DNA from: a virus
Strand: one strand, 5' to 3'
DNA length: 40,444 nt
Virus record (IMG/VR): IMGVR_UViG_3300001533_001008
Location: 1 to 40,444 of that record
Part shown: in pieces, positions 1 to 40,444 of the stretch
How the letters are laid out: every line of letters starts with the position of its first letter
Numbering within the stretch: position 1 is the first letter of the stretch
Translations under genes and position numbers: made by a program
The notes under the pieces: model-generated
Databases searched by the model: none
What the model was told of the DNA's origin: nothing
Seen by the model: the letters and a program-made list of their open reading frames with translations, nothing else

Positions 1-96
1 GCATAAGGAGATGGGTTGCACCCCACTTTTGCGCATGTTCCACAATCCCCTTTCGAGCCTCCTGGCGATACGTACGGACATCCCGGTGAAGCATCA
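1..96. repeat. Left copy of the 96-bp terminal direct repeat (circular-map overlap)
   Basis: Bases 1-96 are identical to 40349-40444. The glycosyltransferase frame is open across the join when one copy is removed. This is what is expected of a circular or circularly permuted genome cut at an arbitrary point by an assembler, rather than a physical end. A true short terminal repeat is possible but less likely, because it would split a gene. Confidence 0.95.
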
Positions 97-220
97 CATC
101 TATCTGTGGATACCTACGACCTATGTGGTACAGGAGACTCCCCAGGGAATCTATGGCAAACTCAGACTTGGGTGACCCAAAAGTAGGTATGCCAATTAAG
201 AGCTTGAATCGTTCTTCCAT
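1..220 (-). CDS. Glycosyltransferase, GT-A type (N-terminal part; gene continues at 40348)
   Basis: This is the start of a 291-residue protein that continues on the minus strand from 40348 down to 39693 once the 96-bp overlap is merged. The ATG at 218-220 opens with a beta-strand and small-residue loop (LLIGIPTFGSP) typical of the nucleotide-sugar binding start of GT-A folds. A helix follows, leading to the part encoded on the right end. Its first 25 bp overlap the end of the zinc-ribbon gene upstream, which suggests translational coupling. See the entry at 39693 for the catalytic motif. It is split only because of where the circle was opened. Confidence 0.85.
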   Translation of the reverse strand, partial: MEERFKLLIGIPTFGSPKSEFAIDSLGSLLYHIGRRYPQIDVMLHRDVRTYRQEARKGIVEHAQKWGATHLLM

Positions 221-504
221 CCCCAACCTTCCTTCCCCCAGACGCGCCAGTTCCGAGTAATACTCCAAAAGAAGATCTTGAGCCAGTCCCAGGTGAACTT
301 TCCGGGGTATGCACCACGGAACCTGTGTCCCTGACATGAGGGACAATGACCGTACCTCTGAATCTCGTACATGGTAATCATCTTGAGACAGCTCTCACAC
401 CGAACTACATCCACCCCCGTATCCGAATCCGTGGGGGGCTTGATAGCACACGGAAAGTCGTGCCTGAAGTCAAAAGCCTTGTTCGGGTCCTCCACCCTTT
501 TCAT
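196..504 (-). CDS. Small zinc-ribbon protein, function unknown
   Basis: 102 residues from the ATG at 502-504, preceded by GGAG in the leader; the frame is open further upstream but that part is not protein-like. The sequence shows two Cys pairs (CESC and CPSC, about 17 residues apart) with basic and aromatic residues around them, a typical zinc ribbon. The C-terminal third is rich in Trp (WDWLKIFFW). It lies directly after a strong hairpin that follows the decoration-protein gene, and overlaps the glycosyltransferase start. A role in nucleic-acid or protein binding is inferred only from the zinc ribbon. Confidence 0.75.
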   Translation of the reverse strand: MKRVEDPNKAFDFRHDFPCAIKPPTDSDTGVDVVRCESCLKMITMYEIQRYGHCPSCQGHRFRGAYPGKFTWDWLKIFFWSITRNWRVWGKEGWGWKNDSSS

Positions 505-521
505 TCTTTCTGTCTCCGGTA

Positions 522-558
522 CGCAGGGGGCTGGGCTTTGAGGCCCAGCCCCCCTGCG
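522..558. repeat. Hairpin between decoration protein and zinc-ribbon gene (TTTGAG/CTCAAA loop)
   Basis: Arms 522-536 and 543-558 pair over 15 bp with one extra C, around a 6-base loop (CTCAAA on the transcribed minus strand). It starts a few bases after the decoration-gene stop. No T-tract follows on either strand, so it looks more like an mRNA 3'-stabilising or processing hairpin than an intrinsic terminator. It belongs to the set of CTCAA-loop hairpins described under findings. Confidence 0.8.
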
Positions 559-559
559 G

Positions 560-1177
560 TTAAAGGGCCTTGATGAACGCCTTGACAGAACCCGAACTGG
601 TGGTAGCAATGGTTGCACCATTGTTCAGGTTGCCAAGAGGAACCACATGTGGAAGACCCAGGAGCGGTGACAACGGGATCGTTATAGACGTAGCTGTACC
701 CAGGTTAGTCACATGGTACGTGGCCCCTGGAAGATTCGCTACAGCCATGTATCCCGCATCCGTTGCCGCACCCGTAGCGTTACCCAACGCATTCACAGGA
801 ATGAGCCGAGCATTCGTGAAGGATGCGGCAGTACGGTTAGTAACCGTGAAAAAGTTGGTGTTGAAGACAAGCGAATTAGTCGCATTGCCCGTAACAACAA
901 CTCCCGGATGATACCCGTACACCTGTACCACCCCGTAATTACCCGCAGGAATCTCGGACCCTGCAACGATTCCGGCAAACAGAAGCGGGTTAGGCTGCTG
1001 AGTTGCAGCCGTAACCGCAAACGTTACGCCGTATCCGTTACCAGTCCCGGTACCTGCTTCAGTAATCGGGAAGTTCCAATGCACCGCATGTCCTACAGGC
1101 ATCGTACCCGTGAACTCGTTCTTCACCGCAATGAAGACTTGCTCAGGAGACGCCCTGTTGATCTGCTTCATCCACAT
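560..1177 (-). CDS. Head decoration/stabilisation protein (paralogue of 37598-38191)
   Basis: 205 residues, ATG at 1175-1177 with an excellent AGGAGGT site 5 bases upstream, 15 bp after the major capsid gene. The start (KQINRASPEQVFIAVKNEF) and end (KAFIKAL) match the protein at 37598-38191 (INRLVPEQVYISVVN and CKVFIRAL). Both share an internal FAG(I/V)V...G.(V/L)VQV(Y/W)G segment. The Gly/Ala/Thr-rich, beta-strand character, position after the capsid gene and strong ribosome site suggest an abundant capsid-surface protein. The function is inferred from position and composition; a short head fibre is an alternative. Confidence 0.75.
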   Translation of the reverse strand: MWMKQINRASPEQVFIAVKNEFTGTMPVGHAVHWNFPITEAGTGTGNGYGVTFAVTAATQQPNPLLFAGIVAGSEIPAGNYGVVQVYGYHPGVVVTGNATNSLVFNTNFFTVTNRTAASFTNARLIPVNALGNATGAATDAGYMAVANLPGATYHVTNLGTATSITIPLSPLLGLPHVVPLGNLNNGATIATTSSGSVKAFIKAL

Positions 1178-1192
1178 AGAGCACCTCCTCTC

Positions 1193-2473
1193 TTAGGTTA
1201 CGTACCCACCAGAACCGACGTTAGCGAAGGAAATCACACCCTGCTTGGAACGGTTAGAGATACAGAGGTTCCCCATCCAGAGAATCTGGGCAGTGGAAGC
1301 ATCCTGGTTCTCAGGCCGTACAAAAGGAGTAGTGATGAAATCCGTCTTAGCGTCAACGACAAGTTCGAGGTACTTAGAGTTCAAGAAGTACATAGGTGCT
1401 GTAAGATCCGTGGTACTTGGAGTAGCATGAACCCCAGTAGTGATGCCATGATCCAGCATCATCTTGCACTGCTTGAACTGCAAGTTCATAAACCCGGCAT
1501 CTCCGAGTTTCGTATCCGTGAACCGCTCAAGGGGCATGAGGCAGGCCTCGTACGCCTCAAACAGGTGCCTACCGCAAAGGATCAGATCGGGACGATCATT
1601 ACCATCGGTAAGCAGGTTGTTCATGGTACGCATGGCAGACACGAGATTCTGGTAGGAATTGCCGTCATAGTCTCCGGCAGCAACCAGAACACCGCTGGGC
1701 TGACGGGGACCAGGCACACCACCAACTGCACCACGCTGGATCCGCTCAAAGCCTGGAATAGTCATGTTCATCCACCAGGGATTCACATACTGACTCCAAG
1801 CCCAGCTATCCCAGTCGTAGGTGTTCGCACCAGCAGCACTGGTGTTTGTGGTAACAGAGATCTTACCAACCTCATGGGTTACCGCATCGGTGGAGTCCGG
1901 ATTTCCACACTGCCCATATGCAGAACGAACCAAGTGGTCCAGAGAGTTGATCGACTTCGAGGTACCATCAGTAGAGTCCACAGCAGAACCACCATGGGAG
2001 TCCACAGAACAGGAGTCACCAGAACAGAAGGTCACACCCCTATTGCCATGAATTCCATGGAGAGTATCGTTGAGGAACCACTGAATAGACTTCTCAGCCT
2101 GCATCACCTTGGCACGGAAGAGATCAATGAGCTGGTGCTCACCGGAATTGAGGCGGCGGTCCTTCCTGGACATGGAAATGGAAACAGCAAGCTGCTTCCA
2201 GTCAAACTTCGCAGTGGTAATACCCTTCTGCGGAGTAATATCCAGAAGGTCATAGTCCGAGTACTCAGTGATAGTTGTGTTCTCACCATAGAGCACAGGA
2301 ACTACAATGTATAAACCGCCGTTCTGTGTCCTCTTCCTACCACCCTGTTGCAGCCAGTAATACAGAGGAAGAGAACCGAAGATGTTATCCTCCAGTTTCT
2401 TCTTATAATGACGCAGGGTCGTAGACAAGACATCATCCATTACGTCAGTAATGGAAACATCAGATACAGCCAT
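1193..2473 (-). CDS. Major capsid protein
   Basis: 426 residues, ATG preceded by GAGGTG. It directly follows the scaffold and precedes the decoration protein, the canonical place for the major capsid. An N-terminal helical stretch is followed by a long beta-rich body with capsid-like features: an early IVVPV strand with a YSDYDLLDITPQ loop, a mid SAMRTMNNLLTDG helix, then PDLILCGRHLFEAYEACL, and a C-terminal segment on membrane-free strands (MYFLNSKYLELVVDAKTDF). The order of genes makes this call secure. The HK97-like fold is established for tailed-phage capsids and assumed here. Confidence 0.9.
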   Translation of the reverse strand: MAVSDVSITDVMDDVLSTTLRHYKKKLEDNIFGSLPLYYWLQQGGRKRTQNGGLYIVVPVLYGENTTITEYSDYDLLDITPQKGITTAKFDWKQLAVSISMSRKDRRLNSGEHQLIDLFRAKVMQAEKSIQWFLNDTLHGIHGNRGVTFCSGDSCSVDSHGGSAVDSTDGTSKSINSLDHLVRSAYGQCGNPDSTDAVTHEVGKISVTTNTSAAGANTYDWDSWAWSQYVNPWWMNMTIPGFERIQRGAVGGVPGPRQPSGVLVAAGDYDGNSYQNLVSAMRTMNNLLTDGNDRPDLILCGRHLFEAYEACLMPLERFTDTKLGDAGFMNLQFKQCKMMLDHGITTGVHATPSTTDLTAPMYFLNSKYLELVVDAKTDFITTPFVRPENQDASTAQILWMGNLCISNRSKQGVISFANVGSGGYVT

Positions 2474-2485
2474 CTTTCACCTCAG

Positions 2486-3310
2486 TTAGGAGTACTTAAG
2501 TCCTTTTTCTCTGAAAGCCAAACGAAGCGCATCATCTATGTTGCTGACTTTGGTACTAGAATTCTTGGAGTTGGCAGGAAGAAACTTGCCTGCACCACGC
2601 TCCACGGATCTACTACTTTTGGCAGCAGTACGCTTCTTGGTCTCAGCAACATCGTACACGGCCCAGCGATAGGCGCCTTCCAGATCCAGTAACTTATTCG
2701 TGCTCCAAGCTTTCTCCATCCCTGAACGGTATTTTTCCCAGTCAGGGTGTTTGCGCTTAAATTCTTCCAGAGCCTTTTCGGCCTGTGCGCGCATCCTATG
2801 TTCGGAAAGCTCTCGCTGAATAGGCTCAACAGCCTTCTTCACCTTTCTGTCCAGCAGCTCTGACTCCGCCTCTTCTCCATCCAGGTCATCAGGGATCTCT
2901 CCATCGTTCAGCCTTTCCAAGTACCGAACAACCCGAGGATTTTCGAGCAGGCCATCAAGAATCCTGGCCTTGTAACCTGCCTCTTCGATGTTCCCCGCGT
3001 TTCCAAGAAGCTGCTCCAGCTTTCTTTCCTTCTCAGCCAGAGCTTGAGTCTTCCTGGTCAGGGCACCCTGCATCTCCCGGAATGTAGGCCGTAACTCCGC
3101 AGGAACCTTGGTTGCGTCATAGAAGGTTTCCTCTTCAGGACCGCCCTCCGCATCCTCGGACTCCTCCGTGCCTTCATCTTCCTCAGACTCTATGCCCAAG
3201 GCAGACAAAAGGTCTTCCATCTCCTCCGAACTGTCTTCCCCACCAGACTCCTCAAAACCCTGTTCAGGAGTTTCGTCGTCTATCCGGCTGGAATCCTGTT
3301 CACCCGACAT
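2486..3310 (-). CDS. Capsid scaffold protein
   Basis: 274 residues. The first ~70 are extremely acidic (runs of Glu, Asp and Ser). A heptad-like coiled-coil stretch (ALTRKTQALAEKERKLEQL, about 85-105) comes next, followed by charged helices and a basic C-terminal domain ending in a short helix (DDALRLAFREKGL). Acidic N-terminus, helical middle, basic capsid-binding C-terminus and a location immediately upstream of the capsid gene are typical of T7-like and P22-like scaffolds. RBS GGGAGG lies within the end of the preceding gene. No protease motif is visible. Confidence 0.85.
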   Translation of the reverse strand: MSGEQDSSRIDDETPEQGFEESGGEDSSEEMEDLLSALGIESEEDEGTEESEDAEGGPEEETFYDATKVPAELRPTFREMQGALTRKTQALAEKERKLEQLLGNAGNIEEAGYKARILDGLLENPRVVRYLERLNDGEIPDDLDGEEAESELLDRKVKKAVEPIQRELSEHRMRAQAEKALEEFKRKHPDWEKYRSGMEKAWSTNKLLDLEGAYRWAVYDVAETKKRTAAKSSRSVERGAGKFLPANSKNSSTKVSNIDDALRLAFREKGLKYS

Positions 3311-3311
3311 C

Positions 3312-3533
3312 CTAAACCTCCCGCTTGGTCAATTGGTTTACCTCCTTGAGCCCACGAGACTCAAGAAGCCGACGTTTGTGCGCCCTACTATCAACAAAGG
3401 TCTCCAGATTACCCGAGTAGTACCCTCCTTCCGGGCAAAAACAGTCAAATACCTGTACGTTGGGTACCCTGTCAGATACCTTTACTAAACTCTTCAACAC
3501 CGGATCGTACCTGTATCTACCAGTTTTGTTCAT
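3312..3533 (-). CDS. Small conserved-type protein of the head module, function unknown
   Basis: 73 residues beginning MNKTGRYRYDP. The start ATG overlaps the stop of the exported-protein gene as ATGA, so the two are probably translationally coupled. It contains CFCPEGGYYSGN followed by a basic tail (SRAHKRRLLESRGLKEV). Short proteins of this general pattern (a basic DSRAxKR segment near the end) occur between portal and scaffold genes in many short-tailed phages, but I know no function. Upstream in-frame codons to 3779 are an open shadow of the neighbouring gene. Confidence 0.7.
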   Translation of the reverse strand: MNKTGRYRYDPVLKSLVKVSDRVPNVQVFDCFCPEGGYYSGNLETFVDSRAHKRRLLESRGLKEVNQLTKREV

Positions 3534-3979
3534 GGTCTTACTCGCAACTCTCTTGGAGGAGTATCCCCCTCGTAAAAGGGTCTGAGGTAAATCAAAGAGT
3601 ACACCACACCAGCGTAATCCTGGTTTGAAGCAAACAGTATGTACAAACTGTCTGCATGAAAGGCAAACTGCGTAGTCAGCAAGGATGTGTGGTACCCCTG
3701 AAGATTCGTGTGCATTGGAAATCTGGACAAAGCTCCTGCGTAACTTCGAGCAGGTAGCATGGAACCAAACACAGACCAAGTAGAGTCAGCACCTGCTACA
3801 TACCGAGCAACGTAGCTTTGACCTGTAGTAGCACACGTGAGAACATCAAAGATCGCAACCGTATCAGCTTTAACCGGGACAAGATTTCCCGGCCAAGGCC
3901 AACGAAACACCGCCTGAGCACTACTTTGGGTTACCAGAGTAACCAGGAGAAACCCTAGTACAAAAAGTATCCTGCGCAT
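3530..3979 (-). CDS. Exported protein with signal peptide, function unknown
   Basis: 149 residues. The N-terminus MRRILFVLGFLLVTLVTQ is a classic Sec signal (basic n-region, about 13 hydrophobic residues) followed by SSAQA, a good signal-peptidase I site near residues 21-23. The mature part is beta-rich with no second membrane segment and only one Cys. It starts 2 bp after the portal stop with GGGAG 7 bases upstream, and its stop overlaps the next gene. An exported product inside the head-morphogenesis operon is unexpected. It may act on the host envelope (for example superinfection exclusion), but that is inference. Confidence 0.8.
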   Translation of the reverse strand: MRRILFVLGFLLVTLVTQSSAQAVFRWPWPGNLVPVKADTVAIFDVLTCATTGQSYVARYVAGADSTWSVFGSMLPARSYAGALSRFPMHTNLQGYHTSLLTTQFAFHADSLYILFASNQDYAGVVYSLIYLRPFYEGDTPPRELRVRP

Positions 3980-3981
3980 CC

Positions 3982-5811
3982 CTAATCTCCCATGGTTGGG
4001 TTGGGGGCCAAATTCCCGTGTTGCACCCTGGAAAGCTGGCTACCCAATGAGGGTGTACCATTGTTTAGCGGATTCATACCACCACCACCACCACCCGACA
4101 TAGCCGCCATTGTATCCGGATCCATTGGAGGTACTGAACGCTCCGCAAAGAGTGCCTTGTAGTCCGGGATGCCCATAGCTTCCGCTATGCGCATGGTCAA
4201 AGCACGAAGATCCACCATGTTTACAGGAACTCCCGTGTTAGGATCTGTTTCCTGCACCCCAGAAACTATGTTCAGGAAGTCCAGATACTGCTTCACCTGA
4301 ACTTCCCTAGACTTGAAGCCGGAAGAGCCCACGTGAATAGTAACATCCACCTCGGCATTTAGAATCTCCCTGGATTGGGTTTGCCACATATCCAGAACTT
4401 CCGGATCAGCCGTGAATACAGCAACATCTTCCGCATCCAGGAATTCCCGATTCAGGATGTTCAACTTACGCAGGATATTCTGCGTAAACATGGAAACACG
4501 GTACAGGCGATCATTGTCTCGAATTCGTGCCTGTTGCTCCAGAATAGACGCTTCTGTGGCAGTTCTGGCACGTTGCTCAGATTCACCCCGGCGTTGCTCG
4601 GTTACACCGGAAATGAAGCTCACGGAATCCTTCAGAATGCTACGAAGATTGTATATGTCCGTGGAAATGGGTGCATCACGAAGGGGAAGTATATCCTTCC
4701 CCGGGTCACCCGCTATTTCAAATATTGCACCATCCCTGGCAGTAGTCAAATCATCGTATCTGCCCTCATCCAGGACACCCTTCTTTACAGCATACTTCCT
4801 CTGGAACCTTTTGATGTGGTTGTAGTGCATGCTGTCAATGAAATTCATTGCCCTGGCAAGACTATACCAAGTCATCGCATCAGGAACACCATAGGGACTA
4901 CTGGGATCGGGATTGAAGTCAAGAAGCTCAAAGGGGAAATCATCCAAATCGTAAGGCCAGGGTTTCTTTACCAGAAACCTTGGAGAACCCTCCAGGTACG
5001 TGTGGGAGTCAATGACCAGGTACTCCTGGTTCTCTTTGTCCCAAATTTCATATAGAAGAACAAGCTCATCATCCGGATTGATAAACCTGTCACTTCCACT
5101 GTAGTCGTAGGAGAGTCCTTCACCTGAAAGAAGTGTATGCAGGCTGTGCGTAGCCTGGATACCAGAAGTCAATTCCCTGGAATACCTGGAATCTTTCTTC
5201 AAGTCTTCTACAACTTTCGGAATCGTGTGAATGACGTAGCGAGAATCCGAAAGGGAAGTAGCCAGGGGATCAAGAAGAAGAAATCGGGGATCCACACGAA
5301 GAACGAAGGGAAGCGTGTTTAACACATCTTGGGAAACTTCACCCGTTTCTTCCCGGTAGAGAGAAAGCAAATCTTCCGCATCTACCTCGAATGGATCTCT
5401 TACCTTGTGCCTCAGATTATCCAACTTAGGTGCGTAACCCAGCTTGATAACACCCAAGCCACAGAACAGACAATCCATAACAGTATTTCTGATTTCCCTC
5501 TCCATGCCAATTTCTTCAATTTCGTACTGAAGAAGAGCTTCATGGATCTTGGCATACTCAGAAGGAGTGCGTCCTCGAGGAACTACAGTTATCTCAGGAT
5601 TCTTGAAGTAGACGGAGGGAAGAATGATTCTGGAAAGCCCGAACAAGTGGTTGGTAAAAACGTTGTCACCCTCAGGAACCTCATGCTCAGGTAAGTCCAT
5701 TCGGTAGTAGCTAAGGTACTTGTCCCAGAGTGCTACCCGGTCTTTGAGCATCTCCTCGCCATCAGAAATCCTGGAAGACCACCTGCCGAACATTTCATCT
5801 GTTTTTGGCAC
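3982..5811 (-). CDS. Portal protein (head-tail connector)
   Basis: 609 residues from a GTG start at 5809-5811 that overlaps the terminase stop by one base (TAGTG), with GGGAG upstream. It forms the dodecameric ring through which DNA enters and leaves the head. Family-like segments include SPYGVPDAMTWYSLARAMN and a following basic helix (around residues 300-330), VSFISGVTEQRRGESEQRA and a long stem helix (about 400-450). The C-terminus has a run of six Gly (MSGGGGGGM) and a low-complexity tail. The position between large terminase and scaffold supports the call. Confidence 0.9.
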   Translation of the reverse strand: MPKTDEMFGRWSSRISDGEEMLKDRVALWDKYLSYYRMDLPEHEVPEGDNVFTNHLFGLSRIILPSVYFKNPEITVVPRGRTPSEYAKIHEALLQYEIEEIGMEREIRNTVMDCLFCGLGVIKLGYAPKLDNLRHKVRDPFEVDAEDLLSLYREETGEVSQDVLNTLPFVLRVDPRFLLLDPLATSLSDSRYVIHTIPKVVEDLKKDSRYSRELTSGIQATHSLHTLLSGEGLSYDYSGSDRFINPDDELVLLYEIWDKENQEYLVIDSHTYLEGSPRFLVKKPWPYDLDDFPFELLDFNPDPSSPYGVPDAMTWYSLARAMNFIDSMHYNHIKRFQRKYAVKKGVLDEGRYDDLTTARDGAIFEIAGDPGKDILPLRDAPISTDIYNLRSILKDSVSFISGVTEQRRGESEQRARTATEASILEQQARIRDNDRLYRVSMFTQNILRKLNILNREFLDAEDVAVFTADPEVLDMWQTQSREILNAEVDVTIHVGSSGFKSREVQVKQYLDFLNIVSGVQETDPNTGVPVNMVDLRALTMRIAEAMGIPDYKALFAERSVPPMDPDTMAAMSGGGGGGMNPLNNGTPSLGSQLSRVQHGNLAPNPTMGD

Positions 5812-7505
5812 TACCGGATGCTCCCAAGCTTGGAACGTCTAGTACCCTGCAACCGCTCCATACGCATTTTCAGTTCCTTGAAGGATCCCGGAGGGGGGGT
5901 TGCCTTGGGAGGCCCCCCCGCCGGGAAGATGAGCTGCGGTGCATAGGCAAGCGCGTCAACGCAGTCCTTAGTTGCACCCTTTGGAAAACGCAGCATCTCA
6001 TCCAAGAGTACATCCTGTCCCTCAACGGCCCCATGGTAGAGAACTTCCGTATTTGAGTGCAAGGATAAATCTTCGGAAACTCGAATAAAAAGTTTTCCAG
6101 ACATCACAAAAGGTTGGAAACCCCTGATACGCAATTCTTTAGACCTTCTGGTGTCCGTTGAAAGGGGTTCTACATGAAACCAAGCCTTCTGTTCCCTTGC
6201 ACGCTGGTTAAATCCATATACCAGAGACTTTTGGAACGCTACAGACTCCACTCCAAACCGAAGTGGTTGGTACTTGTACTGCACCCGAAACATCTCCTCG
6301 ATAATGGGGGCATCACCAACCAGATGGGCACGGGTAACCTCCCAAACGTAGATGTTCCACTCGCTGTCTACCCCCACAGTAACCAAGGCGGTGTAGTCAG
6401 AGTCAGAGTGTTCTCCCATGGAAGGATCCAGAACAGAAAAGAAGTTTATCATTTCTGGCATAGAGTAAACCTTGTTGTCCATTCTGCGACCATGGGAGTT
6501 CCACCAGTTGATTTTCGAAAGTGGAAAAATTGCCATACCCTCTGGAAGAGGATCATTGAGGTATTGGCATGAGAAGTCATACAGGGACATACCTCCGGAT
6601 TCCTGGATATCCCGAAGATACTCATTGGAGAACCTGGAGGGAAAGAAGATTTGCCCACCCAGATGGAATATGTCTCCAAGGAGTTTAACCTCAGAAGCAC
6701 ACTTCCTTATGTACATCTCAAGCTTGGTGTTTCCTCCATTGGCAGATCGGTACTTCTGTTCTTCTACTTTCATTCTACCGTATATGTCATCAAAGTGCCA
6801 TCTGGTACCTATTACCAATCTTGGACCCCGTATACCCCCTAGATCAGCTCTTGGGTCCAAGATAGGAATAAGCAGATCCAGGTAGTTCTCTATGTTATCT
6901 ATGGCCTCTTTGGTAGAGATGTTCTCGTCTGTTTGGAGGTCATCTAAAATGGCCATATCATAATGCTGGGAAACTTCTGAGGTTTCTACTGAAGATGCAG
7001 TGATACTGTGCTCAGATAAGTACCTGGTTCTTCCTGCTACATCAATTGCAGTACTGTGCCAGGTAGAGTCTCTACTCTTCTTATTCTTATCCCAGTTTCC
7101 AAACAGTTTTCTAAAGGAAGAGTTTCTTTCCATGTGCTTGGATATCAGACCAAGCCAACCTTTACTGTTGGCTAGCTTGTGGGAGGATATAAGAATTCTG
7201 AGGTTTCTATCGTGTATGAGTAGCCAGATAGGGAATCCTACACTGGCAATGGAAGACTTGAAAGTTCCCCTGGGAAGGAGAACAAGGGAATCCTTCTGGA
7301 TAGATTTAGTCTGTAAGAAAAAACAAAACTCCCAGTGCGGCTGGATAGAAATATCCTTCATGTCCAGTACATACTTGCAAAAGTAGTACAGGGACTTCTT
7401 ACAGAGTCTCCTCTGTTTCTCCCTCAGAAGTCTCGCTAACCTCAGCTTCTTCGCCTTCGAGGTAATAGGGAGTGTCGTGGGTATGTTCGGTATGTTCAGG
7501 TACAT
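5811..7505 (-). CDS. terL: Terminase large subunit (packaging ATPase/nuclease)
   Basis: 564 residues from the ATG at 7503-7505, which has GGAAGGA 4-5 bases upstream; it overlaps the small-subunit gene by 107 bp. The ATPase domain has a deviant Walker A (LPRGTFKSS, about 78-85) and Walker B (MAILDDLQ, Asp about 188-189). The C-terminal RNase H-like nuclease shows its first Asp in FFSVLDPSMG (about 360), followed by DYTALVTVGVD, and a late KDCVDALAYAP segment. A frame extending to an ATG at 7559 exists but lacks a ribosome site. Confidence 0.92.
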   Translation of the reverse strand: MYLNIPNIPTTLPITSKAKKLRLARLLREKQRRLCKKSLYYFCKYVLDMKDISIQPHWEFCFFLQTKSIQKDSLVLLPRGTFKSSIASVGFPIWLLIHDRNLRILISSHKLANSKGWLGLISKHMERNSSFRKLFGNWDKNKKSRDSTWHSTAIDVAGRTRYLSEHSITASSVETSEVSQHYDMAILDDLQTDENISTKEAIDNIENYLDLLIPILDPRADLGGIRGPRLVIGTRWHFDDIYGRMKVEEQKYRSANGGNTKLEMYIRKCASEVKLLGDIFHLGGQIFFPSRFSNEYLRDIQESGGMSLYDFSCQYLNDPLPEGMAIFPLSKINWWNSHGRRMDNKVYSMPEMINFFSVLDPSMGEHSDSDYTALVTVGVDSEWNIYVWEVTRAHLVGDAPIIEEMFRVQYKYQPLRFGVESVAFQKSLVYGFNQRAREQKAWFHVEPLSTDTRRSKELRIRGFQPFVMSGKLFIRVSEDLSLHSNTEVLYHGAVEGQDVLLDEMLRFPKGATKDCVDALAYAPQLIFPAGGPPKATPPPGSFKELKMRMERLQGTRRSKLGSIR

Positions 7506-8010
7506 GTATTCCTTCCGGGTATACAGGATTGATTTCCCCGTAATCAATAACCATGTCATCTGGAGCAGTTGCTAGAAGTAATCTATGGATTTCTTTATCC
7601 AGTGCATCATCTGATAGATCATATAAATCCTGATCCACAGATTCACCTGGAAGAGATGATTGGCGTACTCCAGTGTCACCTTCTCCAATTACTCCAAGAC
7701 TCCTTAAGGCTAATCTTGCAGCTACCATGTCGTTTCTTTGTACTGCTTGGAATACTTTTTTCAGTACAAAGATTTTCATGTTCTCCATGGATTGATGGAA
7801 CCTGATTGAAACAGGTTCCATGAATTGTGGATTCACCTGGAGGGAGCGTATGGTGGTTATTGGTAAACCTGTATCCAAAGAGAGTTCATCTTCATTCCTG
7901 ATATCAAGAGGATTTGCTAGAGCTTCTGCTAGAAGTTCTAATCTTTTATCTCTACCTACAGGAACTACAGTGTTTGTTTTACTCTTCCTGACTACGTTCT
8001 TCCTTGGCAT
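7399..8010 (-). CDS. Terminase small subunit (DNA recognition), putative
   Basis: 203 residues, ATG at 8008-8010 with AAAGGG upstream. It is the first gene of the leftward unit and directly precedes and overlaps the large subunit. The basic N-terminus, a helix-turn-helix-like stretch around residues 35-60 (DELSLDTGLPITTIRSLQ), a helical middle (ARLALRSLGVIG) and a very acidic C-terminal tail match the organisation of phage small terminases, whose tail contacts the large subunit. The call rests on position and architecture rather than on a strong motif. A 10-bp perfect inverted repeat lies inside it at 7795-7821. Confidence 0.75.
   Translation of the reverse strand: MPRKNVVRKSKTNTVVPVGRDKRLELLAEALANPLDIRNEDELSLDTGLPITTIRSLQVNPQFMEPVSIRFHQSMENMKIFVLKKVFQAVQRNDMVAARLALRSLGVIGEGDTGVRQSSLPGESVDQDLYDLSDDALDKEIHRLLLATAPDDMVIDYGEINPVYPEGIHVPEHTEHTHDTPYYLEGEEAEVSETSEGETEETL
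7795..7821. repeat. Intragenic 10-bp inverted repeat in small terminase gene
   Basis: ATGGAACCTG (7795-7804) and its reverse complement (7812-7821) flank a 7-base loop. It could fold in the leftward mRNA or mark a protein-binding site within the packaging gene. It is a candidate recognition site because phage pac sites often lie in the small-terminase gene, but that is inference. Confidence 0.5.
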
Positions 8011-8024
8011 TACTTACCCTTTCA

Positions 8025-8076
8025 TGTAGAGTTCCTCTACAGGAAGCCCCAGAGCCTTTAGGGCTCTGGGGCTTCC
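8025..8076 (-). promoter_or_regulatory. Leader of the leftward operon: two stacked hairpins
   Basis: On the minus strand a 15-bp perfect stem (arms 8042-8056 and 8062-8076, 5-base loop) is followed at once by a 7-bp stem with a 3-base GAA loop (8025-8041), then the ribosome site and start of the small terminase gene. Neither is followed by a T-tract. They sit in the 5' leader of the first late gene and may protect or process the mRNA or tune translation. An AT-rich stretch (8085-8110) lies just upstream, but no convincing -35/-10 pair could be found there. Confidence 0.6.
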
Positions 8077-8204
8077 ATGTAGATACTATATACTATATAA
8101 TAGTAATATAGGGGGGTGCAGGGGGGATTGCAGGGTGCCTCAGCCGGGGTAAGTCCCTGAAATATCTCGGGGTAGCAAAAAATTTGGTACTGCGAAAAAT
8201 CTGG

Positions 8205-8224
8205 TTGACAAGGTGCCGTATGGG
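8205..8224 (+). promoter_or_regulatory. TTGACA element resembling the early promoter, no -10
   Basis: TTGACAAGGTGCC then GTATGG resembles the early promoter at 8624 (TTGACAAGCGGTACC then GTATGG), but the bases where TATACT stands in the early promoter read GACCCA here. It could be a degenerate duplicate or an operator for a protein that also covers the early promoter. Activity as a promoter is doubtful. Confidence 0.3.
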
Positions 8225-8277
8225 ACCCATTTGGGTGATAAAAAAAGTATACACATGCGAATGAGGTGGGAGGCTCC

Positions 8278-8400
8278 ATGAGTAAAGAAACAGAAAAAGG
8301 AGGTTCTCGTCGGGGGGTGTCGGCCTCCCCCCAAAGCGTCTCCGTGGAGCGAAGCGGAACGGGAGGGAAGCGGCTGAGCGAAGCGAAGACCTTTGTATAA
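8278..8400 (+). CDS. Possible 40-codon ORF in the control region
   Basis: ATG at 8278 preceded by GGGAGG (4-base gap) opens a frame of 40 codons, Ser/Gly/Lys/Arg-rich (MSKETEKGGSRRG...), ending at a TAA that lies inside the first copy of the ACCTTTGTATAAGC repeat. Two of the GCGAAGC motifs lie within it. The ribosome site is good, but the codons overlap non-coding structure and no promoter is evident. It may be fortuitous or a leader peptide. Confidence 0.25.
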   Translation: MSKETEKGGSRRGVSASPQSVSVERSGTGGKRLSEAKTFV

Positions 8401-8508
8401 GCTGCGTGCAACGCTAGATTATACAACGAGCGAAGCGAAGTTGTACAGTGTGAAGCGAAGCGAAACACCTTTGTATAAGCGGTGGACGAGCGAAGCGAAG
8501 TCCGCCGC
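8343..8508. repeat. Five GCGAAGC-loop units with differing stems (candidate origin or regulatory array)
   Basis: GCGAAGC occurs at 8349, 8378, 8430, 8455 and 8490. In three units the loop GAGCGAAGCGAA (or GAAGCGAAGCGAA) is flanked by complementary arms that differ between units. These are TACAAC/GTTGTA (8422-8445), GTGT/ACAC (8448-8468) and a 9-bp GCGGTGGAC/GTCCGCCGC stem with one G-T pair (8479-8508). A fourth unit (8343-8361) has bulged arms; the one at 8378 has none. d(GCGAAGC) is known to form an exceptionally stable DNA mini-hairpin. Constant loops with changing stems argue for selected structure. Confidence 0.7.
8389..8480 (+). repeat. 14-bp direct repeat ACCTTTGTATAAGC, two copies
   Basis: The sequence occurs exactly at 8389-8402 and 8467-8480, 78 bp apart, each just downstream of a GCGAAGCGAA motif. 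It contains TATAA but no matching -35 box at 16-18 bp. It may be a binding site for an initiator or regulator. Confidence 0.65.
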
Positions 8509-8623
8509 GAAACGTATTTTCCGCCTCTCTCCTATCGTATAGCATGGGCGTTGTGGGTTTCTGAGGGGTTTCCGCGCCGTGCGTCTGGCCGGCTACTAGC
8601 CGCGGACTGCGCATTTACATCCC

Positions 8624-8652
8624 TTGACAAGCGGTACCAGGTATGGTATACT
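8624..8652 (+). promoter_or_regulatory. Strong sigma-70 early promoter (rightward)
   Basis: Perfect -35 TTGACA (8624-8629), exact 17-bp spacer and -10 TATACT (8647-8652), with an extended TGn element (8644-8645). Transcription should start near 8659. It would be read by the host vegetative RNA polymerase and drive the whole rightward unit. The 5' leader (8660-8749) can form two 6-bp hairpins (GTTGAG/CTCAAC at about 8661-8677, and ATCGGC/GCCGAT). Confidence 0.9.
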
Positions 8653-8749
8653 GTCCTTGGGTTGAGAAACTCTCAACTCGGTCCAACATCGGCTGGAGGC
8701 CGCCGATAGGCGTGAGCTTCCAGAGTTCATCCTCCTTGGGGGTGGTTAC

Positions 8750-9178
8750 ATGCGCAAGAGTGCGCGTGGTCGATCTCTAGGGTGGGCAGTCGCGATTCTC
8801 CAGCGCCTCGGGTGGCGAGTGGGTTGTCCGCTAGTCAATGAGGCGCTGGAGATTGTCAGGTGCGCTGGACTGCATTGGACCCCGCCTGATCGCTCTAGAC
8901 CGGATTCTCCGGCAGTGGGGCGGTTGCAGCGGGTCCAATCGGGCCGTGATCCTTTACCGTCGGGTAAGGGCTCTCGGTTCCCTAAGCCAGTTTGGTCCTG
9001 GGATTCGCAGGCTGCCAAGCGCCCGCGCAAGCCGCGCAAGCCGGAAACGTTCACTCCTGTGAAGCTGCCTGCCGGCAATGATGCCGCGTTACTGGCAATG
9101 TTCACGGAGAGTCGATCGTCCCGGGTACGCGCTACGTCAGGTCCGCTAGTCGGGCAAGACGTTGTGCGGGGAACGTGA
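8750..9178 (+). CDS. First early gene product, basic protein of unknown function
   Basis: 142 residues, ATG 8750 preceded by GGGGGTGG, the first gene after the early promoter. It is strongly basic with Pro/Arg/Lys-rich stretches (KRPRKPRKPETF). The first ~40 residues could be helical (LGWAVAILQRLGWRVGCPLVNEALEIV). Position and charge would suit a host-takeover or nucleic-acid-binding protein, but no family is recognised. A competing frame inside it (8838-9062) looks less likely. A 9-bp GCAA-loop hairpin follows its stop. Confidence 0.55.
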   Translation: MRKSARGRSLGWAVAILQRLGWRVGCPLVNEALEIVRCAGLHWTPPDRSRPDSPAVGRLQRVQSGRDPLPSGKGSRFPKPVWSWDSQAAKRPRKPRKPETFTPVKLPAGNDAALLAMFTESRSSRVRATSGPLVGQDVVRGT

Positions 9179-9186
9179 TCGACCCT

Positions 9187-9220
9187 GGGGGAAGCGCAAG
9201 CTTCCCCCGTTTGTTCCCTC
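9187..9220 (+). terminator. Hairpin with GCAA tetraloop and weak T-rich tail
   Basis: GGGGGAAGC (9187-9195) pairs with GCTTCCCCC (9200-9208) around GCAA, followed by GTTTGTTCCC. This could be a partial or leaky terminator, or a processing hairpin, between the first and second early genes. Confidence 0.45.
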
Positions 9221-9240
9221 GAGGGGGTAAGGGGGTAGCT

Positions 9241-9462
9241 ATGAAAGTCCGGGTAGACACGATCAACCGAATTGCCGGGATTCTTGAGGAACGCGACGGC
9301 ATGGATACGGAAGTTGCACGGCAGATAGTCAAGTCTGCACTCCGATCGGCTATCGTTGCAATGAGTCTGGGCGATTTCGAGCGACCGGAAGAAATCTGGA
9401 TGGAAGAAACTGGCTTGGAAGTTGACTTTCTCATGGAGTTAGTCGCGGGAATCGTGATGTAA
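9241..9462 (+). CDS. Small early protein, function unknown
   Basis: 73 residues from the ATG at 9241, with AAGGGGG and a short spacer upstream. An in-frame ATG at 9175 exists but overlaps the preceding hairpin and has no ribosome site. The product is helical and acidic (TINRIAGILEERDGMDTEVARQIVKSAL segment). No family recognised. A perfect 10-bp hairpin (9468-9491) follows directly after its stop. Confidence 0.7.
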   Translation: MKVRVDTINRIAGILEERDGMDTEVARQIVKSALRSAIVAMSLGDFERPEEIWMEETGLEVDFLMELVAGIVM

Positions 9463-9467
9463 ATGGG

Positions 9468-9491
9468 TATGGGATCCTACGGGATCCCATA
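9468..9491. repeat. 10-bp hairpin after the 9241-9462 gene
   Basis: TATGGGATCC (9468-9477) and its complement (9482-9491) enclose TACG. It is followed by TCTTGTTAC, a poor T-tract. It marks the boundary between two small early genes, like the other post-stop hairpins of this region. Confidence 0.6.
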
Positions 9492-9520
9492 TCTTGTTAC
9501 TCCCTTACCCGCTTACTTGT

Positions 9521-9571
9521 TCGAACTCGAACTCCAACTCGAACTCGAACACCAACTCGAACTCGAACACC
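9521..9571. repeat. Tandem TCGAAC hexamers in 18-bp superrepeats
   Basis: Six perfect TCGAAC units lie in the order two, spacer TCCAAC, two, spacer ACCAAC, two, then ACC. This is an 18-bp period repeated almost three times. It sits in the leader of the RadC-like gene. Read in that gene's frame it would encode Leu-Glu repeats (FELELQLELEH), so it is either an N-terminal extension or, more likely, an untranslated iteron-like binding array. Confidence 0.8.
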
Positions 9572-9591
9572 AGCAAGGGGGTAGTTTTGGG

Positions 9592-10023
9592 ATGAGACTG
9601 GTAAGGGAGATTCACGACGGGCCAGTCTTCCGCACAATGGAAGATGTCGGGCATTACCTCCAAGAGTTTAGCCAGGAAGATCGTGAATTCGTCATCGTAA
9701 TAGGAATCGACACACAAAACCGTCCTGTATACCGGGACATCGTGAGTATAGGCACGCTAGACCGTGCTTACGTGTCACCCAGGGCAGTTTTCAGGCGTGC
9801 GATCTCCATGGCTGCTAAGGCCATTCTGGTAGCGCACAATCATCCAAGTGGGGAAACTTCCGCATCCGCGGATGATATAGAGTCCCACTGGATATTGTAC
9901 CAAGCCGGGCAGATCTTGGATATCCAGTTACTGGACGCCCTGATACTAGGCGCAACCCAGTGTACGTCCTTCATAGAGCAAGTACGTATGCGCGGGGGTG
10001 TCTACAAACCTGGCGAAGAATAG
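9592..10023 (+). CDS. RadC-type JAMM/MPN domain protein
   Basis: 143 residues from the ATG at 9592, with CAAGGGGG 10 bases upstream; the frame is open back to 9463 through the hexamer repeat. The fold signature is complete: GTLDRAYVSPRAVFRRAI, AKAILVAHNHPSGE with the metal-binding HxH, then SASADD supplying the Asp, and a following helix (YQAGQILDIQLLDALILG). RadC-family proteins have this JAMM metal centre, but their biochemical role is unsettled. The usual RadC helix-hairpin-helix N-terminus is absent. The location among early genes suggests DNA or anti-host function; no substrate can be named. Confidence 0.88.
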   Translation: MRLVREIHDGPVFRTMEDVGHYLQEFSQEDREFVIVIGIDTQNRPVYRDIVSIGTLDRAYVSPRAVFRRAISMAAKAILVAHNHPSGETSASADDIESHWILYQAGQILDIQLLDALILGATQCTSFIEQVRMRGGVYKPGEE

Positions 10024-10063
10024 CTTCGTCGGGAGTCCGCAAACTACCACCAAGGGGGTACCC

Positions 10064-10516
10064 GTGTTCGAGAATGAGGGAGCGTCAAGTGGAACCGTGG
10101 TTACTGTAAACGAGCAGTGGCTGCGTTCGAACTGGCAGGCTGTAATGACGCAAGTCTACAACCTGTGCGCAACGGGAAGTTCAGATGCACCGAAGGATTG
10201 GATTTCCGCACCTAATATGTCCGCCGATGCCACAAAGCATAGGTGGGAGGGCGTTCTGCCGCGGATGGAAGGGTGGGAGTTACATCCGGATGCGGCTATC
10301 CGGATGTTCGCCTTCGCAATGTTCTTGGACTTCGTCAAATACCAAGGTAGAGGGATAGACCTTGTACTCATGGAGGAATCGCCCGGGTCGCCAAACCTTC
10401 GACTGGGAATCGCTGGTAAAAGTGACTGCGTGCCCTTCATGATGGTGTCCACAGACTCACCGATGACACCCCTTCCTAGAAGGGGGCAGCGAGTGATCGG
10501 CATACGAGGTAACTGA
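10064..10516 (+). CDS. Early protein, function unknown
   Basis: 150 residues from GTG 10064, which has CAAGGGGG 6 bases upstream. An earlier GTG at 9998 would overlap the RadC-like gene and lacks a site. The sequence is globular and mixed alpha/beta (HPDAAIRMFAFAMFLDFVKY, VPFMMVSTDSPMTPLP) with two Cys. No family recognised. An 11-bp hairpin follows the stop. Confidence 0.65.
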   Translation: MFENEGASSGTVVTVNEQWLRSNWQAVMTQVYNLCATGSSDAPKDWISAPNMSADATKHRWEGVLPRMEGWELHPDAAIRMFAFAMFLDFVKYQGRGIDLVLMEESPGSPNLRLGIAGKSDCVPFMMVSTDSPMTPLPRRGQRVIGIRGN

Positions 10517-10525
10517 GGCGCGAGG

Positions 10526-10552
10526 GGGACCCGGCCTTCGTGGCCGGGTCCC
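10526..10552. repeat. 11-bp hairpin between early genes
   Basis: GGGACCCGGCC (10526-10536) pairs with 10542-10552 around TTCGT. No T-tract follows (TAGACAAAGGG), so a stabilising or processing role is more likely than termination. Confidence 0.65.
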
Positions 10553-10584
10553 TAGACAAAGGGTACTACTCACAAGGGGGAATT

Positions 10585-10812
10585 GTGTTCGGCACAGAAC
10601 TGAAGCAACGCATCCAGCCGGACGGAACGGTCTGGGTAGAATGGCGTGACGACGGATCAACTCGTTGTCCCATGCGGGTAGGCCCGCTGACGGACAAGGG
10701 AATCCAGAACCTGGCAAAGGTTACTGGATGGTCCGAGAGTACCTACCCGGGGATCACCCCGCGTGCCTGGGTGCTCTTAAATGGAAACACGTGCTGGCGA
10801 GCACGTAAGTAA
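10585..10812 (+). CDS. Small early protein, function unknown
   Basis: 75 residues from GTG 10585, which has CAAGGGGG upstream; the in-frame ATG at 10540 lies in the hairpin and has no site. Beta-rich, with TVWVEWRDDGSTRCPM and a Trp-rich C-terminus. No family recognised. It shares the AAGGGGG ribosome-site type with its neighbours. Confidence 0.65.
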   Translation: MFGTELKQRIQPDGTVWVEWRDDGSTRCPMRVGPLTDKGIQNLAKVTGWSESTYPGITPRAWVLLNGNTCWRARK

Positions 10813-10843
10813 ACAACCCGAACCAATCCCAAGGAGGTGCAAT

Positions 10844-11248
10844 GTGAGTACGCAGCAACCGGATCCGAACAAGCTGATGTATCTCGGACTAAACCAGACA
10901 CAGGCACTCGCACTGTGGGCTGTCATGTTTGGCAACCTGAGCGACTCATACCTGGATGGCTTAGTCCCCGAAAACATCCATCTTGTCACATCCCGCAGAG
11001 ACCGGATTCAGCTAGTCGTAGCAAACCTGCTGTGTAACGAGTGGGACATATTCCCCATGGGCTTCCAACCCGTATGGGATAAGGAGAATGAGGAGAAGCT
11101 TCTTGCTCTCTATCTCCCCACGAGATACCCAAACCAGACTACTCTTGTTTACTCCTTCGTAGATGCGAAGGGGTGGGGTGGTTGGCAGGTAGGAGAGTAC
11201 ACAGATATCGTGAATCGACTGGCAACCTGTGGATTCGGAGTAAAGTAG
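10844..11248 (+). CDS. Early protein, function unknown
   Basis: 134 residues from GTG 10844 after CCCAAGGAGG. The product is mixed alpha/beta and acidic, with an internal TSRRDRIQLVVANLLCNEW helix and a C-terminal SFVDAKGWGGWQVGEY stretch. The in-frame ATG at 10781 lies within the preceding gene's end and has no ribosome site. No family recognised. The next gene begins one base after its stop. Confidence 0.65.
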   Translation: MSTQQPDPNKLMYLGLNQTQALALWAVMFGNLSDSYLDGLVPENIHLVTSRRDRIQLVVANLLCNEWDIFPMGFQPVWDKENEEKLLALYLPTRYPNQTTLVYSFVDAKGWGGWQVGEYTDIVNRLATCGFGVK

Positions 11249-11425
11249 ATGTGGCGAATTGAGCGTCATCCGCATGGAGAACGTCTCCTACAGGGTGAGG
11301 AGATTACATACTCCGACCCCATGGAGATACGCACCCACGAGTATGTAAAACGTGGGTGGTACGGCAAGCTGTGGTTACACACCTATTACCGAGACGGGAG
11401 CATACAAGCTACCTGTCTGGAGTAG
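11249..11425 (+). CDS. Very small early protein (58 aa), function unknown
   Basis: ATG directly after the preceding stop, GGAG 9 bases upstream, and 58 codons ending in TAG at 11423-11425. The sequence begins MWRIERHPHGERLLQG and contains RGWYGKLWLHTYYRDGS, aromatic and basic, with the look of a small beta-sheet domain. The tight junction with its neighbour and the clean gap to the next ribosome site support it as a real gene. Confidence 0.6.
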   Translation: MWRIERHPHGERLLQGEEITYSDPMEIRTHEYVKRGWYGKLWLHTYYRDGSIQATCLE

Positions 11426-11452
11426 TAACACACCAACCCAAGGAGGAGTGTT

Positions 11453-11725
11453 GTGACCTCGGACTTTATGCAGCCACAAATCCAGTTGGATACGTGGTTG
11501 GAAGTTGAGGATGAGTACGAGGGTACGTACTTTATCCCTCGTGACTTGGCCGAAACGATCCAAGGCACCCTGCGCATAAACAAATGGGGTGCCAGGTTGT
11601 CCGCTCCCGGGTATCTGGACTGTACCGAATGGAACATCTTCGATACCTGGGAGGAGGCACGGGATTACCTCGTAGAAACCTACTACGATGATCCCGAAAG
11701 CGAGATACCGGAGGAGCTTCGGTAG
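11453..11725 (+). CDS. Small acidic early protein, function unknown
   Basis: 90 residues from GTG 11453, preceded by CCCAAGGAGG. Very acidic, especially the C-terminal third (WEEARDYLVETYYDDPESE), which could mimic DNA or bind a basic host protein; that is speculation from charge alone. A DVQ-type linker is absent and no family is recognised. Confidence 0.65.
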   Translation: MTSDFMQPQIQLDTWLEVEDEYEGTYFIPRDLAETIQGTLRINKWGARLSAPGYLDCTEWNIFDTWEEARDYLVETYYDDPESEIPEELR

Positions 11726-11754
11726 CTCACACAATCATTCCCAAGGGGGGTACT

Positions 11755-12399
11755 ATGAATCTGGCATTGTACGCGTCGCAATTGAATGCCGCACTTCACA
11801 GGCGTATAGCGGAATCCGACTACGCGCTGGTGATGTGCGACAGGTTCATTCCAGAGTTACGCACGGGTGGGAACCTCACCCTGCTCACCGAAGCAGGGGG
11901 AGGATGTCCCATAGGCGACCTGTACGTCCAGGGTAACCTGAATTGCAGGGACGGCCTGGTCTGTACAAGCTTGTACGCCAAAGGATCCGTCCGTGTGGAC
12001 GGGCACCTTACAGTAACGCAACCTCTTCGCTGCGAAAACTTGAGGGTGGAGAAACCCCTGTCTACCAGGGGTGACGTAGAGGTCACTGGGGACATGTTTC
12101 TGAGGGATGTCTGGTACTACGACCATCCAACGATGTGTACACCGAAGATACCCGACGAAGCCGTGCATGGCTGGGTACTTCCGTATTCCGAGCATCGACC
12201 CTACTGGGTCGCCAGGTTCCGACTGCTGGGTCTCTCCGGAATCAGAGTGAACACCGGGTGCTACTCCGACATCGTTGCTCGTATACAGAACTACGGGGTA
12301 TGGGCACTCCTGGGTCACAAGGAGTGGACTGACTACGAGCGGTTCTTCATACAGTCGCTGATCTTCGAGGGTCCCCAGTACATGACAGGCAAGGACTGA
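11755..12399 (+). CDS. Early protein with putative beta-helix (bactofilin-like) core
   Basis: 214 residues from ATG 11755, with CCCAAGGGGGG upstream. Residues about 50-115 are a series of short strands with a regular Gly/Val/Leu pattern (GDLYVQGNLNC, TSLYAKGSVRVDGHL, GDVEVTGDMFL). This is the pattern of polymer-forming right-handed beta-helix proteins such as bactofilins. The C-terminal half (about 130-214) is a separate aromatic-rich domain. A beta-helix among early genes is unexpected; function unknown. Confidence 0.65.
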   Translation: MNLALYASQLNAALHRRIAESDYALVMCDRFIPELRTGGNLTLLTEAGGGCPIGDLYVQGNLNCRDGLVCTSLYAKGSVRVDGHLTVTQPLRCENLRVEKPLSTRGDVEVTGDMFLRDVWYYDHPTMCTPKIPDEAVHGWVLPYSEHRPYWVARFRLLGLSGIRVNTGCYSDIVARIQNYGVWALLGHKEWTDYERFFIQSLIFEGPQYMTGKD

Positions 12400-12429
12400 G
12401 TTCATACCCACCCCAAGGAGAAACCAGCA

Positions 12430-12504
12430 CTGTACCTCTTCAAGGAGATGATTCAGAACTACCAGGTTCTGTTCGAGTCCATGGAACTGATTCTCAGCCC
12501 CTAG
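12430..12504 (+). CDS. Possible 24-codon leader peptide or mini-gene
   Basis: A CCCAAGGAG site like those of the preceding genes lies 9 bases before a CTG that opens 24 codons (LYLFKEMIQNYQVLFESMEL then a stop). Only a non-standard CTG start fits, so this may be a decayed gene or a regulatory mini-ORF ahead of the terminator-like hairpin. Confidence 0.25.
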   Translation: MYLFKEMIQNYQVLFESMELILSP

Positions 12505-12567
12505 GAGGCACGATCTCCGCCCGACCCAAGCCTGGGTAGCTACCCCCTCTCAGGAGAGCCGCAGCGG

Positions 12568-12599
12568 GGCTCTGGTGACCTCCAGGGGCCTGTTTTGTT
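12568..12599 (+). terminator. Probable intrinsic terminator
   Basis: GGCTCTGG (12568-12575) pairs with CCAGGGGCC (12582-12590) with one bulge, followed by TGTTTTGTT. This would end or attenuate transcription of the first early block before the HTH gene. The region 12505-12697 carries no gene and is otherwise rich in short hairpins. Confidence 0.5.
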
Positions 12600-12619
12600 C
12601 CCCCACCCCCGGCGAAAAC

Positions 12620-12646
12620 GAGGGCAGGGCTTGAGGCCCTGCCCTC
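12620..12646. repeat. 11-bp hairpin with TTGAG loop upstream of HTH gene
   Basis: GAGGGCAGGGC (12620-12630) and 12636-12646 pair perfectly around TTGAG. Its core CAGGGC-TTGAG-GCCCTG is the reverse complement of the core of the hairpin at 13071-13115, so the two bracket the HTH gene in opposite orientation. No T-tract follows. Confidence 0.8.
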
Positions 12647-12697
12647 AGACTCGCCCAAAACGTATCTGCGAAAGCAGAATTACCTAAGGAGGTATTT

Positions 12698-13072
12698 GTG
12701 TATTGTCTTGTAACTCCAGAGTTTAGGGAGCTTCTCCAGAAGGCATGGGAAAAGTCTGCGTACCAGACGGTTGGAGACCTGGAACGAATCCTGAGTCTGT
12801 CTCCAACAACTATTGCCCGGATACTCCGGAAGAAGGTAAGTCGCATACGATCGGATCGTATGGATACCCTTCGCACCTGGATTCAGAATACACTGGGTAT
12901 GGCTGAGATGGAGATGCCTGCTAAGACCTACTTTGGAGGAAAGGTAGGAGGAAACAAGTCACCCGGGGTATCTAAGTCCTATAGGAAGAGGAACATCCCC
13001 ATGGAAGTAAAGCTTCATCCGGGGAGGAAGCTGGTACTCGAAACCAAGGATTATACTATAACCATATACTAG
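12698..13072 (+). CDS. Helix-turn-helix DNA-binding protein
   Basis: 124 residues from GTG 12698, with TAAGGAGG 5-6 bases upstream. Residues about 20-62 (TVGDLERILSLSPTTIARIL plus SDRMDTLRTWIQ) match an XRE/Cro-type HTH with its following helices. The C-terminal ~45 residues are basic and probably unstructured (KSYRKRN). It is a likely transcription regulator in the early unit. The gene is flanked by two hairpins sharing one core in inverse orientation and is preceded by a terminator-like structure, so it may be regulated on its own or move as a cassette. Confidence 0.75.
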   Translation: MYCLVTPEFRELLQKAWEKSAYQTVGDLERILSLSPTTIARILRKKVSRIRSDRMDTLRTWIQNTLGMAEMEMPAKTYFGGKVGGNKSPGVSKSYRKRNIPMEVKLHPGRKLVLETKDYTITIY

Positions 13073-13115
13073 AGATAAGGGACCCAGGGCCTCAAGCCCT
13101 GGGTCCCTTATCTCT
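13071..13115. repeat. 20-bp perfect hairpin with CTCAA loop after HTH gene
   Basis: Arms 13071-13090 and 13096-13115 are perfectly complementary over 20 bp around CTCAA, the longest perfect stem in the window. The left arm begins at the last two bases of the HTH stop codon. The following bases (TGGAATC) are not a T-tract. Confidence 0.9.
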
Positions 13116-13133
13116 TGGAATCTAAGGAGGTTT

Positions 13134-13346
13134 ATGGGATACCGAATAGGATTGGAAATCCTGGGTCAAGGTGGGTATTCATACCACCCGGCAGTATTGG
13201 CTACCAAGGAGGAAGCCATTGAGCTTGGCTTGAATTTCATGTGGGAAAAACAGCTTGCAGTGAACTACCATACCCAGTACACTGATAGACCAGCAACCCA
13301 CAAGCTGGTAGGAGGAAAGCTTGAGGAAACGACTGAAGTACCCTAA
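13134..13346 (+). CDS. Small protein, function unknown
   Basis: 70 residues, ATG 13134 with TAAGGAGG 3-4 bases upstream. Begins MGYRIGLEILGQGGYSYHP, mixed alpha/beta. It has a 26-bp overlap with the next gene, whose ribosome site (AGGAGG) lies inside it. No family recognised. Confidence 0.7.
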   Translation: MGYRIGLEILGQGGYSYHPAVLATKEEAIELGLNFMWEKQLAVNYHTQYTDRPATHKLVGGKLEETTEVP

Positions 13347-13743
13347 CCCACCATATACCCGGGTTCGTGTGGAAATGTGTCATACGAATCACGAGGGTAA
13401 TGTACGGGTACTGGGAAGTGTATTCTTTGCCTTCCTGAACTCAGAATTTACCTTCCAGGATGTTACTAAAATTCTGGCTAAGGAACTGGGACAGGAGGTA
13501 CCCCTAAGAACGGAGGTGGTACTACGACGTGCCGAAGAAAAGTATCGACAGTACCTGGAAAAGTGGGATAAGCGAGTTCTCGAAAAAATCAACAGACACC
13601 TGGCACGCGAAGCGGCTATGGGCACTGGGGAAGTTGTTTCAAAGGATACACCCACAAGATTGGTGGACCTTCCCACCCTTCATCCGGGAGGAACTGCTAG
13701 CTGCCCTTGTAGACCGAGAACCCGTCGCACAGAGGAGAGCTGA
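13321..13743 (+). CDS. Protein of unknown function; C-terminal part doubtful (possible frameshift)
   Basis: Starts at TTG 13321 with AGGAGG 5 bases upstream. The first ~100 residues look like real protein: VRVLGSVFFAFLNSEFTF, then long charged helices such as RRAEEKYRQYLEKWDKRV. After about 13620 this frame turns into Pro/Thr/Cys-rich sequence (GGTASCPCRPRTRRTEES) that looks non-coding, while the frame one base later becomes protein-like. See 13529-13978 and findings. As written it encodes 140 residues. Confidence 0.55.
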   Translation: MRKRLKYPNPPYTRVRVEMCHTNHEGNVRVLGSVFFAFLNSEFTFQDVTKILAKELGQEVPLRTEVVLRRAEEKYRQYLEKWDKRVLEKINRHLAREAAMGTGEVVSKDTPTRLVDLPTLHPGGTASCPCRPRTRRTEES

Positions 13744-13978
13744 ATACAGGGGACTTAGAATCACCAAGTACATTCCCGGAAAGCCGGAGACACTGTACGG
13801 GAAAACGAAGTACACCTACTTCAAGAGATCCATTCGGGGGGTGCGAAATGTCTCGGAAGAACGCGAGGTTCGAATCCGTTGCGGGAAGGCTTGTAAGCCA
13901 AAGCGGGGAAAACGAAGACGTATTCGAGTGTATTGGATGCGGGAAACCCAAGCTGTACCGAAACAGGCAGACGGGTAG
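13529..13978 (+). CDS. Overlapping frame, probably the 3' part of the previous gene or a separate small gene
   Basis: An open +1 frame of 149 codons. Its middle, about 13615-13850, looks genuine (WWTFPPFIREELLAALVDRE, GLRITKYIPGKPETLYGK). Its start overlaps convincing codons of the 13321 frame and its end overlaps the primase start. A GTG at 13529 has a distant GGAGGT. Either the two frames are one protein joined by frameshift or assembly error, or a separate gene begins near 13600 at a start I cannot fix. Confidence 0.4.
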   Translation: MPKKSIDSTWKSGISEFSKKSTDTWHAKRLWALGKLFQRIHPQDWWTFPPFIREELLAALVDREPVAQRRAEYRGLRITKYIPGKPETLYGKTKYTYFKRSIRGVRNVSEEREVRIRCGKACKPKRGKRRRIRVYWMRETQAVPKQADG

Positions 13979-14642
13979 GTTTATCTGTTTTGTTTGTGGG
14001 TACACAGGTAAAGCTACGGATATTGATGTCACCATCAAAACAGTTTCCCAGGATGTTCCCCATGTATTCCCAATAGTTGGAGTACCAGTAGAGATACGCA
14101 GGCGAGGTTACCTGTCTTCAGCTCTTCCAGGTGATCTGTTTTGCGGTACAGATGCTCCAGGTATCTGGGTACCCATGTACTTGATGGGGAATCTTGTGGG
14201 TGTATCAGGCATAACCCCTTTGGGGTATCGTACCCTGGGGCGTAAGGGAGTTGCATGCTACGCTCAGGAGAGAACGCACCTGGAGCAGTTCCAGCACGTC
14301 CATGTCTACGAGGGATTTTTCGATTGGCTGGCTGCAATTGCAACCAACTACGGTGCTTTTGAGGCCAATAAGAGTAACATGAGTGCTATCCGGGAAAGAA
14401 CTACGGATAGTGCTCTCTTGTTTACCTCGGGAAGTATGCTCTCGTCAGAACAACGTTTAGAAATTGTACAGCATACCAAACCCGATGGGGTTATCATGGT
14501 ATGCTTCGACAATGACATACCTCATCGCACCTACAAAACCGTAGCGGAATTGAGTTGGTACAGACGTACCCTTCCCTGTAATCCCCCCAGGGAGTACAAG
14601 GATTGGGATGATTGCTATCACGGTAGAACTGGGGTGAACTAG
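13848..14642 (+). CDS. DNA primase (zinc ribbon plus TOPRIM), DnaG-like
   Basis: 264 residues, ATG 13848 with a GGGGGG site. Residues 28-50 form a four-Cys zinc ribbon (ECIGC...CFVC) of the kind that reads template sequence in DnaG/gp4 primases. A TOPRIM domain follows: HVHVYEGFFDWLA supplies the catalytic Glu and GVIMVCFDND the Asp pair. It makes RNA primers at the fork for the polymerase that follows one base later. It is separate from the helicase, unlike the T7 gp4 fusion. Confidence 0.85.
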   Translation: MSRKNARFESVAGRLVSQSGENEDVFECIGCGKPKLYRNRQTGRFICFVCGYTGKATDIDVTIKTVSQDVPHVFPIVGVPVEIRRRGYLSSALPGDLFCGTDAPGIWVPMYLMGNLVGVSGITPLGYRTLGRKGVACYAQERTHLEQFQHVHVYEGFFDWLAAIATNYGAFEANKSNMSAIRERTTDSALLFTSGSMLSSEQRLEIVQHTKPDGVIMVCFDNDIPHRTYKTVAELSWYRRTLPCNPPREYKDWDDCYHGRTGVN

Positions 14643-14643
14643 T

Positions 14644-16953
14644 ATGCCTTGCCACAAGCTTTGCAAGTTACATAAAACCTGTAAGACGGTTTGTGTACCT
14701 GCCACTCCCGCAGTAATGACTGATGACAGAAAGGACATAATGATCCTGGGGGAAGCACCCGGGAGAGAGGAGGATGTTCAGGGTATACCCTTCGTGGGTA
14801 GAACAGGACAAGCCCTGAGAGACGTACTCAAACAGACAGGTCTCCTGGATCGGGTTGTCTTCGACAACTCCGTGCGGTGTCGACCTCCGGATAATCAAAC
14901 TCCGGGAATACCTACCATCCGGGCGTGTCGTCCCAACTGGGTAGCGGAAATTGAACGAAGGAAACCCAGGGTACTGGTGTTGATGGGTGCTACTGCAATC
15001 AAGGCTTTGACGGGGGAGAAGTCTGTAAGGATCAATCAATACCGAGATCGTAAGCAGTGGGAGGAAACATTTGGAAAGCACAAGGTGACTGTGATTGCTA
15101 CGTACCATCCTGCATTCGCACTTCGAAATCCCGGGATGTGGAAATACATTGTGGACGACCTGTACCGTATCCTTGAGCCTGACTTCATGGCAAAAGAACA
15201 CATCAAGGTTACGATTGTACCCAACCTGATTCGAAAGAAGCTGCCCAAGGAGATGGCTTTTGACTTGGAAACTACGGGGCTCAACCCTTTTCTCCAGGAG
15301 GCTCGCATCCTGACAGTTGGGTGGAGTAGCTCCATGGGTATCGGGGCAGCTACAACGGACATTGCTGGTTTTGTACGGATACTGGAAGAGCATCCCAATA
15401 CCACATTGGTTGGTCATAACGTCAAGTTTGACCTGTTGTGGTTGCGGGAAAAGTTTGGGTACGTACACAAAGGCCCTATCGTAGATACCATGTCTATGGC
15501 TCACCTGCTGGACGAGAATAGACCTGCATACGCTTTGACCTACCTTTCCAGTATCTACACAGGAACGGGTGACTACGATGAAGGCATGAAAGCACAACGT
15601 AGTAACCTCTCTGCCATGGATATTCTGAAAGTACTGGAGTATAACGCAAAGGATGCTGCGGTAACCTGGATGATCTACAAGCGAATGCGGAAGGAGATTC
15701 AGGCAGAACGTCTACAGAACCTGGTATCGTTCTCGGGTGAAGTAACTCGTGCCCTGGTAAACTTGGAGCATCGAGGTATTCCAATCAGTCGTCACAAGTT
15801 GATGGCTCTGAAAAGGGCCTGTCTCAGGCAAGCACAGCAGATTGAGGAATCATTTACTGCTTGCAACCTGGGCTCTCCGGCCCAGGTTGCGGACTACCTG
15901 TACAACCACTGCAAACTGCCTGTACTGGCCCGAACAGCCTCGGGTAATCCCTCTACAAATGAAGACACCCTTACCGATCTTCTTCTCAGGGCAAACAAAA
16001 AGGTCCGAAAAGAGATTCAGTTGATTCTGGATTACCGGAAGGCTAAGAAGATTGCCGGGACCTACGTAAAGAACCTGCTGGAAAACATGGACGCTTACGG
16101 GAGGGTTCATCCTTCCTATCGACAGACTGGAACAGTGACGGGACGCCTGTCCTGTGCCAACCCCAACTTCCAGAACCTCCCAAAGGATCGTACCGGACCC
16201 AAGCAGGTTATCCGTACGGAACCCGCCTCATCCCTCGTGCTGGTTCAGGCAGACTACTCCCAGGTTGAGATGCGAATCGGTGCGATGATGTCTCAGGATC
16301 CCGTGCTACTGAAGCTTCTGCGGGACGGGGTGGATCTTCACTCCGAGACTGCACGACGTTTGCTGGGACGTGAACCCTCACCAGAGGACCGTCAGCGGGC
16401 TAAAACCATCAACTTCGGGATCTTCTATGGGATGGGTCCGGATCACCTCGCTAAGACCACAGGAATGGGTCGAGGAGAGGCCCAGCGGTTCATCCGGGAG
16501 TGGTTTTCCCTCTACCCGGGTGTTCGGAAGTGGATTGAAGAGATTCAATCCCAGATGTTGGACAGGGGGTATGTGGAATCCCTGTTTGGCAGGCGGCGAA
16601 GGCTGCCGAAGTTTGTAACCACAGTAGATGATCAGCGTCGGGCAGTGCGTCAGGCTGTCAACCACCCTGTTCAGTCTTCCGCCTCCGACCTGAATCTCAT
16701 GGCCATGTCGGTTCTTTCGGAATCCTTACGGAATACCCGGGAAGAGTTCGCATGGCCGATTGGTACTGTTCACGACTCACTGGTTTTTGAGTGTCAGAAA
16801 GATTCTCTACACATTTTGGTTGACATGATTCACGAAATCATGGAGAATCCTACTCAGCTGGCCCGTACCTACGGGTTCAACGTGAAGTTTCACGTGCCCA
16901 CACCCGTAGGTATTGAGGCTGGCCTGTCACTCGGGGACCTAAAGCAAATCTAG
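14644..16953 (+). CDS. polA: Replicative DNA polymerase: uracil-DNA glycosylase + 3'-5' exonuclease + family A polymerase
   Basis: 769 residues. Residues 1-180 are a family-4-like uracil-DNA glycosylase: N-terminal Cys residues (3, 7, 13, 17), GEAPGREED (36-44), CRPPDNQTP (79-87), Cys79 and Cys95 spaced as the Fe-S ligands, and TYHPA (153-157). Residues 200-350 are a DnaQ/Pol I-type exonuclease: DLE (207-209), GHNVKFD (257-263) and YNAKDAA (333-339). Residues 360-769 are the polymerase: TVTGRLSCANPNFQNLP (497-513), motif A DYSQVE (Asp537), O-helix KTINFGIFYG with Phe591 at the E. coli 762 position, motif C VHDS (Asp711, Ser in place of the usual Glu). The UDG-polymerase arrangement is known from phage SPO1. 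It is the replicative enzyme and all domains look intact. Confidence 0.95.
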   Translation: MPCHKLCKLHKTCKTVCVPATPAVMTDDRKDIMILGEAPGREEDVQGIPFVGRTGQALRDVLKQTGLLDRVVFDNSVRCRPPDNQTPGIPTIRACRPNWVAEIERRKPRVLVLMGATAIKALTGEKSVRINQYRDRKQWEETFGKHKVTVIATYHPAFALRNPGMWKYIVDDLYRILEPDFMAKEHIKVTIVPNLIRKKLPKEMAFDLETTGLNPFLQEARILTVGWSSSMGIGAATTDIAGFVRILEEHPNTTLVGHNVKFDLLWLREKFGYVHKGPIVDTMSMAHLLDENRPAYALTYLSSIYTGTGDYDEGMKAQRSNLSAMDILKVLEYNAKDAAVTWMIYKRMRKEIQAERLQNLVSFSGEVTRALVNLEHRGIPISRHKLMALKRACLRQAQQIEESFTACNLGSPAQVADYLYNHCKLPVLARTASGNPSTNEDTLTDLLLRANKKVRKEIQLILDYRKAKKIAGTYVKNLLENMDAYGRVHPSYRQTGTVTGRLSCANPNFQNLPKDRTGPKQVIRTEPASSLVLVQADYSQVEMRIGAMMSQDPVLLKLLRDGVDLHSETARRLLGREPSPEDRQRAKTINFGIFYGMGPDHLAKTTGMGRGEAQRFIREWFSLYPGVRKWIEEIQSQMLDRGYVESLFGRRRRLPKFVTTVDDQRRAVRQAVNHPVQSSASDLNLMAMSVLSESLRNTREEFAWPIGTVHDSLVFECQKDSLHILVDMIHEIMENPTQLARTYGFNVKFHVPTPVGIEAGLSLGDLKQI
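15863..15890. repeat. 11-bp inverted repeat within polA
   Basis: GCAACCTGGGC (15863-15873) and its complement (15880-15890) flank a 6-base loop. It lies in the thumb-region coding sequence (CNLGSPAQVA) and is not required by the protein sequence. Confidence 0.7.
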
Positions 16954-16962
16954 GAGGAGATT

Positions 16963-17721
16963 ATGCCCAAGAAGGTGGCCAAGAAAGTGGCCAAGAAGGT
17001 ATCCAAGAAAGTTGCATACCGGGGTGTGGATTTACCTGCCGTATCCACCGCCTCTATCGGGGGTGGCATGGAAAGGGGTGGGGGATTCTTCAAGATTCCT
17101 GACACCATGATCGGAAAGGCTGTTGCAGTGCGGTTGCTCCCTCCGGTGGGAGAGATGGGTGGTGTACCCTGGGTAATGCACCGACTGCACTACGACAATG
17201 GTCCCAGGTCCCAGGGATGGGAGATTCCTGGGGAAGAGAGGCGCAGGGCAATCACATGTTTGAATGAACATGGTAACCCGGGTGGTTGTCCTGTCTGCCT
17301 CCTTCGTGAGATTGCCAAGCACGATGGAAATTTGGAGCTGGAGAAGCGGTTGACGCCCAAGTGGCAAAGGTACATTCAGATCCTTGACAGGAGTGACGAG
17401 AAGGTGAAGATCTGGACCGCACCTGCGGCAGTTATCAAAGCCATTCAGGCTATCCTCCAGTCTAAAGCTGGAGATATCACGCACCCTGAGAAGGGACGCG
17501 ACCTGATGGTAACCAAGTCAGGTGATCCCCGAAAGTGGAGCACTATTGAGTACCAGGCCATGGTGGATGTGGAACGGTCTCCCATCGGAGTACCCGGATG
17601 GGAAGCAGACCTTACGGATCTCACAAATCTGGTCAAGATTCTTGCTCCAGAAGAGATCATTGAGATCCTGCACCACAACCTGCACTCAGAAGTGGATGTT
17701 CACGCTTACCTTTCGGAGTAA
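16963..17721 (+). CDS. Single-stranded DNA-binding protein, T4 gp32-like
   Basis: 252 residues, ATG with AGGAGG just upstream, 9 bp after the polymerase gene. It starts with a Lys/Val/Ala repeat (MPKKVAKKVAKKVSKKVA), a histone-tail-like basic arm. The OB-fold body follows, with AVAVRLLPPVGEMGG and a zinc site of the gp32 kind (ITCLNEHGNPGGCPVC). It would coat ssDNA at the fork and work with the polymerase, primase and helicase around it. No very acidic C-terminal tail is present, only a mildly acidic end. Confidence 0.8.
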   Translation: MPKKVAKKVAKKVSKKVAYRGVDLPAVSTASIGGGMERGGGFFKIPDTMIGKAVAVRLLPPVGEMGGVPWVMHRLHYDNGPRSQGWEIPGEERRRAITCLNEHGNPGGCPVCLLREIAKHDGNLELEKRLTPKWQRYIQILDRSDEKVKIWTAPAAVIKAIQAILQSKAGDITHPEKGRDLMVTKSGDPRKWSTIEYQAMVDVERSPIGVPGWEADLTDLTNLVKILAPEEIIEILHHNLHSEVDVHAYLSE

Positions 17722-17723
17722 CC

Positions 17724-18638
17724 ATGACACTACAGGCATACCAGAAACACCATATCCTGAATAAGGCTATTGTTGAGCATCTGAAGTTCGAACTGGCAAG
17801 TCAGGGGAACAGCACCCACCCGTCCAGGGACTATTTCAGGGGCTCAGAGACGGATGCCTGCGCACGGAAGATCATGTATGCAAGGACCGGGCAAACCCGG
17901 TCCTTGCCTCTTGATCCTTCTGCGCAGGAGAAGATGCGGAAGGGTGACAGATACCAGGATTACATCCGGGAACTGATTCACCAAGCCACAGATTTTGATG
18001 TCGTACATGTGGAACGTCCACTCACTGGAACCTTTACAGCCAAGGATGGAACCGTCATCAAGTTATCCGGAAGGATTGACGGAGTTCTGCTTGCTCCTGT
18101 GGGTGAAAGTTCCAGGGGTACTGAGCGTGCTCTGCTTGAGGTGAAGACCACATCTCACTGGGGAATGATGGGCTTAAAGAAAGCCCAGTTCAAGGATCCG
18201 GAGCACTACACTTGGGGATACGTCCTGCAATGCCACAGATACATTGCCATGTGGAATGCGGCATTCCCGGATGAGCCCATCAGTAAGTTTTGCCTGTACG
18301 TCTATGATGTAAACGGAGACGCCTGTGAAGAGACAGACTTTCCTGCAATAGACTACTGGTACAAGTTCAATCCTAAGATCTGGGAACAGGAGGTGGAACG
18401 TCTTGCCACGATCGAAAGGCACATCCAAGCAAGCAGCCTCCCGGCAAGACACTACGCAGAAATCGACTGGCAGTGTACGGGGTGCTCCTACTTCTTCGAC
18501 TGTTGGCCGAAACGTGAACGAGTCTACGCTGCTCCTAAGCACGCTAAGAGAGTTGAAGAACTGGAGAAGGCTAAGAAACGTCGTAGTCGCAAACGTGTTT
18601 CCGGAGGAGCTGAAAGCGGTACGGGAAGCAATCGATGA
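17724..18638 (+). CDS. Cas4/RecB-like PD-(D/E)XK nuclease with Fe-S cysteines
   Basis: 304 residues, start 2 bp after the SSB stop. Nuclease motifs: SGRIDGV (Asp) and ALLEVKTTS (Glu-x-Lys), then a helix with CHRYIAMW. Four cluster-type Cys: one near residue 48 (DACARK) and CTGC plus a later Cys (SYFFDC) in the C-terminus, the layout of 4Fe-4S Cas4-family exonucleases. A role in DNA recombination or end processing during replication is likely. The C-terminus is basic (AKKRRSRKRV) and overlaps the helicase start. A perfect 12-bp inverted repeat lies inside it. Confidence 0.85.
   Translation: MTLQAYQKHHILNKAIVEHLKFELASQGNSTHPSRDYFRGSETDACARKIMYARTGQTRSLPLDPSAQEKMRKGDRYQDYIRELIHQATDFDVVHVERPLTGTFTAKDGTVIKLSGRIDGVLLAPVGESSRGTERALLEVKTTSHWGMMGLKKAQFKDPEHYTWGYVLQCHRYIAMWNAAFPDEPISKFCLYVYDVNGDACEETDFPAIDYWYKFNPKIWEQEVERLATIERHIQASSLPARHYAEIDWQCTGCSYFFDCWPKRERVYAAPKHAKRVEELEKAKKRRSRKRVSGGAESGTGSNR
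17880..17907. repeat. 12-bp perfect inverted repeat within the Cas4-like gene
   Basis: GCAAGGACCGGG (17880-17891) and its complement (17896-17907) flank CAAA. It is terminator-like in geometry but has no T-tract (CTCTTGATC follows). Confidence 0.7.
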
Positions 18639-19761
18639 TTACTGGAAACGAAACAACTCGAATCGAGCTACCGTTATACCCGATGTATCCCTGCGTACCC
18701 TGGCAAAACGACGGCTGGGAAACTCCAAGAAGTGGGCAGCCTTTGCTTCTTACTTTGAAGAGTTCTTGCAGCTACCCACTAAACTTGATGCAGCAACTGA
18801 GCGTGCCGCGGGACACAGCTTCTCAGGTATTGCAGTTAGCCTCCTGGCTAATGACCTCCTTGGATCCGTGTCTGGAGGACAAATCCCGGATCTACAACAG
18901 GCAATCAAGCGGCTCAGAAAACTGTCCTCGGTGTTTGAATCAACCCAAGGCAAAACCTGTGTCTACTCTGAAGCGGATACGGATTATTGGTCCGATATCT
19001 TTAGCGGCAGAGTACCTACAGGGTTTCCCCAACTCGATGATGCGCTTGGTGGAGGACTTGGACGGGGGGAGTTGGGTGTTGTCATCGGAGCATGGGGAGG
19101 TGGAAAAACTACCTTCCTGATCAACCTAGGTGCAGTAGCAATGCTGGGGGGACTCAGTGTTCTGCACGTTTCAATGGAGTTAAGTCAATGGCAGGTTCTA
19201 CTCAGGTACGATATGCGACTCACGGGGGAAACCCGAGAGTCTCTACAGAAGAATGGCAAGTACATTGTGGGTGCAAGGAAGTTGGTCTCGCGAAGTGGTG
19301 GGTCCTTAGCACTGCTGGACATGTCCCATGCAGTTATGACTCCAGCGATGCTGGAATCAACTTTGGAAGGTATGGACAAGGTGGATCTTGTTCTGGTGGA
19401 CTATGCGGACTTGATGAAGGCCGATAGGTACCTTCAAGGTTTCGGATCCAATGGGGATATTGGGAGGCGGTTCGAACTGGGCGAGATATACCGTGAATTG
19501 CGGCGGATTGCTGCGGCTCTTGACTTGCCCGTTTGGACCGCTTCCCAGGCAACTCGAGAAGCAGGCAAGAAGGGTGTTTTTACCGCAAGTGATGTAGGAG
19601 AGGATATCTCCAAGATGCACACTGCGGATGTGGGCCTGTGTCTGTTACAACCTATGGAAGGAGAGATGATGCTATTACTGGACAAAACCCGAATGGGTAA
19701 ATCGGGTATCAAGGTACCTGTACTGGCAGACTTCTCTACCGCAACTATCCTGGAGGGGTGA
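18595..19761 (+). CDS. DnaB-like replicative helicase (RecA-fold SF4)
   Basis: About 388 residues if begun at GTG 18595; the start is uncertain because no strong ribosome site fits and the frame is open to 18403 inside the preceding gene. RecA core: Walker A GAWGGGKTTF (about 165-173), HVSMELSQWQVLLR, Walker B DLVLVDYADLM (about 265-275), TASQATREAGKKG and LLLDKTRMGKSG. The N-terminal domain (about 150 residues) is short and not the usual DnaB N-domain. It should form the hexameric fork helicase with the separate primase. Confidence 0.88.
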   Translation: MFPEELKAVREAIDDYWKRNNSNRATVIPDVSLRTLAKRRLGNSKKWAAFASYFEEFLQLPTKLDAATERAAGHSFSGIAVSLLANDLLGSVSGGQIPDLQQAIKRLRKLSSVFESTQGKTCVYSEADTDYWSDIFSGRVPTGFPQLDDALGGGLGRGELGVVIGAWGGGKTTFLINLGAVAMLGGLSVLHVSMELSQWQVLLRYDMRLTGETRESLQKNGKYIVGARKLVSRSGGSLALLDMSHAVMTPAMLESTLEGMDKVDLVLVDYADLMKADRYLQGFGSNGDIGRRFELGEIYRELRRIAAALDLPVWTASQATREAGKKGVFTASDVGEDISKMHTADVGLCLLQPMEGEMMLLLDKTRMGKSGIKVPVLADFSTATILEG

Positions 19762-20009
19762 TGAGTAAAAAATACTCTTTGACGAAGGAGCAATTGAAGG
19801 CTATTCGAAATACCATCTTCGAGTACCGGGAAAAACGTAATCTGACCTGGGACGAGATGGCAGAGGAGTTCGGACTGACTACCCGAATACTCTACCGGAT
19901 GGTGTACTACGGTACGGGTCTTGCGAAAGCACCAATGATTCTGCGACTACTGGATATGGACTGGGGTGTTACCCGAAAGCACTTGGACTACGATGATGAA
20001 ACATCCTGA
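19761..20009 (+). CDS. Small helix-turn-helix protein
   Basis: 82 residues from the ATG overlapping the helicase stop (TGATG), with GGAGGGG just before. Residues about 20-50 (REKRNLTWDEMAEEFGLTTRIL) read as an XRE-type HTH, followed by a short C-terminal helix. No repressor-type second domain. It may regulate middle or late transcription, or load helicase; which one cannot be told. It ends overlapping the resolvase start. Confidence 0.7.
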   Translation: MSKKYSLTKEQLKAIRNTIFEYREKRNLTWDEMAEEFGLTTRILYRMVYYGTGLAKAPMILRLLDMDWGVTRKHLDYDDETS

Positions 20010-20514
20010 TGCAATTATACTGGGAATAGACCCCAGCCTGACTGCAACAGGTGTGGTACTGCTTCGCACGGGGGATGAGGGTATTGTACTGCTGGATGCA
20101 GCAGTCTTTACTCTCTCCTCTGCCAAGGATCTATCCGTATACTGGATTGCAGACCAGGTTTTCCAGGTAATCCAACAGATGATTACTCAGGCTGGGGTGG
20201 ATGTAACACACTGGGGGATGGAAACACCCATATTCGGTCCTTGTGCAAAAACACTGATTCGACAAAGTTGCATGGTTGGCTCCATAGCAACCAAGGTGCA
20301 CGACAAGTACGGGGTGTACCCCTGGGAGGTAAATCCTGCACAAACCAAGGCAAGCCTCGGTCTCCGGGGTACGGCAAGAAAGGCAGAGGTGGTAGAGCGT
20401 GTTAGACAAATGGTTCCCACGTTCGACGAAAGGTACAAAAAAGACAGAAAGGTCGTTATCGAAGCCATTGCAGATGCCATCGGAGTCGCACAAGCCGTTA
20501 AGGTCCTTCGATAG
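19993..20514 (+). CDS. RuvC-like Holliday junction resolvase
   Basis: 173 residues from ATG 19993 (a second ATG follows at once). The RNase H-fold RuvC motifs are present: ILGIDPSLTATGVV (first Asp), THWGMETPIFG (Glu) and VVIEAIADAIGVAQ (the late acidic pair). NPAQTKASLGLRGTARK is the characteristic RuvC lysine region. It would resolve branched replication and recombination intermediates before packaging. It follows the small HTH gene with overlap. Confidence 0.85.
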   Translation: MMKHPDAIILGIDPSLTATGVVLLRTGDEGIVLLDAAVFTLSSAKDLSVYWIADQVFQVIQQMITQAGVDVTHWGMETPIFGPCAKTLIRQSCMVGSIATKVHDKYGVYPWEVNPAQTKASLGLRGTARKAEVVERVRQMVPTFDERYKKDRKVVIEAIADAIGVAQAVKVLR

Positions 20515-20530
20515 GAGGGTACTCCAGTTT

Positions 20531-21283
20531 CTGCTGCTTCAACGACTCGGTTCCAGTCAGGACCATTGCCTTTCCCTGATTTCCCGGGAAGAGTGTGATG
20601 AACTGTTTGCCCTGGCAGCAATGCTTCTCCCGGAATCTCACATCGTAGAAATAGGCTCTGCACATGGGGGTTCAACCAAGTACCTGCTTGGAGGTGCCTA
20701 CCTCTCTGCCAGCCATCTGCATTGTGTAGACCCCTGGGAACCCTGCGAGGAGCAGGTCCTCGAGGAGGACCTGCGGCTCACGGAGTTCCTGCGGTTGCTC
20801 TTCAGCGGAGCTGACAGGCTAAACCTGTTTGAGTTCAACCTACAGGCATGCTTCGGTGTGGGCAACCCTATCCTGGAGTATCTACAGACACACCAGGGTA
20901 CTTCAGAGGAGATTAGCAAAACTTGGGACTCCTCGTGGGGAATAGACATGCTGTTCATTGACGGGGATCACCGTCAGTGTAGACAGGACGTAGAGCTTTG
21001 GGTACCACATCTTCAACCTTGGGCAGTGATACTGTTTCATGATGTAGATAAGGGCGGGCTTTACGGAGTAGACAGTCCGGATAACACAGTAGCTGCATTA
21101 CTACAGAAAGGGGAGTGGAAACTTGTCGTCCAACCACGAACAGGAAAATCCATCGCAGGACTATCCAGGGATCCGGAATACTGGAGTGTACGATATCAAG
21201 ACTATCTTGATACGTATGGACCACGGGAATATCAGCGAAATCAAGGTAACTCCAGAGGACCCGGACAGCCGACTGGTAACTGA
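20531..21283 (+). CDS. Class I SAM-dependent methyltransferase-like protein (start uncertain)
   Basis: About 250 residues. Motif I (HIVEIGSAHGGSTKYLL), HLHCVDPWEP (acidic end of the second strand), and IDMLFIDGDHR with WAVILFHDV fit the small-molecule methyltransferase family (Methyltransf_24-like). AGGAGGG at 20513-20519 is a strong site but the first in-frame candidate after it is CTG 20531; a GTG at 20399 lies inside the resolvase gene. The substrate is unknown. The C-terminal tail is Pro/Gly/Asn-rich. A 10-bp inverted repeat lies at 20752-20774. Confidence 0.65.
   Translation: MLLQRLGSSQDHCLSLISREECDELFALAAMLLPESHIVEIGSAHGGSTKYLLGGAYLSASHLHCVDPWEPCEEQVLEEDLRLTEFLRLLFSGADRLNLFEFNLQACFGVGNPILEYLQTHQGTSEEISKTWDSSWGIDMLFIDGDHRQCRQDVELWVPHLQPWAVILFHDVDKGGLYGVDSPDNTVAALLQKGEWKLVVQPRTGKSIAGLSRDPEYWSVRYQDYLDTYGPREYQRNQGNSRGPGQPTGN
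20752..20774. repeat. 10-bp inverted repeat within the methyltransferase gene
   Basis: GCAGGTCCTC (20752-20761) and its complement (20765-20774) flank GAG. Extensible hairpin geometry, no T-tract. Confidence 0.55.
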
Positions 21284-21398
21284 TGTGATACTGGCCCTGA
21301 CTCTGGCACAGGAGTGGGTACGAGCAACACTGTACAACCTAATGCGGGATACGGAACAGGAGGTGGAGACTGATGCAGTACAGCGGGAATCAACCTAA
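21216..21398 (+). CDS. Small protein, function unknown
   Basis: 60 residues from ATG 21216, overlapping the methyltransferase gene by 68 bp. Helical, acidic C-terminus (LMRDTEQEVETDA). No strong ribosome site is evident, so the start is tentative; the overlap with the next gene, whose site lies inside it, supports a tightly packed operon. Confidence 0.5.
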   Translation: MDHGNISEIKVTPEDPDSRLVTDVILALTLAQEWVRATLYNLMRDTEQEVETDAVQREST

Positions 21399-21600
21399 CG
21401 CGGTAGGATTCTGGTTCTTTCATGGAGAAAGCATCCCGGAACACACCCTTTGCCAGGTTTCTGCCTCCGTGGATCATCTGGGCGTGTACACATTCTATGT
21501 TACACCATTCAATGCAACACAGCCCCTGCTTATGAGCACCTTCATTGACGCAAATGGGTGTGATGCTTTCGCAGGGCCTGTGCCTGTCCCGACATGGTAA
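21373..21600 (+). CDS. Small protein, function unknown
   Basis: 75 residues, ATG 21373 with AGGAGG about 9 bases upstream, overlapping the previous gene by 26 bp and the next by 7. Beta-rich and aromatic (VGFWFFHGES, VYTFYVTPFN), ending PVPVPTW. No membrane segment or signal. Function not recognised. Confidence 0.65.
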   Translation: MQYSGNQPNAVGFWFFHGESIPEHTLCQVSASVDHLGVYTFYVTPFNATQPLLMSTFIDANGCDAFAGPVPVPTW

Positions 21601-21887
21601 AACAAAGTCCATGGCCGGGTAGGCTGGGCCACTTCATGCTCTACGGTGGAGTACAGCTGGGTACTTTGCGTCTACTTGAACCTGCAATAGGCAAGGTTGG
21701 CACCATGTGTGCCAACCTGCCTGTTTCCTGGGTACTTATTCTACTATCGTTGCTATGGGAGTTCCGCTTGCAGGAAAAGGTTTCCGCACGCTTCCCCAGA
21801 CTGAAGTGGGAAGGTCCGGATAACCCGGATCCCGTTTTTTCCGTAAGCGGAATTCTGGTAGCCTGGGTACTCTTCACCATTCTTTAG
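21594..21887 (+). CDS. Membrane protein upstream of lysozyme, holin candidate
   Basis: 97 residues, ATG 21594 overlapping the previous stop. Two or three hydrophobic stretches are visible: an amphipathic N-terminal part (LGHFMLYGGVQLGTLRLLEP), VSWVLILLSLLWEF (about 44-57) and SVSGILVAWVLFTIL at the C-terminus. The position just before a lysozyme gene suggests a holin or pinholin, which would let the lysozyme reach the peptidoglycan. The separating region is basic. A 10-bp inverted repeat lies inside it. Another holin candidate lies at 23585. Confidence 0.6.
   Translation: MVKQSPWPGRLGHFMLYGGVQLGTLRLLEPAIGKVGTMCANLPVSWVLILLSLLWEFRLQEKVSARFPRLKWEGPDNPDPVFSVSGILVAWVLFTIL
21694..21718. repeat. 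10-bp inverted repeat within the membrane-protein gene
   Basis: AGGTTGGCAC (21694-21703) and its complement (21709-21718) flank CATGT; both arms extend by GC with one bulge. Confidence 0.55.
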
Positions 21888-21896
21888 GGGGAAACG

Positions 21897-22472
21897 ATGT
21901 GCGATTTCATTCGCAGACTCTTTCGCCGGACTCCGCCTACGCAGGCGGCTCCTCAAGAGCCGCCTGCCCCTGCGGTACTGGCGAAAGACCTGCTGTACCA
22001 GAGCAGGCAGTATGCAACCCAGCGCACCTCGGAATTCGAGGGATGCGAACTTAAGCCGTACACTTGCACAGTATCCAACAGGCTTCATATCGGGTTTGGT
22101 AGGAATATTGAAGATATGGGCATCAGTCCGGATGAGGCAGAGCGGATGCTTCATAATGACATGGATACTGCCGTAAGGGAGTTACTGGCTACCTTTCGGG
22201 AATTCGATCCGGAAAGCAGCCTATTCAATCTGAATGAGCAGCAGGTGCTGGAAGTGTACTCGAGGTTTCCAGTGTTACTGGATCTGCTATACAACCTGGG
22301 TCTAACACGTTTCCTGACCTTCAAGAAGATGATTGCTGCGATCAGGGAACAGGACTGGGTTACTGCGTCCAAGGAACTCATGGACTCCAGGTACGCACAA
22401 CAGGTACCTATACGTGCCAAGAATAATGCACGCTGGTTGCAGAAAGGGAGACCATGTTCGAATTCAGGATAG
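21897..22472 (+). CDS. T4-type lysozyme (GH24 endolysin) with non-standard active site
   Basis: 191 residues, ATG 21897 with GGGGGAAACG upstream. A Pro-rich N-terminus (about 12-30) and then a GH24 domain. Catalytic Glu48 (SEFEGCELKPY) is kept. The position of T4 Asp20 is Cys57 (YTC) and the position of T4 Thr26 is His64 (LHIGFGRN). The Cys is seen in related phage lysozymes that carry YxCTxGKLTIG; the His at the Thr position is unusual. GISPDEAERMLHNDM follows as usual. It should cleave peptidoglycan at lysis. No signal peptide, so a holin is needed. Confidence 0.88.
   Translation: MCDFIRRLFRRTPPTQAAPQEPPAPAVLAKDLLYQSRQYATQRTSEFEGCELKPYTCTVSNRLHIGFGRNIEDMGISPDEAERMLHNDMDTAVRELLATFREFDPESSLFNLNEQQVLEVYSRFPVLLDLLYNLGLTRFLTFKKMIAAIREQDWVTASKELMDSRYAQQVPIRAKNNARWLQKGRPCSNSG
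21941..21967. repeat. 11-bp hairpin with CTCAA loop within the lysozyme gene
   Basis: GCAGGCGGCTC (21941-21951) and its complement (21957-21967) flank CTCAA. It lies in the Pro-rich linker codons, where protein sequence is under weak constraint. Same loop as four other hairpins in the genome. Confidence 0.8.
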
Positions 22473-22657
22473 TCGGAGATCCGGGGGAGGAGGCAGAATG
22501 CCTCTTAACACAAAGTCATCGCTTGGTTGGAGGCACAGCTCCCAGAAAAGAGTTGGAACCCGTCGTGGATTGGTTAAACCAGCACTTCCATACGCTGTTT
22601 GTCCAGGTGGACGGTACTTACCACCGGATAGAGGAGGTTCAGGATGGCAGACCCTAA
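22454..22657 (+). CDS. Small protein, function unknown
   Basis: 67 residues, ATG 22454 with AAAGGGAG upstream, overlapping the lysozyme end by 19 bp. Mixed alpha/beta (RKELEPVVDWLNQHFHTLFVQVDG). Small and uncharged at the ends, without a membrane segment, so it is not a spanin candidate. No family recognised. Confidence 0.65.
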   Translation: MFEFRIVGDPGEEAECLLTQSHRLVGGTAPRKELEPVVDWLNQHFHTLFVQVDGTYHRIEEVQDGRP

Positions 22658-22976
22658 GTACCTCATTGGCGTACCCATGTACGTTGGAGATTTTGTTCCC
22701 AAAGGTCCGGGAAGAGGTGATATCGTAGCGAACTCTACCAAAAGCTGGAGAAACATAGGGCATCTACTCATAGTCGCTACCATGGATCAATTCGGGGAAA
22801 TCATACCCGCGTTTGGTCTCGAGGAACGGGGTGCACAGAAGCTTGCAGAGATTGCAGGTGGGGGCGTGCAGATTCGACCTGTGGATTCACCCCAGCCCCC
22901 GCAGCCAACTGGAGGTGCAGGCTCTAAGGGCGATTTCCCCGTGGAACCGGACCCGGGTGGAGGTGGGATTGGCTGA
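22644..22976 (+). CDS. Last rightward gene, function unknown
   Basis: 110 residues, ATG 22644 with GGAGGTTCAGG just upstream, overlapping the previous gene. The N-terminal ~75 residues look globular (YLIGVPMYVGDFVPKG, HLLIVATMDQFGEIIPAF). The rest is a Pro/Gly-rich tail (PPQPTGGAG, EPDPGGGGIG). Its end overlaps the end of the leftward Pro/Cys-rich gene by 53 bp, convergently. Confidence 0.65.
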   Translation: MADPKYLIGVPMYVGDFVPKGPGRGDIVANSTKSWRNIGHLLIVATMDQFGEIIPAFGLEERGAQKLAEIAGGGVQIRPVDSPQPPQPTGGAGSKGDFPVEPDPGGGGIG

Positions 22977-23592
22977 GTCTCTTGTCCAGATACTTCAGGT
23001 ACTCAAAGAGGATTGAAAGTTCCCCGCGAATACCCGATGCGTAGTCTAACTGAGACACAATCGCACAGTTGTTTGCTGCCATGTCAAACCACTGGCACTG
23101 AAAACCCAGGCAGGTATCACCCAGGACAGGGCACACGAGCCCACCAGATGACCCAGGTGCCTCCGAATCCTCCTGGGGAGTACCCGAGGTACCCCCAGGT
23201 TGTTTTAGAGCCTCCTGGGGAACCACACGAGGTTGAGCCACCTCCGGGTCAGGAGGAAAGGACAACCCCGGAAGGTAAGGTTGTTCTTTGACCACAGGAG
23301 GTGGCTCAAACAGTCTGGGTACCTTCCTGGGAGGTGCGGGTATCTGGAGGTCCTCTCCGGGAGGAAAAGTAAGTACTTGACGTACCGGGGGGTACTCAGG
23401 TATACTATCCGCATCTTCCGTGTATTGCTTCCTCCCACTCGGTACCCCCCGAGTGACTGGGGTAGGGTGACGGGCTCCTTGAGTCCGTCCCCTACCCTTT
23501 TTACCCTCAAGATACTCCCACTGCCTGGCCTGACGCAGGAATTTATCCCCAGGCTTCTTGGGCTTCTTGGGTAGCTTCCGCTCCCTAGTCAA
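22924..23592 (-). CDS. Pro-rich protein with a conserved-type Cys cluster, last gene of the leftward unit
   Basis: 222 residues from TTG 23590-23592, overlapping the previous gene's stop by 8 bp. A basic N-terminus (RERKLPKKPKKPGDKF), a long Pro-rich disordered middle (residues 60-145), then a compact module with Cys in CPVLGDTC, GFQCQWF and NNCAI. This Cys/Trp pattern is found in small proteins of many phages, possibly metal-binding; role unknown. A C-terminal helix (GELSILFEYLKYLDKRL) follows. The start codon is tentative. Confidence 0.65.
   Translation of the reverse strand: MTRERKLPKKPKKPGDKFLRQARQWEYLEGKKGRGRTQGARHPTPVTRGVPSGRKQYTEDADSIPEYPPVRQVLTFPPGEDLQIPAPPRKVPRLFEPPPVVKEQPYLPGLSFPPDPEVAQPRVVPQEALKQPGGTSGTPQEDSEAPGSSGGLVCPVLGDTCLGFQCQWFDMAANNCAIVSQLDYASGIRGELSILFEYLKYLDKRLSQSHLHPGPVPRGNRP
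23172..23206 (+). terminator. Probable terminator for the rightward unit
   Basis: CCTGGGGAGTACC (23172-23184) pairs with GGTACCCCCAGG (23188-23199) with one bulged A around CGA, followed on the + strand by TTGTTTT. It lies about 200 bp beyond the last rightward gene, inside the oppositely coded Pro-rich gene, so it would stop rightward transcripts from running into the late genes antisense. Confidence 0.6.
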
Positions 23593-23797
23593 GCTTCATG
23601 CCCTTGGCCGCTGCCTTGATGCGTGCAATCTCCTTGCCCTTACCGAAGTCTGCAATCCCCTGACCCAGCAGGAAGCCAATGAGCGTAACAATCAACCAGG
23701 TAATCTGCTCTCCGGACAAACCCAGGGTCTCCCCAAGGAACGTAATCAGCGCAGCAAGGAGCATTGCTGCAAGTTTCTTCCACTCAAAGACAGGCAC
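23585..23797 (-). CDS. Small two-TM membrane protein, holin candidate
   Basis: 70 residues from GTG 23795-23797, which has a very strong AAGGAGG 6 bases upstream. Two hydrophobic helices: KLAAMLLAALITFLGETLGL and ITWLIVTLIGFLLGQGIADF. A charged C-terminal tail follows (KGKEIARIKAAAKGMK), a typical small phage holin layout. The frame is open upstream to a TTG at 23902 that would add 35 residues with a further hydrophobic start (IGIIGGAILI) but has no ribosome site. A dual-start (long/short) holin arrangement is possible. Confidence 0.6.
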   Translation of the reverse strand: MPVFEWKKLAAMLLAALITFLGETLGLSGEQITWLIVTLIGFLLGQGIADFGKGKEIARIKAAAKGMKLD

Positions 23798-23867
23798 GTT
23801 ACCCTCCTTCCTTCTTTTGGCTAACTCCCGTTCCAGGGATTTCCGGAACAGGTAGAACTTCAGACGC

Positions 23868-24092
23868 TTAATCAGTATGGCGCCTCCGATTATTCCTATC
23901 AAGAAGTATGGCTAACGAGGTAGACATTGTTTCAAGTATGGTTGTTTGTCTCATAAGAAGCTTACTTATAGACTCGGAACAGGGGAGTCTATCCCCCCTG
24001 TATCCCCTGCTCTTTGACAGCTCGTATAGAGTTTTGCCCAGGTAGACAATAAAGATTCCTAGAGCAGAACCCGACATAATTGTGTAGTCCAA
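23868..24092 (-). CDS. Small single-TM membrane protein
   Basis: 74 residues from TTG 24090-24092 with GAGG 6 bases upstream. Near the start is one TM helix (SGSALGIFIVYLGKTLYEL), then a basic segment and a helical region (LMRQTTILETMSTSLAILLD) ending in NNRRRHTD. Topology would suit an i-spanin or accessory lysis protein. No family recognised. Confidence 0.55.
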   Translation of the reverse strand: MDYTIMSGSALGIFIVYLGKTLYELSKSRGYRGDRLPCSESISKLLMRQTTILETMSTSLAILLDRNNRRRHTD

Positions 24093-24100
24093 GTGGTACC

Positions 24101-24388
24101 TCAGAGACTTCTAAAGTGGTATTGCCCCAAAACTGGGTCAGGTACAACTTCCACGCCCAATGTGTTTATGAACCAATTGATGATCTCGTCATCCTTCCCC
24201 CGCAGATTCCAGCGAGGGATGGAGAAATACTCCGGATCCGCTTGCGCGGATACGTTTAGATAGTAGAGACTGTACCTGGGTAGCCACAAACACAACACAT
24301 CCAGCACTGCACGTAACTTTCTTGGAAACTGGGATATATCCTGTAGTACACTCCCATCCTGAAAAACTACCTGAACACCTAAGCTCAC
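24101..24388 (-). CDS. Small virion-module protein, function unknown
   Basis: 95 residues from GTG 24386-24388 with GGAGG upstream, overlapping the stop of the 1,087-residue gene (GTGA). Globular (RAVLDVLCLWLPRYSLYYLN, IINWFINTLGVEVVP). No TM or signal. Translational coupling to the big internal protein suggests a virion or ejection role, but this is inference from position. Confidence 0.65.
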   Translation of the reverse strand: MSLGVQVVFQDGSVLQDISQFPRKLRAVLDVLCLWLPRYSLYYLNVSAQADPEYFSIPRWNLRGKDDEIINWFINTLGVEVVPDPVLGQYHFRSL

Positions 24389-27300
24389 TGATCACCTCCT
24401 ATCCAATCGAACTCAGGTTGAAGTGGTTCCTTGTCTCTTCCGAAGCTCTTTCTGAGCTTCATCACATCCTTCAAGTACTTCTCGTGAAGTCTACTGATCT
24501 CAGGTGAGGTTCGATCTTTCCTGTACTCCGCCCGGGCAGCAGCCTGGTAGTTTACGGATAACTGACGCAGCAAAAAGGAAAGCTCCGCCATGGATCTATC
24601 CTTATCCAGGGGATAAGTCTTGCCGACAAACAAGCGGGCCATACGGGACACAAGATCCATTTCCTGGGGGTTGTCTACCCAGGTATGCAACTCGTTTATG
24701 GGGCGAAGACTTTTAAGCATGTGAGAAACCTTCCGTGGAGTCGGTACCCCAAGGAAAGGATCTCTCTCCCCGTGGAACAAGGAGTTCATCCGGTCGATTT
24801 GCCTTCGAGTGAAGAAATTGATATTGAATATGGACTCGAGAGGAACCTTGATAAAAGGATTCAACGAGTGCATAGACCATTGGATGGGGTTGATGATGTC
24901 ATGAACGTCCGCCAAGGGTAGCCAGTTTTTGAACATGAAGTACTCGTGCTGGCCTGTCTGCTTATTGGTGCGTATACGAAGAGGCATCTGCTCCTTCATC
25001 CAGGAATTCAAGTAGCGTTCATCCTCTACCTGTTCCCAGCCATGGAAGGAGTGAAGAGCCGATCCAAACCTGGCAACCCTACTGGGTTGAGTTATGATTG
25101 CTTCAAGCTGGAAGGGGATATTCTTCCTGCTCCAGGAGTAGAACGGAAACACATTCCGGAAGATGTGCTTTTCCCTGGGGGAAAGGTCGTAGTAGTCAAA
25201 CAGATGCTTCTTAGCAGATGTAACTGCATCCTCAATACTAATCCCCTTCCTCACCTTCTGGAGAATGTGTGCTGCACGGGTGTAGTCATCCAAAATGGCG
25301 TTGATGCGAAAACCTGTCTCCAGGTAGATGTTATTGGGGCTACCCAATCCAAGCATAAGCTTCTGGGTTTCCTTGGGGGATAGTGGTGCGATGCCACCAA
25401 CAACTTTACCCAGACCCGATTTCTTGTACGCCCGGGAAAGAACTACCTGGGGATCAAAGCTACGTAGAGACGTACCCGCCATGCGAACATGAGAAGTGAC
25501 AGCCTCCTTCAGCTGCTTTGTGCGTTCAGGTGAGATGAATCCTGTACCCCAACCACCCAGTCGATCTATTTCGGTCCAAAGCTGCCTTCCCGAGATGGTA
25601 GTACCCAACTCTGTCTGAATCTTGAAGTCCTTACCCTTTCGCAGAGCACCAAACCACTTGGCAGCATCGGTAACACCCCGGGCAGCTTCGAGAGGATTGT
25701 CGGATCCGAGATAGTAATTCCACATATTCCCGGCAAAGTTACGTGTCGCGTAACTCGGAAAGACTGCCAAGGTCCAGGATTTCCATAGATTGATTGCCTT
25801 GGAGTAGGTACCCAGGAAACCACGAAGCTCCGGATTGAGGTCTGCCTCCATCTTCTCTATACGGTTGAGCCACCTACCCGCATCCGGGTGCATGAACCAA
25901 CCCTGCATGTCTGCGTGGTCAGCAGGAACAAACCCGGCTTCCTTGGCCCACTGGGGTAGGTCATCGAAGTTATCAGCTTTCACAGACAGAAGTTTATTGG
26001 GGTCCTTGATCTCTTTGAAGAACTGATCGGAGACAATTGCCCTGTCTGCACGCATACCTCTGGCTGCTAAGAGTACGGTAGGGTCTTCCTCGAAGAAACG
26101 CTGTACCTTTCCCTTGGGAATAAACCTGCCGATACCGTGCTGGTAAACCCACTCGTTTGCCTGCTGGGCAGACATTGCAGGGATAAGCCTACCAACCATG
26201 TCGGCATCAAGTACATCCTTCTCAACCTGCTTGTGCAGAAGTTTCAGAGTCTTCATGGACATCAGCTTGCCCTTCTCCATCGCTTTCATATCTCTACGGA
26301 GAAGGCTGTACAGGTTTGTCTTGTGCTTAGATCCCGGAAATACCGAATCTGTTATCGTCCGGAGAACATCTGAGTTTTGCTTGAGTACCTCCGGATTGAT
26401 AAACCGCATCCTGCGCATCAGGAGAGAGGCATGTGTTCTGAGTGGTGGCTTACCACTGCCTGCACGACCCCGGTGACTCGTAGCCCTCCATACCGTGTCC
26501 GTAGCTTCCCGCAGGTGCGTCTTAGCTTCATCCGTCATGAGGTGAAGCACGTAGTCCTGATCATGGGAAACAAGAAGCTTCATACTTTTACCAAGTACTT
26601 CTTCTTCCATACGTAGAATGTTCAGGTACTCGGAGCGGGCGATATGGTGTATCTCCTTCATCCGGGCAATCTCGGGAGTATCCAGAGGGGAACGGGGACC
26701 AAAAGGAAGCGGGAAGTTCTTGTGAAACTTTTCCACAGCCACATCAAAGCTTGTTCTTCCTGGGACAACTACTACACGCTTCGCATCCCGGGCCATCTGC
26801 AAGCTTGGGAACTCTTCCATACTGGCTGTGATAACTTCCCGCAACTTCTTCATGGATTCGTCCAGCGGCATATTGTACTGCTTAGACAACTGCGCTGCGA
26901 AATTACGAATCTCCGGTTCCATCAACTCCGTGGTATGGCGAAATCTTGCGCCACCTCTACCCATCAAGGAGGACATCAGTCTCTTGTGCGCCCGCCACAT
27001 GGGCAAAGGTACCCCTATGGGGAAGTTGAACGTCTGGGCAATGCGCTGTGTGACAGTATCCATGGCCTTGCCCATCTGCATCATCCACTCGGTATGTGGA
27101 AGTCGATTCAGAATACGCTCAGCGGCATGTCCGCTTTGAATAAGGTCCAAACCACGAAAGAACTGAGTACCACGTATATGTATGTCCCCCGGGATATGCA
27201 GCAAGGCGCGTTGGCCGCGCCTTGCCTGCTGGGCCAGGGACAAAGCCAACTCAGGTGCCTGAGCAGCAGCAATCCCCTTGGGAGAAAGCTTGGTACCTGT

Positions 27301-27648
27301 GCGCAAAGCAGCGCGTGCAGTACCACCTGCTTGTGCCAATTTTCCCGCACGGGTAAGGCCACCCAAGCTGATGTAAGAAAGGGGGTCCAGTACCCCACCC
27401 AGGATGGAACCACCAACAGTACGCTCAAGTCCTCCTGCTTCAGGGCGCAAAGCCTGGTACAAATCCCCACCGTATACCCGGCTCAGGTTCTGCTCCTGCA
27501 ACCTTTCGTAGGCGTCCGGAGCAAGAGAGCGCATTAGGGGAATGCCCGCAGCCTGTACACCAAACCGCTCACCTGTCAGGAGAGCATCCAGGAGCTTGCC
27601 GGGTACGGACTCGCTGAATCCTGGTTTTACTTTACGGTCTACTTCCAT
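24385..27648 (-). CDS. Large internal virion (ejection) protein, 1,087 aa
   Basis: Starts 2 bp after the 868-residue gene, with GAGG upstream. It is mostly helical. Segments include a Gly-rich hydrophobic start (GSILGGVLDPLSYISLGGL), FAGNMWNYYLGSDNPLE about midway, and FPFYSWSRKNIPFQLEA near residue 850. Such patterns occur in big structural proteins of short-tailed phages encoded after the tail genes. Its position, with the lytic transglycosylase upstream, matches the T7 gp14-gp16 core-protein cluster ejected into the host. No enzymatic motif seen. A 10-bp inverted repeat lies at 27201-27225. Confidence 0.75.
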   Translation of the reverse strand: MEVDRKVKPGFSESVPGKLLDALLTGERFGVQAAGIPLMRSLAPDAYERLQEQNLSRVYGGDLYQALRPEAGGLERTVGGSILGGVLDPLSYISLGGLTRAGKLAQAGGTARAALRTGTKLSPKGIAAAQAPELALSLAQQARRGQRALLHIPGDIHIRGTQFFRGLDLIQSGHAAERILNRLPHTEWMMQMGKAMDTVTQRIAQTFNFPIGVPLPMWRAHKRLMSSLMGRGGARFRHTTELMEPEIRNFAAQLSKQYNMPLDESMKKLREVITASMEEFPSLQMARDAKRVVVVPGRTSFDVAVEKFHKNFPLPFGPRSPLDTPEIARMKEIHHIARSEYLNILRMEEEVLGKSMKLLVSHDQDYVLHLMTDEAKTHLREATDTVWRATSHRGRAGSGKPPLRTHASLLMRRMRFINPEVLKQNSDVLRTITDSVFPGSKHKTNLYSLLRRDMKAMEKGKLMSMKTLKLLHKQVEKDVLDADMVGRLIPAMSAQQANEWVYQHGIGRFIPKGKVQRFFEEDPTVLLAARGMRADRAIVSDQFFKEIKDPNKLLSVKADNFDDLPQWAKEAGFVPADHADMQGWFMHPDAGRWLNRIEKMEADLNPELRGFLGTYSKAINLWKSWTLAVFPSYATRNFAGNMWNYYLGSDNPLEAARGVTDAAKWFGALRKGKDFKIQTELGTTISGRQLWTEIDRLGGWGTGFISPERTKQLKEAVTSHVRMAGTSLRSFDPQVVLSRAYKKSGLGKVVGGIAPLSPKETQKLMLGLGSPNNIYLETGFRINAILDDYTRAAHILQKVRKGISIEDAVTSAKKHLFDYYDLSPREKHIFRNVFPFYSWSRKNIPFQLEAIITQPSRVARFGSALHSFHGWEQVEDERYLNSWMKEQMPLRIRTNKQTGQHEYFMFKNWLPLADVHDIINPIQWSMHSLNPFIKVPLESIFNINFFTRRQIDRMNSLFHGERDPFLGVPTPRKVSHMLKSLRPINELHTWVDNPQEMDLVSRMARLFVGKTYPLDKDRSMAELSFLLRQLSVNYQAAARAEYRKDRTSPEISRLHEKYLKDVMKLRKSFGRDKEPLQPEFDWIGGDQ
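27201..27225. repeat. 10-bp inverted repeat within the 1,087-aa gene
   Basis: GCAAGGCGCG (27201-27210) and its complement (27216-27225) flank TTGGC. Confidence 0.6.
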
Positions 27649-27649
27649 G

Positions 27650-30256
27650 CTACTTAGCCTCAGCCTTTACAAAGACTAAAGACTTGTCCTGCTTGGGACC
27701 CGGAATGAAGTGATATACCTTCTTGTTGCCATGGATTGTAATCACCCCGGCTTTACGCGTAATCTTAGCCCCATCCCGCTTCAAACCCTCGAGGACCATA
27801 TACGATAGCGTATCCTGGGATCTCATGTCCTTTAGCCAGGTATCCACCTTGGGAGCTACCTGCATAGCCCGAGCACCCAGCTCCATTTGTGTCCCGGGAA
27901 CCTGCTCTGCAACCTTCTTCACAGCCTTAGAGGCGTCTCGTACCGCATCCTGCCATATCGGATGTTCCCTTAGCGGGGCAGGTACCCTGTCAGTTGTACG
28001 AGCCAGTTCCAGCAGTTTCTTGGGGGATGACTTCTGGAGTGTCTGTAACTCCTGTGTCAACCGCAGCATCATGTCCGGATCAGATCTCTGAGCAAGCTGG
28101 AAGAGACGCTGAAGATCAGGGTTGGTTGCAGCAAGAGGCGTCTCCTTCAAAGGAGTTTCAGGTCTACCCTTGGGTTTGGGTTTGGGTTTGGGTACAGCTT
28201 TTTTCTTCGCCTTGGCAAGATTTACCGCAGCCCGAGTAGGTTGAAAGTCCGCCAGGGAAGCACCCTTTGGCCGTTCAGTGTAGTTCAAACTGAACTGCCC
28301 GGGTAACGCATCCGGGGATGTAGAAAGTTTGGGAGGTTTGGGTTTCGGAGGGATTTTCCCTCTGAGAACCTTCAGCTGCTTTTCCAGACCTTCGATACTA
28401 CCAGAGAGTAGTTTCTCCTCAGCTTTAGCTTCCCTCTGTAACTTCGGAGAGTAATCCAGAAGCAATGTTGCCCGGACCTTACCTCGCTGAGCCCTCAGGT
28501 CCGTGAGGTCTCTTTCCATCTCTACTATGCGTGCAGCAACATCCTCTGTTTCGGGTTTCTTTGGTTTAGATCCCTGGGAACCCTTGGACGCAGCTTTCTT
28601 GCTCTTAGCCTTCTGATACAGGTCAGCTACCTGACCCTTGGGATCTTCCTGGAGCTCCTGCTGAACAAACTTGTCAAACTTGGTACCCTTGCGAGGAACT
28701 TCCCCCTTTTCCAAACGAGCAGTGAACCCCTTAGCCTCTTTTACCCGCTTATCCACTAACTGAGTAAATTCAGACTTGGGTTTAGGTTTAGATTTGGCCT
28801 TAGCAGCCTTTGCCGCAGTCTCCAGAGGTTTAGGTTTAGGTTTGGGTACCGTCTCCTCCGGAGGCAGCCAGTAATCCATTCCCGTCTTCCCCTTGGGGGG
28901 CTTCATCCGACCTTTTACCGGATCAAACGTGAACTCCTGCTGCTGCTGCTTCGCCTCGGGTTCAGGTTTGGGTTTGGGTTTGGGTTTAGGTTTGGGTTTG
29001 GGTTCAGGTTTGGGTTTGGGTTCAGGTTTGGGTTTAGGTTTGGGTTCAGGTTTGGGTTTGGGTTCAGGTTTGGGTTTAGGTTTGGGTTCAGGTTTGGGTT
29101 TGGGTTCAGGTTTGGGTTTGGCTACCTTGGGCCGAGGCTTGGCTTTGGTTGAAGCCTGTGTAACCCGGGGTTTAGATAGTTTCGCAGTCCTCTCCATCAT
29201 ATCCACTGCCTGATCGTACTCAGAAGCAGTCAGATCTCCCTGATGGTACTTCTCCTGAGCTGCCTGCTTGGCAGACTCGAGTGGGGTCTTGGGAGTCTTA
29301 GGCCGGGACTTGGATACCCTGCGAGACTTGGCTGCATCCTTTAGATCCGCTTTCCGTAGCTCCTTAAACACCTTGTGCTCCTGCGGAACTTTGGCTCTAG
29401 CTACCCTTTGGATAACACTGGGCATGTCTGTCGGAACCTTGGATACATCTGCTGTGGTACCTATAGCACCCTGAGGAAAAGTCTGCGTCTGAACCGGAGC
29501 CCTGCCTGGGGATACAGGTTTGGGAGTAGCAGGTGAAGGACCACCCAACCACCAATTCAGTACCTCTTTTTCATCCAAGGCCCGTGTGCCCTGAAACTGG
29601 GGAGGGGGTGTGGAAGATCTGGGGGATACCATGGGGTGCATTCGAGCAGGACCCGGAGCTTGCGTCCGAACACCCATATCGCCCAGGCCTGGGGGCTTGA
29701 GGCCCCCAGGCTTGGGCGTAACCCGGGGGCGGATACCTGGCTTACCCCGTAGGAGCCTGTAGAGTCCTCCCAGAGCCTTCGAACCTACCTTCTGGATACC
29801 TGGCCAGGCAGCACCCAAAAGTAGGGACGTAGTGGGGTCCTCAGAGGCTATGGAGGGGTCAAACTGGGCGCCCAGGGTACGGGCAGGTACGGACATAGCT
29901 GCACCACCCCCACTACCCAAAGCAAGTCTGGCAACCCCGGAACCTACCCCCTTACCTAGCAGCAAGGGAAGGGCTTCCATACCACCTCGAACCACTCCAC
30001 CCATGAGTCTGTCTGTGAGGGGAATGGAGTCACTTTGACCCATGCCCCTCAGGGCCCGGAGGTAGTCCTCTGTGCGGTACACTTGACCCTTGGCCTGCTC
30101 CTCAGCCTCCATCCAAGCAAGCAACTCAGGGTTGGTACGAGCCAGACGCGCCTTTGCTTCCCTAAGCTCGGCATCCCCTGTTCTGCGAATGAAGTCGAAA
30201 CTCCTGCCTCTTTCGGGAGGTGCCGGAGCAGGGGGTTCTATCGGGTAGAGAGCCAT
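27650..30256 (-). CDS. 868-aa virion protein with Lys-Pro/Glu-Pro repeat tract
   Basis: ATG 30254-30256 with GAGGTGTTGTC upstream, overlapping the transglycosylase gene by 19 bp. N-terminal ~160 residues include a hydrophobic Gly/Ala-rich segment ([20 protein letters not shown]). Residues about 379-432 are a dense (KP)n/(EP) repeat, with shorter KPKP tracts near 470-490 and 690-700. Charged helices follow. PK/PE repeats form stiff extended rods, as in TonB. A role in spanning a compartment during DNA ejection is plausible inference. The repeat-coding DNA is telomere-like (TTTGGG units). Confidence 0.7.
28958..29120. repeat. Degenerate GGTTTGGGTT(T/C)A repeat encoding the Pro-Lys/Glu tract
   Basis: On the + strand the sequence is an almost uninterrupted series of GGTTTGGG, GGTTTAGG and GGTTCAGG units over about 160 bp. 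The minus strand encodes Lys-Pro and Glu-Pro dipeptides. Four or more runs of GGG separated by TTT make the + strand a G-quadruplex candidate. Copy number is likely to be unstable. Confidence 0.9.
29681..29717. repeat. 16-bp hairpin with TTGAG loop within the 868-aa gene
   Basis: GCCCAGGCCTGGGGGC (29681-29696) pairs with 29702-29717, with one G-T pair, around TTGAG. Same loop and GGGC/GCCC closing pairs as the hairpins at 522, 12620 and 13071. Confidence 0.85.
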
Positions 30257-30948
30257 GACAACACCTCAGCAAGGGGTACAGCAACTCGAGTACGGTCTGC
30301 GCCTGCCGTAGAGTGAGGCACATCTAAAGCGAAAGGCGGTTCAGGACGCTCCAAAGGATTTTTGTATTGAGACAGACCCACCCTGTCCAGATACATGCGC
30401 AATCCCTCATCAAAGTTCTGAGCATGGGTGCGATTGTCCGAACCTAACCTACGACCCAAACGGAAATTCCTGGGACCTGCGTGGTAGGCACCTAGCATGC
30501 GATAAATGTCTTCGTTGCCTATGTACGGCTGCTGGCCCAGGTAGTTCAAGTAGTACGCAGCAACGTCACGATTGTCCCTGTCATCGTGAATATCCAAACC
30601 CTCTCTACCCATGCGCTTTGCCATATCCTGGAAAGTGGAAGGCAGTAGTTGCCAGGGACCTATAGCACCTGAGCGGGACCTTCTGTTAATGCCTTTGCTG
30701 GATTCCGAAAAAGCCAATGCTTGCAGAGTTCCCGGAGGAAGACCGTACTGAGCACCAATCATGTCAAGACTACGGGGGGTTATGGTAGGCATGTGCTCAA
30801 AAGGCGTATCGTAGTACTCATCCGGCTCAAAATCCTCCGGCCAGGACTCCGGACGAAACAGTGCCGGACCCTGTATAGGCGGGGGTGCTTCTTCAACATC
30901 TTCCACAGGCTTGGGAAGCAGGTTGAGTATGCGTTCCCACAGACTCAT
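30238..30948 (-). CDS. Virion lytic transglycosylase (SLT domain)
   Basis: 236 residues, ATG directly after the preceding stop. SLT signature: [14 protein letters not shown] (catalytic Glu in the ES pair, about residue 82), [33 protein letters not shown] and [10 protein letters not shown]. It would open the peptidoglycan locally during DNA entry, as the T7 gp16 N-terminus does, and here stands as a separate gene. It has a Pro-rich N-terminal part and no signal peptide, consistent with a virion protein. Confidence 0.9.
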
Positions 30949-32106
30949 CTAATGGGCCCTTCCTGCACCCTGCCGTAAAAGCATTTCTCGGATCAAATCT
31001 TGTTCCGACTCAGAAGAATCCTGTGAGGGTAACCGGGAAAGACCCAAACCCTGCTGGTAAGTCTGTAGCCCCAGCTGATAAGGATCCTGCTGGGGCTCCG
31101 GACCGAATTGGGCTTTGCGTAAAAGATTAAACACGCGAGAAACACCTGGAGGAACCTTATCCTGTAGGTGTTGCCTAACCGCGCCAAACTCTCCCCTAGC
31201 GAGTAAATCCGCTCCACGGAACCCCGTAGCAGCTGCGTGGTAAGGTGCTCCTGTTACACTACCGATAGGTTCAGGAAGCCTGTTGAGTAGCTGACCCCAG
31301 GATGACATGGTATCTGCACCACGACTAAGCATACCGGGCTCTCTGAGTAACCCTGAAAGCTTGGGGTCTCGTAAGGCCTCCGGAGGCTGTGGAGCTTCAG
31401 GTACCGTGTGCTGCATCTGGTAAGGATTGTCTCCCAGATAGGGGTTACTCTCGTACAGCCTACGGGCAGCACTCTCGTACCCAATCCTGTATTGCTCGGG
31501 AATGTGCTCAGGTGAAATGAACTGGTTTGCATCCGTGAGACGCTGCATGAATCGCTGATACTGGTCCTCAGGCATGAACTCCCGTGTAAGGTAACTCATC
31601 TCCTGGAGAACCTGAGGAGCAACCAGAACACGTGCAAGTTCGTACGGAACGGTCTCCTCAGTTTGCAGAGGTTTGCCCATTGCATCCGTAGACATAGTGG
31701 ATTGGTGAATCGCCTGCGCCCTTCGGTCCAGCTCACCCGTAGCAAGGAGCATCAGTTGCATACTCTGCTCATCCTGCTCTGCTTGCTGCCTTCTGCGTAT
31801 CTCAGAATCCCGGAACTCCTGGTCCTCCCGCCTCTGCGCAAGGAGATCCTCCCGGCTAAAATCGTACATCTCCCTCTCAGCTAACCGCCGGGCACGCTCA
31901 GCACTAAGTTCCTCCTGCCGCCAGTCACGCTGACGTGCATCCCGAGTGTCGTGCCAGTCTCGTTCCTCCATAATTCGACGATCCTCAATCCGACGCTGAG
32001 CTTCCCGAAGCTCATCCTCCCGACGCTTTTCTGCCCTATCGGCTCGTTCAGACGCAATACCTTGAGCCACCTGAAGGGCTACGAGGATGATTCTAGGATC
32101 AATCAT
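30949..32106 (-). CDS. Coiled-coil internal virion protein, putative
   Basis: 385 residues from the ATG at 32104-32106 (MIDPRIILVALQ), overlapping the upstream stop as ATGA; the frame is open to 32187 but that part is out of phase with the neighbour. Residues about 20-130 are a continuous Arg/Glu-rich helix (RAEKRREDELREAQRRIEDR and onward), a long coiled coil. The C-terminal half is Pro/Gln/Leu-rich and probably flexible. Position between tail fibres and transglycosylase suggests an ejection protein. Confidence 0.7.
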   Translation of the reverse strand: MIDPRIILVALQVAQGIASERADRAEKRREDELREAQRRIEDRRIMEERDWHDTRDARQRDWRQEELSAERARRLAEREMYDFSREDLLAQRREDQEFRDSEIRRRQQAEQDEQSMQLMLLATGELDRRAQAIHQSTMSTDAMGKPLQTEETVPYELARVLVAPQVLQEMSYLTREFMPEDQYQRFMQRLTDANQFISPEHIPEQYRIGYESAARRLYESNPYLGDNPYQMQHTVPEAPQPPEALRDPKLSGLLREPGMLSRGADTMSSWGQLLNRLPEPIGSVTGAPYHAAATGFRGADLLARGEFGAVRQHLQDKVPPGVSRVFNLLRKAQFGPEPQQDPYQLGLQTYQQGLGLSRLPSQDSSESEQDLIREMLLRQGAGRAH

Positions 32107-32825
32107 TCCGTGTCTCCTCCACCAGCAAGCAAATTGTAAGTAAATCGTGCGACTCCAGGCAAAGCTGAGAAAACCTGTTGCCACCAACTGTTCTGGCCAG
32201 CTTCCCTGCGCGCACGCTCCTCTGCACTGATACGCTTGTCCTGGAGGTAATCTTCCCAGACACCTCGGTGCTGCTGCATAACACCCTCATGAAGCATCCG
32301 CTGCTGATCGCCATACATGCCCAAACCCCGATTCAGTAGATCCATTTGCGCACCGTGGGTACGATCAAGAGCACCCTGATGGATATTCCAGCCTTGAGAC
32401 ATCCCCTGCATACCTGCGGTACCCACATGCCCGGAGGCATCCCGAGCAATGCGTGCGATACCTGCAACCCTTGCCAGGGGGTTCAAGCCTTGGAGAGAAT
32501 CCGCAGCATTCCGGGTTTGCACCCCGGCGGAACGTGCAGCGAGATTCATCATGGCATCCGCGTAGGGTATACCGGAGGCAGGATCGACAGCATGCGACCG
32601 AGTAGTTCTGGAAAAGGCATCCAAAAGATCCTGGGGATTCTGGCGTGCCCGAAACCGATCCCAAGGGGACCCAGAATCCCCAGTTACGGTATACCCATGG
32701 GCAGCAAATTGCTCCTGCTTATTCCCAGAGTCCAAGTTGAGACCAGGTGCAACAGGTTCCTGCCTCGGGCGATCCGAGGGACGAGGCCCAGAGTAAGTCC
32801 CACGTCCGTATCCCCTGCGAGACAT
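32103..32825 (-). CDS. Putative internal virion protein
   Basis: 240 residues, ATG 32823-32825 with AGGAGGTGTTAAG upstream. Arg/Gly/Pro-rich N-terminus, then helices rich in Ala, Gln, Met and His (MQGMSQGWNIHQGALDRTHG). Ends in a hydrophobic segment (WQQVFSALPGVARFTYNLLAG), which could insert in a membrane during ejection, as described for T7 gp14. No recognisable family; the role is inferred from position. Confidence 0.65.
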   Translation of the reverse strand: MSRRGYGRGTYSGPRPSDRPRQEPVAPGLNLDSGNKQEQFAAHGYTVTGDSGSPWDRFRARQNPQDLLDAFSRTTRSHAVDPASGIPYADAMMNLAARSAGVQTRNAADSLQGLNPLARVAGIARIARDASGHVGTAGMQGMSQGWNIHQGALDRTHGAQMDLLNRGLGMYGDQQRMLHEGVMQQHRGVWEDYLQDKRISAEERARREAGQNSWWQQVFSALPGVARFTYNLLAGGGDTE

Positions 32826-32836
32826 CTTAACACCTC

Positions 32837-33118
32837 CTATCCGGGCAGAATCTTGTCTGCTTCAGAGGCCAAAAGCACGTACCGGACACGCCCAGGATCC
32901 CAGGGATCCCTGAAGCCAAATTTTAGCTCTCTCCCGGTAAAAAGCAAGTGCCCTAGTGCAGAGAGCCCCGGAGAAGGGTATTCCGTTTCCGGGGGGATAA
33001 TAGTGGAACGACTTACGAGTTCCCTACGAAGTGCATTCAGGTACTTCTCAATCTCTACAAGGGCAGCGGAAGTATCCATGTGCTGAACCGAAATCTCAGG
33101 TAAGTCAGTAAGGGACAT
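32837..33118 (-). CDS. Small virion-module protein
   Basis: 93 residues from ATG 33116-33118, GAGGTGGTT just upstream (the frame extends to 33163 but overlaps the tail gene). N-terminal helix (TSAALVEIEKYLNALRREL), then a beta-rich part that ends DPGRVRYVLLASEADK. No family recognised; lies between tail proteins and internal proteins. Confidence 0.65.
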   Translation of the reverse strand: MSLTDLPEISVQHMDTSAALVEIEKYLNALRRELVSRSTIIPPETEYPSPGLSALGHLLFTGRELKFGFRDPWDPGRVRYVLLASEADKILPG

Positions 33119-33126
33119 AACCACCT

Positions 33127-33906
33127 CTAACCATCGTACGTTATTGCCCAGGCAGAAATACAATGTAGGACTCGATCCACCGGGGTGGATCCGGGCATCT
33201 GAGTACCCAGAAGTATCCGAGGCTTATGCAGTCTCATATTCCCGGTTGCATCGTGGAAAACTACGGTGTACGGTCTGGCATTAGACCCATTGAAGTCTGC
33301 GGAGGACTCAGCACGATAGAACATACTGGCAGAAGCAGCAATACACCGACGGTTGTCTGGAGAGCCCATCTCGAGGTCCATGTTGCCAAACCCGGGTGTC
33401 GCAGTAAAAATAGCATGACTGGCAACCTCAAGCTGACTTCTGAAGTACCAGTGGGGTAAGGATGTCACTGAAGCGACTAGGAAAGTACCCGCAGGTATGG
33501 GAATCGTAGAATGAACCAGAATAATGTAGTCGAAGTCATGCCGCATAAACGTACCGCTGTTTTCCGCTGTGAGAGAACCCCAGAGAAAGTGAGTACTGTT
33601 CTTATCAACCTGTGCTTTACGGATAGCCCCTGTTTCAGATACACCGTCCGTCAACAAACATCCAGTAACTGAATCCCCAGAGTGGTTATGCCCGCTGGGA
33701 TGAAAGTAAATCTGGGAGGAAGAGAACTGCTGCTTGGGAAACTTTCGCTGATCACCTGCCTGAACACCCCCCCATAGAAACTTGGACATATCCCAGAAGC
33801 TAATCAGTCCGCTGAAGTTGTGCCATATGTCCATAAAATCCTGCCAGAGTTTCGCAGCAGAAGCAGAAGCAGGATTAAACTCGGGTGTTACACTTTTCAG
33901 TGCCAT
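33127..33906 (-). CDS. Tail fibre/spike-like protein with HxH motif (1 of 3)
   Basis: 259 residues, GAGGTAGTCTC before the ATG. N-terminal helix with Trp (AKLWQDFMDIWHNFSGLISFW), then HPSGHNHSGDS around residue 70, the metal-binding HxHxG pattern of trimeric phage fibres, then a beta-rich body (residues 100-259). Two neighbouring genes share the layout, so the three are probably distant paralogues or interacting subunits of one receptor-binding apparatus. Receptor unknown. Confidence 0.7.
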   Translation of the reverse strand: MALKSVTPEFNPASASAAKLWQDFMDIWHNFSGLISFWDMSKFLWGGVQAGDQRKFPKQQFSSSQIYFHPSGHNHSGDSVTGCLLTDGVSETGAIRKAQVDKNSTHFLWGSLTAENSGTFMRHDFDYIILVHSTIPIPAGTFLVASVTSLPHWYFRSQLEVASHAIFTATPGFGNMDLEMGSPDNRRCIAASASMFYRAESSADFNGSNARPYTVVFHDATGNMRLHKPRILLGTQMPGSTPVDRVLHCISAWAITYDG

Positions 33907-33915
33907 GAGACTACC

Positions 33916-34641
33916 TCACCTATCCAAGGGTACCTGGGTAGTGAAATGCCCAGGATCCTGAGCAATAGCGATGTACATGATCTGAATCTCGCAGGGAACT
34001 ATAAGGGTGCTTGCAATGTGTCCAAGGGAAAAAGAGAAGCCCTGAGGCCCCACGGATCTTACTACGGCACCCATGAACTGCTGTTTGTGACTGCCCGCCA
34101 TTTCGTCCAGTATCAATACCCCTAGGAACACATGAATAGGTCCTACCCCTGAGGGAAACCCCGTGCCCTGGACACTTGTGTCACTGAAGCGCACGTAGTC
34201 ATGTATAGGAGTTGCGGGTGTTGGAGTATAGAGAAACGTGCGTGATCTGCCCACAAGCATGATTGTCCTGGGAAGCTGAGTACGAATAAGGTTGCCTGAA
34301 CCAGTAACACTCGATGGCATGAACTGCACAGTACCCACAGATTCCAGAGCAAGAGGGTTAGTATCATGCGTATGGGCACCCTCCAGGTCTGCGGATGGGC
34401 GAAAGTTCAGGATATCCTCGGGTATACCTGCGTTCAAAGAAAAGTTACCCGGATACAAACCCTTACCAAGTACGGGTGGAGTAGCTCCCCAGTCGGGAAC
34501 ATCTGTGTGATCCCCCGACCTGGATATGTCAGACAACCTGGAGTAAACATCCGAGAAGTGCATGGAGCGATAAGTAACTCCCCTACCCAAGGGGGCGTAT
34601 GCCAGCTTGCCCAAGCACCTGTGTAGTCTGATACTACTCAT
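33916..34641 (-). CDS. Tail fibre/spike-like protein with HxH motif (2 of 3)
   Basis: 241 residues, overlapping the previous stop by 8 bp. It has a Trp-Gly segment (VPDWGATPPVLGKG), then ILNFRPSADLEGAHTHDTN (HxHD about residue 90) and a strand-rich remainder with many Gly/Ser/Thr. The same order of N-terminal region, HxH and beta domain occurs in both neighbours. Virion protein by position. Confidence 0.65.
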   Translation of the reverse strand: MSSIRLHRCLGKLAYAPLGRGVTYRSMHFSDVYSRLSDISRSGDHTDVPDWGATPPVLGKGLYPGNFSLNAGIPEDILNFRPSADLEGAHTHDTNPLALESVGTVQFMPSSVTGSGNLIRTQLPRTIMLVGRSRTFLYTPTPATPIHDYVRFSDTSVQGTGFPSGVGPIHVFLGVLILDEMAGSHKQQFMGAVVRSVGPQGFSFSLGHIASTLIVPCEIQIMYIAIAQDPGHFTTQVPLDR

Positions 34642-35443
34642 ATTCCGTAGCTCCAGTAAGTATCAAAACACAGTTTCCTACACTTGCAGAACTCTGACCC
34701 CACCCCATTAGCTGTATTACCTGCACTGTTTCCACTATGCGATTGTACACTTCCAGAACCGCACTTGGAGACATGATGGCAATAGTCATGGCTGAGAAGG
34801 CTGCTGCCTCCGGACAAACAGCACTAGCAATACACCCGGTAAACTGCAATGCAGACCATGTGGACGTATAAGCCCCTGAGGGATAGTTGTAGAGGTTGAT
34901 GCTGTTCAAAAGGCTCCAAGGAAGCGCCATGGAAATTCGAGTAGCAGTAAACTCCGTTGCACCAGAAGCTCCTGGAACACTCCTGGTACCTGTACCTGCG
35001 TGAGACACGCATACGGTATAGTCATTACTCACTCCTGTATTGCTAAGATACAGGGAAGGGCAGTACAGATTTGGATTAGCCAGGCTGACACCACGCAAAA
35101 GGGTTCCAAAGATGTGAACAGTGTGTTCCCCCAAGAGAGAACTACCCCACCCATCATGCGTATGGTGTGCACCGGAGAAACCCCGAACACGATCCCCTAT
35201 ACCCTTCCGGGGCTCCAAAGCAAACCAAGACTCAGGCCAGATATTGCTGATATTTGGTTGGTAATCATGGTCCCACTTCGGCCAGAAGTTGCAGAAGGAT
35301 AAATTCCCATTCAGCAGCCACTGGATACGACGCCAATTCTCATTGATAACAACAGCATCTGCCCAACCTAGGTGCAAATCCGCTGTCGTGAAGAAAAGCT
35401 TCCCATCCTGAGCTGTGTGTTGCCAAAGGTATACCTGAGACAT
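34634..35443 (-). CDS. Tail fibre/spike-like protein with HxH motif (3 of 3)
   Basis: 269 residues from the ATG overlapping the hub stop (TAATG); an ATG 24 bp upstream also exists. N-terminal VYLWQHTAQDGKLFFTTADL, a Trp-rich stretch (NENWRRIQWLLNGN), then SGAHHTHDGWGSS (HxHDG about residue 95), a motif common in tail-fibre and spike proteins. The C-terminal half is beta-strand and Ala/Ser/Val-rich. Confidence 0.7.
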   Translation of the reverse strand: MSQVYLWQHTAQDGKLFFTTADLHLGWADAVVINENWRRIQWLLNGNLSFCNFWPKWDHDYQPNISNIWPESWFALEPRKGIGDRVRGFSGAHHTHDGWGSSLLGEHTVHIFGTLLRGVSLANPNLYCPSLYLSNTGVSNDYTVCVSHAGTGTRSVPGASGATEFTATRISMALPWSLLNSINLYNYPSGAYTSTWSALQFTGCIASAVCPEAAAFSAMTIAIMSPSAVLEVYNRIVETVQVIQLMGWGQSSASVGNCVLILTGATEYE

Positions 35444-37596
35444 TAGTGTGCATCCGCCCCCTTCCAAGCAGGATCTTCCACATGGTACCGAACAACAATG
35501 CTGTGTACCCGAAGCTCAGTAGCACCCGTGTTTACCTTAAAGCCAAACTGGAAAGACTTACCTGTAAGCCGATTGAAGGACACCCGGGCTACACGAGGAA
35601 TAAAGCTTGCAAAGGTTTGACCATCCGTCCAATCGGTATTGAGATACCTGGAAATAATTTCCGTATCAGGCAAGTCTCCTATAGGGCTGCTAGCTTCCTC
35701 AAAGCGTATACCCGCGTAGGAATCCCCGGTTGTAACACGCGGAGACCTGCGAACTGCACGTACCGTGAAACTCCGCTCAGAGAGATGAGAATAAGTAATC
35801 TCCAGCCCATCCAGCACCTTGTTTACATCTGGGAGCCCCATGTCTACTTCTCGAAGAGTGAAGAATGTTTCCCGCCTATCAGTACCATAATTAGGCCAAC
35901 CGGGAAGATCATTTAACGAGAAAATGCCGTACATGGGTGCTTTACTGTACAAAAGAATTACCTGATTCTCTCGCCACTCCTCCTGATTAAGTGTGTAGTT
36001 CTGGCTCAGTACAAGAGATTCCCCTCGAGGTAAGCTTGTTGAGTCAACAAAGGCACCAGTAACATTACACCCTGCAAACCCATTAGACAAATTTACAGAG
36101 TACACTTTGTTACAGGTATACTCACCTTTGTAAGCCTGGTTGTCAGACCAGTGCCTGCTGGAACTCATCTGTTCTGTACTGTCGTACACAGACAGGTAGT
36201 ACTGATTACCTACAATAGTTGCAGCCGCAGGAGTAAAACCCCCCCGGGAAAGATGCGCAGTAAGTCCGGGACCAACAGGATTGAGACGAGTACCGTCAAA
36301 AGAGTAGATACCCTTATCCGACAGAAAAACAATACCCCGATCCCAACTCGCGATAGTCCTCCGCGACACACAGCCTATGGTAGAGTGTACGACCACAAAG
36401 GAGTAGTTCTGAGGACCAGAACCCTGTAACCGGAGAATGCTGTTGCGGAGAAATACAAAAAGACTCCCCCCTACTTCTACCAGCGCAGTAATGTCACTGT
36501 TTCTCCCGTAGTCAGGAAGAAACAGTTCATTCAGAGCAGGCCACACATCCGGTTCGCCAAACTCACTACAGGCAATCCTGTTGTAGTTACCGAAACCCCC
36601 CACCGCAAACATGCGGTCCTCAAAAATACACATCATGCGAAAGTTGGATGGGTTACCGTAACTCAGCGACATCGCAGATCCCACAAGAGAATCAGGAACA
36701 CTGTCCAGGAAGTACTTAACCCCTCTGGGTACATATCCAATGTGATACGGAATACCTGTCGCAGAATCTGTGCGATAGATATCTGCACCCTGAGCAATGG
36801 GGTAAATGCCCCCCAGATTATCCCAAATAGTTAGAACTACCTGGTTGTAATTCCTACCACTACTTGGCGTCCATGCACCTGAACCAGCTGTACCCTGTAT
36901 GTGGTAAGGAACACTCTTCCCAAAAGGGGTTACCAAACGCACAAAGTAGTCCCCTGAAGAAATGGAAACATCGGACTCCCCACGGAATTTACCCGCGTAA
37001 ATGTAACCAAGCTCCGAACCGGAGAGAACATTGTGTGCATGTATCCCCATGGGGTGTGCAACCAGCTCAGTCCCGTATTGAATCCTAAGAGGGTAACCTA
37101 CACCATCACAGTAGTACAACCTATCCTTGTAGGGTACAAACTGACCCTCCCTCTTTGCGGGGTACGCAGGGGAATAAATATCCGCACCTACAGTGTAGAC
37201 ATCCCCCCAACTAGGATTCGTGTCCGCCATTATGTTGGTATGATTCAGGTAGCTTCGCGTACCTGTCGTACTGGGGTTGCCGGAAATCTTGAGAAGACTA
37301 ACCCCAAAGGCGTGACCAAACAGGAAAAATGTACCCCCCTGAGGAGGAGTCCACGCAAAGATGCTGTTCGCATTCTCACGATTAGGGTAGGACAGATTTG
37401 TAGGGACACCGATTGCAGTTACCAGGGTGTGCCCCACAGAATTTTGCAGCTCTCCAGCGTCGGTAACCTGAACGTTCAAGGTTCTACCAGGCTCGTTTTT
37501 TGACCACCCGTGATCTACCAAAGCACCTGGGGGTAGCTTGGTGTGTTCCACACCAAGAAACAGACCAGGGAACTGGTCAATGACGTATCTCTGCAT
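35443..37596 (-). CDS. Tail hub/nozzle protein (T7 gp12 / P22 gp10-like role)
   Basis: 717 residues from ATG 37594-37596, 1 bp after the decoration-like gene; codons to 37644 are only an open extension. Almost entirely beta, with repeated blades. RIACSEFGEPDVWPALNELF, DITALVEVGGSLFVFLRNSI, GCVSRRTIASWDRGIVFLSD and KGIYSFDGTRLNP read as a beta-propeller such as those in podovirus nozzle proteins. The size, position after the adaptors and before the fibres, and fold suggest it forms the tail tube end to which fibres attach. Confidence 0.75.
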   Translation of the reverse strand: MQRYVIDQFPGLFLGVEHTKLPPGALVDHGWSKNEPGRTLNVQVTDAGELQNSVGHTLVTAIGVPTNLSYPNRENANSIFAWTPPQGGTFFLFGHAFGVSLLKISGNPSTTGTRSYLNHTNIMADTNPSWGDVYTVGADIYSPAYPAKREGQFVPYKDRLYYCDGVGYPLRIQYGTELVAHPMGIHAHNVLSGSELGYIYAGKFRGESDVSISSGDYFVRLVTPFGKSVPYHIQGTAGSGAWTPSSGRNYNQVVLTIWDNLGGIYPIAQGADIYRTDSATGIPYHIGYVPRGVKYFLDSVPDSLVGSAMSLSYGNPSNFRMMCIFEDRMFAVGGFGNYNRIACSEFGEPDVWPALNELFLPDYGRNSDITALVEVGGSLFVFLRNSILRLQGSGPQNYSFVVVHSTIGCVSRRTIASWDRGIVFLSDKGIYSFDGTRLNPVGPGLTAHLSRGGFTPAAATIVGNQYYLSVYDSTEQMSSSRHWSDNQAYKGEYTCNKVYSVNLSNGFAGCNVTGAFVDSTSLPRGESLVLSQNYTLNQEEWRENQVILLYSKAPMYGIFSLNDLPGWPNYGTDRRETFFTLREVDMGLPDVNKVLDGLEITYSHLSERSFTVRAVRRSPRVTTGDSYAGIRFEEASSPIGDLPDTEIISRYLNTDWTDGQTFASFIPRVARVSFNRLTGKSFQFGFKVNTGATELRVHSIVVRYHVEDPAWKGADAH

Positions 37597-37597
37597 A

Positions 37598-38191
37598 TTA
37601 GAGGGCACGGATAAACACCTTGCAGAAACCTGTGCCGGATACACTTAGAGTACCTGAGATGTAACTCCCGTCGTCAGATACAGAAGTGTACATACGACTC
37701 ATGGGTACAACGTACCCACCAAGTACCTTATCCGCTACGAAGACGTTACTGAACACTACCGCAGGATTCGTAACTGCCTCAAGAACTCCGAAGAGTCCCA
37801 CATGTTCAGTACCCGTAGCGTATAAATTCACGGGGCGAAGCATTCGCCTGTGCAAATCCCACTTTGCCCATGGCACAGATGCGCCGAGAAAAATCTGCGC
37901 GGCTTGGAAACCTGTCACAGCCACGGAGTTTCGAATACCCCAAACTTGTACCAAACCTCTACCCCTAGGACCTATGTCTTCATCAACTACGCCTGCAAAA
38001 GCGTTGGGACCTTCCCTAAGAGTGTTGGTAGTGGCGTGAGCAAACCGAACCGCGTAACCCTCGTGCGGCGTAGTATCCAAATCCTGATCCCACACAACAC
38101 CGTGATTGGCTGTCAGGTAATCATCGCTGTTATTCACAACAGAGATATACACCTGCTCAGGCACAAGACGATTAATTCTGCGAAAGATCAT
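37598..38191 (-). CDS. Decoration-like protein (paralogue of 560-1177)
   Basis: 197 residues, ATG overlapping the previous stop. It shares the start (INRLVPEQVYISVVN), the AFAGVVDEDI...RGLVQVWG segment and the end (CKVFIRAL) with the capsid-adjacent protein at 560-1177. It lies among the connector genes, so it may decorate a different part of the virion, for example the portal vertex or tail, or be a second capsid-surface protein. The paralogy is clear; the location in the virion is inference. Confidence 0.7.
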   Translation of the reverse strand: MIFRRINRLVPEQVYISVVNNSDDYLTANHGVVWDQDLDTTPHEGYAVRFAHATTNTLREGPNAFAGVVDEDIGPRGRGLVQVWGIRNSVAVTGFQAAQIFLGASVPWAKWDLHRRMLRPVNLYATGTEHVGLFGVLEAVTNPAVVFSNVFVADKVLGGYVVPMSRMYTSVSDDGSYISGTLSVSGTGFCKVFIRAL

Positions 38192-38889
38192 GGCCCAGGT
38201 ACCTCATCAGGTAAACGGAAGCGTCTCCCTGTCACAGTACCACCATACGGGGATACGACAGATCGCATAACCGATGTAGAGTCGGGACGGTAAGTTAGCA
38301 TCGATACCATCTTCTGAATGGCCTCCTCGTACTCACCCTGGAACAATGGGTACAACTGGGGTATCAGGGACTTTGCACCAATGGCCGCAGCCCCCCAGAT
38401 CAAGGCGTTCTCCCAGTGATAAGGAACTTGAAACCTGTGTGTACTCTGAGTGGGAAGATCTACAGAATTGGGTGAGTACAACACGTAGGCATTCCCTGCA
38501 ATAGAAGGTGCGGGATACATGCGACCATCTGCACCTTGTCGAGTCCATACAAGTGGAGTTCCCGAGGGAACACTACTACCCTCGCGGGAATGTATGATAC
38601 GGTTGAAATCAGTAGGCTGAAGATACTTGGGACAGGCATTGTCCCCAGCGGAAGATACGAAAACAAGCCCAAGTATGTCGCAGCCTGGAGCTGTGCTAAG
38701 GTCAAATAGGCCCGCAGTGCTCACAGTAATGGCAGAGGATAGGGTACAAAACCGCCACAGAGAGGCGCGAGTCACCATATCCCGGTAAGCCATCTTCAAC
38801 CACTGATGTATTCGAACATCAAGGTTGTCATGCCGCAAGAGAGTCCCTACCTCCTGAGACAACTGGGAGAGTGTGGATGCAGTACTCAT
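38188..38889 (-). CDS. Head-tail adaptor-like protein B
   Basis: 233 residues, ATGA overlap with the previous gene. The N-terminal helix pattern (LSQEVGTLLRHDNLDVRIHQWLKMAYRDM) matches the start of the next protein upstream (VQLLTHHDNLDAYVLDWVNRTLQDI). The middle is beta, and the C-terminal helices (HWENALIWGAAAIGAKSL, then EGEYEEAIQKM-like) resemble podovirus adaptor or T7 gp11-type gatekeeper proteins, which ring the portal. The role is inferred from position and topology. Confidence 0.7.
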   Translation of the reverse strand: MSTASTLSQLSQEVGTLLRHDNLDVRIHQWLKMAYRDMVTRASLWRFCTLSSAITVSTAGLFDLSTAPGCDILGLVFVSSAGDNACPKYLQPTDFNRIIHSREGSSVPSGTPLVWTRQGADGRMYPAPSIAGNAYVLYSPNSVDLPTQSTHRFQVPYHWENALIWGAAAIGAKSLIPQLYPLFQGEYEEAIQKMVSMLTYRPDSTSVMRSVVSPYGGTVTGRRFRLPDEVPGP

Positions 38890-39662
38890 GACAACCTCCT
38901 GTTGACCTCATCGGACTGCACTGCCCGAAGATACGGCTTGTTAACCGTAGTGTTCTCCTCCTTAAGAATCATGTCGGCCAACCCGTTTACATACTCAGCC
39001 TTCTCCATGAGGTACCCCCGACCATCCCGGAGGAACAACCGTGCGCGCATCATGACCCCCGCAAGTACAACCTTGGGATAGTACTGCATAATCCAAAAGG
39101 TGTGACTTGGAGCAGGAAGTTTACTTGGAGCCAGAAAACAATCCACACGCATACCCTGACCTGTAGAGATGGTTGCACCTACTACATTACCGGGGAAAGG
39201 AAAACCAACAATACTCTGATGTACAGTACCTCCGGTAGTATCCACCGATCCTTGCACCACAGCATACATGGTAGATCCATTTACAGGATTCTGCTCAGTA
39301 GCCCTGAGACCGTGATAAGCATTTTGCAACGCCTGCCAGTCCCTACGTACCAGGGGGCGGTGGTAAGTAACGGGGGGTGCCGTAGTACCCACCACACCCT
39401 GAACATCGGCACAACCTAGAACCTCTATAATCTCACGCCCCGCAGAACCTGGATCAATCTCAAACATCTGAAGAGTCGGGTTATTCGAGGTTGCTGAAGT
39501 CGCATTCGTATGGCGGATAGTTACAGCCCGGTAAGACCTATGCCAAATCGCAGTAGTAGATATATCCTGAAGGGTACGGTTTACCCAGTCCAAGACATAA
39601 GCATCCAGGTTATCGTGGTGCGTCAGGAGCTGTACCTGGGATTGAATGTCTCCAACAGTCAT
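38886..39662 (-). CDS. Head-tail adaptor-like protein A
   Basis: 258 residues, ATG overlapping the upstream stop as ATGA, AGGAGG inside the upstream gene. The N-terminus IQSQVQLLTHHDNLDAYVLDW parallels the following gene. The C-terminal helices (YYPKVVLAGVMMRARLFLRD, YVNGLADMILKEENT) have the helical-hairpin look of tail-adaptor proteins. These two adjacent paralogues probably make successive rings below the portal. Confidence 0.7.
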   Translation of the reverse strand: MTVGDIQSQVQLLTHHDNLDAYVLDWVNRTLQDISTTAIWHRSYRAVTIRHTNATSATSNNPTLQMFEIDPGSAGREIIEVLGCADVQGVVGTTAPPVTYHRPLVRRDWQALQNAYHGLRATEQNPVNGSTMYAVVQGSVDTTGGTVHQSIVGFPFPGNVVGATISTGQGMRVDCFLAPSKLPAPSHTFWIMQYYPKVVLAGVMMRARLFLRDGRGYLMEKAEYVNGLADMILKEENTTVNKPYLRAVQSDEVNRRLS

Positions 39663-39868
39663 TGGCCTTTCCTCCTGCGCATCCGGCGTCTCTTACCCAC
39701 CTTCTCCGACTTGTACACCGTGGTTTGGTCCACATACCGAACCTTCTCCGGCTTCGGAGTCGTCGATACCTCTGGACCTGCCTCCGGCATCCTTTTTCCA
39801 TCCGAGTCGATGCCATAGCCTGCTACTGCGGGGCCGATATACTGGTCGGGGATCAAGCCCTGATTCAT
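39659..39868 (-). CDS. Small basic-tailed protein overlapping the glycosyltransferase end
   Basis: 69 residues from ATG 39866-39868 with AAGGG upstream. Begins MNQGLIPDQYIGPAVAGYGI, middle PEAGPEVSTTPKPEKVRY, end KVGKRRRMRRRKGQ. The stop forms an ATGA overlap with the adaptor start, a coupling seen throughout this operon, which supports the gene. It overlaps the glycosyltransferase frame by 176 bp. One of the two must be encoded in doubly used DNA, or the glycosyltransferase tail is not functional. Confidence 0.6.
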   Translation of the reverse strand: MNQGLIPDQYIGPAVAGYGIDSDGKRMPEAGPEVSTTPKPEKVRYVDQTTVYKSEKVGKRRRMRRRKGQ

Positions 39869-40444
39869 TACCAGCCCTTGCGACGTATTCTGCGGGCACC
39901 AGTGAATAGGACGTACCGTACTCTCGGTGTTGCTCCCGGACAGGTAGGTAGTCTGATTCCGTAATAGTATGTGGCTGTTCAAGTAGGTGTCCGACCTTTG
40001 CTCCTGTGTGGACATATATACCAAAACCTTTCTGAAGAAGGCGTGCACAGAAAGCCGCATCTTCACCAAAGCCAAAACCGAGGTTAAACCACGGTGGATT
40101 CAGTTCCGTGAAAACCTCCATGTCAAAAAGCACAAACCCGAAACCCACAACGTCCACTTTGAATAGTTCGTTATCTGGGTAGAAGAAGATGGGTACAGTG
40201 CCCCTTTCCGTGAGCTTGAAGATACACGGAACTGTCGGAAGACCCCGGGTGAAGTACAAACCCGAAACCACCTGTACTTCGGATGACTCCAACATTGACC
40301 CCCAGAGGAGATCAAAGTCGGTACCGCTAAAAACATGGTCGTCATCGAGCATAAGGAGATGGGTTGCACCCCACTTTTGCGCATGTTCCACAATCCCCTT
40401 TCGAGCCTCCTGGCGATACGTACGGACATCCCGGTGAAGCATCA
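39693..40444 (-). CDS. Glycosyltransferase, GT-A type (main part; starts at 220 across the junction)
   Basis: Continues the frame that begins at 220 (291 residues in all). Family signs: HLLMLDDDHVFSG supplies the Asp triplet of a DxD metal/nucleotide-sugar site (about residues 70-82). VVSGLYFTRGLPTVPCIF and VDVVGFGFVLFDMEVF follow, then LGFGFGEDAAFCARLLQKGF, the acceptor-side acidic (ED) motif of GT2-like enzymes. It may glycosylate a virion or host component. The last ~60 residues (RPRSSRLWHRLGWKKDAGG...) are Arg/Gly-rich and overlap the next gene, so they may not be meaningful. Confidence 0.85.
   Translation of the reverse strand, partial: MLHRDVRTYRQEARKGIVEHAQKWGATHLLMLDDDHVFSGTDFDLLWGSMLESSEVQVVSGLYFTRGLPTVPCIFKLTERGTVPIFFYPDNELFKVDVVGFGFVLFDMEVFTELNPPWFNLGFGFGEDAAFCARLLQKGFGIYVHTGAKVGHLLEQPHTITESDYLPVREQHREYGTSYSLVPAEYVARAGNESGLDPRPVYRPRSSRLWHRLGWKKDAGGRSRGIDDSEAGEGSVCGPNHGVQVGEGG
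40349..40444. repeat. Right copy of the 96-bp terminal direct repeat
   Basis: Exact copy of bases 1-96. Removing one copy restores the continuous glycosyltransferase gene and gives a circular map of 40,348 bp. Confidence 0.95.

Follow-up and report, generated by a model that had tools for sequence, protein, structure and literature searches.

Hairpins with a shared CTCAA/TTGAG loop at gene ends and within genes of a singleton phage genome

Five hairpins with the same CTCAA/TTGAG loop occur in one phage genome, some within genes and some between them, which raises the question of whether a single kind of element, acting in RNA or in DNA, underlies them all. The window, that is, the whole stretch of 40,444 nucleotides analyzed here (IMG/VR record IMGVR_UViG_3300001533_001008), begins and ends with identical direct terminal repeats of 96 nt each (1-96 and 40349-40444). 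Although the record is classed as linear, its identical termini suggest that it represents a complete genome of about 40,348 bp. The structural genes run leftward and the replication genes rightward. No DNA match to the first 25 kb of the window was found among 50,697 phages, and no relatives were found in IMG/VR via the terminase, the polymerase, or the 1087-aa protein, so the phage is a singleton; its capsid protein has distant relatives, with only 27-49% identity. An Rfam search gave no matches.

All five hairpins described in an earlier note on this DNA were confirmed, as was their location partly in genes (for lysozyme and an 868-aa protein) and partly at gene ends (table 1). The hairpin at 522-558, whose plus-strand loop reads TTTGAG (CTCAAA on the minus strand), begins directly past the stop codon of gene 560-1177 and ends ahead of the Shine-Dalgarno sequence of the following gene (start ~503). 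The major capsid gene lies one gene before it, and relatives also have hairpins in this place. The hairpin at 13071-13115 overlaps the TAG stop of gene 12698-13072, with the next Shine-Dalgarno sequence downstream, and shares a 17-nt core, inverted, with 12620-12646; the pair flanks one gene. A GC-rich hairpin just past a gene is thus found at 522-558 and 13071-13115 but not at 21941 or 29681. Near 12620-12646, a terminator-like T-run occurs upstream only (12570-12600). Farther upstream lies a possible 18-aa leader peptide (MIQNYQVLFESMELILSP, 12448-12504) with a ribosome-binding site, giving the order possible leader peptide, terminator-like region, hairpin, and gene 12698-13072. Within the lysozyme gene, 21941-21967 falls in the N-terminal extension, outside the conserved domain, and is flanked by the near-concentric arms TCTTTCGCC/GGCGAAAGA (21919-21988). 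The loop at 29681-29717 reads TTGAG on the plus strand; its mismatch is G-T, which is A.C in the coding sense, and the stem reaches 17 bp if the next pair is counted.

Table 1. Positions and structures of hairpins in the window
Position	Strand	Feature	Stem	Loop	Context
522..558	(-)	Gene-end hairpin	15 bp, one bulged C	CUCAAA (sense)	Without T-tract
12620..12646	(+)	Hairpin	11 bp	UUGAG (sense)	Untranslated region ahead of gene 12698-13072
13071..13115	(+)	Gene-end hairpin	20 bp, perfect	CUCAA (sense)	
21941..21967	(+)	Hairpin within lysozyme gene	11 bp	CUCAA	Codons 15-24
29681..29717	(-)	Hairpin within 868-aa gene	16 bp, one mismatch	CUCAA	Pro/Gly-rich stretch
8042..8076	(-)	Hairpin	15 bp, perfect	CTAAA (minus), similar loop	Leader of terminase small-subunit gene
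10526..10552	(+)	Gene-end hairpin	11 bp	UUCGU	Stop-to-next-gene gap, without T-tract
15863..15890	(+)	Hairpin within polA-type DNA polymerase gene	11 bp, perfect		Ungapped conserved motif CNLGSPAQVA
17880..17907	(+)	Hairpin within gene 17724-18638	12 bp, perfect		
20752..20774	(+)	Hairpin within methyltransferase-like gene	10 bp, perfect		
27201..27225	(-)	Hairpin within 1087-aa gene	10 bp, perfect		

The closing sequence GGGC-TTGAG-GCCC had been ascribed to four of the five. It is exact in three (at 12627, 13087, and 29693) and carries one extra T in 522-558, while 21941 lacks the GGGC core and has only the loop in common (GGCTC-CTCAA-GAGCC). Beyond 4-6 bp from the loop, the stem sequences diverge. 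Read in the coding sense, the roughly 73 pairs of the five hairpins include no G.U, and one mismatch is A.C; in that sense, too, no full stem is directly followed by a T-run. The stems of the CTCAA/TTGAG subset are 78% GC, whereas other in-gene hairpins reach 66% and longer-spaced repeats 55%. The 13-nt core has no more degenerate copies in the window than expected by chance.

The number of hairpins was compared with a computed expectation by counting perfect hairpins with a stem of at least 10 bp and a loop of 3-8 nt. We found 15 in the window versus 0.1-0.45 per dinucleotide shuffle. Their density is 3.7 per 10 kb; a set of 20 relatives has 0.73, and bacterial stretches have 0.83. Eight are in genes, where shuffling of synonymous codons gives 0.21 (at most 2 in 300 shuffles). 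The distribution of stem lengths is also unlike that of the relatives, with 15 stems of at least 10 bp versus 7 of 8-9 bp in the window and 47 versus 227 in the relatives (P 8e-7). Among pentaloop hairpins, the CTCAA/TTGAG loop tops 4 of the 8 whose stem reaches 10 bp or more (P = 1.4e-6) and none of the 156 with a stem of 4-7 bp. Around the 77 copies of this pentamer, pairing extends over either 0-3 bp or 10-20 bp, with none intermediate. Perfect repeats with spacers of 15-60 nt are over-represented as well, and the excess stops past 60 nt. Both the sharing of the loop and the number of hairpins are far above chance.

About ten more hairpins of equal strength but with different loops, absent from the earlier note, are present in the genome (e.g., 8042-8076, 10526-10552, 15863-15890, and 17880-17907). 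The stem end GCA[AG]...[CT]TGC is common to 5 of 16 hairpins. On both sides of 8042-8076 there are TCTACA/TGTAGA arms (8013-8083), with TGTAGAG-TTC-CTCTACA as an alternative fold; judging from these complementarities, an attenuator-like choice of folds can form in the terminase small-subunit leader. The non-coding divergent region 8335-8515 holds an array of GAGCGAAGCGAAG (8376, 8428, and 8488) and AGCGAAGCG (five copies), in which several copies have differing short complementary arms, making a second set with constant loop and variable stem. The 13-mer of this array is absent from the 20 relatives. GCGAAGC is an exceptionally stable DNA mini-hairpin. Iteron-like repeats, TCGAACTCGAAC(T/A)CCAAC, lie at 9521-9574 between gene 9175-9462 and a radC-like gene.

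If a stem is selected as RNA, the mismatches remaining in it, read in the coding sense, should be G.U and not A.C. When hairpins of several phages were pooled, with small counts and genes called mechanically, those after stops had 12 G.U versus 1 A.C, and those in genes 28 versus 29 (Fisher P 0.005). Given the G.U excess after stops and its lack within genes, the gene-end hairpins, as a pooled class, act as RNA and the in-gene ones do not. The proposal that the hairpins are RNA elements is supported for the gene ends, on evidence from the class, and RNA selection on the in-gene hairpins is unsupported by their near-equal count.

The perfection of the stems may reflect another process. Perfect and one-mismatch stems number 15:5 in the window and 47:118 in the relatives (P 7e-5), and this preponderance of perfect over near-perfect stems fits template switching that would homogenize the arms of inverted repeats. 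Both the perfecting of short inverted repeats within genes and the inversion of their spacers are documented effects of template switching (PMC8604942, PMC8794818), which has also been proposed as the cause of the "binary" perfectness of coding palindromes in Nematomorpha mitochondria (PMC6649704). Two of its expected marks were seen here: perfect arms with few one-mismatch forms, and short spacers with an excess that fades with distance. An origin by insertion was rejected for the polymerase-gene hairpin at 15863-15890, because it is located in an ungapped conserved motif.

Strong hairpins at gene ends are found in other phages. In capsid-related phages, one commonly lies right after the gene for the capsid protein; a TTTTGTT tail often follows it and is in some cases missing. 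A pattern scan for GGGGGC-TTGAG-GCCCCC, the core of 29681, found seven other viral contigs, and the stems extended to 8-11 bp in 5 of 7, versus 0 of 5 with a control loop of the same composition (Fisher P 0.028). Each of these phages has the core in a single copy. In two unrelated phages (G024 and G021), it lies past a stop, with CTCAA as the sense loop and no T-tract; T-tracts accompany it in L240 (CTCAA sense) and L241 (TTGAG sense). It had been argued that the lack of T-tracts leaves intrinsic termination unable to explain the hairpins. This was only half right: the five indeed lack T-tracts, but the same loop has them in L240 and L241, and among the post-capsid hairpins of relatives some have a T-tract and others do not. 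Exact copies of the core GGGCTTGAGGCCC were not found among the 20 relatives. The sequence CAGGGCTTGAGGCCCTG had 14 viral and 96 bacterial matches in the collections, versus 0 viral matches for the control loop; the stems at these matches seldom extend, so they are mostly coding chance. Two of the other phages have recurrent hairpins of their own. The unrelated 44-kb contig G024 (L250-L252) has 36 perfect hairpins with stems of 9 bp or more, many directly after stop codons. Its recurrent loops are CTCGA, which tops ACGT stems four times if one CTAGA is included, and TTCAGG/CCTGAA, which is found repeatedly. The capsid-related phage G012 (L216-L217) has hairpins at 11087, 12290, and 13539, about 1.2 kb apart, that share the stem AAGTGGACAA/TTGTCCACTT and carry CTA/CTG loops.

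From the directly observed excess, loop sharing, post-stop position, pooled G.U contrast, and perfect stems, we infer, with a probability of about one half, that two layers are superimposed, transcript hairpins at gene ends and DNA-level inverted repeats within genes. The former would comprise 522-558, 13071-13115, and probably 12620-12646. They would be hairpins of the intrinsic-terminator type without a U-tract, folding in the mRNA downstream of a stop and upstream of the next ribosome-binding site and most likely serving to cap and protect mRNA 3' ends, or else causing pausing or weak termination. Several phages would reuse CUCAA/UUGAG as the loop at gene ends, with constraint on the loop and closing pairs, and pairing alone needed in the outer stem. 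Besides 21941-21967 and 29681-29717, the in-gene layer would include six hairpins whose loops differ; the arms of all these may have been equalized by polymerase template switching (quasipalindrome correction), and they would be tolerated wherever the protein permits. Several findings speak against this division. The GGGC-CTCAA-GCCC core also occurs within a gene at 29681, which it leaves unexplained; the loop at 12620 has the opposite orientation in the coding sense; and some 73 pairs without G.U in the five hairpins are unusual for stems selected as RNA. Template switching predicts no common loop, and the loop of the two in-gene copies is not explained by it.

A rival reading is a recognition element. 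A phage protein might bind the constant loop and the first four closing pairs (GGGC-CTCAA-GCCC) at all five sites, in an extruded DNA hairpin or in the transcript, with the variable outer stem merely presenting the loop. The constant loop on variable, perfectly paired, GC-rich stems agrees with this, as do the all-or-none stem lengths around CTCAA and the 17-nt core on either side of the gene between 12620 and 13071. We nevertheless regard it as rather unlikely, given the absence of exact core copies from the relatives and the single copies in other phages, which are more in keeping with a terminator than with a dispersed site. A candidate binder is the 124-aa protein whose gene lies between 12620 and 13071; it has only a sub-threshold helix-turn-helix match, and a homologue search found none in phages and no firm family. 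A still more doubtful version combines loop recognition with template switching: a phage protein would read GGGC-CUCAA-GCCC on any outer stem, dispersed in and between genes, as a structural code for transcript processing, replication, or packaging, and template switching would keep the stems perfect. On the other hand, every hairpin could come from template switching, the core having spread by short ectopic copying without any function. The perfect stems, the excess within conserved coding motifs and among longer-spaced inverted repeats, and loops in both orientations, as spacer inversion would give (PMC8604942), all speak for such an origin, but it leaves the identical loop and GC-rich stems unexplained, and the gene-end class bears an RNA signature; we consider it unlikely, slightly more so than protein binding at all five sites. 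Small mobile repeats had also been suggested. They would be palindromic elements, like those of Rickettsia, inserted in tolerant linkers and in the gaps separating genes, and the in-gene CTCAA copies do lie in a Pro/Gly-rich stretch and an N-terminal extension. This suggestion is very improbable and found no support: the stems and flanks are unrelated, degenerate copies are lacking, the polymerase hairpin was not inserted, and no target-site duplications, encoded mover, or multi-copy relatives were found.

Compared with known systems, the hairpins resemble intrinsic (Rho-independent) phage terminators in the GC-rich perfect stem right after a stop, the stable short loop, and, for the class, mismatches that are G.U and not A.C; they differ in that all five sites lack a U-tract and two copies are within genes. 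Phage T4 has intercistronic C(UUCG)G hairpins. As in T4, several intergenic hairpins per genome share one loop on differing stems, but here the loop is CUCAA/UUGAG, the stems are longer, and copies also lie within genes. A pentaloop hairpin with a constant loop recalls lambda-type boxB and other RNA operator hairpins; however, CUCAA is not GNRA-like, the stems are 11-20 bp, the sites are dispersed, and no antiterminator gene was identified; these features lend no support to a boxB reading. Arms that are short-spaced and perfect within conserved coding sequence, a scarcity of near-perfect forms between perfect and absent, and loops in either orientation are features shared with template-switch repeats (PMC8604942, PMC8794818, PMC6649704), although the Nematomorpha palindromes average 43 bp (PMC6649704) and the arms here are 10-13 bp with a shared loop sequence.

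These comparisons separate look-alike hairpins into those at gene ends, which bear an RNA signature, and those within genes, which resemble products of DNA copying. The G.U/A.C contrast that divides them can serve as a test in any phage genome at little cost. Both this phage and G024 carry a heavy load of perfect hairpins with recurring loops, and the idea of template switching is testable on siblings. The gene-end hairpins look like ordinary transcript-end hairpins, and the in-gene ones look like by-products of DNA copying and not like a new type of element.

Follow-up and report, generated by a model that had tools for sequence, protein, structure and literature searches.

The window analysed here is the whole of the IMG/VR record IMGVR_UViG_3300001533_001008 (positions 1–40,444; 40,444 nt), derived from an uncultivated virus. 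Pfam and PHROGs scans of its ORFs revealed genes for TerL, portal, major capsid and internal virion proteins, as well as for PolA, a primase-like protein, an SSB-like protein, a DnaB-like helicase, RuvC and a RadC-domain protein. This gene set looks like that of a lytic podovirus. Leftward from 8010 lie the late genes, which appear to continue across the contig ends, so that these would not be physical ends. The early genes run rightward from about 8750. The 740-bp gap between the divergent late and early genes is the control region, and it holds the hairpin array and the predicted promoters listed below.

8341–8363, + strand: unit 1 hairpin, TCCGT/ACGGG arms around GGA-GCGAAGC-GGA (4 Watson–Crick pairs, 5 with one G–T)
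8372–8391, + strand: unit 2 hairpin, GGCT/AG(a)CC arms around GA-GCGAAGC-GA (4 pairs, one bulged A)
8390–8402, + strand: CCTTTGTATAAGC, copy 1 of a sequence repeat
8418–8447, − strand: predicted leftward sigma70-like promoter, TGTACA-18-TATAAT (10/12), pointing to terS, terL and the late genes, with unit 3 in its spacer
8422–8445, + strand: unit 3 hairpin, TACAAC/GTTGTA arms around GAGCGAAGCGAA (6 bp; DNA fold z = −1.6)
8448–8468, + strand: unit 4 hairpin, GTGT/ACAC arms around GAA-GCGAAGC-GAA (4 bp)
8468–8480, + strand: CCTTTGTATAAGC, copy 2, 78 bp after copy 1
8479–8508, + strand: unit 5 hairpin, GCGGTGGAC/GTCCGCCGC arms around GAGCGAAGCGAA (9 pairs, one G–T; DNA fold z = −2.1)
8624–8652, + strand: predicted rightward promoter, TTGACA-17-TATACT (11/12), facing the early genes

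Several other elements were recorded in the genome. Directly upstream of the first late gene, positions 8042–8076 form a perfect 15-bp inverted repeat (GGAAGCCCCAGAGCC-TTTAG-GGCTCTGGGGCTTCC). A relative carries a 10-bp hairpin at the corresponding place (L474, about 17748–17783), and the repeat may be a conserved late-leader hairpin. Positions 8278–8400 may form a 41-codon ORF, preceded by a plausible ribosome-binding site; it extends over units 1 and 2, and its end lies in the TTGTATAA repeat. A short tandem repeat with CTCGAA/CACC type units was noted in the RadC-domain gene, in the part coding for the N terminus (about 9518–9572). An 868-aa virion-region protein (27650–30256) has a low-complexity stretch, with a strong AT-skew swing (−0.34) at 28.5–29.5 kb.

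An earlier, sequence-only reading of this DNA had described five GCGAAGC motifs within about 150 bp, and this was confirmed: the cores start at 8349, 8378, 8430, 8455 and 8490, all on the + strand, and together span 8349–8496. The whole window holds 11 copies against 2.7 expected, a count reached in none of 100 shuffles, and the genome contains three full loops, none of them outside the array. The arms of 6, 4 and 9 bp reported in that reading correspond to units 3, 4 and 5 (the last with one G–T pair), and its bulged unit is unit 2. The unit that it took to be armless turned out to be unit 1, which has five pairs including one G–T. For scoring the arms, G–T pairs and 2×3, 3×3 and 2×2 internal loops were allowed, which gave 5, 2, 6, 4 and 9 cap-adjoining pairs; unit 2 was thus counted with only the two pairs next to its cap, and admitting the bulged A takes it to four. 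The resulting sum of 26 was reached by the true pairing alone among the 120 permutations of the right arms, and by none of 20,000 arm shuffles (p < 5e-5). The array is real and non-random, and the arm matching supports the view that it consists of structured hairpins and is not a simple repeat.

The units share a common cap design, in which a GC(GAA)GC mini-hairpin is flanked by GA/GAA, GA/GA, GGA/GGA or GAA/GAA. The mismatched bases beside the core co-vary: GGA faces GGA in unit 1, GAA faces GAA in unit 4, and GA is combined with GAA or GA in units 2, 3 and 5. In established DNA structure work, GA and GNA pairs form sheared G·A stacks, and the cap-flanking G·A bases of the array probably do the same. 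In the reading favoured below, the cap would be the selected part, and the stems would need complementarity alone. Folding against shuffled sequence, proposed earlier as a check, gave a divided answer. RNA folding of the + strand exceeded the shuffles (z = −2.2), while DNA folding of the whole stretch was uninformative (z = −0.6), and single units folded clearly better than shuffles as DNA only for units 3 and 5. ViennaRNA yielded little excess stability in the array; its parameters, as we understand them, include no extra stabilizing term for GNA triloops or sheared G·A pairs. The region had no Rfam match and no tRNA match.

The seven-base core is identical to that of the d(GCGAAGC)/GNA-loop mini-hairpins described by Hirao, Yoshizawa and co-workers, as had been recognized before; as DNA, this mini-hairpin has a Tm of about 78 °C (PMC4686876). 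Those mini-hairpins stand alone, whereas in the array G·A-type internal loops join the core to longer stems that vary from unit to unit. The link to phage N4, also suggested from the sequence, was supported as well. The N4 P1 promoter contains GTTGCGAAGCAAC, including GCGAAGC (PMC12633501), and thus has the same core and C(GAA)G triloop in a single-strand hairpin of a phage control region. The N4 virion RNA polymerase, which uses the hairpin promoters P1–P3, needs a hairpin with a 3-nt loop, a C–G closing pair and G…A loop bases (PMC4496689). GC(GAA)GC provides this loop in all five units. The N4 stems, however, continue unbroken into the triloop, whereas here two pairs are followed by two or three mismatched bases per side (GA/GAA, GA/GA, GGA/GGA or GAA/GAA) before the stem resumes. 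Nor does the window contain a gene for a virion RNA polymerase, a protein of about 3,500 aa, in agreement with the sequence-only reading: the largest ORF has 1087 aa, and no scanned ORF gave an RNA polymerase match by Pfam/PHROGs. This absence rests on the ORF scans, the Pfam RNA_pol search having been run without a positive control. The adjoining predicted promoters are of the sigma70 type by appearance.

REP/RAYT elements were the third known system compared. They too are dispersed intergenic single-strand hairpins in bacterial genomes, and GAGCGAAGCGAA is present in some REP-like copies. The stem of REPs is conserved, as is their GT(A/G)G head (PMC2817692). A conserved palindrome in many copies is not what we found here: the array stems differ from each other, they have no GT(A/G)G head at the arms, and full loops number only three in the genome. 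The Y1 (RAYT) transposase PF01797 was absent from the phage genome in a search that was positive in 5 of 14 control genomes.

Unit 3 takes up the entire spacer between the two hexamers of the leftward promoter and reaches into both of them. It thus lies between −35 and −10 of a promoter predicted from a 10/12 consensus match and not from a mapped start. N4 hairpins, including P1, extrude at physiological superhelicity, and a review reports that an E. coli sigma70 promoter lost its activity when N4 P1 was inserted between −35 and −10, and regained it upon gyrase inhibition with novobiocin (PMC4496689). Because unit 3 sits in the same kind of spacer as this engineered switch, we tentatively favour a supercoil-extruded hairpin array that gates divergent early and late sigma70-like promoters. 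Negative supercoiling, generated by gyrase and divergent transcription, would extrude the GCGAAGC-capped strand. Extrusion of unit 3 would turn the −35 and −10 hexamers of the leftward promoter out of line for the host RNA polymerase, delaying late transcription until supercoiling is relaxed or the hairpin is melted or bound by a protein. The remaining units could serve as further extrusion points or as protein sites. Of the earlier proposal, the late-promoter element is the part for which support has grown. The position of GCGAAGC upstream of terL in distant relatives, its excess in microviruses and the frequency of GA/GAA and GA/GA internal loops, all described below, also count in favour of this reading. 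Against the switch, the leftward promoter matches the consensus at only 10 of 12 positions, and the stability of N4 P1 is not transferable to unit 3, whose stem is broken by a GA/GAA internal loop; the small excess stability given by ViennaRNA points the same way. Hairpins with this type of loop are also scattered over bacteria, and we know of no such promoter role in the bacteria that carry them.

The closest relative found (IMGVR_UViG_3300009136_000009, here G001) has the same layout, with 49–52% identity in TerL, 54–56% in MCP, 39% in the portal protein and 38% in PolA. Its control region has a leftward-equivalent promoter with a full consensus match (TTGACA-19-TATAAT, 12/12) and no hairpin, which supports reading 8447–8418 as a promoter; the rightward counterpart is TTGACA-18-TACACT. 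The control region of G001 has no GCGAAGC. Thus, the array was either gained in the line of the window or lost in that of G001; it is dispensable in the lineage and is not a conserved origin or promoter. The sequence-only reading had looked to covariation among related phages, and on this point the result speaks partly against it: with no GCGAAGC in the relative's control region, covariation within the lineage cannot be shown.

A wider comparison covered 53 nonredundant loci fetched by distant TerL similarity only, one of which (L203) is contig L194, itself used in building the query. Upstream of terL, on the strand corresponding to that of the window, GCGAAGC was the most over-represented heptamer (98 copies vs. 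18.5 expected). Its density in the window's orientation was 0.8–1.0/kb at 1–2 kb upstream of terL and 0.06–0.11/kb in and downstream of the gene, while four composition-matched control heptamers stayed nearly flat across the same regions. The dsDNA phage sets selected by PolA and by MCP showed no GCGAAGC enrichment in noncoding DNA. Single-protein searches for relatives with TerL and PolA as queries found nothing, and a six-sequence TerL alignment was too divergent to use. No homologue of the window's TerL could be detected in any of 79 MCP-selected loci (L478–L556), suggesting that the head module is mosaic. DNA similarity searches with the array against phages and plasmids returned weak matches only (best E values 0.6 and 0.1), and several of the weak phage matches fall between microvirus genes.

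Among microviruses (63 nonredundant contigs fetched by capsid protein), noncoding GCGAAGC occurred 26 times on the packaged strand vs. 1.6 expected and 4 times on the other strand vs. 0.7. About half of the 26 represent one orthologous intergenic site, so the independent cases are nearer ten. This enrichment fits a role in single-stranded DNA, without proving it. In gokushovirus-like ssDNA phages among the microviruses (L567–L646, e.g. L592:3167), we also observed a conserved intergenic motif of the GGCAAGCGAAGCGCGGCAG...AGCACTAATACTAC type, a candidate replication-related site.

The loop itself is not confined to this phage. GAGCGAAGCGAA with variable matched stems was found in many unrelated genomes, both of bacteria and of unrelated phages. 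In a set of 48 loci fetched solely for two GCGAAGCGAA copies 10–40 bp apart, matched arms in the GAGCGAAGCGAA register were present in 7 (0.31 expected), an excess not seen when G or GA was removed from the front of the register. Of 93 bacterial sites chosen without regard to arms, 10 had arms of at least 4 bp (0.54 expected), again register-specifically, and in some bacterial genomes the 12-mer far outnumbered its reversed control (87:0, 36:4 and 29:0). When all fetched loci were pooled, GCGAAGC inside stems of at least 5 most often had no internal loop beside it; where there was one, GA/GAA (14) and GA/GA (5) were the most frequent. The GA/GAA enrichment is partly due to loci fetched with GCGAAGCGAA patterns. 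Arrays of several such hairpins were seen in other viral contigs: a noncoding one upstream of a Dda-like helicase (L176), a 140-bp stretch with six GAGCGAAGCGA-type loops ahead of a TerL (L145), and those of the related contigs L131, L178 and L187, in which one stem reads CCCTTCG/CGAAGGG or CCCTTTG/CAAAGGG while its loop stays almost the same. Nearly unit 3, but with a GCA loop, is TACAAC-GAGCGCAGCGAG-GTTGTA in a phage record of 4.5 kb. REP-like copies (CATTGC/CATTAC-GAGCGAAGCGAA-GCAATC/GTAATC) occur in several phyla with co-changing inner pairs (CATTGC...GCAATC, CATTAC...GTAATC); the form GTCATTRC-GAGCGAAGCGAA-GYAATC, likewise with co-changing inner stem pairs, was seen in distant phyla (L281, L300, L302, L326, L359 and others). 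A bias in hairpin orientation relative to the flanking genes (11:2) became 0:5 in an independent sample and was dropped.

These data define the main rival to the promoter switch, a widespread and possibly neutral hairpin class without a specific phage role, which we consider somewhat doubtful. According to this proposal, GAGCGAAGCGAA is a fold-back seed: any flank could become a matched stem, because a DNA end inside the cap would snap back and copy its own flank, and copies would disperse, or multiply locally, between genes and be tolerated there. The many unrelated genomes, the arms at unselected bacterial sites, the excess over the reversed control and the existence of REP-like copies all agree with it, as does the absence from the closest relative of an element scattered elsewhere across phyla. 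It accounts less well for the crowding of five copies into 160 bp of a single control region with no full loop elsewhere in the genome, for the concentration of GCGAAGC at one position and strand in the distant TerL relatives, and for the lack of any full loop in 2.4 Mb of protein-selected viral DNA.

The main idea of the sequence-only reading, that the one-strand hairpins are single-strand initiation or initiator-binding structures at a phage origin, now seems distinctly unlikely. The phage does encode a PolA, a primase-like protein, an SSB and a DnaB-like helicase of its own, the array lies in noncoding DNA at the divergence point, and gokushovirus-type ssDNA phages carry GCGAAGC at a conserved intergenic site on the packaged strand. 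The cumulative GC-skew minimum, which had been proposed as a check, was located near 6–8 kb; it coincides with the switch in gene direction, which the skew follows, and is not independent evidence of an origin. G001 lacks the array despite having the same replication module, and no initiator gene was recognized. We regard it as improbable that the hairpins act in the transcript, in processing, stability or regulation, perhaps together with the 41-codon ORF and its plausible ribosome-binding site. The + strand RNA folding favours such a role, and so does TTGTATAAGC, which lies in the first CCTTTGTATAAGC copy and can form alternative pairs with sequence at the left arm of unit 3 (8416–8426). Against it, enrichment among the common hairpin loops of viral noncoding DNA is strongest for the C(GAA)G triloop (17 vs. 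0.9), though GNRA tetraloops are enriched too (9 vs. 0.9); nor does the region have an Rfam match or a good + strand promoter upstream of the array. A packaging site, with repeats beside terS/terL recognized by terminase or used in concatemer processing, appears very improbable. The distance from the array to the gene preceding terL, which lies downstream of it, is about 330 bp, and GCGAAGC clusters upstream of terL in the distant relatives; G001, with a TerL about 50% identical, has no array, and the late genes apparently cross contig ends that are not physical ends.

A broader interpretation is one that we consider unlikely. GAGCGAAGCGAA and its GAA/GAA, GGA/GGA and GCA-loop variants would be a general natural DNA hairpin cap, a mini-hairpin stacked on G·A-type pairs, used by many prokaryotes and their viruses with freely evolving stems as supercoil-driven switches; the array would then be a natural version of the engineered N4-hairpin promoter switch. 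In the literature searched, we found no description of the constant-cap/variable-stem arrangement, and judging by titles and abstracts, none of the five papers there that contain the GAGCGAAGCGAA string was concerned with it.

The comparison singles out GAGCGAAGCGAA on variable stems as a recurrent cap, recognizable from sequence in bacteria and phages. Even if the class is neutral, it tests how matched stems arise around a constant loop. If the promoter-gating reading is true, the array would represent natural and easily tested DNA-hairpin genetic switches outside the N4-type phages.
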